Source: Psococerastis gibbosa (taxonomy: Eukaryota; Arthropoda; Insecta; Psocodea; Psocidae). Taken from it: a DNA stretch of 64,000 bases. Shown in pieces: positions 1-64,000 of this stretch (position 1 is its first letter; each line of letters opens with the position of its first letter). The notes beneath the pieces are model-generated. The model did no database searches, had not been told where the DNA came from, and was given only the letters and a program-made list of their open reading frames with translations. Both the position numbers and the translations under genes were made by a program. Where the stretch lies: contig OZ020491.1 in assembly GCA_963971405.1 (NCBI GenBank), positions 13,448,855 through 13,512,854 on the forward strand, written 5' to 3'.

Positions 1-734
1 ACCTTTTTGTGTGACAAAAAGCAGCGCCACCATGCTGTTTGTTGGGAGGTAACCTAGTGTCGCGGGTGTCCGATAGGTGTCTCTAGTTGTTGGGAGAAAG
101 CTTAGTGTTGCGGTCGTCCACTTGGTGCCTTTAGTCTCGCTTGAGTGTGACATAGGGTCGTCTCGCTTTCTTTCTCGTTGTTCGTGGTTGCTATTCAAAC
201 GTGATGTTGAATAATTAAAATGTTTCCCTTTACCAAATGCAAAAGTTTCACTTCTATCGCGTGTCTTTATGATGCATCATGTATTTTAGTATTTATTCAA
301 GATATTGATAAGTTGGGCCTTAATTAACGTTACCAGAATTAATCAATATCGTGACCTTTTCACTAGATAACAATTCCCCTAGCTGTAATTAAGGACAAAA
401 TTATAAAAAAATGTTAATGGTCTAACGCTGCATTTTGCCCATTAGCCTCTAATTATATAGCCTGCTGGTAGAATTCGGGCGCAAGCTTAAGTTTTAAATG
501 AAGGGTTGAGCCCTGAACAATATGTTTGTTATTGTGTTGAATTAATGAGAGATTTTATTGCTTGATTCTACATAATACCTATATGCAGCATTATTGTGTA
601 ATGTGGCGAAATTAATTTAAGAAATACATTTCCCTTCCTAACAAACTTGTGGACTAAATTTCTTTTTATTCCTTTAATCCTTTTAATTGTAACTTAGCAC
701 AGCCTACTTCAATATCGTAGGTTTTTTTATTTAT

Positions 735-900
735 ATTTTTATTATTATTATTTTTTATAATAAGCGCCAGACCCGTGTGGGTAAACGCGCTTTCTGGTTT
801 GTAGTTAGTTTGCCGGTGTTGTTGTCGTCTGTATTGTGTGTGTATGGTATGAGTTGGTGGTGTGTGGCAAACTGCGATCAGGAGGGCATTGGACAACGGG
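735..900 (-). mobile_element. SINE-like retroelement copy (reverse)
   Basis: About 130 bp around 765-895 is the reverse complement of the element at 6676-6792, sharing the GCGCCAGACCCGTGTGGG block and an A-rich tail (here T-rich, 720-760). It interrupts sequence that is continuous in the duplicate at about 14455. Confidence 0.55.
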
Positions 901-1400
901 TTGCCCAGTGACCGTCTAAGGGCAGTTTGCCAATGCTTGTCTTAAACCAGTGTGTTGTTTGCTAGATGCGGCTTGCCAAAGCTGCTGAATGAAGAAAAGG
1001 AATGGTGTGCTGGAGAAGTATTGTATTTTAGGTTATTATATTGCAGCATTTGGAGGTAGAGAGTAGCTAATAACTCAGTATAGAAAGTCTCCACAAAGGC
1101 TAGAGAATGAAGAACCACTCCGGCAAGTTAGAAACTCGGGTTCGAATCCCGTTTCTGTTTATTTTTCTCTCATAGTCTAGCCTATATGTTAAAAATTCTA
1201 GAGGATGCTATCTTGCGATCAATTGAAGGTTACGAAGTAACATTAACACGCATTAAATGTGTAACGCTTATGCTGCTCATATTTCAAATTAAGTATATAA
1301 TATATAAAATTTATAATAAAGTATATAAAATACAGTATCTAGACTGCGGATTTCATAGGCTACGGTACCGAAAAGACACGGGCTGTGATTGGTTCATAGG

Positions 1401-3490
1401 TGGTAGGCCTACCTTTATTTTTGCTTTAATTTTTATTGTAGTGAGAGAAAAGAAATGCAAAAAAAAAAAAATTAACTTTATGCACACATCAAAATTGGAT
1501 TGTTAATTACTATATTACCTTTTAAATTCCATTAAATTGCAAAAATATTATAGGTACTTTTAAGCCAATTAGAGTGAGAAAAAATTATTTCATTTCTTTC
1601 TTTAGTTAAGAGGAAGTTGGCCGTTGACAATGTTAGTTTACAATTTTTATACTTCAGTTATACTGATTTGATCTCATCAAATATGGTAGCTAGGGGTTAA
1701 CTCAACCACAAACAGTGTTATTGTAATTAAAACCTACTTGTACAGTATACAATAATAAAGATTTATGACCCATACAGTTCAAAAATATTGTATTTCCATA
1801 ATTGCGAGGAGAGTAGTTTGTCGACTATCGAGATTGTATAACAAAATAAAATCGAAATACTTCCTGAAGTAAGCAGCAAGGACTAATAACATAACTTATC
1901 CATGGTAGGGGTATATTGGTTTGGATGCAGAGCGCCCCTAGACCCAAGTCAAATGGCGCAGGACAGCAAGCAATAAATTGTCAAAGTGCTGACTGCTGAC
2001 GGCTTAAAGCAGCAGTTCTCATCAAGTACATCCTTTGGAATTTTTACTATACGCTAGGAGCTAGACGCTGCGCGCGCGTTTGGTACACCCCTAAAAAAAC
2101 TATGCCGGTCAATATATTATTAATTTTTGGAAGTCGTGGACTAATAATTCGAATTTATATATACCTAGGTACCTATTTATAATTTTGAAACAAAGAAGAG
2201 TATGTTTCTGTGATAGTATTTAAAATCAAATATATTTTTTAACCAATCTTTTGCGCCCCCCTTTGAGAACCGCTGGTTTAAAGCTTTATAAAGGACGGGG
2301 TTATTCTCGGATGAGCTGCCAAGTGATTAACTTCATCCTTTTAAATACCACGTCAAAGACATTCTTCCCAGGTCACAATCTCAATGATTGGTTGGCAGAA
2401 ACACATCCTCCAAGCTCCAACTGTCTCGCGAGATTTTTCTAGAATTTCTAGAACCTTGTCAGTAAACCTTTCTTAGCTGAATTAAATGCATAATTTAAGT
2501 AAAAGAGGTAATTCATTGTCATATATCAGTCCACTCATAGATTTTCCTTTCAAACTGAATGAATTTTCCAACTCTTAAATAGTTAAAGCGCCTTGTAACT
2601 ATTTTCCATCCCCTAAGCTGTGAGAGGCGATTTTTCACCCTCAAGATAAAAGGAAACAGTTTTCAGTTTTCACTATCTATTGCTGGAAGGGACAAAGCCC
2701 CTCGTCATTGTTATGAGGTTCCAGGTTTCCAGTTGCAGTGAAAGGACATACAATATTTTTTCTCCGTACGCTCCTGCGCCTTCCTCTTCAGTTTCTGGTA
2801 CGTTCGAGTTCCTGAGTCTTCCATCAGGTGATCCATGAATTTCTTCTTCGGCCTTCCCTTTTATAATATTAATAATAATAATAATAATAGTGTAATTCCC
2901 AAAATCAATTCAGTTACATAAATAGAAAATAAATTTTTCTTCTTTGGGTCCCTTGCCATATATTTGTGCAGCAATTTTGCACGTGGAGGCAAGGAACAAT
3001 ATAAGGACTAAAAAGTTAAAGTTATATGTACAGGTACAGATGCATTAGGTATACAGATGGTATGAGGTATGTTGAGAGGTATGTTATTTGAAATTCCAAA
3101 GTGCTGGGTCTTATTTGTTCCTTAATTCCACTCTGCCCTGAGGAACACATAGATCACTTAAAATATTGAACTGCCCTTAAGCATGGTATCATTTAAAGTA
3201 GCTCAGCGACTTACATAGTTCGACAGGTATATATGGTATAGTAACTGGTCATGTCAAGGTGCAAACTCGGGTTTGAACCCGTTCCTGTCCAACATTTTGA
3301 TATCTTCCTTTCCCCAATTGCATTCACCTCAGCAGTACCTACGCCAAGGTTTTTTAGCCCTATACAAGGCCAGTCAGAACTTTCCCCACTCATTAATGAA
3401 CTGTATCTAATTTTGCATTAGTATTTCTTTTCCCAGAACATGTAATGAGCTAAAGATAAGGTTCGCAATTATCATAATTAAATATTTTTA
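1401..3490. other. No gene seen; AT-rich intergenic DNA
   Basis: No coherent coding frame. It holds an (AAT)n microsatellite at about 2866-2888 and a tRNA-like box B with flanks near 3255-3300. A similar box B remnant sits at 1125-1150. Confidence 0.5.
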
Positions 3491-3506
3491 CTGACGTTTT
3501 GGTGGC

Positions 3507-3513
3507 TATAAAA
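3507..3513 (+). promoter_or_regulatory. TATA box of gene A
   Basis: TATAAAA, about 40 bp before the ATG at 3548, the spacing expected for a short 5' UTR. The A' gene has the same layout. Confidence 0.7.
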
Positions 3514-3547
3514 GAAGCTTTTCTTAAACTGTAGGTCACACATCAAA

Positions 3548-4460
3548 ATGGCTAGTGGACACTTGCTGTTGCTGCTAACTACAGCTACTCTCATAGGTAA
3601 GAAAATTTGTTAAAATAGGGCTCTCCATGATTATTCGTAGGCCTACTCAGCACTTAAGATCAACAAACACACAAAAGAACAGTTTAGACCTATGGGCATT
3701 GGGCTAAGCCCGTTTAAGGGGAAATTTTTAATTATAAAATAATATTAACTGATTTAAAGAAACATAAACTTTATTGGAAGTACGGTAAGTATGAATGAAT
3801 GTACAGGTATACGTATTGTGTGTCATAGTATGCTATTGTATGGAGTATGGTTGTAATGTTTGTTGTTGCGTTGTATTTTAATTAATTTAGGTTCTTGAAA
3901 AAATAATACAATCTTGAAGTTTCCATGTTGAATTTATTACTTAAAACAAAATGGCCGCTTCCACTCGAAGCGCCTAGATTTTTACATTGTTTACGGCACT
4001 TGGGTTTCTATGAACCATTTGTGAATTATTTTTCTGAATAAATTATAGTTTGGTGAGTAGGTACCTATTTTATATCCATAGGAACTCCCACTCCCAAACT
4101 ATTAATATGTTTTAATCTCCCGTGTAATAAGAGAGCCACGTTTCTGACCCATAGGTGGCTTATGCCCAGTTCCACTAACGCATGAGAAGTATAAGTAAGG
4201 AATACGTCCTCCTGTATTCCTTACCGAGACATTTCAAGCGATGATGGGAACTACCCTTAACTTACAATTATTGCTTTTCTATCTCAGGATTATGCAGCGC
4301 CTTAGGCTGGCAGTCTACCAACGACCTGCAGCAAGCGACTGCGACTGCACTGTCGCCTCAGGGCAACTGGTGGGAACAAGTGGCCATGCCGGTCCTGAAG
4401 GAGATCTTTCGCCAAGCGGCCAAGCCTGTCCTCTTCTTCTTCCTACTCTTTGTCAGCTAA
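3548..4460 (+). CDS. Gene A: small secreted orphan protein with hydrophobic C-terminus
   Basis: Two exons: 3548-3596 and 4288-4460, 73 residues. Exon 1 encodes a signal peptide (MASGHLLLLLLTTATLI) and ends one base into a codon before GTAAG. Exon 2 follows a TCTCAG acceptor (phase 1). The mature part starts near LCSALGWQ, has one Cys (19), a WWE at 44-46, an amphipathic stretch LKEIFRQ at 53-59 and a very hydrophobic end (PVLFFFLLFVS). TATA lies at 3507 and AATAAA at 4519-4524. I do not recognise the family. A' (16015-17468) is its duplicate, and the C-terminal half resembles C. A membrane-active or host-interaction peptide is possible but is inference. The gene model is well supported by the conserved paralogue structure. 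Confidence 0.75.
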
Positions 4461-4518
4461 ACGTATAATCTCTGGGTTGTAATCCATGAAACGTCTACGC
4501 TTTACATTGAAAAATGTG

Positions 4519-4524
4519 AATAAA
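4519..4524 (+). terminator. Poly(A) signal of gene A
   Basis: AATAAA, about 60 bp after the stop at 4458-4460. Confidence 0.6.
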
Positions 4525-4857
4525 AAATAATCATGAAATTTTTAATTTTTTTTATTTGTCAATATTTATAGGGCGAAAGTGTAAATAAATTAAATGCAAA
4601 TAAGTCTAATATAAGTCAAATAAGTACAGGCTGTGGTGCCACTTCCCCATCGCCCTGCAATTTAAATGGGAATTACTTACACTTGTTTTTATCTTATTCT
4701 TTATCCTATTTGCGATAAATTTTTATTTTCTGTTGGTATGCTAGTCCTGCAGTCTCTACAAAAGCTGTTAAATTGTTATTTCAAACTAAAAAAAGACACT
4801 ATAACATTCGTGATTAACGATTAGGTATCGCAAGCTGCAAATTTAATTAAAAATAAT

Positions 4858-4911
4858 TAGGCGCCAGGAGTAATGTCAGGATTGTCACACGACAACACCT
4901 TACTATATAAG
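4858..4911 (+). promoter_or_regulatory. Gene B promoter: conserved upstream block plus TATA
   Basis: TATATAAG at 4904-4911. The 40 bp before it, including TAGGCGCC and GTAATGTCAGGATT, is nearly identical in B' at about 18729-18782, where surrounding intergenic DNA has drifted more. The ATG follows about 60 bp downstream. Confidence 0.65.
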
Positions 4912-4965
4912 GGACACAAAATGAAATAGGCAGCCACACACAACATTGTCGTACTCGAGTGCATC

Positions 4966-6637
<1,672 letters not shown>

Positions 6638-6675
6638 TATTTGCCTTGTGAAATTGACAGAAATAAGATTATGAC

Positions 6676-6792
6676 AAACTAATACCATACACACACAACA
6701 CAGACAACAACACCGGCAACTACAAACCAGAAAGCGCGTTTACCCACACGGGTCTGGCGCTTAAAAAATATAAAAAAAAAATATATAAAAAA
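6676..6792 (+). mobile_element. SINE-like insertion with target-site duplication
   Basis: 117 bp ending in an A-rich tail, flanked by AAGATTATGAC at 6665-6675 and 6793-6803. The B' copy (about 20095-20125) has a single uninterrupted site, so this insertion came after the B/B' duplication. Confidence 0.75.
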
Positions 6793-7239
6793 AAGATTAT
6801 GACGCTTTTAGATTCACTTTCAATTCTTCTGTTGTAGAGGGACTAACTGAATTAAAACAATAGTTGTGCACACCGTCTAATATTTTTTTACCTAATTCTG
6901 ATTAAATTAATTTATAGGCAGCCGCGATCATTAAAGGCAGGTTTATAAACATCCACAAGATACGTTTTTACAAATGTCGGGCCAGAATTCAAATCATTAG
7001 GCTCGATTGCTACATTATACCTACCGAATTTAAGAAAGAAGAAACAAAAATTGTCTTAAGGCAAAATTAGGCAGTTCTGTTTACGGTACTCCTAAAATTA
7101 ACCCAAACGTGAGTAGGTGCTGCTGGCTATGTGATGAGGGATTAGATTAAAGTTAGGTCGTTTGACCCTGGTGGGCCTTGCGAATCGCTTTGACCTTAAG
7201 ATCTATTGCGATTGTGATGAGGGATATAAAATATCCCCT

Positions 7240-7470
7240 TTTATAATTAATAAAATAATATAAATAGGCCTATATAATAAATATTGACCTTTTGTTCTAT
7301 GATTAAGCCAACCTGGCGGAGTTAGGGCTACACTGTAAAGCACTCTCTTACACTCAACTAAGATAGCCCGGGACCGCCTGCTTTGCATGTAGCAAAGTGT
7401 GGAACTAGAACCAACAACCTTCGTTGTCGGTAGTTGTCGGAGTCTGTAGCACTAGGTACTCATCTGCATG
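7240..7470 (-). mobile_element. SINE family 2 copy (reverse)
   Basis: Reverse-strand tail (GGGCTACACTGTAAAGC) and degenerate box B (GAACTAGAACCAACAACC), matching the copy at 5700-5900. Confidence 0.5.
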
Positions 7471-7834
7471 TCCTTTTGTATGTTATAATCAAAGGGAATA
7501 TCCAGATTATTATTACTATTATTATGGAAACTATCTAAACTAGCTAGAAGTGGCTTGTAAAGAGGAAGAACATGCAGAGGCTCGGACCATATACTTGTAG
7601 ATATACTGTCGAATTTGGAATGACATTAATTACCCATTGATGTGACATAGGGTAGGTATCGGGGGGCAGAAGGGACGCTTCAACTTCAGGTTCTTGAGTG
7701 GACGCTTACCACCGGGCTGAAACGGGATTTGTGGCAGAATTGCAAAGGTAGATGTTTATGTTTCAGAGACTTTAAATACTTTTAAACAGTTTTTAAAGAT
7801 TTTTAAGTGGTCTCAAATCAGTCAGCAGGGCTAG

Positions 7835-9170
7835 TTCTAAGTACCCAAACCAATCCCTCCACAATAAAATTTATTTAATTAAAGGATCATTTGGGCACAA
7901 GTTCCACTACTCCTTCACCGTTCATGAATTTCCTAGGATGCGGAAAGTCCAGTTGTTGTTTGTTGGGTGCCTGTTCATTAATCCAACGTCGGCATAATTT
8001 ATGGGCTTCTGCGGCGCCATTGTTGAGCGTTAAGGCCGGCGACATACTATCCCATTTTGCCGGATGCAGCTGAGAGGGATGCGTCTGAGAGGGATGCGGC
8101 TGAGAGGGATGCGGCTGAGAGGGATGCGTTCTGGCGGGATGACACGACGCTGCCACACTGTCCGGTGCGACCGCGTAAAAATAGCTGATTTTACTCTTGA
8201 TCCGATCAGTCGCATGGACGCATTCAATAAACTTGTCAATGTCGAATATTACAACCGCGCGGTACAGACGGACCGTGTGACTGGTCTCACTCAACTGAAT
8301 GTTTATTTGTATTTGTCCCATCGTCCGGTCAGCCTTTCCTGCCGCAGCACCATCCGGTCGATTGCGGTTAGCACGGTGCAACCGGAACAGTGTGATTATT
8401 TGATTATTTGGCCTAAGGCCGGTGACATACTATCCATTTTGCCGGATGCGGCTGAGCGGGATGCGTTTTGCCGGGATGACACGACGCTGCCACACTGTCA
8501 GGAGCGACCGATTAAAAATGGCTGATTTAAGTTTTTTATACTCTTGATCCGATCAGTCTTACTCGAGTTATAGTGTCGCATGTGTTTAAATGCCATCTAG
8601 CGGGTGACTGGCCTCACTCAACTGACTCTTTATTTATTTGTCCCTGCCGCAGCACCATCCGGCCAATTGCGGTTGACACGGTGCCACCGGAACAGTGTGA
8701 CCAGAGTAGACTCCATGCATTTATGCCATCCCTTCAAACCGGTCCCTTTTGGCTGGACGGTGCGGAGGGATAGTATGTCGCCTGCCTCAGGCCCATTGTT
8801 ATGGGTCCTATCAAAATAATTAGTTTATTAATGAAAAAAACTAGAGTCTAGAAGTACCTATTATGAAATGTTCATTAATTAAGGGAAATTCAAGGTTAAT
8901 GTTTTTTAAAATACGTCGTTCTTATAGGTATTAATTAATGGGCAAACATTTAAGGGCTTCTGCGTCGCCATTCTTAGGCTAACATTACATTACGGCAGGC
9001 TTATCGTCACGGGGCTTATCAAAATAATTATTTTAATAATGAAAACAACTAGAAGTACCTACCTATTATGAAATGTTCATTAATTAAATAAAATTCAAGG
9101 TTAATGTTTTGTCAATGCGTCGCCATTATAGGTATTAATGGGCTTCGCAGTGCCTCATTATTCCAGTTCC
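7835..9170 (+). promoter_or_regulatory. Gene C upstream region: tandem repeats of about 190 bp
   Basis: Repeated unit beginning GGGCTTCTGCG-CGCCATT, then a CATTACATTACGGCAGG / ATCAAAATAATTATTTTAATG block and ATGAAATGTTCATTAATTAA, ending GGTATTAATTAATGGGC. Units begin near 8005 (split by a foldback element), 8940 and 9130, the last running into exon 1 of gene C. The same unit precedes C' and the gene-less block at 21430-22140. No clear TATA box. A regulatory role is inferred from its position before every C copy. Confidence 0.55.
8031..8795. mobile_element. Composite foldback element inside the C promoter repeats
   Basis: Inverted ends GGCGACATACTATCC (8037-8051) and its reverse complement near 8768-8782. 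The interior has two diverged repeats of about 380 bp (GATGACACGACGCTGCCACACTGTC-type blocks at about 8129 and 8476). A 15-bp minisatellite (CTGAGAGGGATGCGG, four units, 8070-8129) lies near the left end. It splits the first promoter repeat unit, which continues at about 8800. Confidence 0.6.
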
Positions 9171-9185
9171 CCAAAGAACCTTACA

Positions 9186-10450
9186 ATGACAGGAAGCTAT
9201 TGGATATTTCTTACTGCTCTAATTGCATCCGTTGGTAAGACTTTTTATGCATTTTAATAACTTAAAAATGATGATGAATCAGTAGAAACCGGGATGATAG
9301 GCCGTGGTCATCCTAAAAGTGTACTTCCAAAAGTTTCGTCAACATCTGCGGTCGACATCATCAGTGGAACTGCGGTTACACAGAGAGGCTATAGAGATCT
9401 ACAAGCACCCTCAGAACTTCAATGGAAAGGAAGAAGGACTCAGAAGTCAACAGAATTTGGTATCCAGCCTTAAGCAAGACCACAACTAGGAAACTGGCGT
9501 CATCATCCGGAAATCAGGTTGAGGTAGTAGGGAGCCAATCAGGTATGAGGAAGACTCCGCCTCCACCCCCCACCACTCCGCAACTTAGTATAAATATCAG
9601 AGCGCATCCCCCTGCCGACACAGTTGCTGCTGCTGAGCTTCCAAGATACAATCTTAGAAGTCTACGCAATTCCACTGAAGATGTCGACCGCAGACGTTGA
9701 CGAAACGTTTGGAAGTACACTTTCAGGACGACCACGGCCTATCGTCCCGGATTCTACTGATTCTTCATGAAACTCCGGCCGTGAAAGCCTTTGAAATTAT
9801 ATTAAAAATGATGAATATCGGAAACAATTGGTAAGCCTACACAGAAATATGGGACAGTCCATTGCGTACCTTTTGTACCTTCTTCTCTTGAATATGCAGT
9901 ACCTAAATAGTGTTGACTTACAGCACATCACACATCAGTGCCACCCATCTAAATATAAGTGGATGAAAAAGTAATAAATACTAAATATCTAGCTGATTTG
10001 CATTAAGTATATAGGAGATAACGGGAAGCCAGACAATGCAGCAAAAGCAACAAGAATCAAAATAGGAGCTAAATCTTAATGCAAAGGAATATCAATGCAA
10101 ATCAGCTGCAGCAGAAAAACTTGATTTTGCTTGTAAAAACATTGAAATTGACAGTTAGGTTATTATTGGCTCACAACCTCATAGGCTAGTTTGATTTTGT
10201 TTTAGCCTTCAGCAATGGATCTTTTCAACCGGATGGGCAGTTACAATTCGTCAACGGAAATCAAATTCAGTCTGTGCACCTGTCATGGCTGACAAAATTG
10301 ATGCAAACCAGAGAAATGCCTCCAATTTTGCAGGAATGGTGGGATCTTTTCACAAAGTCCCCCTTGTATCCGCCCGTAAAAGAAATGGTACGGCAAATGG
10401 TGGAGCCTACTCTCAGAAAATATTGTTTTGAATATTGCCCAAGATTTTAA
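9186..10450 (+). CDS. Gene C: secreted orphan protein, 97 residues
   Basis: Exons 9186-9234 and 10206-10450, phase 1. Exon 1 encodes MTGSYWIFLTALIASV. Exon 2 starts after TTTTAG with the split Ala and FSNGSFQPDGQ. The second exon lacks an early Met, so a plain ATG-to-stop search misses it. Mature features: WWD at 61-63, amphipathic VKEMVRQMVEPTL from 74, and a C-terminal C-x3-C (Cys90, Cys94). The last 40 or so residues are nearly identical in C', whose N-terminal half is longer and diverged. The WW[DE] and KE-x(2)-RQ-x(3)-P-x-L pattern recurs in gene A. The intron holds a foldback element. Function unknown. Confidence 0.78.
9285..9790. mobile_element. Foldback element in the gene C intron
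   Basis: Long imperfect inverted ends: about 9290-9375 is the reverse complement of about 9665-9762 (GACGAAACGTTTGGAAGTAC block on the right). Related single-ended or short copies are at 24465-24590, 31202-31275, 41930-42110 and 58548-58715. Confidence 0.65.
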
Positions 10451-11207
10451 AAGAAATATTGTACTATCATAATCTATACAGGTCTAAGGCATAGAACTCT
10501 ATTTTAGCCTGTAATATTTACCGTACGGTATCGTTATGTTTTTTTTTTTTTTTTTTAATTGGGTTCATTGTATTACATTAGTTATGCTATAATAATGTTG
10601 AACACAGAGCTACTACTGTAGTACAACATGATTGCATTTTCTAAAATCATTGATTACATGCTATTGTATATACTGCCGTATTTATTATACCTACTAAAAA
10701 TGAGATCCTTTTCTATGTTAGGGGGTAGGCCTGTTTTATGATAATATATAACCTTGACTGTTCTTGTTAGGAAATTGTTCTCCTTTGCGTTAGAATTGAT
10801 GAATGCCACCGCTGAGCATTAGTACATGGGGGGGGGGGATGTTAAAATTGGACGCTTTTGTTATGTTACGTAAGAGGACGGCACCCCTCATGTTCCAATA
10901 ATTCTAACGAAACTTTTCGAAACGTTAGTTTCGAACCCTAACGCAGATGAATTAAGATGCAGTTTACTAATTACTTAGTGGGGCACGTGAAAACTTTTTC
11001 CTTCACAAATCCGGATCTTTTTCGTTAGGGGAATAAGGTGTTGCTTCCAGGAGTAAAAGGTGGCCTTGTACCCAGGTAATAGAGCAAATCATCCAATTAT
11101 GAAACCGGTTGTCTTTTTTTACCATTTACTCGTGAAACAAATAGTTAATTCGGTTAATTCCACTGAAAATGCAGCAGTACAGCATAACAACTCTCTTTTT
11201 TCAATGG
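10451..11207. other. No gene seen
   Basis: AT-rich DNA with a T tract at about 10538-10556 and a G tract near 10828. No coding frame or recognised repeat. Confidence 0.4.
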
Positions 11208-11215
11208 AGTAGCCT

Positions 11216-11460
11216 CAGGCTTGGACCTCCCTCCCCCATTAGGTTCTTCAAAATGCGTAAAACCCCACTATTTTTCACAAATTTTCTCCCGGGGGAGAAC
11301 CCCGGGCCCCCCTTGTGCCCGATTGTATTAATTACCTATATTGTAATTTAGAACCCTTATTCCTCTGAGAACCGTAAAACCCCAATATCTCAGCCCTATT
11401 TTTAAAAAAAAATTCTTATTTAATCTTAGCCCCCTCCCCCTCATTCTAGATCCGCGCCTG
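11216..11460 (-). mobile_element. hAT-like MITE, 8-bp target duplication
   Basis: 245 bp between AGTAGCCT (11208-11215) and AGTAGCCT (11461-11468). The right end is GATCCGCGCCTG. The interior contains AAAATGCGTAAAACCCCAC and C/G tracts. Relatives: 54660-54950 and 62686-63149, with a fragment at about 46730-46890. Confidence 0.8.
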
Positions 11461-11819
11461 AGTAGCCTTGCATTTTACCAAGTAGCCTATCTGTTAATCA
11501 GATTGCAGTGACCATTCCTCAATTTCACAACAACCCGCTCTAAGTAGCGGGGATCGCATTTTCTACATAGTCTATCCATTTGTTCTGTTACAAATTTTTC
11601 TTTGGGGAAAAATAGGCCTTCATATCTCAAGAGGCGACTTAGGGATCACTTCGATATCTATAGGTAGATGTTACGAGCCATCAGCACAGTTTGGTTGCGC
11701 TTTGGTTTTCGTCCAATGCGTTCTGCCATCGCTTTTACAATTTTCGGGGTTCTAGCTGAGCGAGGTTGACCGGATTTTGGTTTGTCCTCAATTTTGCATG
11801 TCTCACTTATCGTAGCCAC

Positions 11820-12599
11820 GGTACGATAAACAAAAAGAACCGGTCCGAGTTTACTCGAACAAGCTTTCCAATTTATCAACATTAGTAGATCTTCTTCTTC
11901 ATCATCAGCCAACGCCCGTCCTTGGCTATGGTAGGCCATTTGACGCACATTAGTAGAGAGAGAATATGAGTAATTTCCTGGTAAATAATTTTCCAATGGT
12001 TAAATTTCCGTTATTTCGGGGGGGGGGGGAGGTTGTCCACCTTACGTCACTGGAAGTGAGATTAATTCTAGAAAAGTCAGACCAACATATTAATTACCAC
12101 ACAGCAATAATTGCGGGGCACACAATGCATTTGAGCGCGAATTTTCTAACATTTTTTCAAAAAATAATTTTTTGCGCAAAGCCAAATATTTTTGGGGAAA
12201 GCAACCAATACGGTTTCGATACTCAATTTAACACCTAAAACATACCTGAAGGTAGAAATCATCGATAGAAAGGTTTCGCAGAAATATTATTTTTTAGTCA
12301 TTTTCATTAAAATTTACATATTTTTATTTTTTTACCCCCCGAAGCAAACTATCAAGGGGCAAGCGACCCCCCGCATTTTATCAACATTAATAACAACTAC
12401 AATATATGAGAATTTAAAAGAAATCGTTGGAGCCGTTTTCGAGAAATAATTTTTTTATACGTTTTTTTGGAGTTTTTTGAGAATAAACCCCCCCAAATTG
12501 AGTTAGCCCCAAATAAAAAAAATGGTCCCAAGGTATGATTTTTGTGAACCTAAGCCGAATTTCATCAAAATCGACCGAGTAGTTTGCCCTGAAATCAGC

Positions 12600-12636
<37 letters not shown>

Positions 12637-12760
12637 GGCAGACATTTCGTAAAAACCACTTTTTTGGGTTCCTGGGACCTTAAAACGTGTAAATCCATTG
12701 AAATCTCGGAATCGAAAATTTCGACCGTCACAAAGCTTTCCTTATACTACGCATAAATTG
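11820..12760. mobile_element. CAGA-repeat interspersed element
   Basis: Shares with 50550-51375 and 36350-36900 an end near GTCCGAGTTTACTCGAACA, a middle AAATCGTTGGAGCCG block, a (CAGA)n run (here about 12597-12642) and the other end near CAAAGCTTTCCT. No coding capacity seen. Class unknown. Confidence 0.6.
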
Positions 12761-12959
12761 GAAAGCAATAAACAAACCAACCAGCGGCTGCAAGAGCACT
12801 TTTTCTGTAACTACCCTTCTAGCTATATTACAGAGATAGGCTACCCGGTTCTCTGTCATTCCCCATTTTTTGGATTTTTGAAATGAAACCTTCAGAGATA
12901 AATAACAATAGACAGACAATGTTAACATAAGCAGTATCACAAAGATTAAAAAAGATTAA

Positions 12960-13205
12960 AACTTTTTTGAATACAGTGGAGTAAACATTTGTAGTAGTAG
13001 TATGGTTTGACATAGTCCCAGGCCACGGTGTGGGCCCATAGGACTCCAGTGGACCTCCTGATTATAGTGGATTCCGAACCACTTGGGGAAACACAGTGAA
13101 GTCACACGATTAGTTCGGAGGTGACCAGGATAAGTCCTGCCATGTTTCCCTACCGGCAATGTGCACACGACCAATTTATCTGCAGCTTTGAACCTGCTCT
13201 GGTCC
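12960..13205 (-). repeat. Interspersed repeat, pair with 63710-63950
   Basis: About 220 bp, the reverse complement of 63720-63945, running from a TAG-repeat end to GAACCTGCTCTGGTCC. The match is high enough to give a similar open frame in both, but the frame is not a recognisable protein. Confidence 0.65.
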
Positions 13206-14039
13206 GCTGGATAAACATTTGTAACCTTTCATTTGCGACACAATTTTGCACCAATTGCACCTTCGCTTTTGTGCACAATTAATTAATGTCCACATTATAA
13301 TAATTTTTAATAATAATTTAATTTTTAAGAGCAATTATGAAAGATGCTGGGTCCTTGCTAGTCGTAAATTAAACCCCTATTTAAGTCTTTCATAATAATA
13401 ATACTAGTTTTTATAATGACTATGGGCAGGTTATGCTGCACATATTTCTAAGTTCAGGTTAACACTTAACAGTCACTAGCCTATATCAGTATTATATTCT
13501 CGGATCTGATAAGTGTATGAAACAACTATACGATGAGGGTCAAATGATCGAACACAGAATAAATATGGGCGTCAATCTAGCAAAAATACATACTACAATA
13601 CATAGGAGTAAATTTAGGTTGCCACGGGACTCCAGCCCGTAGCCAGGATTTTTTTTCGGGGGGAGGGGGGAGGGGGCTGTGGCAACTGTGTTCCTATCTA
13701 GTGTAAATTTATTTCTTGAGAATTCAATTGTATCTATAGTGTATTGTTTAGAGGTTATGGTGTTACTCGTATATATATATGATAGCATACGCACATCAAA
13801 CGGCAATTTATTGGAGGATTTAGCTTCGGTGCGAACACAGGTTTATAACATTTTGCGGATATGTGGCCTAAATTATAAGTGTAAAATAGTGGGGTTCTAC
13901 GCATTTTAACAGCAGTAAAGTGTGGATTTTACAAAGCCCACAAAAGAATACTCATTCATAGAAATTATTTTGCATTTAACACCAAATTTTGAAAATGTAA
14001 GTGCAAAACAGTGGGGTTTTGCAGCAGGAAATACATATA
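13206..14039. other. No gene seen
   Basis: AT-rich. A decayed end of the G-tract MITE family (CCGTAGCCAGGATTTTTTTT) is at about 13637-13700. Confidence 0.4.
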
Positions 14040-14796
14040 GATATATGTTATTGGCGCCACACCTTGACTTAATGTTACCAGAATAATTAATTAATATTTT
14101 GACCTTTTCACCCGATAAAAATTCCCCTGGTTGTAATTAATGGCAAAATGATAAAAACATTTATAATGGTCTATTGCTGCATTATGCCCATTAGCCTCTA
14201 ATTATAAAGCCTGCTGGTAGAATTCAGGCGCGAGCTTAAGTTTTTAAAGAAAGGGTTCAGCCCTGAAAAATATATATTGTTGTTGACATAATTACGAGAG
14301 ATTTAATTGATGAATTCTACATAATAAGCAGAATCATTATGTAATTTTTCGAAATTTATTTCAGAAATAAATCTCCCTTTCTAACACACTTGTGGATTAG
14401 ATTTTTACCCCTAAATCCTTTTAATTTTAACTTAGCACAGGCTGCACAGCCTATGTCACTATAGTATGTTATCATATTGCAGCAGTTAGAGGTTAGGGGG
14501 TCATGACCCCCCCTCCCCCTAAATTAGTAAATTCATAAGATACCTAAAAAAATTTTTTGAATAAAACTCAACTTTACAACAACAAAAATTACCTTTTAAA
14601 CTTACAAAAGACTTGTGACCCCCCCCTAAATTTTAATTAATTAAAATTAGGTACAAAGTAGGTATTAACTTATTAGAAAGCCTCTACATAGGTAGGGGAA
14701 TTAGGTACCACCCCGGCCCAAGGTTTGAATCCCATTTCCATACATTTTTCTCTCATAGCGTAGTCTATGTTAGAATATGTTAGTCAGAAGTCAGAA

Positions 14797-14978
14797 CAAG
14801 GCCGTAGCCAGGATTTTGTTTCGGGGGGGGGGGGGGTTAGAAATTTCATTGGGTATTACATAGTGGTTTTTTTCCTCTGAAAATCCAATTCTATCTAGTA
14901 TGAAGCCATTTCATTTCGGGGGGGGGGGGGGGGGTTTGAACCCTCATGAACCCCACCCCCCCCTTGGCTAGGGCCTTG
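14797..14978. mobile_element. G-tract MITE (hAT-like), 8-bp duplication
   Basis: 182 bp, ends CAAGGCCGTAGCCAGG and CTTGGCTAGGGCCTTG, two long G runs inside. Flanked by AGTCAGAA (14789-14796) and AGTCAGTA (14979-14986), one mismatch. The empty site corresponds to about 1190 in the duplicate. Confidence 0.82.
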
Positions 14979-15083
14979 AGTCAGTATGCTATAATCTTCC
15001 GATCAATTGAAGAATGTGAAGTGACATTATCACAATATTTATATAAGGAACGCGTAAGTTACACGAATTTCGAAGTAAGTCGA

Positions 15084-15255
15084 CTTCGATGGCCAGGTGG
15101 TAACGTGCTTGCACTTGTGCTAGTCTTTACACGCCATGCGATCGGAGACGTGTCGTAGCTCAACACGGGTACTAACCTATAGAGGTGACTGAAAAGGTCA
15201 ATCGGATACATTCATTAAATTGTTTGTATGCGATTAATCTTTTTAAAAAGAAAAA
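15084..15255 (+). mobile_element. SINE family 3 copy
   Basis: Begins GACTTCGATGGCCAGGTGG, carries GATCGGAGACGTGTCGTAGC and ends TTTGTATGCGATTAATC plus T-rich DNA. Other copies: 34190-34330 (-), 47235-47365 (-), 47425-47590 (+), 53535-53690 (-), 56108-56285 (+), 57618-57785 (+). Confidence 0.7.
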
Positions 15256-15604
15256 AAGAAGAAAAAAAAAGTAGGGTAATGACACATAAATATACAGTAT
15301 AGACTGCGCATGCCATAGGCTAAGTATGCTACTGAACCTTGACAGGCTGTGACTGGCTCATTGGGTGGAACCCCTTCCTTCGGTGGGCTTTAATACTTAT
15401 TGCAGCCAGAGGCGTATTTATGCTACGTGCCACCCTGTGCTACCCAACTATATTGTAAAGAATGTAAATAATTCTAATTAACATACTAGTGTTAATTTTG
15501 AAGTACTTAGTAGTCCGCCCACCCCCCGGCGGAAAGGTTTAAAAAAAACAAAACAATAAAAGGTTTTGTAAACGCAGTATTGATACCAAAACCAGCATTC
15601 AAAA

Positions 15605-15746
15605 GGCGGGGTTCCCACATACGTCAATGGTCAATGGTAAATATGGTTTTGACGTGATAGTAGACATTTTTAGTATGTCTTTAATGTCTGCTAAAGCGTC
15701 AATTTCATATTTCTCATTGACCATTGACGTATGTGGCAACCCCGCC
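15605..15746. mobile_element. Foldback MITE, 142 bp, 3-bp duplication
   Basis: Nearly complete palindrome: GGCGGGGTTCCCACATACG at the left, its complement at the right, AAA on both flanks. Same length as the copies at 25122-25263 and 26993-27134. Confidence 0.8.
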
Positions 15747-15944
15747 AAATTTCCCAGTCAATTACGGTATTTTTATTGTTATTTTTCTTAATTCGTTCCT
15801 TAAAAGTCTAAAACAGTCACTAATACCCATCTAATTAACATTAATCATTTCCCCAGACATTAATTGCATTTTCCTGTTGTTTTACAAAAATATGGAATGC
15901 CAATTTAACAATTCGTTTCTCCTAATTAATATTAATGAGAGGGG

Positions 15945-15951
15945 TATAAAA
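15945..15951 (+). promoter_or_regulatory. TATA box of gene A'
   Basis: TATAAAA, about 64 bp before the ATG at 16015. Confidence 0.6.
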
Positions 15952-16014
15952 GTTACTGTATGTTTTAACTACAACTTACTGTATGTTTGCTGCTAGTACT
16001 AAGTACAGTTCAAA

Positions 16015-17468
16015 ATGGTTCGAGAGTCTTGTCTGCTTTTTGCAACAGCCGCTTTGTTGATTGGTAAGATCTTTCAGTGATATAATAAATAAATAATTAA
16101 ATAATATACAGTATATAATGTGAATCATAGTTGTCAGAACAAACCAAAACGATCTCCAAAATAATCTGCTTAATATCGTATAATAGGCTAGGTTTTCAGT
16201 TATAAAAACTATTTTTTCCTAATTCACACAATTTGGAAAATTTATACAGGTTATCGTAGGTACTGATTTCAATTCATGACTTAAGTCATAAAACGAAACA
16301 CAAAAATGGCAATACGCAATTGAGAAAAGTACCATTTCTACTTTTCCCCCCTTAATGCCACGTGCGTAGGGTGGGGGGGGGGGGGGTCGCCCCGGACCCA
16401 TTTCTTGAACTCGCTCCGCTCGGATTCTAACACCTTGAGCTCGAGCATTGATTTCCTTCTTGCTCTTGCGAGTTGTTCAATCCTTTCCTCGAGGGTTGTC
16501 CTCGGTCTGCCGATGGGTCTTCTTCCTTGTGGCCGAGAAAAGTACATCAACTAAGCTAACCAGCTAACTTCCCAAGAAGAATTCCAAAAAGAGTCATATT
16601 GGGCGGTAATCGTTACTGCATCGTCATTGTGACGAGTATAATCACATTACCAGCCACGACAAGATTAATAACAATACTCATTTCTTCCCAAATCAATTAT
16701 TCAAACAATTCCTATTGGCCTTGAATACATCGTTTCCAATAAATTTGTTCAGACTAACTAACTCACAATAGAGATTCAAATTATTGCGGATGTCCGCCCC
16801 AGATATGAAAGTAAAGAGAGGTGTAGGTGAGCAATTTGACGGCCTTCGCACATTTTCGGCAGCCAAGTCGCGCCTCCGCACCAAGGCTTTGATCTTAAAC
16901 TGATTCGGATGCCTGGAGTACTACTGCATATCCAGTTTCTTCGTAACTGTTAAATCAGCAGCCTGATCGAGGCGATTATGATACCGGGGTTAAATAAATA
17001 CCCTAGGATTATAACTGTAGCAAACAAATTTTGAATAGCACTTTCCATTATAAAATTATCTTGTTTACATTTTTAATACCAGGGGATTAAATAAATACCA
17101 GTATTATAAACGCCTCGATCAGGCTGCTGAAGAAACCAAAAATAAAGTAACTTATGCATTCACTATCTTTGCCTCTTGTTACAGGAGTAATTGCAGGACA
17201 GCCGCAGAAGCGCAGCGTGGACTCTGTCACAGAGCCGCCTTCCCAAGATGCGCCAACAGCAGTAACCACAGCAACACCACCACCACCACCACCACCACAG
17301 CAACCAACGAGTCTCAATATGCTATTCAAACGTACAGAAAACCGCTTCCTCCAAAATGATACAGGCAGGAGTCTGTGGGAAACTGCGCAACCCGTTTTGA
17401 CAAGGTTTCTTCATATGGCAGCCAAACCAATCTTTTACTTTTTCCTGATGTTTGTCATGCAAATGTGA
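16015..17468 (+). CDS. Gene A': secreted orphan protein with polyproline and dibasic sites
   Basis: Exons 16015-16063 and 17185-17468, phase 1, 110 residues; AATAAA at 17501-17506. The signal peptide MVRESCLLFATAALLI runs into GVIAG with likely cleavage after VIA. Mature part: QPQKR (dibasic), an acidic/Pro/Thr stretch, a run of seven prolines, LFKR (second dibasic), then LWETAQPVL and the hydrophobic end AAKPIFYFFLMFVMQM. The last 30 residues align with gene A (WE, PVL, AAKP, FFL-FV), while the N-terminal half does not. The dibasic sites suggest processing by a prohormone-type convertase (inference). It sits where A sits in the other cassette. Function unknown. Confidence 0.75.
16335..16550 (-). 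pseudogene. LINE endonuclease/RT C-terminal fragment in the A' intron
   Basis: The minus strand reads GRRPIGRPRTTLEERIEQLA followed by a charged stretch, typical of the C-terminal tail of non-LTR retrotransposon polyproteins (GRP-x-R motif). Truncated by a C tract at about 16372-16386. Confidence 0.5.
16955..17130. mobile_element. Foldback MITE (CCTGATCGAGGCG ends)
   Basis: Inverted ends CAGCAGCCTGATCGAGGCG and CGCCTCGATCAGGCTGCTG. Internally the TACCGGGG and TACCAGTATT blocks relate it to longer relatives at 22495-22815 and 59370-59755; 51725-51880 matches its interior in reverse. Confidence 0.7.
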
Positions 17469-17509
17469 TCCTGAAACTTGTAGCCGTTCGGCGAAACGAT
17501 AATAAATAA

Positions 17510-18186
17510 ATATTTCTGACTGAGATGTTATTTTCTCTATTAATAAGATGTTCATATAGACGATAAAATTTATTTAAGGCTTTACAAGTGCACCAACTTT
17601 GAAAAATGTAGGTTATTTTTTTTTCCAAAGAACAATTAGTAGCATATGTAGAATAAGCATATTTACATAAACACCGGTAATTACATTTTTGTTTTGGCAT
17701 ATAAGATTTGTGTCCTTTTGTAACGGCTGAAGCTAATCACAGATATTTACTAAATTACTTCTGGCGGAGCAACTCGAACACTAAAATAATATCATTAATA
17801 ACCGTAAGATTGACTGAAGATAAACATATAACGAAAGCAACAGACTACCCCATAAAATTAATTATTTTTAATTTGCTCCAATAAACTTACTGAATTGACC
17901 CTAGATACTGGGAAATGTATATACTAGTAATATTCCACAAAATATATATATATTGGACAACTACGGTTACCCCTCTGTAAAATTGATACACAATTTATAT
18001 ACAGTTCATAGTTTTCAAAATTTTGGTGTAGGTACCGTACAGTGGTATCGTAAATAATTGTCTCGTGATTGAATATGCGTTGCCTATAGATTTTCCCCAT
18101 CCTATAGCATTGGATTGAACATTTCTTTTCTTCGTTTCGGGATCCGTCTCCGTTGCTTTCGATTTATATTATATATCACCCTTGAT
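17510..18186. other. No gene seen
   Basis: AT-rich DNA after gene A'. No repeat family recognised. Confidence 0.4.
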
Positions 18187-18357
18187 CAAGGCCGTGCCCA
18201 GGTTTTGATTCGGGGGGGGGGGAGGGGACTTTTCACACAATTGATTAATGAATTAATGGATGAATTCTTCAAACAATACAGGTTTACATAAATAAAAATA
18301 TTTCGGGGAGGGGGGGGGGGTCCGGACCCCTTGGACCAACCCCTGGGCACAGCCATG
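18187..18357. mobile_element. G-tract MITE (hAT-like), variant with GTGCCCAGG end
   Basis: 171 bp, ends CAAGGCCGTGCCCAGG and CTGGGCACAGCCATG. Flanked by CCCTTGAT on both sides (18179-18186 and 18358-18365). Confidence 0.82.
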
Positions 18358-18728
18358 CCCTTGATGACCTACCGACTAAGCCACTTGACCAAAATTATCC
18401 TGGAACTGGAATACCAGTTTTTAAAACATCATTTTCCAGTTCCAGGTCTATATGTATGATGTTCTGATGTGACTGAATGTATTAGTCCCCGTTGTTTCTA
18501 CCTTATTTTATAAAAAGACGGAACTGTTGAATATCTTTTGCATCGGAGTGGGTTAAAGTATAAATATCCTATTTACCAGTTAAAAAAACTCCCAGAGTAA
18601 ATTCCGTTGGTGCTACGCCTGCCGGACCTCAAAAGGAGTCTATACAATAGCAATTCAATTAATTTTTAACTAAAAGACATAACATTCGTCATTAACGACT
18701 ATACGTGCATATTAAATTAAGCATAATT

Positions 18729-18782
18729 AGGCGCCTAGAGTAATGTCAGGATTAGTCACACGACAGCATTTTTCTATATAAG
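18729..18782 (+). promoter_or_regulatory. Gene B' promoter block and TATA
   Basis: TATATAAG at 18775-18782, preceded by the same GGCGCC / GTAATGTCAGGATT block as gene B. Confidence 0.65.
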
Positions 18783-18835
18783 CGACGCAGAATGAAATAG
18801 GCAGCCACAAACATTGCCGTATACTCTAGTGCATC

Positions 18836-20078
18836 ATGTTAGGAGTTTGGATTTTCCTAATTTCAACCGCCGCACTATTTGGTAAGAACAGCACTATAGT
18901 TAGTTTACGACTGAAACTCATAGGCAGCTTTTAAAATAAAAGTCTCACCTCCCAGGCCCCACTTTGCTACCAGACAAATTTGAAAATCCATCTTTATAAT
19001 TCATGTATACGACAACCTCGATAACTTCGACACCCCAGGTTGCAGTCAGGGTATAGGTAGGTAATTATTTGCTCTGAAGCAAACCAATATATAGACAATT
19101 GCACTACAGTCTACAAAAGACATCGTGAAACTTAACTAATATGACAAAATTATGCAACAAACTAAATTTAAAAACAAACATATTTTATAAATATTCAAAC
19201 TATTAAAATGTGTAACTATATCTGTACCACAATAGGGCTACTCCTTAAAGGAAATATAGCCTAATGTCGTTACTGCATAAGTATGCACTGCATGCACCAT
19301 AACATGTTAAAAATTGATTTGACAATGTATTTATATATTATAGGCTATCTTATCTTATCAACTTTACTCTATTAGCCTACTGCTAGTACATGGAATAAAG
19401 TATAAAATAAGTTATAATAACTACTATTAGGTATAGCTGACGACAGCGCTGTGAGTTTTATAGTAAACAACTTAACCTTTTTTTAGTAGACACACTCCAC
19501 CACTCGTAAGTTGCTTCAGTTGCTTTTATTGTTATAACAGAGGGAGAGTAGCGTGTCTCCATGAATGACATGAATATTTATTGGGCAGACCGGTCTATTA
19601 TATCTGATACACGGCTTCAAGAGGATACAGGCCATAAACTGTGATCGGTTGACAACATGAACTGTCATGGCTGTCACAAAAAGTTGCTGATTTCGATATC
19701 AAAAAATTATTATCCTCATAACCATGTCCATTGCTTATTGTGCATTCAGTCATTCAGCAATATTTATATAGCTTTCTTGCTTCAGGCATGAACCAAGCAG
19801 CCAGCACTGGCATCACACAAATTGCTGAACCAAGTGCTACTGGCATCCCACCACCTGGCGACAAAATGCAGACCGGCAGATCAATGGGAAATGCTGATAT
19901 TTCTATAGCAGGCACGAATAGTGACGAAAGCTTCAGAGCAAGCATTCAAATATCTGACTCTAATGCAGTTGCAATCTCCAAGATGTCTACTTTCGATTAT
20001 ATCATGCATAACATCGTAAAATTCTTAAAAAATATTGCTAAGCATATAGTGCTTTCTCTTTCTTACAATACTTTTTAA
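18836..20078 (+). CDS. Gene B': secreted orphan protein, 112 residues
   Basis: Exons 18836-18881 and 19786-20078, phase 1. The signal peptide MLGVWIFLISTAALF and split Gly lead into MNQAASTGITQ. Compared with B, the N-terminal Ala/Gln stretch is shorter and the blocks DKMQTGRSMGNADIS, IQISDSNAVAISKMSTFDYI and NIVKFLKNIAKHIVLSLSYN are retained. The last 25 residues differ mainly by conservative changes, as expected if the C-terminal helix is under constraint. No Cys. The intron lacks the NUMT and MITE found in B. Confidence 0.78.
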
Positions 20079-20329
20079 TATTTGCATTGTGAAAATGATA
20101 GTAAATAAGATAATGTTCATGCTTTTAGATTGACTTTAGATTCTCCTTCATATTATCGTTTATGAGGATCAACACAATTAAAACAATGCACACTTTATTA
20201 TCGTCTTATTTTTTTGCCTGATGATCCATAGGCCATATTAAATTAATTTCTATTTGCCGTACTTAATTGTTTTATGTTACAATGCAGTTTTATTTCAGTT
20301 GTTTAATAGGCTAATACTTTGTCGTGCCT

Positions 20330-20690
20330 AAATAAATACAGGCAGTAGGCTTATAAACTTCCACAAGGCATGTTTTCACAAATGTCGCATCGAAATTCAA
20401 ATCATTACGAAAAAAGAAAAAAAAAACATTGTTTTGGTGGTGAATTTTAGGCAGTTCGTTCAGTTCAATTCCACAATTAATGCAGTATACTGAGTTGGTG
20501 GAGGAGCAGCCATAGGTATATAAGGCCTGAGCGCTAGCTCCCATCAGAAGAAGAACATTCTTGTTAAAAAATATATACAGCTGTGATTTGGCAAGAGCAC
20601 AACAACCCTTTTCAGAGCAGCACTCTGCTGAAGGTCTAAATTGATCGCCAATCTTAGCTAGAATAGGTATATAAAGAAGAAGAAGAAGCA
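20330..20690 (-). repeat. Interspersed repeat with CTGCTCT motif, pair with 53195-53400
   Basis: On the minus strand, AAGATTGGCGATCAATTTAG and then GCTGCTCTGAAAAGGG, matched by AAGATTGGCGATCATTATGG and CTGCTGCTCTAAAAAGGG at 53226-53285. It starts after CTT repeats. The open frame is not a known protein, so I take it as a dispersed repeat, possibly a LINE tail. Confidence 0.45.
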
Positions 20691-21429
20691 ATAAATGAAG
20701 ATAGTATAAAGGAGAAGTGTCGAATTGGGAATGTCAATATTGTTACCGATTGATGTGATCATCATGAGTAGAGGAAGAATAGAGGAAGATTGATGAGATA
20801 TAGGCTAGGTTTTGCGGCGTCACGTGGGACAGAAGGAACGCTTCAAAACAGATCCTTGAATGCACGCTTACCAACGGGGTGAAACGAGATATGGTGGTTT
20901 AATCGCAAAGGGAGGGTAGAGTGTCTCCGCCAAGGATGGTTTGGACAGGTTACTATCCTGCTCACAGAGACCTACATCTGATACTAACGGTTACCAAGCA
21001 GGAAACAAACTTATGAGTTTGAGAGACTTTTTAAATTTAAAATAACAACCTTTCAACAGTTTTTTCTAAGTTTTGGGAATGTTGTGAGACCGTCAAGGCC
21101 GTAGCTTAGATTTGGGACGGGAGGGGGGGGGGGGTATGTAAGCTAGCCTAAAGCCCGAGGCTACCATAGTAGTGTATACCGAGCCTAAGAAAGCAAAACA
21201 GGATCTTGGTAAATCCAACAAAACAATATAGAAAGAACAAAACAAATTTATTCAATATTACCTGTATTTAAAAACGACCTTTTGAAGGCACTGGCAAATA
21301 ATGTAAGTATACGAAAATACATTGTGGATGATTCCCCCCCCCCACCCCATAAATACGGCCTTGTAAACCGTGAGTAGGCCTAATTCTACTTGTACATAGC
21401 TAACCCAATCCCTCCATTAAATCTACAAT

Positions 21430-22140
21430 ATATATAATTTAAGGATCATTTGGGCGCCCAACACTATAAATTCCTCTTCAACTTTATCAGCACAACTTAA
21501 TTCTTGCGGAATAGTCCAGAATTCGTTACTGTTGGGTGCCAGTCCATATAGGCATAAATTTATGGGATTCTGTAGCGCCATTCTTTACATTACATTTTCA
21601 TCACGTCATAGGTCTTATTAAAAATATAATTATTTTAATGATGAAAACAAACTATGATGAAAAGTTCATTAATTAAGGGAAATTCATCAAGGTTAATGTT
21701 TTGAAAATACGTCGCCGTTAGGTATTAATTAATGGGCTTCTGAGGCGCCATTCTCAACATTGCATCACGCCAGAGTCCTATCAAAATAATTATTTTAACG
21801 ATGAAAACAACTAAAATTACTTAGGCTATTATGAAATGTTCGTTAATTAAGTGAAATTCAAGGTTAATCTTTTTAAAATGCATCTCCCTTGGGTATTAAT
21901 TAATGGGCATACATTTAAGGGCTTCTGCGAAGCCATTCTCAACATTACATCACGGCAGGCTTATCGTCACGGGTCTTGTTAAAATAATAATTATAATGGT
22001 GAAAAGAACTATCTGTAGCAATTCCGAAAATTTAATGTTCATTAATTGAGTATTAGTGTTCTTTAAATTATGCATCACCTTTAGGTTAAATGACGGGCTT
22101 CACTGTGTCTCGTTATTTCAGTTCCCCAAACTTTATAGCT
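21430..22140 (+). pseudogene. Gene-less copy of the C promoter region
   Basis: Three tandem units of the C upstream repeat (starting near 21560, 21735 and 21905), then the start-region signature CTCGTTATTTCAGTTCCCC at 22109-22127, as in C and C'. No ATG-GGAAGCTATTGG exon follows; a short diverged stretch leads to a foldback element at about 22495. I read it as a C paralogue whose gene body was deleted. Confidence 0.6.
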
Positions 22141-22494
22141 TGTGTATTTTTAGCATAGACATTATGAAAAAGGTAAAAGGAAAATGTACTGTATGAGCTC
22201 TTTTTCATATTCAGAACAAATTAATTTTACTTATCAGCATCTGCTTCCGGACAATGATTCAAAGCTCGACAAATATAGGTGACGCTCGTAGTTTAAGTCT
22301 TAGCTAGAAATTATGAATACAGCTTGCCCTTTTATTCTTGTAAAAAACTTTTTCTCCGGAGGCAAACACTCTTATTATATAATACTATATTGCTTGGAAA
22401 TTGAGAAAAAATGAAAAATAAACGTATGCTTCATCTTAGGAATTTGGCTGATTAACTGTACTAAAAATTTCACATCTCTCCTGCAGCCCAATTA

Positions 22495-22815
22495 TGGCGA
22501 TTTGGGATTAATACCGAGATTTATTCAATTGTTTTAAACAAGTGCAAAATGCGCGGGAACTCAAATTGATAAATTAATATTTTTTGTGAGTTTTCAATTT
22601 TTGCTCCCTTAGATATGTAGACACATTAATTATAATTCCTATTATATTTCAAAATTCTACCTGTACATTTTAAAGTTTATTAGTATTTTTTTTCATACAA
22701 TTCTACTAATTTATTAATTTGAAATTCCCCCGCATATTTTAATACCGTCACGTGACATATCATACGATATCGGTATTAAAAAACAAACCCCGGTATTATG
22801 TTAATTCCAAATCGC
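22495..22815. mobile_element. Foldback element
   Basis: Ends ATGGCGATTTGGGATTAATA and AATTCCAAATCGCCAT. Internal CGCGGGAA / TCACGTGAC blocks are shared with 59370-59755. Confidence 0.65.
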
Positions 22816-23104
22816 CATAGGGCTGCCGGAGATGCGATTTAATCACTACCTACCTCACTGCCTCTGGCTGGCAAGCAGACGCATGTAGGTGCATCACGAG
22901 CTTTCCTGAAGTTCATCGTATATATCAGGTATACTTTTCACTACTTCAAATTACTAATAAAACGGTTCTCAAACTTTCAGTAGGATTACACCCCCACCCC
23001 CCCCCCCCCCCCAAGTAAATACATTTACCGACAGTTTTGCTAAATGCTACAGATAATCGGTTTGGTTCACTAAGTCTTCTTCCAAAGAGTAACGGGTACC
23101 AACT

Positions 23105-23440
23105 AGAAAACATATGTATTAGTAGGCCTATGTCTACATTTCCAACCCAATTCCTCATTAACACAATTTATTTAATTCCTGTTTAATTTCATCAAGAAAA
23201 GTCTATTGCTGTTGACTGTAGGGGGCCTGTCCATTATCCTATCATCTAATGGCGCCATTCTTAAGTATTACATTACGGTAGGCCTATCGTAATGGGTCGT
23301 ATCAAAATTATTATTTTAATGATGAAAAACACTAATTAATAGTACCTATTGTGAAATGTTCATTAATTAAGTGAAATTAAGTGTTTTGTAAAGGTTTTAA
23401 TAGCCTTCACTGTCCCTAATTATTTCAGTTGCCCAAAAAA
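23105..23440 (+). promoter_or_regulatory. Gene C' upstream region
   Basis: One copy of the C-type unit (ATGGCGCCATTCTTAAG at about 23249, ATCAAAATTATTATTTTAATG, ATGAAATGTTCATTAATTAA-like) followed by TTATTTCAGTTGCCC just before exon 1. No TATA box seen. Confidence 0.5.
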
Positions 23441-23447
23441 CCTTACA

Positions 23448-24254
23448 ATGAAAGGAAGCTATTGGACATTGCTTACTGCCCTAATTGCATCTGCTGGTAA
23501 GACTTGGGATGCATTTTTAGCTTTATAATGATTATTATTATTAGCATTATCAAGGCTGTAGCCAGGATTTTTTCGGGGGGGGGGGGGGGTTAGATATTTC
23601 ATAGGATATTACTTAGTGGTTTTTCCTCTCAAAACCCTTTCTATCTAATACCAAGCCATTTCATTTCGGGGGGGGGGGGGGTTAGAACCCTCCCTTGGCC
23701 ACGGCCTCGAGCATTATGAATATCGGAAACAATTGGTACGTACATTGAAATATGCTGGATAGCCAATTGGACCATCAAAAAACAATACAAAACAATAGAG
23801 AAACACGAATTCGAGCAAAAGTTTAAAGCAACTGAATTCCGCTAGAAATCAGCAGTAATCATTCTTGATTTTTGCGAGCAAAACATATGGAAATTGACAG
23901 TTAGCTTATTGGCTGCCTCCCCCTATGTATAGGTAGTTGAGTTTTGTTAAATTTCCAGCCTACAGCAATGGATTTATTCAACCGAATAAACAAGTAACAT
24001 ACGACACGACAGCACCTTTCGTTGCTGAAAATCAAATTAAAGGAGTAAAAATCCATGGAGGTGCGGGTAACAACTTCTATCAGCAGCAGCCGCCATGGCA
24101 ATTGATGCAGAACGGCAAAATGGCGCAAATTATGAAGGAATGGTGGGATAGTTTCACAAAGTCTTCCATATATCCGCTTGTGAAAGAAATGGTTCGGCAA
24201 ATGGTGGAGCCCACTCTCAGAAAATATTGTTTTGAATATTGCCCAAGATTATGA
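23448..24254 (+). CDS. Gene C': secreted orphan protein, 114 residues
   Basis: Exons 23448-23496 and 23959-24254, phase 1. The signal peptide MKGSYWTLLTALIASA plus split Ala leads into YSNGFIQPNKQ. The middle is expanded relative to C (GGAGNNFYQQQPPWQ), then EWWDSFTKSSIYPLVKEMVR and the C-terminal C-x3-C (Cys107, Cys111). The last 40 residues differ from C at only a few positions, against a poorly alignable middle. The intron carries a G-tract MITE (23551-23709). No function recognised. Confidence 0.8.
23551..23709. mobile_element. G-tract MITE (hAT-like) in the C' intron
   Basis: 159 bp, start CAAGGCTGTAGCCAGG, two G runs. Perfect 8-bp duplication AGCATTAT at 23543-23550 and 23710-23717. 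Confidence 0.85.
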
Positions 24255-25060
24255 AAGAATCAGCCTATTGTATTTCAAAATCTGGCCTAAGGTAGATTAC
24301 AATAGAATTCTAATCTCGCCTACACATTATTTACACCATGATCCGCGTATAAAAGAAATGTTCCTGCAAATGATAGAGACCGCACCCCCACTTATATGTT
24401 TTTGATAATGTTGATTAATTTTTAATTACAATTGACACTTTCACTGCATGAGTTATACACGATGAAGTAATAGAACCCGGGATGATAAACCGTGGTCTGA
24501 AAGCGTACTTAGATGTCGAAATGGGAGTACGCATTCAGATCGACCCCCAGATTCGACTGCTTCATCATTGACTAAATTAGGGCCGATCCGACGACTGATA
24601 CTTAAATTTTAAGTGACGCTTATCTTGCTGCTATTATTATTTTTATTTTCGAATCAGCTGACGTAGTTAGCCTATGTCAGCCAATTCAATCACTCCACTT
24701 CACTTTTTTCCCAGTCCGGTAACCACCCTGGGTAAGGTACAATAAATTGAAAATATAATAATAATAATATAAAAAGATGAGAGGACTTACATTTTAAGTA
24801 AAGCTTATCTTGCTGTTATTATTATTATTATTATTAACTGATTTGAAATTAAAACTAATTTTTTTTTGCTAACACAGACGTGAAATAGAAAACATGTTGC
24901 ATCATCTACAGCGTTTACTGTGCGAGCCCCCGACAAGTTGATTAACTTGGGGGCCCACAGGTTATTTGTATTATAAGGGTATAATTGTTAATTTATAAAT
25001 ATATTCCTTCGGCGCAAGGGAGTACCGGCCGAAGAAGCAGAAGAAGAAAAAAAAAAGATT
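24255..25060. other. Repeat debris after C'; no gene seen
   Basis: A short copy of the 9285-type foldback (24465-24590), an element with CAGCTGACGTAGTTAGCC and (AAT)n tail (24650-24780, paired with 26575-26700), and a tail ending near 25040 (GGCCGAAGAAGCAGAAG). Confidence 0.5.
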
Positions 25061-25121
25061 ATTAGCGTACCACGCCCTGGTTGAATCCATAGTAAGCTAC
25101 GGTATAACAGTATACTTCAAA

Positions 25122-25263
25122 GGGGGGTATTCCACATACGTACAACGTCAATGAAAATTATGAAATTGATGGTGGCAGCAGAATTTTTAGTATGTAAAAA
25201 TGTCTGCTGCCACCATCAATTTCATAATTTTCATTGACGTTGTACGTATGTGGAATACCCCCC
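25122..25263. mobile_element. Foldback MITE inserted in the LINE reading frame
   Basis: 142-bp near-perfect palindrome (GGGGGGTATTCCACATACG...). Flanks AAA / TAA. Removing it rejoins the RT frame, so it landed after the LINE copy was made. Confidence 0.8.
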
Positions 25264-25851
25264 TAAGATAGAAATACATACACCTACAAACTAGAAATGA
25301 AACAAAAGCGTATAATAAAAAACATGTTATCAAATAAAATCAACAAGAAATACAAACAATACGACGAAAAATTCAAACATGCAAACATTCTGCCAATAAC
25401 GAAACTATTCAAGTATAAATTAATACGAGATAACTATTTTAAAAAAGAATACCAAATAGATGACAAAGGGAAGTACAATACAAGAAACCCAAAAAAGCTT
25501 AAGTTTGAGATAACATATAACAAATACGGAGAGAGATTAAACAAAGTACTTATACCAAAGATATTTAATGAACTTCCTCCACAAATGAAAAAATTTAAAC
25601 AGATGGGTGAGTTAAAAGCGGGTATAAAAAGATGGCTGGTCAATGGGAGTTAATAATAATAAAAACTGACATTAAAATAACAAGTTAAAATAAAATTAAA
25701 ATAAAAATAAAATAAAATAAACATTATAAATAAATAACAAAAATAAATGATTAAGCCTTGTTCAGCAGCACTGTATGAGTATTTTGTCCCAAATAAGCGC
25801 TAGCTTATTGGGGATGCGGGATGGTATTATTATGTATTGTATTTTTGTAAT

Positions 25852-26516
25852 GTCGTCGCTTCCCGGAAATGCCGTTGTACCTCAAAAAAATTGAAAAATG
25901 AGATACTATAGTGTCATTTTACGTTAAAAAAATCGCTCTTTCTGAGCAATAGTGTATTATCTTCAAAAATTAAAAAAAAAAATCCCCTAGAAGGCAGATA
26001 CATCGCTATTGAATTAGCGCGAAACGCCATTTTGGTGTTGAGGAATAGTGCAGCATCTGGTCAGTTGCCTTAATCAACACTGTTGCATGTCAAAATATTA
26101 GGCTATATAAAATAAATCTTTTATGGGAAAATACTTTGAGCAACAACTTTGTATTTTGAAACGAAACAGTTTATCATTAAAAACTTAAGGGTCATTATTG
26201 GTTGTTTTCTAAGTAATAATGTTGTATTTTGGGAAAACTGCCCACTTATAGTAAAATTTATAGGCAATAGTGTTGCAACTCAATGTGGCTTCAGTCAATC
26301 CAAAATATTCACTAAGGAGAAATTGGAACATGAGTCTAGTCTTGATCTTTCAAAAGTGTAAAGAAGCAGCTATTTTTTTATATATTAACTAATATGAAAT
26401 GGGCCCAATAAATTTAGCTTCCCGTTAATCTGCTGTTAAAGTTACGAATAAGTTAGAAATCACTCTCCTGAAACTTTTACTTTTTGGAGTTACAACGGTA
26501 TTTCCGGGAAGCGACG
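25852..26516. mobile_element. DNA element inserted in the LINE 3' end
   Basis: Inverted ends TCGTCGCTTCCCGGAAATGC and its complement ending GGGAAGCGACGA. The LINE tail at 28240 and 58262 runs straight through this point. No transposase frame recognised. Confidence 0.7.
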
Positions 26517-26992
26517 ATATATGCTCCTTGTCCAGGGAATAATGGACAAGGGAAAGAAAGAAAAAAAAATTATGGAAGCAGCTGACGTAGTTAGCGGAGT
26601 TAGCCTATGTCAGCCAATTCGATCACTTTATTTCACTTTTTTCCTTGTCCGGTAACCCTGAGCAAGGTACAAAAATTGAAATAATAATAATAATAAGATA
26701 AGCGTCACTTAAATTTTAAGAATAGGGCCTTTCTCTTTACCTTACAGTTTGGACCTACAATATGATTACACCGACCGGATTTGACTTCAGCTATGAGCAT
26801 TTCAATGCTTCTTTCTTTCTTTACGTGTCCGAGGTAGAGATTTCTATAGTTTCTGGGTCCAGTACGATTCTGCCAACATGACGCTATTGTCAGTGCACAC
26901 CCAGAGGTAGTAGAAGTCTGTGGTCTCTTCTCCGTGGTGTCTTCTCCGTGGTGACGTCGCATTTTAGCTTTCTACACTGTGTAGATTGATAA

Positions 26993-27134
26993 GGCGGGGT
27001 TTCCACATACGTCAATGGTCAATGAGAAATAAGGTTTTGACGTGGTAGCAGACATTTTTAGTATGTCTTAAATGTCTGCTAAAACGTCAATTTCATATTT
27101 CTCATTGACCATTGACGTATGTGGAAATCCCGCC
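26993..27134. mobile_element. Foldback MITE, 142 bp
   Basis: Ends GGCGGGGTTTCCACATACG and complement. Flanks TAA / TTA. Internal GACGTGGTAGCAGACATT block as in the longer relatives. Confidence 0.8.
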
Positions 27135-27272
27135 TTAGTAGCCTACCATATAGAATAAAAAGTAAAAAATAGACAACGGATACATGCAGAAAAGTACAAT
27201 GTAATAAGCCGAAATTAATTGCATGTAATTATATAGTAATTTATAATAAAAATCTCAAGACGCATGGTTAAC

Positions 27273-29382
27273 TTATTTAGAAGAAAAGCCTGAAAAGGCA
27301 TTAGGCAAAAGATTATCAAGACACTTACAGATGTTTCCTCTAGGATTCTCGCAAGCTCCTATGCTTTTGAACAGATATTTATACTTATTTACCAACAGTT
27401 TACCGATAAGATTAAAGGTGCGATTATTTGAATAGGTTCGACGAGCGGGTGCCAAAGGAATAGCTGAGCGGCGACGAGGAGCGATATTCTGCAAGCATTT
27501 GCAGATGTTTCCACCTAGACGGTTTCCGCAGAGACCCATCGTAGCAAATACATCCTCAAATACTGTGGCCACGCCTCTGTTGAAACGAAGCATTGCAGTA
27601 TAATTGTCTGTGGTAAAAATAGGACGTATTTGAATGCATATAAGCTATGGTTGTATTGGGTATGCTTCGGAGACAAATAAACTGGCGATATATGCTGGTC
27701 CCTAAGGTACGGACCTCTGAGGACTTAGATACTTTCCAGATAAGATGGATTAGTTGATACTGCCACCTAGCCTATCAATCTCAATTAATCAATCAATCAA
27801 AACGTGTATTGTATCAGAATTTGTAACAGAAATACACAATACCTGGCCCAGATGGCCCATAACAGACAGTAAAAATAAATAAAGAAATAATTTAAATACG
27901 GTACATCAATCTATCAGAATCTAAACCAACTCCCATGCTGCCAAATCTTGGGACACAATCGGACGGGGAAAGCCTTCTAAGTAAACAAAAATCAAATATC
28001 TCAAGAAATATCAATTGCAGAGTTGTCAAAAATATTAGGACCGACAGAAGAACTATTTCTGAGTAATTCCATATAGCCTATGATGGACCAGTTTCTGATA
28101 CAGACTGGCCACTATTATTGAATTTGATTTGTACAACAAAACTATTGTTGTGGCAGTACCGAAGAAGGAGTTTAAGAATTGGTGCTAGAGATAATAATAA
28201 TCGTTCTTTCTTTCTTCTTTCTTTTCCTTGTTCAGTATTCCCTGGACAAGGAGCATATATTACAAAAATACAATACATAATAATACCATCCCGCATCCCC
28301 AAGCTAGCCCTTATTTGGGACAAAAGACTCATACAGTGCTGCTAACAAGGCTTAATCATTTATTTTTGTTATTTATTTATAATGTTTATTTTATTTTATT
28401 TTTATTTAAATTTTATTTTAACTTGTTATTTTAATGTCAGTTTTTATTATTATTAACTCCCATTGACCAGCCATCTTTTTATACCCGCTTTTAACTCACC
28501 CATCTGTTTAAATTTTTTCATTTGTGGAGGAAGTTCATTAAATATCTTTGGTATAAGTAATAATAATATTAATAATAATAAATAACCGTGTATTTTTCCT
28601 AAAACAATTTTTATCCAAATACAAATACAAATACAGTTGAAGTGCCCCCTCATGCCAGCGGCGTGCGAGGGTAGCACTCAATACCTAAATATAGCCTACC
28701 TAATTCATTAATGTAATTTGTTGAGTTCGTCCCTGGTCCATATAGTCTTATAATTGTCCTGTATGTTGCTGTTCTTGTGTTACTGTCAGTGTTGTCTAAG
28801 AGGGGATACTTGTATTTGTTCACGTGTATGTCTTTGGTGAGTGCGTTGTAAAGAGTCGTTGCCTTGTATCGTATGGATCGTCTTGAGTTGGTCAAGTTCC
28901 AGTGGGGAAGCGGTATAGTATGATAGGTATAGTATAGGTATAGGTATAGGTATAGGTATAGTATAGGTATAGTATGATAGTATGATAGTATGATCGTGTT
29001 ACGGCTCTTGATCTAGGGATGCACGTAGGCCTAGTTGTGCCTGCAAAATGTTTTGTGATAAACTTTAACAAGTTTTGACAGTATAGTAGATGTATGCGGG
29101 CAGCAGTTCGTGTGTTTTATATACTGAGTTTGAGTGCGCCAACCTCTGGTTTCTTGTAACGGTTTTCACTGTGTAATTCTGAGCAGTACTTAAAGATTGT
29201 AAATGGGTTGCAGCTGCTCCCCCCCCCCCCCATAACCATATGCAGTAACTTATCTTGGCTTGGTACCTGGCTACCAGGCATCGAATTATAACAACATTAT
29301 GACTTAGGTACTTACCCATGTCTTGGTCGCCGGTGACGGCAATGACCAGGGCTGCCAGCGATACAAAACAGGGACGTAACAT
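27273..29382 (-). CDS. Gene D: secreted Cys-module orphan protein, 133 residues
   Basis: Minus strand; exons 29382-29316 and 27607-27273, phase 1 (GTAAGT...CCACAG). The signal peptide MLRPCFVSLAALVIAVTG is followed by DQDM. Mature protein: module 1 at about 35-63 (VFEDVFATMGLC, Cys49/58/60, ending CKCLQN), an Arg-rich linker RRRS...ARR (67-79), and module 2 at about 95-121 (YKYLFKSIGAC, Cys108/116/118, CKCLDN). Each module is a short amphipathic helix plus C-x(7 or 8)-C-x-C; three Cys per module makes six, so the disulfide pattern is open. D' (30600-32191) has the same modules, signal and promoter. The intron holds a LINE tail and a minisatellite. Family unknown; a defence or effector role would be inference. 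Confidence 0.78.
28212..28560 (-). pseudogene. LINE 3' end in the gene D intron
   Basis: Reverse of the 25.3-26.5 kb element: tail with CTTTC repeats and TATTCCCTGGACAAGGAG, then the last residues of the RT protein (stop near 28455). Confidence 0.7.
28918..28995. repeat. Minisatellite, GGTATA/GTATGATA units
   Basis: Uneven runs of TATAGG and ATAGTATG units in the gene D intron. Confidence 0.7.
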
Positions 29383-29430
29383 TATTCAGTCAAGAAATGT
29401 CCTATAATGCTGCTTGCTGATTCAGTATCC

Positions 29431-29439
29431 GCTTATATA
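29431..29439 (-). promoter_or_regulatory. TATA box of gene D
   Basis: Reads TATATAAGC on the minus strand, about 50 bp before the ATG. The surrounding 200 bp matches the D' promoter (32190-32430), including an ATTATTTGCAATA block. Confidence 0.65.
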
Positions 29440-29696
29440 GCCAGACCATAAAAAATAATCTATTTAATAAACGCACGTTTGGTATTTTAAATGATTGATA
29501 TTAAACAATATTTCGATTAAGTTACTGTTATTATTTGCAATAAGACGAGTTAATGAGAGGTTTTATGATAACCTTGTAGTTGAATATTGCAATATTAAAG
29601 TAGCAGTTTATTAGCAGTGGGTATTGTACATTTCATATTGAAATTATATTAAATTTGTGTGCAGACAGCTATTATGATTTTTTACGCCTATAGTAA

Positions 29697-29885
29697 GGGG
29701 GGTATTCCATATACGTACAACGTCAACGAAAATTGAACAATGATTGAAATTGAACAAAAATTGAAAAATGACGTTTTAGCAGACATTAAAGACATACTAA
29801 AAATTCTGCTACCACGTCAATTTACGTCATTTTGACGTCATTTTTCAATTTTTCGTTGACGTTGTACGTATGTGGAATGGGCACC
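29697..29885. mobile_element. Foldback MITE, 189 bp, TAA duplication
   Basis: Ends GGGGGGTATTCCATATACG and GGAATGGGCACC. TAA on both sides (29694-29696, 29886-29888). Confidence 0.8.
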
Positions 29886-30059
29886 TAATAATGCGTGATA
29901 TTAATCGAATTGGTGTAGGACTACCATGAGTTATTCAGGATTACGATAAATACTCCGATCGATGGAAGAAGGCTCATAGCAGTCATCCATTTATATCTAC
30001 ATAGAAGCTGATCGAGAGACGGAAGAAGGCTTACAGCAGTCATCCATTATTATCTACAT

Positions 30060-30250
30060 AAAAGCTGAGAGACGCAGTTGGGTGGTTGACAGGCTGAGTC
30101 ATGTCGAGAGGATGATTGAAGCAGAGTGCCTAAGGAGGTCTTTAGCAATGAATGCATCTGGATGGCAGAAGTTCCATCATGGAAAGACTGAGGAAGAGGT
30201 GTCCAGTGCCCAGGTGTCCAGTGCCCAGGTGTCCATCCAGTCGTTATAAT
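30060..30250 (+). pseudogene. LINE C-terminal fragment
   Basis: Frame with MIEAECLRRSLAMNASGWQK, close to ECRRTCFTMNGSGWQKIHG at 33001-33060. This resembles the C-terminal tail of RTE-like polyproteins. Confidence 0.45.
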
Positions 30251-30599
30251 GACAAAGGCCCCCACTATAATGTCTAAATCAATAAAGTCAAAAATTTTCT
30301 CGTCCTACCTATAATGTATAATGCTAATGAGCTAACTTATGGACAAATTGAGACTTAAGCTAACCATGATTGACACAATGTAAGAGGTAAAATGTTTTAT
30401 TGTAAATTTTAAAGTCAAACTTCTATTAGACGGGCTATAGAGAAGGCCTATTCAGAGTGTGACAATAATATAGTGGCCATTAAGGAAAATAAAAAATAAC
30501 TTCTTTGTTTTTCATTGCATATTTTAATGTTAACTTTTCATTAAATGCACATGGCTAAAAAGATATAAGTGACACAGTGGTGTACTTAGCCAATATAGG

Positions 30600-32191
30600 T
30601 TACCAGTTATCCATACACATGCAGATATTGCCTATTGGGTTGTAACAGAGACCGAGCTGGGTAAAAATATCCTTCAAGTACTGTTTAAAAGGCGGTAAGT
30701 CAATTCTGGCATGGGCTGCAACATATCCATTATTTTCGTCATTGTTAATGTCAGTTATCATCCGATGGAACACATTATTTTCCACTTGTTTAGATATTGG
30801 AAATTTGGGATAACAATTCAAACATTGATCTTTCAATATCTGTCGCACTTTGAAAGCAGGGGGAATCAGGTTATTTATGCATTTGCAAACGTTATAACGC
30901 GGGTGTGTACAATGCCCGTTGCTTTCAAATAATTCCTTTACGTAATGTAGTAGTTCTGGGATCACCTCCGACGGGACGTGTGCAGGCCATTTGATGTTGG
31001 GGAAGTCAAAAGGTACTCGCTCCGGCCTCTGTCCGATTAGCCCTAAAAAAAATAAGGAATTAGATGGGACACTTGAGTGCACCAAAAATATATTATTTTT
31101 TTTAAATACTGGGGCTACATGATGCGTTTTTCAATGACTGGTCATCACGTGGCGAGTGGCCCCAGTAATTTTAACTTTTTTAATATTAAATTGTATAACT
31201 GCAAAGGCTTTCACGGCCGGAGTCGAATGAGGAACCAATAGAATCAGCCCGGATTCTATTGGTTCCTCATTAAATTGTATGTCTCGTAAATGTATGTAAA
31301 TGTGACGAATGTTTCTCCACGTAACAAGTCGGCCCTTTCGGTTGAACTTATAGTGTGGGTAGATTAAAATGTAAAATGAAAATGTAATAATGTAATGTAA
31401 AGATCAATTCAGAAATACATTTCTGACGGGAAGAAAATGTCCCATCTCTCTTACTCAGAGCTCTAGTCCTACATTATTTCTGCTCACTTCATGTATTTTT
31501 TCAAACAGTGGCGCCTACATTAAAGCTACTATATTATGTATTGAATTTGAAATTGAATTGTAGAGGGACATTTCTTCAACCTTTTGGCTCTATGATCGTA
31601 ATAATTAATAACCTAATTCTTCTGAAATCGGCCAACTTCATGAAATGTGTATAAATAATTATATTATATATATATATATAATACATAAATAATTAGATTA
31701 CTCGTGACTTCGTGGTATTTAATTTTAATAAACAAAAAATAACAAAAACTTAGAGTTTTAGAAAAACTTGTTATAACAACCCGAATTAGTAAAATCCAAA
31801 TAATCGTTAAGAAATTAACTTTGTCTAAGAAACCCACTTGTGTTAGTATAAAACCCTGAGCGCTTTCGGCAAGAACTGCCATCTACAGAGGGAAACCCAC
31901 CAGCACAGTTACACCTTATCTGCGATTTGAGTCTTGCTCAACTCGAGGAGAAGATGCAAACTAAGTTTTTGTTATTTTTTGTTTATTTGTCTAACTAGAA
32001 ATAGAGCTACATACATTATTTAGTGCATATACTTTATTTAAAATTAACTTCCATATTAGAAATACCAGTTTTGACACATAAATTGAGATTATGTGTATAG
32101 CAACATTATGGCTCAGGTACTTACCCATGTCTTTGCCACCGCTGACGGCAATGACAAGGGCTGCCAGGGATGCCAAGCAGATACGGAACAT
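30600..32191 (-). CDS. Gene D': secreted Cys-module orphan protein, 169 residues
   Basis: Minus strand; exons 32191-32125 and 31042-30600, phase 1 (GTAAGT...TTTTAG). The signal peptide MFRICLASLAALVIAVSG is followed by GKDM. Module 1 at 49-80 (VIPELLHYVKELFESNGHC, Cys67/75/77), an insert with C-x2-C (Cys96/99), and module 2 at 139-168 (FKQYLKDIFTQLGLC, Cys155/163/165) ending at the stop. It is longer than D between the modules. The helix LKDIFTQ resembles LKEIFRQ of gene A and VKEMVRQ of gene C, hinting at common origin. Promoter and exon 1 are duplicated with D. Function unknown. Confidence 0.8.
31200..31275. repeat. Short hairpin of the 9285-type foldback family
   Basis: AAGGCTTTCACGGCCGGAGT at 31204 and an inverted GAGGAACCAATAGAATC repeat around 31230-31270, in the D' intron. 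Confidence 0.5.
31680..31860 (-). repeat. Sequence shared with 62740-62897
   Basis: 31685-31850 is the reverse complement of the segment nested within the element at 62686-63149 (GTGGGTTTCTTAGACAAAG block). Likely a mobile unit of unknown class, in the D' intron. Confidence 0.6.
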
Positions 32192-32241
32192 TATTCAGTC
32201 AAGAATAAGTTTCAATACTAGCTACTATAGCAATAGTATCC

Positions 32242-32250
32242 GCTTATATA
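32242..32250 (-). promoter_or_regulatory. TATA box of gene D'
   Basis: TATATAAGC on the minus strand, about 51 bp from the ATG; same position as in gene D. Confidence 0.65.
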
Positions 32251-32654
32251 GCCAGTTCATAAAAAATAATCTAATTAATTAACAAGTTCGGTATTTTGAA
32301 TTATGGCTATTAAACAATATTTCCACTGTTAATGTTATTATTTGCAATATAAGACAACTTGATAAGAGGTTTTATGACGACCTTGCTGCTGTTGAAAATT
32401 GCAATTTTATAGTAGTAGCTAATTAGCTGTAGGTATTGTATTGTACATTGTGCAGTACTGCGGTATAGGTACACGTACTTTAAAATTATATTAAATTTGT
32501 GTGCAGGCAGCCATTACGATTTCTTACGCCTACCGTATAATAATGCGTGATATTTATCGAATTCATGGAGACCTACCTACCAAAGTGTTATTTTTTATCA
32601 TACTGCAGTACCGTATTACATTATTGTATATAGGCTATGTATATTACTGACATT

Positions 32655-32860
32655 AAATTAACTTTGGTTGAAGAGGTAACCTCCTCGCTATAAATAACCA
32701 AAATTGGAGGATATAGAAAAAACTGGGCTTGGTGGGATTCGAACCCACAATCTACGGCTGTGGTGCAGCGGATAAGACGACGCCCCGGTTAAGGCGTAGA
32801 TTGTGGGTTGGAATCCCGCCAAGTCCGGTTTTTTCTTTGTTCTCTAATTTCAGTTAAGGG
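32655..32860. mobile_element. Two head-to-head SINEs with tRNA-like ends
   Basis: 32655-32757 is the reverse of the SINE tail plus 3' half of the tRNA-like head (GGTGGGATTCGAACCCACAA). 32757-32860 is a forward copy with a degraded acceptor stem. Together they form an inverted repeat of over 30 bp per arm. Confidence 0.65.
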
Positions 32861-32944
32861 TTATATTGGCTTACCGAAAATACTCTAATCGATGGAAAAA
32901 GGCTCTTACAAGTCATCCTTTATTAACTCTAAAAAGCAGATAGG

Positions 32945-33125
32945 GCATAGTCAGAGTCAGGTGGCCGACAGGCTGAGTCACCTCGAGAGAGAGGATGAAT
33001 GGAACCAGAATGCCGAAGAACGTGTTTTACAATGAATGGATCTGGATGGCAGAAGATCCATGGAAAACCAAGGATGAGGTGGACAGATAATGTTAGTGGG
33101 GCCCTCCGGAGGCTTAACACCTGCA
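32945..33125 (+). pseudogene. LINE C-terminal fragment
   Basis: CRRTCFTMNGSGWQKIHGKP and RMRWTDNV, as in the tails of RTE-like retrotransposon polyproteins. Frame broken upstream. Related to 30060-30250. Confidence 0.55.
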
Positions 33126-33253
33126 TTTGGAGGGAACTACAATACCTATGTATTCGAATGAAATCGTTGGAGCCGTTTAATTTGCACAAAAATTGTTTTG
33201 TTATGTTTATTAAATTTTTGGGGATAAGCCCCCCAAAATTGAGTTAGCCCAAG

Positions 33254-33429
33254 CAAGGCCGTAGCTAGAATTTTTTCGGGGGGGGGGGGGGTTGTGTAAT
33301 TGCAATGGATATTATATCTTAGTAGTTTTTATTTTTCCTCTCAAATTCCGATTCTATCTAGTGTCAAGCCATTTCATTTCGGGGGAGGGGGGGTTTGAAC
33401 CCCCCATAACCCCCCTGGCTACGGTCTTT
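33254..33429. mobile_element. G-tract MITE (hAT-like)
   Basis: 176 bp, start CAAGGCCGTAGCTAG. Flanks AGCCCAAG (33246-33253) and AGCCCAAA (33430-33437). It sits at the edge of a fragment of the CAGA element (33155-33250). Confidence 0.75.
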
Positions 33430-33764
33430 AGCCCAAATAGAAACAATGTCAAGAGAAATATTTTTTTATTTTATAGGTTGTCGAATTTCCAAAGATTCAT
33501 AATATTGTAACATCATTCCAAGTAGGGTGGTTGGCCTAATTAATATTACAATGTGCAGATATACTGTAATGTATTGTAGTAAATATCGTATTCTAGTGAA
33601 AGCAAACAATTCCTTCAATTTTACGATTATGCAATAGTGTAATAACCCATTTTTAATGCGGATAAAGCTTTACAATAATTAATACTTACAATTATATATA
33701 CGAGTATAAATAAAATATATATATTATACATATACAGTATGTATATATATTATTATTATTATTA

Positions 33765-34145
33765 TTATTTTTTTTTTTTAATTGGGGTACAGGTGTTACC
33801 TGTGTGCACTTAAGCCTATTTGGCCTATTGTGCCCCTACAACAAAGTATCTACATCACTTCTACATCTCTTCCTCGAGAACTATCTCCTTCAGGAGAACC
33901 AGGATCTTGAGGGGATTTAGAAGTTGTAGGTCTTTTACATGAAACTGCAAGCTTCCCGAGCATGCTGCTTTTCTTCGTGCGATTGTATCGCAATGAAGGA
34001 GGATGTGTTTGAGGTCCTCCACTCCTTCATTGCAGAATCTGCAATATATATATATGTTACAAGATTTGTTGGTAGACTCAATATCCTCCACTTACGGCCG
34101 GCTCCACCATGTCTAAACGTCCTCAAAAATGAATTTTCCCATTTA
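33765..34145 (-). pseudogene. LINE RNase H-distal zinc-knuckle fragment
   Basis: Minus-strand frame CRFCNEGVEDLKHILLHCDT then RR, the C-x2-C...H-x4-C motif after the RNase H domain of some non-LTR elements. Stop at about 33861, then a tail ending in a T tract (A-rich on the coding strand) at 33770-33780. 5'-truncated. Confidence 0.65.
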
Positions 34146-34189
34146 TAATTTTATTTTATTTTATATTTATTAAAAATATTATTCCCATA

Positions 34190-34330
34190 CAAACAATTCA
34201 ATGAATGTATCCGAATAATCTCTTTAGCCGCCTCTGTAGGTAATACCTGTGTTGAGTTACGACAGGTTTCCGATTGCATGGTGTGTAGAGACTCGCACAA
34301 GTACGAACAAGCTACCACTATGCCATCGAA
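34190..34330 (-). mobile_element. SINE family 3 copy (reverse)
   Basis: CAATGAATGTATCCGA, GTTACGACAGGTTTCCGATTG and GTGTAGAGACTCGCACAAG, the reverse of the 15084 copy. Confidence 0.65.
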
Positions 34331-34655
34331 GACCTTATTTTATTTTTTATTTATTTATTATTTATCATTTATAAATGACTTCCTTATTTCAGTATGTAGA
34401 CAGGACACTTATTATTTTGATGCAAGATGGGCTAAATTTAAAATGTCTCATTAATAAAGTGGATTGAAAGCAATGCAGCAGTCAATTTAAAAAAAATGAT
34501 CCATTTTTATTTCACTATGAAAATTGTTGGTGTTCAAAAGCTTTTAGGCTGTAAGGTTACTTCCATCCTTTATCATAATACATCGGCCTATTCTAGTTCT
34601 CTATTGGAAGAAAAGAAGAAAATTGAGGTAGGCCTCGACAATTTCTCTAATCCAG

Positions 34656-34780
34656 ATTTCAGGTCTAACGTCAGTCAAGCAGAGAATTCCAGAGCACCGG
34701 CAGGTTCAGGTACAGTTCATAATGTGGGAAATCATGCATTATTGTTTCTCATTTGGCTAGCAATCGCTCAATACTTTTAA
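34656..34780 (+). CDS. Candidate terminal exon, hydrophobic C-terminus
   Basis: After an acceptor-like TTTCTCTAATCCAG, a phase-1 frame runs 41 codons to TAA, ending in GNHALLFLIWLAIAQYF after an Asn/Ser/Ala/Gly-rich stretch. Size, phase and hydrophobic end resemble exon 2 of gene A. I found no matching signal-peptide exon upstream, so this may be an orphan exon, a dead paralogue or chance. The frame is open upstream to 34496. Confidence 0.22.
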
Positions 34781-34973
34781 CATTAAGTATATTTAATTAA
34801 AATTTATTAAAAGCAGCCCTTTAAGCCCGGAAGGGTAGACAATAGTTGAAGTATACACAATTACGACAGGATTATTAAATCCTCATTAATCAAATAATCC
34901 CGCATCAATCAGTAAAAAAACAATTTCCCAGGAAATTTCGACCGTTGAGTTATCAATTTGGACACATCCCTTA

Positions 34974-35357
34974 GGTGCCCATTCCATTGACCGGCTAGGG
35001 CTATTTCCAAAAACAGTGACGTGGTAGCAGACATTCAAGACTTAGATGGCGTTTCCACCGACCTCGCATTGCAGAATTGACGGAAATGTTTACTTTCCTC
35101 TATGCCATAGTTAAAATTGGTCAATGATCATACAGTAAAATCACAAACAAACAAACTAAAATTAAAAAATGGCGTCATGGGATATGTTAAGTACAAACAT
35201 TTTAATAGATTTCTATAAAAAGAAAAATTCTAATTTCCGTCAATGTCATTTGCATTCTGCAATGCGAGATCGATGGAAACGCAACCTAAGTCTTGAATGT
35301 CTGCTACCACGTCACTGTTTTTGGAAATAGCCCTAGCCGGTCAATGGAATGGGCGCC
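34974..35357. mobile_element. Long foldback element, 384 bp, TTA duplication
   Basis: Ends GGTGCCCATTCCATTGACC and complement. TTA at 34971-34973 and 35358-35360. Same length and family as 37913-38296. Confidence 0.82.
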
Positions 35358-35360
35358 TTA

Positions 35361-36340
35361 CATCAGTAGTTCCCAACCTTTTTTGGAGGCGGTGCTCAGC
35401 ATGGCTCGAACTTATAGCTAAGTAGCAGTATTAGTATTGTAGGCCTACAGGCTACAAAAGAACCTATTTCCTATCTACCCTAAAAAAAAATCAAATTCTC
35501 ATTTACCTATACATGAAATAAACAACCCTTGACGGTAAAATAACATTGTTTCAATTATAAGAAAAAAATAATACTTTTAGTTTTAAATTATAGTTTATTC
35601 ATGATTTATTTAGTCTAAATTACCATAGCACCTCGGTGCCCCTAGCAAGTTGTCGCGGAGCTCTTAGGTAACAACTTGGGTAACCACTGCCTTAGATGAA
35701 TGTTTCTCTACGTTTTGATATACAGTAGCTACCTACAGAATGTGGCAGTCACAACAATATATTGCCCATAGTCTTGTATTTGTTCCATTGGACAGCCGAT
35801 TGTGTACCTATAGAATACAGTACAGTCGTTATTTGGTGAAAGTAACAGCCCCAGCAGAATACATGAAAATGTAGAGGAAAATTGCCTTCTATGGGCAGAT
35901 TCTAATATACTCCTAAAACGTTATTGTTCGTTTTTTTAGTCAAAGTATCTGAGAAAGGTAGCGACTTGAAATATGTCGCACAGCCTTCTGCTGCTCTATA
36001 TACTGTATAACCGCTGCCAAATTTTAATTTTATAGCTAAAAAAATAGCAATACCCAAAGATCGTGGAAACCCATTTATACAGCAGTTTTTCTCTTTCAGA
36101 ACAAAAAGGGGGTAAAAGATTGGTGGTGGGTCTATTTTTCAATTTAATGTTCTTGTGGGATCTCATTTGCGGCAGGTAGATATATACATATACCTAGTCA
36201 CACAGGGACATTAACTCAATAGCAATCAAGAATAGCTATCTCGAATTTTTACACATTTTCATGAATTATTAGTGAATGTCTTTTGCCTCCCTAATCTTAC
36301 TAGGTAAATGTACTGTTTGGATTGATTCCAGGTGATTTAT
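35361..36340. other. No gene seen
   Basis: AT-rich sequence without a coding frame. 35360-35700 holds a possible decayed repeat whose two ends are similar (GCCTTACATCAGTAGTTCC and GTAACCACTGCCTTAGATG). Confidence 0.35.
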
Positions 36341-36349
36341 CGCTATCCA

Positions 36350-36900
36350 ATTTATACGTACAAGTATAAGGAAAGCCTTGTGATGGTCGAAATTTTCGAT
36401 TCCGAGATTTCAACGGATTTACACGTTTTGAGGTCCCAGAAACCAAAAAAGTGGTTTTTACGAAATATCTGTCTGTCTGTCTGTGCGTCGATTTCCGGGC
36501 AAACTACTCGGTGGATTTGGATGAAATTTGGCATGTAGGTTCACAAAAATCATACCTCGGGACCATTTTTTTATTTCGGGATAACTCAATTTTCGGGGGT
36601 TTTATTCTCAAAAACACAAAAAAAAGTCTAAAAAAATTATTTCTCCAAAACGGCTCCAACGATTTCTTTTTTTTTGGAAAAATTCACGCTCAAATGCATT
36701 GCGTGCCTTGCTGTGTGGTATTATGTTGGTCTGACCTATCTAAATTTACCTCACCTCTAGTGACGTGAGGTGGACAACCCCCCCCCCCCCCCCCCGAGAT
36801 ATCCGAAATTTAACCATAGTATAATTATTTGCCATGTAATTGCTCATTTTCTCTATCTACTGTTTATTGATAAATTGGAAAGCATGTTCGAGTAAACTTG
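36350..36900. mobile_element. CAGA-type element, copy 2
   Basis: Reverse orientation relative to 11820-12760: CTGTCTGTCTGTCTGTG at about 36468, CGGCTCCAACGATTTC, a C run at about 36778-36795, then GGAAAGCATGTTCGAGTAAA near 36877. Confidence 0.6.
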
Positions 36901-37909
36901 GAGCAGTTCTTTGTATTGTACAAAGTATTGCGCCTGTAAACGAATTTAAGGAAACCCACGCAATCAGTATAACCCATAATGGGTCCAAATTGCAATGTTA
37001 TCTTGTAGCTGCCTGCATTATCTGCATGTTTTCTTCAACAACATAGATATTGCATGTTGATTTGATTTGATGTTTTTTTTATTTGATTTAAACTTTTCAT
37101 CCGAAAGAAACTTCAATTATCTTAAAAGTATGGTTCCGTTAAGTAAAACTGTAATAAAGTTTCATTTAGGCTACCTATATTTAAAATACTGAACATCAGG
37201 TTTTCAGTCTACAGAGCTTGGTCTTTTATGTCTTCGTTAGTAGTAGGCCACCATAAATCGTAAAGGTAGGTACTATCTTGACTCGGCACATGCCTGGCGG
37301 TCTGTGAAGCGTATTTCCGGCCCCCTTGGCCCCTTGTCCCTACCATACCCGTACAGGAAGCTTCTAAATACTAAAGAGCGTCTTCAGCAAGTCAGGTCCT
37401 CACTGGTATGTATATGTAAGATAATAATTATTCATGCAATACAATGGAAAACGAAGCGAATTTCATACTTATAATTGCCTGCGGTCTGCCTTATTTTCTG
37501 CATTTTTTCATGCAATTCCCTCATTTTATTATGTTTTCCGTCCATTGTTATTTAAATATCCCCAAGAACGTCCTTGCAATTAATTGATTAATTATTATTC
37601 ATAATGAATTTCAGTAATATTGCTGACCGTGTTATTGAATACCTATACTAATTTTGGAACTTATTTGAAGCACTTTTGTTTAAAATCGAGTTTTTTTTAT
37701 AAAATTTATTATTTGCTTATAAAATTAAGTTGAAACTATTATTATTATTTTTATACGAGTATACAATAGAATAAATGAGAATCTACCGTACCTAAAAATC
37801 TTACTGTGGAAGGAATGACTTTCGAAAATGAATTTCGAAACCAATAAAATTAGTGACGACATAGATCGATGAATAATAGCAACCAGTCAACTACCAGAGC
37901 ATACTTCGC
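36901..37909. other. No gene seen
   Basis: AT-rich. A frame ending at 37046 (…SKLQCYLVAACIICMFSS) starts inside the CAGA element and has no good acceptor. Confidence 0.35.
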
Positions 37910-37912
37910 GAA

Positions 37913-38296
37913 GGCGCCCATTCCATTGACCGGCTAGGGCTATTTCCAACAACGGTGACGTGGTAGCAGACATTCAAGACTTAGGTAGCGTTTCCACCGA
38001 CCTCGCATTGCAGAATGCAAATGACATTGACGGAAATTAGAATTTTTCTTTTTATAGAAATCTATTAAAATGTTTGTACTTAACATATCCCATGACCCCA
38101 TTTTTTAATATTAGTTTGTTTGTTTGTGATTTTACTGTATGATCATTGATCAATTTTAACTATGGCATAGAGGAAAATAAACATTCCCGTCAATTCTGCA
38201 ATGCGAGGTCGTTGGAAACGCCACCTAAGTCTTGAATGTCTGCTACCACGTCACCGTTGTTGGAAATAGCCCTAGCCGGTCAATGGAATGGGCACC
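37913..38296. mobile_element. Long foldback element, 384 bp, GAA duplication
   Basis: Ends GGCGCCCATTCCATTGACC and GGAATGGGCACC. GAA on both flanks (37910-37912, 38297-38299). Confidence 0.82.
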
Positions 38297-38914
38297 GAAC
38301 CTGAGATTACTCATGACTTATATCTAGAGCCACTGAGTTAAGAATATGTAAAATCCTTATCAAACCTAGTGTAACACACGGCTCGGAAAAGTGGAATCTT
38401 ATTACTGTCAATGACGAACTACGAGTATTGGAAAAAAATCCCTTTCGGCTCTGGCCGATCATGTATTGGGAGATTTCGCAGACCCTTATTTTCCTCTACG
38501 CTACCTACGCTATGTATTATATTATATATATATATTTAGAGAAATGGCTGCGAACAGAAATTAATTACTAACAAACATTACTAATTGAATTAACTATTTA
38601 CTAACTTACTAACTATCTACTGATACAACTAACCTGATTTGATTAGTACTTACTAACCAATAATAAATTATTTAGCTACTGTATTGTATTGCGATTGATT
38701 TACATGTACTGTACATCCAAAAGCGAAACCGCACACGGGCTGACTGATGCCTTGCGGTATATAATTTTATTGTATCAATGTAATGTATTGTATTGGATCA
38801 ATATAATAATGTAATGTAATAAAAAAATAACTTCATTATTTTCTCGACCACAACATCAACACACAACACTCTTGTGTTCCAAACAATGACGACTATGAAC
38901 TTTTACTTATCTAA

Positions 38915-39338
38915 GGTGCCCATTCCACATACGTACAACGTCAATGAAAATTATGAAATTGAAGGGCATTTCAATTTTACTCTATGCCATAGTTAAAATT
39001 GATCAATGATCAATTGATAATAGAGTAAAATCACAAACAATGAAACAATCTAAAATTAAAAAATGGCGTCATGTGATGTGACAAGTACAACTATTTTAAT
39101 TGATTTCTCTAAAAAGAAAGCATTTCTGTATAAAAATTATAATAAGGGTTAAATAATAAGGCGACGTAGAAAACAAATACAATTTCAAGAAACAAATTTC
39201 AAAAATTTGGCGCATACGCTTCAATTGAAAATTGTCAATTTTTGAAAAACATATGGAAAGGCCCCCATCAATGAGAAATTGAAATGTCCTTCAATTTCAT
39301 AATTTTCATTGACGTTGTACGTATGTGGAATGGGCGCC
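38915..39338. mobile_element. Long foldback element, 424 bp
   Basis: Ends GGTGCCCATTCCACATACG and complement. Flanks TAA / AAA. The terminal 50 bp is shared with the 25122 palindrome; the middle (AATTAAAAAATGGCGTCATG) is shared with the 34974 type, so it is a mosaic. Confidence 0.75.
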
Positions 39339-39839
39339 AAATTATTTTCACTTTGACTGGACGCCATCAAAATGGTTGATTTGTCGTAAAAAGTGGCGAT
39401 CACCATTATCGTAGATAATAATACGGGCTTTCAGTCAGATTTTTATTCATTCCTCTGCAGACTGCAATCAATATTAACTGAGATATGAATTATATAAGGT
39501 TTCAATCGGCCGCCATCATGTAACTACAAAATGGATCTAGCTGGTTAACGAACTCGATCAAGACATTTGTTTGATCAATTTTTGTGCCAAGTTTTATCAA
39601 AAACGGATAATATTTACGGAAGTTGGAGTGTTTCCTAAAATCGATATGCAGTATGTACATGCATACGTACATACATAGCCTATATCTTATATATAGGTAC
39701 CTTGTGGACTATATAACATTTTGAACGGAGGGTGGTTTTAGACTCAGGGGTCATGAAATGAAAAGTTGTAAAGAAATTTTCCGGAAGTCGAATATTGGTA
39801 GATGAATCTCCCTAAAAGATAATAAGGAGGACCTGGACA

Positions 39840-40167
39840 CCTATGCGAAGACGGAGAGTGGCGTATAAGAAACTACGCCGAAATAAAAGCAATACTTAAC
39901 GGAGACGACATAGTCCGGTTCATAAAAGCGCAATGCATAAGATGGCTGGGACACGTCGTAAGAATGTCAGACGACCGCATGACGAAAATGATGTACAAAG
40001 CAAGCATTACAGGAAGACGACTGGCTGGAAGTCCTCGAAAACGCTGGAAGGATGAGTTGGAAACTGGCCTTCGCGAGTTGGGAGTCCGTAGAGGGTGGAG
40101 CGTTGTACAAAACCGAGATGACTGGAGGAGTGTTGTCGAGGAGGTCAAAGCTCATCAAGGGCTGTGA
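39840..40167 (+). pseudogene. LINE polyprotein C-terminus
   Basis: Frame RWLGHVVRMSDDRMTK then SPRKRWKDEL and DDWRSVVEEV to a stop at 40165-40167. GHV-R-M and RKRW are the usual C-terminal motifs of RTE/Jockey-like retrotransposons. The upstream part is lost. Confidence 0.75.
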
Positions 40168-40169
40168 AA

Positions 40170-41445
40170 CCAGAAGAAGAAGACCTAAAAATCTATAATA
40201 ACTCCCCGTTTTTCCATCGAATTGGCATTTCATGTGGATGCGGCTGAGTCGACAGTAACAGAAGCTGGAGATAAAGCTATTAGACCATAGATCCATTTCT
40301 TTCAATGAATGCCCTCTTTGCACATATGCGTTTGTTCATAATGAAGGTGGTTTCCATAAAATGTAATAATACGTTGTAGCCGTGCTATATTGCAGTGACC
40401 TCTCCGCTCTGTCAATCCTCCGTGACCAAAACTCGCTTGAGTTCGTGCCTTCTTCAGTTCAGTGAACGCCTATCGTGCATAGTGCAGCCCCTTACTTCAG
40501 CAGTCCCAAGACTAATTGATGCTACACAAAGACGATCTAGAAAGCAGGCAAATAAGCAGTCAAACAGGCGATGCCAATATTGGGGGTTGCAATGCAGGGG
40601 CATTGAACAATTTAATGTCATTGGGTCCAAAGATAATAAAATAGAATAGATGGCGCCTAACCAAAAACCAATGGTGGTGAAACGTAAAGGGGGAAATATC
40701 ACAAGGAATGGGACCGAGTTTGTAGGGTTTCAACATTAAAAAAGGAAAACAGCGGAAAAAGAAAAACAAATGAACAATACAACAGGCTGAGAACAGAACT
40801 GCGGCGCAGTAAATTCTGCGCACTTGAACTTGGGTCTCAAGGCAATCTTAATACTTAAATTATTGTGACTGTATTTAGCTAATGGCGAGAACCTGCAGGC
40901 TTATCCCGGGCACAACTTTTAGTTGCTTCATTGCATGCGCTGTAGACGGCCACCTTACCCACCTGATCCGGTCTCTTTCCCACGTACCACTGAAAAAACT
41001 GTCGAAGAAATACATTCGTTTGCCCCTACCTAACAGCGTACGCCCGCTGGAACTTCCTTAGTAGGCCTATAATAACCTCAAGTATTCCAGTCACTCGATT
41101 GGGAACTCGATACGTTGTTTCCTGTGATGGACAACAGGCCGGACACTTTTCGTGGGACCCAACTCTCTTGTTACACCTATTTATGAATGAACAACCTTTT
41201 CCAACCAGGTTGATCCCCCCCCCCCCCTTTCCTCCCTCCCTCCATGAGTTATCCTGAAACTGATTTTCAGCATTATTTCAGGAGAGTCGGGTATTTTTTG
41301 CTGCTATAGCAGACTCCAGCATTTTCATTTTTGATGTAAACGTGTAAATCGATTAGTATCGATTAGGTATCACATAGGTTTTTTTACTAATATACTATTG
41401 TATTATATATTATACTTACGTATAAATATGAAACAAATATAACCC
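40170..41445. other. No gene recognised
   Basis: Mixed-composition DNA. The plus-strand frame 40395-40649 and minus frame 40560-40823 are open but match no family or splice logic. C tracts around 41216-41227. Confidence 0.35.
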
Positions 41446-41451
41446 TATCCA

Positions 41452-41575
41452 CGGGGGTTCAGCCCCCCCCCCCCCCCCAAATGAAATGGCTTGATACTAG
41501 ATAGAATAGGATTTTGAGAGGAAAAATAAAAACCACCATGTAATATCCAATTAAACTTCTGAAGGCCTTGGCCCT
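41452..41575 (-). mobile_element. G-tract MITE, truncated
   Basis: C run then AAATGAAATGGCTTGATACT and GATTTTGAGAGGAAAAAT, the reverse of the 33254-type interior. The left end is missing. Confidence 0.65.
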
Positions 41576-41604
41576 ACCCAATGGACTATGCCTGAAATAA
41601 GATA

Positions 41605-41883
41605 ATGTTCGACGTTCTTGAACTAGTTGAGGACATTGGCTGTCCATTTGTGGAACCCCAGACAGTGGACCCTTTGACAGGTGAATTTCGGTCGCGAGTG
41701 CGGGGCAGGTGGTTCTGCCAACAGTTGGTCACCTGCAATTGTGGAATGCGGGCAGATGGGTTTGGAAAGCACCCCCAGATGGTGTCATGTGCCCCAATCT
41801 ACACAAAAACACCATTTTGGAGCAGGACCATCTGTCCAATCACTTCTTGTGAGAATAGAAGCGACCACAATATGCACTTCTAG
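41605..41883 (+). other. Unrecognised open frame, GC-richer than its surroundings
   Basis: Ninety-two codons with Cys-rich segments (RGRWFCQQLVTCNCGMR and CPITSCENRS). Codon use looks gene-like, but I see no splice sites or promoter and no family. It may be a fragment of a captured gene or of a transposon. Confidence 0.2.
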
Positions 41884-41929
41884 ACGAAATTGACAGTTCA
41901 TTGACCTCTTTACTAAGTAGTAGAAACTT

Positions 41930-42110
41930 ACAAAGGCTTCCACGGCCGGAGTTATGTCGCGAAACAGTAGGAGTCTTAGAAGTCTATATGCAATTCCACT
42001 GAAGATGACGACCCCAGATGTTTACGAAACGTTCGGAAGTACGCTTTCAGAACGACCACGGCATATCATCCCACATTATACTGCTTCATCACTAGGGAAA
42101 CTGCAATCCC
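41930..42110 (-). mobile_element. 9285-type foldback family, single end
   Basis: Contains CTTCCACGGCCGGAGT, GCAATTCCACTGAAGATG and TTACGAAACGTTCGGAAG, as at 9655-9790. Confidence 0.6.
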
Positions 42111-42349
42111 CGCATCTTACGGGGTACAACCCTAATATAAGTGTACTAACAAGGATACCCCACAAGACTGCAAGAGGGGACAGTGGCGCTTACCGTCCTT
42201 CAAACTCCCCAAGCCAGTTTTCATGGAATGTAGTGCAAAGACCGAAGTTCAAAATCAATTTAAGAATATAGCTTAAAGTAACCGTCGGACATTTAAATGT
42301 GGTGGACACTTTATGCCGGATTTTAATTTTTAATTGGGAGTCACTTCTA

Positions 42350-42526
42350 CATGGCCGTGCCCAGGGGGGTGGTCCACGGGGTCCGGACCGCCCCCCCCCC
42401 GAAAATAAATTTTAGTATGTATACCTGTATGGTTGGAAGAATTTATCCATTAATTCATTAATAAATTATGTAAAACATTTTTTTTGACCGCCCCCCCCCC
42501 CCCCCGAAAACAAAACCTTGTTCTTG
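42350..42526. mobile_element. G-tract MITE (hAT-like), 8-bp duplication
   Basis: 177 bp, start CATGGCCGTGCCCAGG. CACTTCTA at 42342-42349 and 42527-42534. Confidence 0.82.
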
Positions 42527-42734
42527 CACTTCTAAATAAAATAAACTGAATTTGCCGGGAAAAACGTGGAAACATTGCTCTCTTATCTATGGAAGGCTTA
42601 CTGCCAACAGAAGGGTTTACTCCAGAGGCAGACACAGCTTTTTATTTTAGGGAGGGTCATCCCCAAAATGCCGCCTCAGGTATATAAATTCAAAACAAAA
42701 AAGTACAGTATTCGATCAAGAGCGGGTCTAGCGG

Positions 42735-43215
42735 AAAATTTAGAGGGGGGGGGGGGGTTCACAACTTCACAAGTTTTATGTACCGTTTAAAATGTAATTT
42801 TCTTTTGTTGAAAAGTTAAGTTGTAATCTTTTTTTGCCATCTTATGAATTTACTTATTGAGGGGGTCATGACGCGCCATTGTATTTGATTTAAGTAGCCT
42901 AGCTGATTTAGTTTTTCCGAACAACAATTCTGGTTTGTACATAATTATAGTTTTTATAGCACGAAGCGAAACCATGATTTAATGATGTATTACATAACAC
43001 TTTTCACATTTAATTAAAAAAAAAAGATTAATTTGTCATTTTGCCGCCTTTTTAAAATGGGAGGGGGTACAAAAGACTTCAAGCAGGGGGTCAGCGGGTT
43101 GCCCCCGGCCGATTTTTTTTTTAATGCGTTATGCGGGCACAAAATTGTGGGGGCTTAAACATTTTGACAGACAGAAATGTTTTTCTAGAGGGGTGGGGGT
43201 TAAAAACCGGCTGAC
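42735..43215. repeat. G/C-tract repeat debris
   Basis: G run at 42746-42758, GAGGGGGTCATGAC at about 42859 (also at 14497-14512), and GACCCCCTAGGTGCGG near 43213. Ends unclear. Confidence 0.4.
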
Positions 43216-43780
43216 CCCCTAGGTGCGGCCTCGCCCAAAATCAAATATTTTTGCAAAATTCAAGCGAGCAAGTGCCAAGTGGCTAGTGCATGTTGCAGTG
43301 GCGTCATGTCCAGTTTTCCCGTTCAGGTTGATGCCCACACCCCACCGCACATCCGCTCATGTAAACAATTTAATATGGCTTTAATAGTAGCTGGAGGGAA
43401 ACAGCTGGAGCGAAGGTCGCATATGTCCCATTCAAAACTCTCTGTATGGGAACGAATTAATGCACCCTAAGGTTGTCATCTTGTTTGCAAGCTTTATATA
43501 AGTTTTAAAATCTTCTAAGCTTGAGTGCGAATCACTGGAGTCCGCACTGAAGCTGAGTGGTTTTAATAATAGGATTAGGTAAATATTGTACTAAATAATT
43601 GTGTGACACGCCAAAGTCAGGGGTCAAGGTGATATGGGCTCAAGTTGGTTCAAAAGAAAAAAAGTGGACATTTTTTGCATAAATGAAATGAATTGATCCT
43701 CCAAAAATAATAGTTGAGCCTTGTTTGGGCATGTCAAGAAAAATCAACCCTCCCGAATGGCAAGAGATTTGACAACATCG

Positions 43781-44166
43781 CAGGCACGTAACCAGGGAGG
43801 GGGCTTTGGGGCTGAGCCCCCCCCCCTCCCGAAATGTAAAAATAAATAAATAAAAGGAGATTATTATTGTAAATGAGTGAAATGAGTTTTTTGTATATAT
43901 TATTATGGAGCTGATTTATTAATAAAATATTCTGTGCTTGGAAGAGATCACACTTTTTTATCCTTGCATTGTTCAGTTTGATGTTTCACCTGTAATTTTT
44001 TTCTCACTCTAGAAACACTAAAACTGTGTGTTTTTGCATGTAAATCCTTTAAAATTTCCGCGGGGGGAGGGGCGGACCCGCCGTTTTACTGGGGTATTCC
44101 AAACCCCCCTCCTAACAACCCCTGGTAGTTCCCCCCCCCCGATAAAAATTTCTGGCTACGTGCTTG
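43781..44166. mobile_element. hAT-like element, 386 bp
   Basis: Start CAGGCACGTAACCAGGG, end TGGCTACGTGCTTG. CAACATCG on both sides (43773-43780, 44167-44174). C/G tracts near both ends. Confidence 0.82.
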
Positions 44167-44436
44167 CAACATCGCAAAGCATGAAGAGGAAAACCCAAGG
44201 TAAGAAGGGTTAAGAATTTGTTTAATGCAACATCTCTTACCTCTAATTAAGTTCGATTGACTAAAAAAAAAAAACAGAACATCCGTGGAGGCGGCAGATC
44301 CATTTCAGATTAAGATCCATAGGCACACCATTCATATAAATATGCTCCAGCAAAAAATGTTACGGAAAAGATTGCTTCAAAGGTACGATCTTCTTATTCT
44401 ACACATAGCAGTATTCTGAACTAGGGAAGTCTGTCT

Positions 44437-44645
44437 GGTATAGTCCACGCAAAATGAGAAAAGTATGGACTTGGAATGTTTTGATCCTGTGCAACACTGT
44501 AAAAATATTCTTTGCACATTTTTTGTTATGCCTTGCATCCAATGCTACAAGGTAACACAAAATGGTGCAAGAAATATTTTTATAGTGTCGCATAGGATCA
44601 AAACATTCCATGATCATACTTTTCTCATTTTGCGTGGACTATACC
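44437..44645. mobile_element. Foldback element, 209 bp
   Basis: GGTATAGTCCACGCAAAATG at the left is repeated as its complement at the right end; arms continue inward (GGAATGTTTTGATCC...GGATCAAAACATTCC). Confidence 0.75.
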
Positions 44646-45362
44646 TACGTCAATATTGATAACAATATGCAGACCTACTAATCATCTATGTCAAAATCTT
44701 AAGTAAGAATATGAAAAATTATTACGGAGTACGGATTAGTACGGAGTAGAGTAGACATATTTTCTTTTCTTGACTCGTATCTTATCTGTACTTGGTTAAG
44801 TAATGCTTTCGCCTGTTTCATAGCGTAAGTAGTAAGCTTGTCTCAGCTTGTTCGTTATCGCTTGTAGCCGGTGTAGGTTGACATCGAGGACGTATACCTG
44901 TCTGCCAATGGCCAAAAATTCATACGGAAACAATAAAAATAATGTCCGAAATCCATGGGGTCGTTGACGTGGGTAGTAGGCATAGGTCCATAAAGAGTCC
45001 TTCAGGGCATTAATATATAAATATTATACAACGCAAATAAAATCAAGAAAAAACTTAAATTGTTTTAAAAGAGCAGTTACACAATGGATAAAAACCAAAC
45101 TACCACCAACATAAAAGTATACCACCTCGTACACCCCCCCCCCCCTCCCTCCTCCTTCCTCAGACCGCTCATCTCCTTGTCACTACCCTTCTCCTCCCTA
45201 TTGAATAGAATTGAATTGAAAACGACTTTATTGAATAAAAACAAAACAAAAGGCGAACTATGTTCAATTATTGACTGCATAATGCCGACAAGTTCAAGTT
45301 TGAATGCATAATTTATCCAATACTATAATTATAATCTCGACGAATTCAAAATTGTCGCACAC

Positions 45363-45500
45363 GGCAAGGGCCGATTTTAGGGAGGGGGGGGGTCAGAGGG
45401 TCCGGACCCCCAAAATAAATTAACTTACACTAGATAACAATGGGTTTACAGTGGGAATTAAAAATTATTATGTTGTTTAATGTCATATTCCACTGAACCT
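45363..45500. mobile_element. Truncated copy of the 5237-type MITE
   Basis: CAAGGGCCGATTTTAGGGAG, GTCCGGACCCCC and ACTTACACTAGATAAC as in 5237-5370; right end missing. Confidence 0.65.
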
Positions 45501-47220
45501 GGTGCCGGTAGCACTGAACAACTGTTATTATATTATTATATATTAATTGTATACATGCATATAGGCATATTTTCGAAAAATTAGATTGCAAACTAAACAG
45601 CAATATTAAAGTTTCATAGTCCTATACTTGGCCACATTCGACGACAACAGACTTACTGCGTTTCCTGTAGCCTTACTGTAGATAAATGTATAAATACATA
45701 TATAACATAGAATTCCTACCATCAGAATTCATGGGATTTAGCACTTAGCAGCTAGTCAGAAAAAAATAGTCGGTCATTAAGCAGCGGTGCAAATGGGGAT
45801 TCGCTAGTCTCACACCAACTTTTATCTTCATAAGAAGACAGTCCCAGCAATCTAAAACAAAACCGTCACACTATCAAACATAATTGCAGAGTAATTTCCA
45901 AGAGTTAGTCTAAAATGACTATTGCTTCTGTGAAAAGACAGTGGTAGTAATTGGTGTAGTAGGCTGCTTCTAATGTGTCTGTCATGAGAGTAAGATCGTA
46001 AGAATAGTGAAGTCTGTTTGAGACTTCGGGAAATCGGTGATTCGGTTTTCAGTTTAGGCCTGTTAGTGCATGTGCCGGGTTGTGTCGTCAATGTGTTTTA
46101 GTACTATCGTCGATAGAAAAAAATTTCTGGCTCTTCAATAAGCCTGTAATAGAAGAAACCCAACGTTTTTGAGGGATTGGTAAGTTTATACAGTATGTTA
46201 CAAAGTAGAGCAAGTTAAATTTCTACTACTAATGATTGAATTTGGATAGTTAATAGTGTTACTGTGTAAAGTGAGAAATTGTCTAGCGTATCTACATTGT
46301 ATAGTACCGGTAGGCTGTATTTTTGGTGGTACAAAATTATTCCACATTTCCCTTCTAATCCTAGCAAGTGTTGTTTCTCTCTCCTACACTCTGCAGTATA
46401 AGTACGGTAGTGGACTAAGGACATGGCCTAATAAACAGGGCGTCGCCAGCTCTTGGGCTAGGGGGGGGGGGGCAGTGGCGTAAATAACATCTGCAGCACC
46501 CCCCGCAAGACCTTTGGTGCGCTACCCAGTAGTAAGAAGGGAGGGGTGTGTAATTTTGCGTCCCCCCCCCCCATTCTCATAAAAGTGTAAAAAAGGGGAA
46601 TGCCGTTCTCATGGACGAATGCAGCTTTTAAATGGATGACATTATAGTGTCTTTTACACAGGACAAGAGTCCGAGGGTTCTGGAGTCCTGAAGGGGGGCC
46701 TGGGATCTCCTCTGAGGTGTTAAGGAAATATAGGTCTGAAAAAGTGGGCTTTTACGCATTTTGAGAGCAGTAACTTTACATTTTACTGGCGATGAATATA
46801 ATTGCAAGCAAGGGGGGTCCGGGGGTCTACACCGAGTGCAAATTGTGGGTAAAAAGGCCTGAAACAGTGGGGTTTTACGCATTTTGGAGAAGGAACTGTA
46901 TTAAGGATAAGGCTGAAATGATTTAATTTCACCTATAAGTTTTTTTTTGCGCCCCCCCCCCCCCCGGCACCGCGGTGGTTGCGGAATTAATTAGGGTACC
47001 GCTAGTGTTTATTTATGCTAGGATATTGCGGAACACTCGTTATCGAATTTAGCTTACATCTCTAAACAATTGTTCACACTCGTAACCTAAATTAGTGAAG
47101 TCATGCTTGCGCCTGTTACATAGTGTCATTAGCAAGCTTGCCTCAGATTATTCATTACAGCTTGTAGGCCAAAAGTTCATGCGGAAATCCATACCAATAG
47201 TGTCCGAAAATTCATGGGGC
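45501..47220. other. No gene seen; poly-G/C repeat fragments
   Basis: Includes a fragment with TACGCATTTTGAGAGCAG and GTGGGGTTTTACGCATTTTG (46730-46890), also found in the 11216 and 54660 elements, and G/C runs at 46460, 46561 and 46954. Confidence 0.4.
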
Positions 47221-47234
47221 CGTTCTCATTCTAA

Positions 47235-47590
47235 TTTAAAAGAGGATTAATCGCGTACAAACAATGTAATGAATGTCCCAGATTAATCTCTTCCATCACC
47301 TCACTACATAGGGGCTTGTGTCGAGTTACGACACGTCTCCGATCAGCACGCGACCACCTTGCCATACATACATACATAAATAATAAAGCAAATAGCACAA
47401 AAGCACAATATATTACATAATATAGACTTCTATGGCCAGGTGGTAACGCGCTTGCACTTGTGCGAGTCTTTACACGCCATGCGATCAGAGACGTGTCGTA
47501 ACTCAACACGAGTACTAACCTACAGAGGTGACTGAAGAGGTCAATCGAATACATTCATTAAATTGTTTGTATGCGATTAATCTTTTATTT
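47235..47590. mobile_element. Two SINE family 3 copies in opposite orientation
   Basis: 47235-47365 reversed (GAGTTACGACACGTCTCCG) and 47425-47590 forward (GACTTCTATGGCCAGGTGG ... GCGATTAATC). Confidence 0.65.
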
Positions 47591-48107
47591 AAAAAAAAAA
47601 AATTATATATTATTTCGTATACAGAACTCAACCGGTGACCGGTAGACGGGTAGTTTTTGTATACAGAATTATCAATTTTTTTAAATGGTGATTCACAACA
47701 AATCTATTCTTATTCATTCAGTCACATCTCGTAGCCGGTACTAGGCTGCCTACCAAGCTGATTTGCATTCTATTTGCGCTGCACGTCAGGTTCATGGATT
47801 CGGCATTAGTCATAAGTCTCCAACCAGACTATTATTAGTCATAGGCTCATTTGGTCATTGACGCTTCAGTTATGGTTAAGTCATGTGACAATAGGATGGG
47901 AAATTTGAAATGCTCATGGTTCATCTATGCCCCCCCCCCCCCATTCATGCGCCTGTTCCACTCCACAAAATCCATTGGGGCAGGCAAAACATGGGTTTTC
48001 CATTTATCGAATTGGATGAGTATAGGGCATCTTAAATACCAATCTAGGAAGAAGATAATAAATGCTTATCGCTTCTTTTTCGGTTATTTAGCTTAAACTC
48101 ACACTTA

Positions 48108-48434
48108 GGCGGGGTTTCCACCAGCGTCAATAGTGATATTAAATGTTTTTTGACGTGGTAGCAGTGCAGCTCCCTGGACCCCGCCCCCGGGGAAGACCGA
48201 AATTGACACTCCCCAAAAAAATCGAAGAAGACATAAGGACTCTCGCCCTGAACAAAGAAGACGCTCTAAACAGAGTTGTTTGGAAACGCCGCTGCCGTGC
48301 CGCTGACCCTCCCTGAGGACAAAGGCGATGTAAAAGTAAAAGTAAGTAGCAGACATTTTTAGACAGTCTAAAACTGTCTACTACCGCGTCAAAAAACACT
48401 TAATATCACTATTGACGTCGGTGGAATCGCCCCC
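48108..48434. mobile_element. Foldback MITE carrying a nested LINE tail
   Basis: Ends GGCGGGGTTTCCACCAGCG and complement. TTA at the left flank, TTC at the right. A 181-bp insert (48165-48345) is flanked by GTAGCAG (48158-48164, 48346-48352). The insert reads KEDALNRVVWKRRCRAADP then stop, like the C-terminal end of LINE polyproteins, with a GTAAAA-rich tail. Confidence 0.8.
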
Positions 48435-48669
48435 TTCACCCATCTGGAACAATTGATTAATACTAATGGCATTATTGAATAGCCTGGACTGCATTTTATC
48501 TTTGAAGGGAGGGCATTATGCAAACCATATTCCAAGCCTGAGCCACATCTTTTTCACACTTGACAAGGATATTTTTTCGGCAAAATTGTTTCGCTATCGG
48601 CTATCAGTCTCTCACAGTGTTTCTGGTATCATGCGATGGAACATGAAGGGGTTCCTCCAAAGTGCCATT

Positions 48670-48757
48670 CAAGGCCGCGCCCAGGTTTTTTTAACGTATT
48701 TTATTAATGAAAGTCCATTCTATCGGCAGTGTAAACCCCTTTTATTTCGGAGATGAG
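48670..48757. mobile_element. G-tract MITE, 5' part only
   Basis: CAAGGCCGCGCCCAGGTTTT followed by interior sequence to CCCCTTTTATTTCGG. It runs into a SINE family 2 tail (48758-48840). Confidence 0.55.
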
Positions 48758-49790
48758 TGTAAGAAAGGGCTTTATAGCCCTAACTCGGCTAGATCGGCTT
48801 AGTAATATAACAAAAAGTCAGTATTTATTTATTTATTAGGGGCAGCTGAAGTGAACCTTTAGGTCTACATCTTTAGTTGCCAGTTTTTTTACAGGGGGGG
48901 GGGGGTTAAATTTTTCAAACTGACGGCTGATATTTGATGGTCCTGAAATGTTTTAAACCAGAGGCAGACTTTTATATTTGGCAAATTTTTCCCAGTACCT
49001 AAATTTTTAGGATAATACCCCCCTCCCCCCCTTTAACAAATGCTGTAAGCTACAGAAAATTTTGGAACTATATAATAATGCTTCGCCTCATTGATCGCCT
49101 CTCCTTTTCAGTTTTGGCGCATTTGATTCTTAGTAAAGTGTCATTGTCAGGAAGGCAATAAATTAATCTACTGTATTTGAAGTGCATTTAACTGGTTACA
49201 AGTACATCGTGCCGGGTGGAATGCGTATGCCGATCGACTGACTAATCAAATGCTCGTGGGAATTCGCAATTAATGCCATTTACATTTGTCTATATCATTG
49301 GCATCATCAATTACAGCCTTTGCTACCACCACAGAAATCTTGAAATGACTATGTGTAATATTACATTCATTATTGTAAGAGTGGGCTGAAAGACCCAAAA
49401 TTAGCCCATACGGTATGGAAAATAAAGACAATTTTCTTTCTTTCTTAATTACTTCTACAATTTTTTGAGGGGCCTTCCAGTAATTCTATTCCAAACCAGG
49501 AACGGGTCCAGGGTTTTGTCAGCAGTGTGCAAATAGGTTCCCAGGGGTTCCCCCGGTTCCGCAGCGCCTAGCGCCTGCTGTAGGATCAATGCTACTTTCA
49601 TCTTATTGGGTCAATAATTCGTACACTTTTTTTAATTGCTATGGTTCCTTTTCAGTTTTTATGCTCGTTTATCGCCGTGTAAAAATGACATTTATTTTGC
49701 TATTACGGTCCTGTATGACTGGAATGGAAATGGGCTTAGTAGTCCCTTGAACCGCCTCATACCAACGACCCCACCTGACTTTCAGCAAGC

Positions 49791-50174
49791 TAGGGAAGGG
49801 CGATGCGATACGATATTCGATACATCGCACAAGATATATCGATATTTGCATCGATACACAAGTGCCGATACAGTATCGATGTATCGAAATTTTGGCCCCT
49901 ATCGTATGTGCCATCTTAGAAACTTTTCTCGATGGCAAATTTGGTTATGAATGATTTGAGGAACAGAATGAAACCGGAAACTCTTATTCATGAAGTCTCT
50001 TGGCGATGCATTTAGGTCTACATTGTAATGATTTTTTTTAGCCTATCAGCTGAGAACTTAACTTCAATTTTGTAGATCAGTTTCCAGTCGTTTTATGTAC
50101 TAGAATCAGGCTGTAAAATAACAAAGTATCGAATTCCGATACATCGATATATTCGTCTGTATCGCCCTTCCCTA
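49791..50174. mobile_element. hAT-like MITE rich in ATCGAT, 384 bp
   Basis: Ends TAGGGAAGGGCGATGCGATA and TCGCCCTTCCCTA. CAGCAAGC at 49783-49790 and 50175-50182. Repeated CGATAC/ATCGAT words near both ends could form a hairpin. Confidence 0.85.
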
Positions 50175-50549
50175 CAGCAAGCTCAACTCGAGAATATATT
50201 GTAAATCAGGCATAGGGCTTGGTTGGTAGACTGGCCTGTGGCACCCTAATTACTGGAACCGTCCACAGCTGCTATCTATATTAATGTAAGCCACAGCTGG
50301 GGCCCGACCTGTAGCAGGGACAGCTGTGAACAACCAAAAACATCTGCCGCTGACGGCAATTTAACGCTCATGCGCAGATTCTGTCATTAGGCTTCCGCAT
50401 CTGGTTATTTGGACTGTTTGAAAAAATGTGTAGGACTAATGCTATAATTATATTTGGTCTACTACGGCGTCTATATTCTGCAATGGAAACCAATTATTGT
50501 AGTTGAGTTGAAGCGTGGCTAACCATCACCCACATGATCCCAACGTTAA

Positions 50550-51375
50550 GAACCGGTCCGAGTTTACTCGAACATGCTTTCTTATTTATCAATAGATTAT
50601 ATGAGTAATTCCAAAGTAGATAATTTTCCTACGGTTAAATTTCGGACCCCTCGATATCTCCTATCCCAATTCCCAAAGCACTGAATTAAATCAATTAATC
50701 GATGGAATTGCATAGTCTATTCTAGAACGGACAGACCAGTACATTACAACACAGTAATAATGGCAGGGTACGAAATGTATTGGAGCGTAAATTTTCCATA
50801 ATTTCTTCAAAAAATATTTTTTGCACAAAACAAAATTTATGTTTGGGAAAGCAACCTGTTCGGTTTTGTTACTCTATTTAACACATAAAACATACGTGAA
50901 GGTAGAAATCATCGGTAGAAAGGTTCCACTGAAAACTTATTTTTTTAGTAATTTGTCATGAAAATTGAGTTATTTTTATTTTTTACCCCCGGAATCAAAC
51001 TATCAGGGGGCAAGCGACCCACTGTGTTTTAATAAAATTGATAACGACTACAATATATATGAATTTGAAAGAAATCGTTGGAGCCGTCTTTTAGAAATAA
51101 TTTTTTAAACTTTTTTTTTAGGATAAACCCCCCAAAATTGAGTTAACCCAAAATAAAAAGTACGGTTTTTGAAAAACCTACATACCAAGTTTCATCCGAA
51201 TCCACCGAATAGTTTGCCCGTGAAATGGTGAACAGACAGGCAGACAGACAGACATTTCGTAATCACCACTTTTTGGGGTTCTTGGGACCTCAAAACGTGT
51301 AAATCCACTGAAATCCCGAAATCCAAAATTTTGACCATTACAAAGCTTTCCTCATACCACGAATAATGAGGAAAG
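50550..51375. mobile_element. CAGA-type element, copy 3
   Basis: Runs from GTCCGAGTTTACTCGAACA (50557) through GAAATCGTTGGAGCCG (51070) and CAGACAG repeats (51233-51252) to CAAAGCTTTCCTCATACC, parallel to the 11820 copy. Confidence 0.65.
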
Positions 51376-52640
51376 CAAAAAGGGGAAACCCTATCATTAA
51401 GATAGTGTTAAGCAAAGGAGCTAGTAGCCCTAACAGTAATATGGTATATGTTGTAGAAGAAAATATTCGTCGGGGGTGTCATTTTTCAGCCGGAAGCATC
51501 AAAACAGGGAGAATTTGACACCCTTTCCTTGCCAATATGTGATGTCTTCCTCTTCCCTCCCCCAAGTGAAATTCTAAGGTTTCATTATTCTATATTGTGA
51601 ATTGTGAAACTATCTATGGACACTTCATTCTTCATTGACAGTGCGGCGATGTTAATAATTTAACTTCGGCACCTGCAGTCTGCTATACCAAGTCTATATT
51701 TTTCAGTACAATAGGTATCCAGCGGGCCTACTGTGGCGATTATTTTTAATCCTGACCTAGGATTAAAAATGCAAACAAGATAATTTTAGAATGGAAAGTG
51801 CTATTCAAAATTGTTTTTTTTTTTACATTTTTAACTCGAAGAATAAGTTAATTCGAAACGGCATTGTAAATGCATATGCTAAGTGAATTGTAGAAAAAAA
51901 GAATTCCCGGCACAATAGTTAAGTATAAGGTAATGTAAAAATATACCAATAGTTCCCCTATTGTACTCTTTTACAACTTTCAAATTTTTGTACTGCTGAC
52001 GTGGAGCTCTAGTAAATAACGCACTTGAAACCTTTCCCAGCCTTTTCGAATTAAAATAGTTCAATGACCTAGCTTTTTTCATTGCGTTGGTAGGCTACAA
52101 TTACCCTATCTTGTACCCATTCACTACAGTCTACCATATACATTTCTATTCACTACAGTCATGAATCGTCGCGTGAGACATTAGCTTATTCAAACCTTAA
52201 AAATATAAATGTCTCCCCTTTGTTCCGCACTGAAAGAGCATGCCGCCAGCTGCTTGAAGGGTGCTAATGTTACAGTGGGTGAATATCATGCGGGCAATTA
52301 CTGGATAATGGGATATACTGGCCGCCTGCAGAGTGCTGGCCACATCTGCTCCTATCGCTTAAATCTTGAAGTGAATTTTTTGTGAGCATACAGTGTTTAA
52401 AAGACTATGTATATTTAGTCTAAAGTACAGTCAGACTTATAATACGTTGAAAACGTGCAAAATATGGCAAATTTAGCAGAATCAAGGGGTTACATCATAA
52501 GTCCGATTGTAAAGTACTACAATATGTTATATATGATACAGTAGTTGTATGTATTTTTATTTTTGACGATTAACGAACCCGTCACCATTGCAACTGTTGT
52601 ATTATATAACAATGTTTACATTTTAAGTTCATGTATAAAT
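51376..52640. other. No gene seen
   Basis: AT-rich. 51725-51880 repeats the interior of the 16955-17130 foldback in reverse (AAGATAATTTTAGAATGG). Confidence 0.4.
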
Positions 52641-53040
52641 CAGTCAGGACATGTATAGTAGTGGTACAGACTACAGACTCCAACTTTCATCTGAAATGTT
52701 GTTGGTTCGAGTCAAGGCCGTAGTCAGGATTTTTTCGGGGGGGGGGGGGGTTAGAAATTTAATTGGATATTACATAGTGGTTTTTATTTTTCCTTTCAAA
52801 ATCCGATTCTATCTAGTATGAAGCCATTTCATTTCGGGGGGGGGGGGGGGGGGTTTGAACCCCATAAACCCCTCCCTTGGCTACGGCCTTGGTTTGAGTC
52901 CCACACTTACTACATTTTCTGGCCATGCTTCGAAGGGCATGTAAATCTAGTTGAGTGTAAGAGAGAGCTTTATAGCCATAATTCCGCTAGGTTGGCTTAT
53001 TAATAGAATAAAAAGTCAATACGTATTTATTTATTTATAA
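52640..53040 (+). mobile_element. SINE family 2 interrupted by a G-tract MITE
   Basis: The tRNA-like box B is duplicated around the insert: GTTCGAGT at 52705-52712 and GTTTGAGT at 52892-52899. The MITE itself is 52713-52891 (179 bp, CAAGGCCGTAGTCAGG ... CTACGGCCTTG). The SINE then continues with CCCACACTTACTACATT and its AT-rich tail. Confidence 0.85.
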
Positions 53041-53194
53041 ATTTTAAATAATTACTATTACTGTTTGGTTAATCTGCCGCACCCTTACGCGCTTCGACTT
53101 GAAGGTCATAGCTTTGTATAATTCCCTCTGTACCGATTTGTTTGATAATTAGACAGGGATTTTCTATATACAGTATATATTCTATCTATCTATA

Positions 53195-53400
53195 GTCCAA
53201 ACCCTCTTCTTTCAATGCCTCTCCTATCGAAGATTGGCGATCATTATGGCAATTTGGATCTTGGAGACTGCTGCTCTAAAAAGGGCAGTCGTGATTTTCA
53301 GCCAGAATGTTCTTTTTCTGTCTTCCCTTGGATTATTACATGCAAGCAAAAGGCGATATTTTTCGCTCAACATCGCCGAAGTATGTTAGTTTCCGTTTCG
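53195..53400 (+). repeat. Interspersed repeat, pair with 20330-20690
   Basis: See the minus-strand copy: the same AAGATTGGCGATCA and CTGCTGCTCTAAAAAGGG core. Confidence 0.4.
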
Positions 53401-53704
53401 TAACCGCCAGCAACAACTTTACTTCTGTATCCATTCACCTCAGGACCCCATCATTAGGGACACAATATGTCCAATAGTGTTATGTAACTGGACTGTCTCA
53501 TCATTAAATCCAAGCAATTTTTTTTTCTTTTTTAAAGAAGGTTAATCGCATACAAGCAATTTAATAAATGTATCCAATTCAGTCGCCTCTGTAGGTGAGT
53601 ACCCGTTACGACACGTCTCCGATCGCATGGCGTGTAGAGACTCGCACAAGTCGAAGCACGCTACCACCTGACCATCGAATTCAGTGTTTTATTTTTACTT
53701 GCAG

Positions 53705-53841
53705 ATGGTTAGTGGGTGTCAGCAATGGTTCGAAGTCTAACACAGTGGACGAAGACGCTGAGTTTTCCCTCTCGGGTGACCCCTCAGAAGAATACGACTT
53801 ATTTCCAGCCTATCAACACACACACACCTGACTCCCATCCG
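53705..53841 (+). CDS. Candidate exon with acidic coding stretch
   Basis: Flanked by a good acceptor (TTTATTTTTACTTGCAG) and a good donor (CCG/GTAAGTTA). One frame reads SNTVDEDAEFSLSGDPSEEY then a stop 14 nt before the donor. It could be a last coding exon followed by an intron in the 3' UTR, or chance between two repeats (a SINE ends at about 53690). No family recognised. Confidence 0.22.
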
Positions 53842-53869
53842 GTAAGTTATCAATAAAATTACCCGAGTG

Positions 53870-54655
53870 ATGCTTGCCGTATTTTTAATTTTTAATTATT
53901 TTGAAATGCAACGAAAAAATAAATAGCCTATCTATATATATAAATGGTTGGTTTGTGTACACTTCAAAAACATAAAAAATTCTGCACCGATCGAGCTGAA
54001 ATTTTAGCATGATATACATTATAATCCGCATCAAGGATTGTTTTTATCTAATTTTTGCATCAACACATATCCGCGTCCGCGGAAAAAAAAAAACGAGGAA
54101 AACACCCGCGAGCCCCAAAGGGGCGAGTTGCGCAATTCTCAATGGAACCACGTTAATGCGAGGCCCCGAAGGGGCGAGCTGACACCCGCGCCACCGGGCA
54201 CGGGGCCGCGAAGCGGGCCCTAGCTCCGCTTGTCCCATCATAAAGCTTTTGAAGTGAAATCCTCACGTGCTCGATGAAATTTTCTGTAGCCTACGCCCAC
54301 TATTGGTGATAACGATTTTTTAAGTAATCTGCTTTAAAACAGGTACTTATTAAGCCTTGCTACATACATGGTTCTGACCTCAAATGTTGCATGGGAAGCT
54401 AGGTGGGTGATTTATGGGACAATATACAGTATACATTCTTATTATGTTCAATTTGATGACTGGATCCAACAGGTTTTCATAAAAATTTTAGCATTTTTGT
54501 TTTAGCAAATTTGCTTGTCTTTTATTTTATAAAATTGAATTAATCCCATCACGTGACATGGTATTATATATTACCCCCGGGATTTAAAATCCCCATGATC
54601 AGCCTGCTGGACTGCGACAGGATTTTTATAAGATCGTGCCACCTGATAATGGAAA
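53870..54655. other. No gene seen; GC-rich block
   Basis: 54062-54240 is unusually GC-rich (CCGAAGGGGCGAGCTGAC, GGGGCCGCGAAGCGGGCCC) and unlike the surroundings; possibly part of a transposon. 54480-54615 resembles the TCACGTGAC foldback family. Confidence 0.4.
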
Positions 54656-54659
54656 TAAC

Positions 54660-54955
54660 AGGAGCGGATCTAGAATGAGACCAAGGAGGGGGCTAAGATT
54701 AAATTTCGATTTTTTTTTTTAAATAGGGCTGAAATATTGGGGGTTTACGCATTTTCAGAGCAACCAGGGTTCTATATTGCAGGAAATTAATACAACCGAG
54801 CACAAGGGGGGCCCGGGGGTCTCCCCCGGGAGAAAATTGGTAAAAAAATAGGACTGAAATAGTGGGGTTTTACGCATTTTGAGGACCCTACTGGGGGGGC
54901 TATACCCCCCATAGCCCCCCCCCCCCCGTATATCCGTGCCTGCCCACTCCCGAAA
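54660..54955. mobile_element. 11216-type hAT-like element, degraded
   Basis: CAGGAGCGGATCTAGAATG start, ACGCATTTTCAGAGCAACC and GGGGTTTTACGCATTTTG inside, end near ATATCCGTGCCTG. No duplication could be read. Confidence 0.6.
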
Positions 54956-55408
54956 CGACGCCCCCTCTTCCCACGGCAATGGGCTTCGCCCTAATTGTTC
55001 AATGACTGCCCCTGGCTCTAATGACTATTAACACAATAGGCAATGTAAGTACAACTAACGCTTTGTTAAATATCAATACAGTTGCTAAAGACTCCCGCAT
55101 TGATAGACATAAGAATTGTTTTAAAATCTGTACGGTATTTAAATTTTTATATGCAGTAGGAGATAAAAAAATGTGAAGTGGCCTACCCCTTGCTTTGTAA
55201 ATCGCGTAGGTCCCATGTCAGATCTATTAATAATCCCGCAACATGTGGCCACGTTTCAGTTCTGCTTTACTGTTATACCATTTTCAACATTCATTTTTAA
55301 CATTCATCGCAGTTTTCATTAGCGGGAATATATATTTCCGAATAACAGCCTACCCAAACATGGCATTTTCGTAATTTTTTAAAATGGTTAAATTGGTACT
55401 AGATAGAG

Positions 55409-55581
55409 CATGGCCGTGCCCAGGGGGGTGGTCATGGGGTCCGGACCCCCCTCCCCCCCCCCCCCCCCCGATATAAAGTTTTGTATGTAAACTTGTATGG
55501 TTTGAAGAATTTATCCATTAATTCATTAATAAATTATGTTTAAAAAAATTTGGATCCCCCCTCCCCAAAATCAAAACCTTG
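55409..55581. mobile_element. G-tract MITE (hAT-like)
   Basis: 173 bp, CATGGCCGTGCCCAGG ... AAAACCTTG. AGATAGAG at 55401-55408 and 55582-55589. Confidence 0.82.
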
Positions 55582-56107
55582 AGATAGAGGTGTTTGTGTA
55601 AGTAATGTTGCCAAAGCTAAACCCCAATACCTGTTCCACAAAATATCTTCAATTCGAAACGTAGGACGTGGTTCGTACACCTGTTTCGAAATCTAAATTG
55701 AAATGTCGATTATTGGTTGTCTTTAAAGTTTTCTCATTGAGACCGGTCGAACCTACACCTTTTGCGTAGGTAAGCAATGCGGACACCCGTCTTGACCAAG
55801 GCTGTAACTGAGAATTTCTCGATTCAGTGGGAGAAATGTACAGTATGTCAAACCTATTTTAGACCTGATGGCGTATGGTATTCTGCAGCATATGGACAAG
55901 ATCTAGATAGGTGAGGCTGAGTAGTGACGTGGAGGTACGACATATCCGTATTTCTAAGCAGACTGTATGAATAATGAAGAAAGCAAACGTAATAGGGCTT
56001 ATACGTAGATTATTTATGGGCTAGGCCTGCATTTTAATATGAACATCAATGTGGCACGGTTAACCAGCCGCAGCACTGGAGGATTTTTCTAGTTCCCACA
56101 AAAAAAA

Positions 56108-56285
56108 ATCGACTTCGATGACCAGAGGTGGTAACGTGCTTGCACTTGTGCGAGTCTTTACACGCCATGCGATCGGAGACGTGTCGCAGCTCAACACGGG
56201 TAATAACCTAGCATGGCGACTGAAGAGGTCAATCGGATACATTCATTAAATTGTTTGTATGAGATTAACCTTTTTTAAAGTTTAA
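56108..56285 (+). mobile_element. SINE family 3 copy
   Basis: GACTTCGATGACCAGAGGTG, GATCGGAGACGTGTCGCAGC, ends TTTTTTAAAG plus an A run. Confidence 0.7.
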
Positions 56286-56373
56286 AAAAAAAAAAACAGG
56301 TCCTGTAGGTGCCCATTTAAAACTATTAATAACTTATCCCATAGAAGATCAGCTGTTTAGCCATTATTGTCGC

Positions 56374-56530
56374 CAAGGCCGTAGTCAGAAATTTTGTTTC
56401 GGGGGGCGGGGGGTTTCCGAAATTTCATTGGTTATTACATAGTAGTTTTTATTTTTCCTCTCAAAATCCGATTCTATCTATAGTGTCAAGCCATTTCATT
56501 TGGGGGGGGGGGGGGGGGTTTGGGATCTTG
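56374..56530. mobile_element. G-tract MITE (hAT-like)
   Basis: 157 bp with a deleted right interior. ATTGTCGC at 56366-56373 and 56531-56538, exact. Confidence 0.85.
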
Positions 56531-56749
56531 ATTGTCGCATTATACGTGAAATGCTTGTGTGAGAGCAAATGTGGTATGTCATGTGGTATCTCGAGTTTGT
56601 CTGTTTTGGACTAACTCAATTTTGTATACTTGCTTTATTTCTATGTGCTTACAACCGTCTTCAGCCACTGGATCCTTCAAATATATGTGAAGCAGCACCT
56701 TCCATGATGAAATCTGGGGGTTTTGAAAAAGCGACTTAACGCCCTCTTC

Positions 56750-56939
56750 CAAGGTCGTTGTCAGGATTTTTTTCGAGGGGGGGGGGGTTAGGAATTTCAT
56801 TAGATATTACATAGTAGTTTTTATTATTCCTCTCAAGATCCGATTCTATCTATCTCTCTATTCTGTCAAGCCATTTAATTTCGGAGTAGGGGGGGGGGGA
56901 GAGTTGATCCCCTATAAACCCCCCTCGGCTACGGCCTTG
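56750..56939. mobile_element. G-tract MITE (hAT-like)
   Basis: 190 bp, CAAGGTCGTTGTCAGG ... CTCGGCTACGGCCTTG. CCCTCTTC at 56742-56749 and 56940-56947, exact. Confidence 0.85.
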
Positions 56940-57617
56940 CCCTCTTCCACTAATTGATGGGTGAAGTTTCACTTCTATCTATCTATATCTTAATTCATAG
57001 TGAAGTAATTATCCTACCCCCATTATAAACCTAACTGCTACCAACTAGCTCCGTATTCAGCGGCCATGCCACGGCCTTGAAACCCCATTAGGCCTCATAC
57101 CGTATCAATTCCGAGAACAAACACATGCCAGTGGACACTTGCAGTTGTAATGGCTTAAAAACTTTTGATCAAATAAGGCTAGGTCGATGACAGAGAATCG
57201 ATCAATAGGCAGGTCATGTCCCAATAATGCACGTATCACGACATATGCAGTAGCCTTGTCTAACCAAGTACAGATAAGCTAGTTCCACTTCTGTGGGAAG
57301 TTCTCGAAGGTCAGTTGTACCCGGGAGGATATTGGTCCCACGTCGTTGTGTCTGGATACACGTCGTTCTGGTTTTCAACGCAGATTGGAAATTAAGTTGT
57401 TTAGACCCAGAAATTTATAATTGCGCACCACCTAAGAAATTTGATCACAGGAGATATTTTTTAACCCGAACTTGTTTACGACAATTTATAGTGGAACCGA
57501 CTGGTGACAGTCAGTGACTTACAACTCCTTAGAACAAGTCAGTATATAGATCTTATTTAATCTTTACCTGCCTATGTACTTCATTCGGCCATATGGGCAA
57601 GTATGCTATGAACGCTA

Positions 57618-57785
57618 ATCGACTTCGATGGCAAAGTGGTAGCGTGCTTGTACTTGTGCGAGTCTCTGCACCCCATGCGATCGGAGACGTGTTGTACCTC
57701 AACACGGGTACTAATCTACAGAAGCGACTGAAGAGGTCAATTGGATGCATTCATAAAATTGTTTGTATCCATTAACCGGTTAAAA
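57618..57785 (+). mobile_element. SINE family 3 copy
   Basis: GACTTCGATGGCAAAGTGG through GATCGGAGACGTGTTGTACC to TTTGTATCCATTAACC. Confidence 0.65.
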
Positions 57786-58029
57786 AAGAAGAAAAAAATG
57801 CTGCATGGGAAGGACTCGAAGTCAGTGGAGTGAAGGAGCAGGGCCCCACAGTAATATTGTCACTAATTTTACGGTACATTATCTACAAGCCAATTGTAGG
57901 AAATAGGAATGTAGGAAATTCATATGACCTACACTAATAGGAAATACACTCTACGTAGACTGGAGCTAGTATTTAAAGACGAAACTAGCCCAGTATGAGG
58001 AGCTGCGAGAAATTTTACTATAGTATTAT

Positions 58030-58318
58030 TATTACAAATGAAAAAATTTAAACAGATGGGTGAGTTAAAAGCGGGTATAAAAAGATGGGAGTTAATAATA
58101 ATAAAAACTGACATTAAAATAAAAATAAAAATGAAATAAAATAAACATTATAAATAAATAAATGATTAAGCCTTGTTTAGCAGCACTGTATGAGTCTTTT
58201 GTCCCAAATAAGCGCTAGCTTGGGGATGCGGGATGTATTATTCTGTAAGTTATTGTATTTTTGTAGTATATGCTCCTTGTCCAGGGAATACTGGACATGG
58301 AAAAGAAAGAAAGAAAGA
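58030..58318 (+). pseudogene. LINE 3' end
   Basis: Starts inside the last RT codons (MKKFKQMGELKAGIKRW), same 3' UTR as at 25650-25850, ending GGAATACTGGACATGG and (GAAA)n. Confidence 0.7.
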
Positions 58319-58547
58319 TTATTGTTGGCCTTTTCTGGACGTTGTCTACTTCACTACTTGTAATGTGGCCCATTGAACCTCGCCAAAGACCCCGTCGGTT
58401 TTCGGACATGATTGGTATTGTTTCCGAATTTCGAATGAATTTCCAGCCATTGGCCAAATGGTTCACTCCTGGATGTCAATCCTCACCGACTACAAGTACT
58501 AATGGGCAAGCTCAGACATGCTTACCATTGGCATTGCAACAGTTTAT
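58319..58547 (+). other. Unassigned open stretch between two repeats
   Basis: Frame GLFWTLSTSLLVMWPIEP reads like a signal peptide, then RQRPRRFSDMIGIVSEFRMN and a Ser/Thr/Gln-rich end. Its apparent Met lies in the LINE tail and its stop in the next repeat, so the frame may be accidental. It could also be a displaced exon. Confidence 0.18.
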
Positions 58548-58715
58548 GATGAAGTAGCAGAATAAGGAATGATAGGCCATGGCCGATCTGAAACTGTACT
58601 TCCAAATGTTTCGTCACATCTTCAGTGGCACTGCGTAGACTTCTATAAGATTGTATCTGCAGAGCCCTCGAAACGTTTGAAAGTACGCTTTCAGATCGAC
58701 CATGGCCTATCACAG
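58548..58715. mobile_element. Short foldback of the 9285 family
   Basis: AATGATAGGCCATGGCCGAT ... ATCGACCATGGCCTATC, with CTGAAACTGTACTTCC and its complement inside; ends 40 bp before a TRAF4 exon. Confidence 0.65.
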
Positions 58716-58757
58716 CCATATAAAGGTTTTTATCCTATTTATATTTATATATTTCAG

Positions 58758-61700
58758 AAGATTCTCGCTGATGAACCCGAAAAGAGTCTGCTGGGCTCGA
58801 CAGTATGCTGTATCCACCACAGAGATGGATGCAAATGGACTGACGAACTGCGAAAGCTGAAGGCTCACCTGAACACGTGCAAGTACGATGCTGTGCCATG
58901 TACAAACCAGTGCGGCTCCCAGATACCACGTGTCCTCATGGAGGACCATATGAAGTACACGTGTCCGCAAAGACGGGCCAGGTGCGAATTCTGCGGCACC
59001 GACTTCACTGGCGGAACTTTAGAGGTAATTCGATGCTTGTAGTTATTTGAATTGGGCGGGAGACGATGAGTGTGGGAGTGAGCCGCGCGGGGGCAATGTT
59101 TGTTATTGTGTGGGGCCGTTGGGAAGTTGGTACGTTGCCGAGGGAGCTGAGTTTCTTGAGAATAAAGTATATCTGTTGATAATCAGAATTGGTTCGTTTA
59201 TTGCCTACAATGCTTAAGAACTTATCAAAACTGAAAATAACGATGTAGCTGGTGGCACCAGTGGTGTAGGTACCTACATGGGGGGGGGGGGGGGGGAGAG
59301 GCAGGGCGCCCGAAGAATCGAAGAATGCCGCTCCTCATAAATTTGTAAACGTAAAGTCCATCAGCAACCCGATCATGGCGGTTTGGGATTATCATAATAC
59401 CGGGGTTTATTTTTTACTACCGCAGTACTGGTTGTAATAAGATGTCACGTGACGGTGTGGAAATATGCGCGGGAAATTCAAATTAATAAATTATTAGAAT
59501 ACAAGAAAATGATGGTTGCATTGTTTAATGATTGAATGAAATACTAATAAACATTGAAATGTAGGCCTACAGGTAGAATTTTGTAATATAATAAGAATTT
59601 TAATTAATGTGTCTGTTCGAAGGGAGAAAAAAAAATTGAAAACTCACCGAAAAAAATTAATTTGAATTTCCCGCGCAGTTTGCACTACCTAATTTGTTTA
59701 AAACCATTTAATAGACCCCGGTATTAGAATCCCAAATCGCCATGATCGGGCTGCAGTCAATTGAAACTTTGCACCATAAGAAGTTTTCACAGTAATATAT
59801 TATTTACGAGTATACGTTTAATAATGTCTCTTATTTTTTGTGAATTCGGTATCATGTACATTGACAATTTTAGATGATTTACCCATTTGACTTCTTTTTA
59901 CTCAGATTAAGATGCGTTAACGTACTCCTAATTTTCCTGTCTCCATCCATTGTTTGAGCAGTAGAGGCATCAGGGGCCTAATTTGTATTCGAATCATTCT
60001 CTCCTTTGTTTCCAGATGTCATTAGATAGCTTAGCCTATGCAATGTTTATTCGCCCCGTGCGTAAATTAGCCGCAATTTGTTATTCTAATAACCCCAGAC
60101 CTACTTAGACTGTTAATTAGGGCTAATTATCAAATGGAAAGCCGAAAGTGAATAGCCTACCAATTGTTCCTTTAGCCTATAGCCTACATGCAGTAGGCCT
60201 ATTGTTAGCAAGCGCAGAAGAGCTTTGCGCAATATACGATTAAATGGGTCGCTCCTCTCACTTATTTCCTCTTGTGGTCTAATGAAGCAAGTTTCTGGTT
60301 CGATATTTAGCATTGCATTGGAGCATTGCTTTGGGGACTATTCCACCGGCGATTTTACTTCATATTTGATTTTGTCATTGACGTTTGTTTTGTTTTAAGG
60401 AGACTATTATATAGATACTTAACTTATCTAATATAAATTAAGTTATAATATGGTAGACTTATTAATGATGTCTGCTACCATATTATAACTTAATTTATAA
60501 TAGATAAGTTAAGTATATCTACATAATAGTCTCCTTAAAACAAAACAAACAAAAAATCTCAAATCACAAATGAAGTAAATTGGAATTGCCGCCTATACGA
60601 CCAGCAAGTTAAAACTAAAAGTCTGTCAGTGGTGAAATCAGGACTACGTTGTTGCCTGACAACAGTTTCCATCAAGATGTCGTTTGTGGAAATTTTGGCA
60701 AAATTGTGGAAGTTAATAAATAAGGCCGTCGGTTCTCATCCGTGTAATTGGTTCTTGCGCTAAGCGTCAGTAATCAGTATTAGGTAATAAAAAGTACAGT
60801 AGAATATTAAAGTATATAAATATACCACCGGTACCTGACCATCATAGGTTGGCACTTGGAACACTTATAAAAATCGAATAAACAATTAATAAATTCCAAG
60901 TGCCATCCTATCGTGGTCGGGTACTCCAGAAAGACTTTCTTATTCTGTGACTATGTATAAATTATAATTGAAGGCTTGACCTATATGTTATGCCACATTT
61001 TCTGGTCCATACAGTAGCTCATGCTATATGTTATTAACATACATATACGGTAGGCCACAGTAACACAGTGTGTACGTTGTTAAAATGATCAATGACTTAT
61101 TTATTGCAGCTTCATCAAGGCAATTGCAGCTGTGAACCAATTTACTGTGAAAATAAATGCGGACAAAAGATTCAAAAGCGTCACTTAAGTCAACATAAAG
61201 TGACTGAATGCAGCAAACGGTTGATCCCTTGCAGATACTGCTCCAATGAATTTGTAGCAGACACTCTTCAGGTAAATTCATTTTCTTAAGCGTCTTTGGC
61301 CTTCGGGACAAACTAGAGATTTATGTATAGGAGGTACTATTCGAGCCCATCCAAAATATTTTTTTGACTTCTGGAGCCACCTGCTACGGTTGTTTCAATT
61401 GCTGGTCATAGAGGAAGTGTCAGCTAGGTCGCCCAAGGAATTAAAAAAATATACTGTTGAGGAAAGTCAATGTCCCATCTACTCCATACATAGTTCTAGA
61501 CTAAACGATTCAAATAGCGAAACCTAAGCAGTTAAATGGTCAAAATAACTTTTACTTAGTTTGGAAATACAATAATAGTTGTACATTAAACAAATAAATG
61601 CTTACATGCTTTATAGCCCTAACTCCACTGGGATGGCTTTGTAAGAGAACAAAAAGTCAATATTTATACACATCGATCGCTACAATGGAAGGGCAGTAGC

Positions 61701-62926
61701 CTATGTGTGTACCTACCTCGGCATAGCAAACAGCTAGTATATGTTAATTCTGGAATTGAAATAGATGCATAACGTTTGATTTGCTGAGAACATAATTACA
61801 CTAAGTATTGCCTAAAAACACGGACATACGACATACTGTATAAATTTAATAGGCCTTATTACGGCCCATTAAACCACCCTTTACACCAACGTATGTCTTT
61901 TGACAAGCAGCCTACTTTTTTCCTCAACCGGGAAGCAAGCATTCAAGACGCCCAACTCCCGCCATAAATACCCAAAATTTCATAGAAAAGGCTGCTTAAT
62001 ATTGGCACCCTCAGACAGAAATTTGCTGGACTTCAATCATCACCAGGTACGATTATTGTATTGTATACAATATCGCGTTTATTTCAGGTTCATCTTGGTA
62101 AATGCAGTAAATTTCCGGTTGGATGCCCCAATAGATGCGACTCTGGCACCTTGTACCGAGAAGATCTCGAAAATCACCTCAAAGAAAAGTGTCCGACACT
62201 TGTGGCCTGCTGCACCTTCAAAGAAGCAGGTAATTTATGCAAAAAGGTTTTGCAGAAAACAGATAGTTGCCTACTATAGCAAGGAACTTTGTGGGTTGTC
62301 CAGTTCATTAATGTACCTAGGCTACTTGCAAGCAAAACCAATGTCGGAACATTATGGAGAGCCTGAAATTTTATGATTATGCGACCATGCACTGTAGATA
62401 GCCTATTGTAATGTATCATGCTAATTGGTTAGTTTACTCGTATAAAACCAGAATACAGAATTTTCGGCATTGCAATCGTATCTCAAATCAGGGTAGGTTA
62501 AATTGTTTTTTGTTTTATTTCTTTCTTAAAAGGTAAATTTAGACGAATTTTATTTACTGTGCTACCTACTTCTGCATAATATACAATATATCTTATTAAA
62601 TTAGTTTTATTAATTTTTAGGATAGACCTACTTAACGTTAATACTCTGGTGGCATGGCTGCTTGAGTCATACATGTGCTCATCTCCAGGCGCGGAACTAG
62701 AATGAGACCAAGGAGGGTTTGGGAGACCAAGGGGTAACACAAGTGGGTTTCTTAGACAAAGTTAATTTCTTAACGATTATTTGGGTTTTACTAATTCGGG
62801 TTGTTATAACAAGTTTTTCTAAAAGTCTAAGTTTTTGTTATTTTTTGTTTATTAAAATGAAATACCGCGAAGTCACGAGTAATCTAATTATTTATGTACC
62901 AAGGAGGGGGCTAAGATTAAATTTCG

Positions 62927-62957
<31 letters not shown>

Positions 62958-63608
62958 AGGGCTGAAATATTGGGGTTTTACGCATTTTCAGAGCAATAAG
63001 GGTTCTATTTGTTATAGGTAAACAAAATCGAGCGTAAGGGGGGCCCGTGGGTCCCCCCCCCCTCCCCGGGAGATAATTTGTGAAAAACAGGGCTGAAATA
63101 GTGGGGTTTTACGCATTTTGAGGACCCTAATGGGGTAGATCCGCGCCGGCTCATCTCTATAGGCCACCATCATGATCATATTTCGGAGACCTGTAGGCTG
63201 TAGGAGGCGCCTTATGTGTTTTGGAGATGGGTATACCTACTTTGTGTGCAAATATTTTTTTTATAAACTATATTGTAGATTTGTAGGTTACGATAGTTTT
63301 TACAGCATAGCCCTACTCTTACCCTAATTCGCCTTAATTTTTCTAGGTTGCCGTTTCAAGGGAGCTAGATACTCCTTAAAACAACACCTTGAAGACAACA
63401 AAGAGCAGCACCTATCCCTGCTTTGTTCACTGGTGAATAAGCAGCAAATACAAATTCAAAATCTCGAGTCTGCACTCCAAAGAACTGCCCTAACATGCAC
63501 TGGAACATTGGTGTGGAGGATTCCCGACTTTGGTTCGAAAATGGCTGAGGGCAGAGTGAAAGAGGGGGTGGAGCTTGTTAGCTCCTGCTTCCTGACTAGT
63601 CAATACGG
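58758..63608 (+). CDS. Traf4: TRAF4-like TNF-receptor-associated factor (partial, four exons)
   Basis: Signalling adaptor that acts in the cytoplasm at receptor tails; in insects the TRAF4 homologue links to JNK signalling (family knowledge). Exons: 58758-59024 (phase 0), 61110-61271 (phase 0), 62088-62229 (ends phase 1), 63347-63608 (ends phase 2, GTAAG follows). Exons 1-3 encode successive TRAF-type zinc fingers: CCIHHRDGCKWTDELRKLKA, C-x3-QCG, CEFCGTDF, then CENKCGQKI, CRYCSNEF, then CPNRCD. Exon 4 has a last Cys/His element (GCRFKGAR...H), a coiled-coil-like Gln/Leu stretch, and the start of MATH/TRAF-C: TGTLVWRIPDF, KMAEGR, ELVSSCFLTSQYG. The exon order, without frameshift, indicates a working gene. 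The N-terminal RING exon was not found upstream, and the rest of MATH lies past 64000. Confidence 0.93.
59270..59755. mobile_element. G tract and foldback element in TRAF4 intron 1
   Basis: G run at 59280-59296. 59370-59755 is a foldback related to 22495-22815 (ATCATGGCGGTTTGGGATTA ... CCCAAATCGCCATGATCGGG, with GTCACGTGAC inside). Confidence 0.65.
60340..60592. mobile_element. Foldback element in TRAF4 intron 1
   Basis: Ends GGACTATTCCACCGGCG and GGAATTGCCGCC. Arms TTGTTTTAAGGAGACTATTA ... TAATAGTCTCCTTAAAACAA, then inward TTAACTTATCTAATATAAAT and its complement. Confidence 0.7.
60828..60930. repeat. Inverted repeat
   Basis: GGTACCTGACCATCATAGG...GGCACTTGGA faces TCCAAGTGCC...CGGGTAC, arms about 30 bp, loop about 35 bp. 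Confidence 0.6.
61605..61670 (+). mobile_element. SINE family 2 tail
   Basis: CTTTATAGCCCTAACTCCAC and AAAAAGTCAATATTTATA, as in 48765-48840. Confidence 0.5.
62686..63149 (+). mobile_element. hAT-like element with nested insertion, TRAF4 intron 3
   Basis: 464 bp between CTCATCTC at 62678-62685 and 63150-63157. Start CAGGCGCGGA, end TCCGCGCCGG. A segment of about 150 bp (about 62745-62897) matching 31685-31850 splits a repeated ACCAAGGAGGG. A 25-bp T run is at 62927-62953. Confidence 0.8.
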
Positions 63609-63714
63609 GTAAGCTCAATTTCAAATTTTTTAAAAGAAAAAAAGTCTATATTATAATCCTTCATAAAAATAAATAGATCAGGTACCGGTATCAATATAGC
63701 CGGCCGCCATACCA

Positions 63715-63945
63715 AGTTGAACCCAGTGGACCAGAGCAGGTTCAAAGATGCAGATAACTTGGTCGTGTGCACAGTGCCGGTAGGGAAACAAGGTAGGATT
63801 TGTCCTGGTCACCTCCGAACTAATCGTGTGACTTCACTGTGTTTCCCAAGTGGTTCGGAATCCACTATATCAGGAGGTCCACTGTCCTATGGGCCCACAC
63901 CGTTGCCTGGGACTGTGTCCAACCATACTTCTACTACCGGTATCA
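63715..63945 (+). repeat. Interspersed repeat, pair with 12960-13205
   Basis: GGACCAGAGCAGGTTCAAAG through CCTGGTCACCTCCGAACTAA to a CTACTACCGG end, inverted relative to the 13 kb copy. Confidence 0.65.
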
Positions 63946-64000
63946 ATAATTAACCTAGATACCCGTTGGAAACCTGTGGTACCTTACTATGCTATATTTC

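Follow-up and report, generated by a model that had tools for sequence, protein, structure and literature searches.

Insect seminal and salivary proteins include some that are encoded by lineage-specific tandem arrays of orphan genes, whose products are secreted and which evolve by birth and death. Barklice, which are close kin of the parasitic lice, spin silk from their labial glands. Among the small proteins of the silk gland, the seroins of Lepidoptera are described (PMC6405961) as falling into several paralogous classes with variable proline-rich linkers and a conserved C-terminal part. The regulation of silk genes has been traced in the silkworm, where the sericin and fibroin promoters are reported to be under the control of Antp and Awh (PMC5831788).

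The gene cluster analyzed in the present work lies on chromosome 8 of Psococerastis gibbosa, a barklouse or barkfly, in a stretch of 64,000 nucleotides which is referred to below as the window. Among the titles listed for the open-access literature, none concerns this locus, barklouse secreted proteins or barklouse labial-gland silk. The genes have the marks of a tandem cluster, namely a signal-peptide first exon (in which the signal is weak in the case of B1) and a structure common to neighbouring paralogues.

Gene models

Six small two-exon genes in the order A-B-C, A-B-C are confirmed as a real feature of the locus. Their models, rebuilt base-exactly from the sequence, extend on the plus strand from the ATG of A1 at 3548 to the stop codon of C2 at 24254, and they bear out the repeated gene order reported by the first-pass annotation. 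The first exon of A1 (3548..3596, 49 nt), which carries the signal region, is joined to exon 2 at 4288..4460 to give a whole protein of 73 amino acids with a hydrophobic C-terminus; B1 (exon 1 at 4966..5011, 46 nt; exon 2 at 6297..6637) encodes 128 amino acids and has an amphipathic and cationic C-terminal helix, and C1 (9186..9234, 49 nt; 10206..10450) encodes 97 amino acids with two cysteines near the C-terminus. In the second set, A2 (16015..16063, 49 nt; 17185..17468) encodes 110 amino acids, including a proline-rich linker and a hydrophobic C-terminus like that of A1, B2 (18836..18881, 46 nt; 19786..20078) encodes 112, and C2 (23448..23496, 49 nt; 23959..24254) encodes 114, of which the final 24 show one difference from C1. 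A COX1 remnant lies inside the intron of B1; this remnant and the mitochondrial contig display the code and gene order of an insect, on which ground an origin from a sea star or another echinoderm was rejected.

In all six models exon 1 ends in phase 1 with the donor GTAAG, the remainder of the protein is encoded in a single exon 2, and the acceptor is an AG behind a mostly pyrimidine-rich stretch, which is poorest in C2. The gene plan proposed earlier thus stands as regards the 46-49 nt first exon, its phase and donor and the single second exon, but not in its claim that exon 1 encodes the signal peptide and nothing else: the signal peptide lies mostly, not wholly, in exon 1, and the likely cleavage sites of A and C, judged by eye, fall a few residues inside exon 2. 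Signal peptides were assessed by hydropathy and by eye. The signal region of B1 contains N, S and E, and it falls below the hydropathy cut-off of a scan for signal exons across 94 kb on both strands. That scan returned 16 rows, seven of which are cluster genes, so that the exon-1 pattern alone is unconvincing. Within each of the paralogue pairs, exon-1 length, phase and donor are identical in spite of differing intron lengths; this identity, along with the dN/dS values of the B and C pairs given below, raises the A/B/C gene pattern above chance.

At least two more genes, D1 and D2, belong to the cluster; they occupy 27.3-32.2 kb of the minus strand, were modelled from the signal-exon scan, and follow the same plan, with a 67 nt first exon in phase 1 and the donor GTAAG. 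D1 (exon 1 at 32125..32191; exon 2 at 30600..31042) encodes 169 amino acids with eight cysteines, counted from residue 17, and a Cys-rich repeat of the form G-x-C..N-[IV]-C-x-C, and D2 (29316..29382; 27273..27607) encodes 133 amino acids with six cysteines by the same count and the same type of repeat, its acceptor having been picked by frame and being less certain. In a genome-wide search, D1 matched the cluster locus and a broken D copy on the X chromosome.

Duplication history and homology

Promoters, introns and intergenic DNA of B and C align between 4751..10475 and 18637..24283, which form two collinear copies of a duplicated block on the plus strand. The similarity of A1 to A2 is confined to exon 2, so the A pair looks older; silent sites are saturated between A1 and A2, while dS is about 0.4 for both the B and the C pair. 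The first-pass annotation had taken A-B-C to be duplicated as one cassette, and this is not borne out, since only B-C shares non-coding DNA and the silent sites of A are saturated. The segment shown to be duplicated is B-C, and the A-B-C repeat holds as an order of genes.

Genome-wide searches found one clear partner each for B1 and C1, at the cluster locus, and a weak match (E 0.048) between A1 and its partner A2. Relationships between the gene types were evaluated by shuffle tests in six comparisons, which reject a common ancestry of all four types and give support for A and C alone: none of 1000 shuffles scored as high as the A-C alignment through the C-terminal helix that marks A and C as distant homologues. 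No homology was found for A-D (p 0.69), B-C (0.22) or B-D (0.10), and the value for C-D (0.05) is not significant when all six are taken into account. For A-B (p 0.018), the score was rejected because it derives from low-complexity proline stretches. What is left of a further C gene, a decayed 3' end with in-frame stops, lies at 24336..24413 on the plus strand. On the best reading, the gene set gains and loses members by local duplication and loss, that is, by birth and death.

Coding constraint

The ratio dN/dS estimated by NG86 is 0.47 for the B pair (bootstrap 95% interval 0.28-0.80) and 0.49 for the C pair (0.27-0.84), and YN00 gives about 0.58 and 0.40, respectively. Mismatches at the three codon positions amount to 0.14/0.14/0.20 in B and 0.19/0.15/0.20 in C, so that the third-position excess is small. 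When the paralogues are aligned as DNA without constraint, some gaps are not multiples of three, but these compensate. A dN/dS near 1 together with frame-breaking changes, which had been named earlier, with regard to close relatives, as the pattern that would speak against genuine genes, was not seen between the B and C paralogues at the locus.

Conservation is highest toward the C-terminus in B and C, where amino-acid identity over the last 30 codons is 77% and 87%, compared with 61% and 52% in the middle of the proteins. In the A pair the signal region is 47% conserved, slightly above the C-terminus at 43%. The helix moment exceeds that of shuffled sequences in A1 (p 0.007), B1 (p 0.023) and B2 (none of 300 shuffles as high), and the same shuffle test gave no significant excess for A2, C1, C2, D1 or D2.

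Database searches

The statement of the first-pass annotation that the proteins resemble no known family holds in every set searched: no recognised family above the cut-off was found for any of the six A/B/C proteins in Pfam and NCBIfam, and no relatives were found for B and C in the PDB sequences and 5.8 billion proteins, for C in viral contigs, or for B in prokaryote genomes. With the Pfam threshold relaxed to E values up to 10, A1, B2, C1 and C2 still had no match. The Pfam matches of B1 to Flu_M1_C (E 0.04) and of A2 to Mito_fiss_reg were rejected as chance, as were tape-measure, GspK and MreC matches from the prokaryotic library and weak matches in the PDB; the match of A2 to PRIMA1 (PF16101) reached 19.5 bits against a curated cut-off of 38.6 and is a low-complexity match through the proline stretch. 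The A, B and C families, which are without detected relatives in the sets searched, are on the best reading probably lineage-specific.

Upstream regions

Among 1033 hexamers, TAATTA has the top rank in the upstream regions of the eight genes, with 15 occurrences against 2.67 expected (AT-matched p about 0.001; none of 500 dinucleotide shuffles as high), the eight promoters being a non-independent sample. TAATGA occurs 12 times against 3.1 expected, and AATTAAT, which was examined after the hexamer result, shows a modest enrichment (11 against 4.4, p 0.017). With the C genes left out, TAATTA and TAATGA together number 15 against 5.2 (p 0.0055). The enrichment comes mainly from C and A (p about 0.07 for B alone and about 0.14 for D alone), and for the promoters of A2, B2, C2 and D2 on their own TAATTA has a p of 0.057, the D2 promoter being without this hexamer. 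Upstream of the cluster genes neither Fkh sites (6 against 5.7 expected) nor TATTTAT (1 against 4.0) are enriched, nor are the AT-rich control words TATATA, AAATTT, TTTAAA and TTATAA. In six of the eight genes a TATA-like box lies no more than 75 bp from the ATG.

Two sets of control promoters were compared. Osiris controls were drawn from nine of 39 matches (those near the profile start and free of stops), and the removal of two without a start codon left seven; these contain one TAATTA and are less AT-rich. Chemosensory controls were drawn from nine of 19 matches (those beginning at the profile start), from which four without a start codon and one, L047, without a credible signal peptide were removed; the remaining four contain three TAATTA, which exceeds background, and before L047 was left out the mean was 0.6 over five promoters.

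The upstream region of C has itself been multiplied on the plus strand. The proximal unit of C1, which holds TAATTA sites, lies at 8966..9185 and is preceded by an extra copy at 8782..8935; the proximal unit of C2 lies at 23253..23447, with extra copies upstream at 21603..21748 and 21747..21908, and a unit at 21932..22130 includes leader sequence. A remnant C coding exon was sought between 22131 and 23250 and was not found, which leaves the last-named unit as a headless C copy.

Discussion

With roughly even confidence, the locus may be understood as a cluster, particular to its lineage and subject to birth and death, in which at least eight genes for small secreted proteins are regulated together and supply the secretion of an exocrine gland. 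A homeodomain factor acting at the predicted TAAT-type sites just upstream would turn the eight genes on together in one exocrine gland; each product, by means of a signal peptide begun in exon 1, would enter the secretory pathway and be released into the gland secretion. In the mature proteins the N-terminal part may serve as a variable spacer. The better-conserved C-terminal part, which in A, B and C is predicted to be a helix of amphipathic or hydrophobic character, would be the working part, with membranes, surfaces or partner proteins as its probable binding targets. The cluster would expand and contract through local duplication and loss. Gene structures, homologies, the history of duplication, a dN/dS below 1 in B and C and the enrichment of sites are shown by the sequence; that the genes are expressed and their products secreted, which factor and which gland are involved, and how the helix acts are inferred from it. 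The enriched homeodomain-type sites lend some regulatory support to the earlier suggestion that the products are used together, and co-location and shared sites do not amount to proof of a single tissue.

The labial/silk and male accessory glands are the candidates in the lead. Expression in the labial (silk or salivary) gland is a tentative possibility; much as small non-fibre proteins do in moth silk, the products would coat the silk or blend into it, and their genes would be under Hox or LIM-homeodomain control as in Bombyx. The upstream TAATTA and AATTAAT resemble the ATTA-core, AT-rich Antp-complex sites at silkworm sericin genes (PMC5831788), and the proline-rich linker of A2 is seroin-like (PMC6405961). 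The enrichment of AATTAAT is, however, modest, Fkh sites, the companions of Bombyx silk genes, are not enriched, homeodomain sites are compatible with many tissues, and the proteins are by eye not Gly/Ala/Ser-rich fibres. A bolder version, in which a barklouse labial-gland silk secretion not previously described would consist of mostly unrelated families held together by a TAATTA/TAATGA homeodomain code with moth-silk-like ATTA logic, is distinctly improbable; if it were true, the amplification of the C promoter unit would be a tuning of dosage through the control element rather than through gene copies. A secretion of the reproductive tract, composed of male accessory-gland (seminal) or female-tract proteins, may be proposed just as tentatively. 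Seminal proteins typically come from orphan, tandemly duplicated genes with secreted products and a dN/dS about 0.5, a value like that of the B and C pairs, and the homeodomain proteins Paired and Abd-B are active in the accessory glands of Drosophila, but no feature of the sequence singles out this gland, and the proteins have no homologue among the families described in Pfam and NCBIfam.

It is improbable that the genes encode antimicrobial peptides whose C-terminal amphipathic helices disrupt microbial membranes. The helices of B1 and B2 carry charges of +3 and +2 and have high hydrophobic moments, but the net charges of the mature proteins are near neutral (A1 0, B1 +2, C1 +1, A2 +2, B2 0, C2 +4), no dibasic cut immediately precedes the helix in B and C by eye, and the cysteines counted from residue 17 (A1 1, A2 0, B1 0, B2 0, C1 2, C2 2) are fewer than the six or more of defensin-type peptides. 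A role as eggshell or cuticle proteins is suggested by the two-exon plan, since many chorion, cuticle and silk genes of insects consist of a short signal-peptide first exon followed by a second exon. Pfam includes models of cuticular and chorion proteins, to which no match was found, the weak matches of B1 and A2 being to unrelated families; the proteins are by eye not Gly-rich, and the six genes share one strand rather than being divergently paired, which makes such a structural covering highly improbable. That the models are decaying or non-coding remnants misread as genes would agree with the weak signal region of B1, the small third-position excess and the presence of C remnants and a broken D pair. 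However, all eight models are uninterrupted and have splice sites, and the bootstrap interval of dN/dS stays under 1 in the B pair as well as in the C pair; this reading is very improbable indeed.

If the genes of the proposed exocrine-gland cluster are co-expressed in one gland, they would provide a compact case in which adjacent new families of secreted proteins arise, come under a common regulatory code and are gained and lost. The idea that a three-gene cassette was simply duplicated is corrected: gene order can be repeated even where one pair of the three seems to be much the oldest. The analysis yields eight gene models and one regulatory prediction.

The cluster resembles the arrays of insect seminal and salivary proteins in being orphan, secreted, tandem and apparently subject to birth and death, the A, B and C families being themselves without detected relatives. 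Like the seroins, to which they are likened by description, the proteins are small, are predicted to be secreted by means of a signal peptide, fall into several paralogous classes and have a conserved C-terminal part, with a proline-rich linker in A2 only; unlike them (PMC6405961), they belong to another insect order, match no named family and give no evidence of alternative splicing. In comparison with the Antp- and Awh-regulated promoters of the silkworm (PMC5831788), the sites of the cluster are predicted from a statistical enrichment that does not extend to Fkh sites, but in both cases genes for secreted proteins have ATTA-core, AT-rich sites a short distance upstream.

Structure of the cluster

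The window holds a real cluster of largely co-oriented genes for secreted-protein families. The six plus-strand genes of families A, B and C, in which numerals denote paralogous partners (A1, B1, C1, A2, B2 and C2; 3548..24254), are exact when rebuilt from the sequence, with an exon 1 of 46 or 49 nt which encodes the signal region, a phase-1 intron with the donor GTAAG, and an exon 2 which encodes the rest of the protein in all six models. The products have 73 (A1), 128 (B1), 97 (C1), 110 (A2), 112 (B2) and 114 (C2) amino acids. Of 16 rows from a scan for signal exons over both strands of 94 kb, 7 are genes of this cluster, so the signal exon by itself is not diagnostic; B1 fell below the cut-off. 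The models are convincing because each gene has a partner with equal exon-1 length and phase, and because amino-acid sites in B and C change less than silent sites.

The same scan found two further genes on the minus strand, D1 (32191-30600) and D2 (29382-27273), each with a 67-nt signal exon, a phase-1 GTAAG intron and a single mature exon, of 443 nt in D1 and 335 nt in D2. A Cys-rich stretch, G-x-C ... N-[IV]-C-x-C, occurs twice in their products. TATA-like boxes lie 42-70 bases 5' of the ATG in A1, A2, B1, B2, D1 and D2 and were not found at C1 or C2; a poly(A) signal word occurs within 200 bases past the stop in A1, A2, B2 and D1 and was not seen over that distance in B1, C1, C2 or D2.

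Several other features lie among and beyond these genes. The B1 intron contains a COX1 fragment of mitochondrial origin, a NUMT (5952-6167; E 4.7e-6, below the family cut-off); COX1-family matches number 43 genome-wide, the mitochondrial contig included. An element with inverted ends of about 104 bp (91%) lies in the C1 intron (9271-9768) and has no counterpart in the C2 intron; relatives of it occur at 24418-24510 and on C20, a contig discussed below. An inverted pair (25267-25851 and 28259-28559, one member in the D2 intron) is 97.7% alike over 305 bp and has open frames which by eye resemble a LINE-type reverse transcriptase tail. TRAF-type zinc-finger exons (Pfam PF02176) at 58566-59042 (E 6.5e-11) and 61986-62279 (E 3.3e-12) probably belong to a single TRAF gene or a tandem pair.

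Genomic setting

The assembly has 409,210,807 bases in 68 contigs, and the genome note for P. gibbosa gives 409.21 Mb, a 17.08-kb mitochondrion, and chromosomes 3, 8 and X of 50.33, 35.3 and 22.82 Mb (PMC12559846). C3 (50,329,800 bases) and C20 (22,821,630 bases) match published chromosomes 3 and X; C20 is taken to be the X, and contig 19 (35,301,826 bases), which holds the window, to be chromosome 8. Contig 68 (17,084 bases) represents the mitochondrial genome of an insect. Its order on the complement strand, established from tRNA calls and open frames named by eye, is M-C-I-Q-nad2-W-Y-cox1 ... cox3-G-A-R-F-nad5-nad3-N-S1-E-H-nad4, consistent with the two translocation blocks reported for two Psocomorpha barklice (PMC3632521). 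A tandem repeat array at 7728-8108 of contig 68 is likely part of the control region.

Selection and protein shape

The NG86 dN/dS is 0.47 for the B pair (bootstrap median 0.47, 95% 0.28-0.80) and 0.49 for the C pair (median 0.48, 95% 0.27-0.84), and YN00 gives about 0.58 and 0.40 respectively; the excess of mismatches at third positions is small in both pairs. When exon 2 is aligned as unconstrained DNA, some gaps are not multiples of three, yet they compensate. Amino-acid identity over the last 30 codons, the middle and the signal region is 77%, 61% and 65% in B, 87%, 52% and 76% in C, and 43%, 23% and 47% in A. The helical hydrophobic moment exceeds that of shuffles in A1 (p 0.007), B1 (p 0.023) and B2 (0/300), and is not clearly above shuffles in A2 (0.09), C1 (0.09), C2 (0.10), D1 (0.34) or D2 (0.11). 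The C-terminal helix is inferred to be the working part of the proteins.

Relatives and copy number

The view that these proteins belong to no recognised family held, there being no relatives in Pfam for the six or in NCBIfam for all eight; for D1 and D2, Pfam gave nothing up to E 10. A was sought in these two sets, while PDB and a set of 5.8 billion proteins were searched with B, C and D. The PDB sequence search gave nothing for B, one row at E 0.61 for C and weak rows for D; the larger set gave 1 candidate for C, none at E<=1, and 229 for D and 213 for B, with no hit in either case. None of 41 pattern matches of C in viral contigs, nor of 155 of B in prokaryote genomes, was confirmed. The families thus searched appear new to these databases, and "lineage-specific" would here mean without relatives in the sets searched, P. 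gibbosa being the sole insect genome compared.

Whole-genome searches with mature exons gave 3 matches for C1, 3 for B1 and 2 for A1, namely the query itself and its partner at this locus; the third match of C1 and of B1 is due to chance. Since the A1-A2 match is weak in this search (E 0.048), very divergent copies elsewhere could escape it. The X carries another D1-D2 pair (C20, about 4.6128-4.6193 Mb), about 79-92% identical over the pieces that align; five stops interrupt the matched stretch of the D1 copy, and the D2 copy has one in-frame stop and a gap. Between families, A1 and C2 share WW...P-[VL]-[LV]-K-E-[IM]-[FV]-R-Q....P-x-L, with a score of 48 that 0/1000 shuffles reach, the null mean being 28.7; no other pair of families was convincing in shuffle-tested comparisons.

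Promoter sites and shared control

TAATTA and TAATGA are homeodomain cores. Among the 1033 hexamers seen within 300 bp 5' of the eight start codons, TAATTA ranks top, with 15 occurrences where a 114-kb background predicts 2.67 (Poisson 1.6e-7, uncorrected), and five of the six top-ranked hexamers contain an ATTA/TAAT core. The enrichment has p 0.001 against AT-matched windows of the same 114 kb, and the count is reached in 0/500 dinucleotide shuffles; by subset, p is 0.003 for A1/B1/C1/D1 and 0.057 for A2/B2/C2/D2. TAATGA likewise exceeds expectation (12 against 3.1), while Fkh sites and four control words rich in AT showed no enrichment upstream of these genes. The two words together give p 0.018, 0.071, 0.0012 and 0.14 for A, B, C and D, and 15 against 5.2 (p 0.0055) when the C promoters are omitted. 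Promoters align within the pairs B1/B2, C1/C2 and D1/D2, so the eight do not count as independent. A promoter unit is amplified at this locus only (8782-9185, 2 copies; 21603-23447, 4 copies), with TAATTA present in all six copies.

Among control promoters, those of Osiris genes (7 usable of 9 fetched), which are less AT-rich (0.50-0.62), have 1 TAATTA and 4 TAATGA, and those of chemosensory-protein genes (4 usable of 9 examined) have 1 TAATGA and 3 TAATTA, of which a single gene accounts for two. Taken together, the site counts lend moderate support to common control of the eight genes by a homeodomain factor.

That the products may form a silk-gland secretion is suggested by the ATTA cores which are common to Antp-complex sites at Bombyx sericin genes (PMC5831788), but AATTAAT, examined after the TAATTA enrichment was seen, shows no more than a modest excess in these promoters (11 against 4.4, p 0.017). 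The broader reading, in which the cluster genes are co-regulated and their products used in one gland secretion of whatever kind, is possible. Clusters of secreted-protein genes of this type are a known kind in insects.
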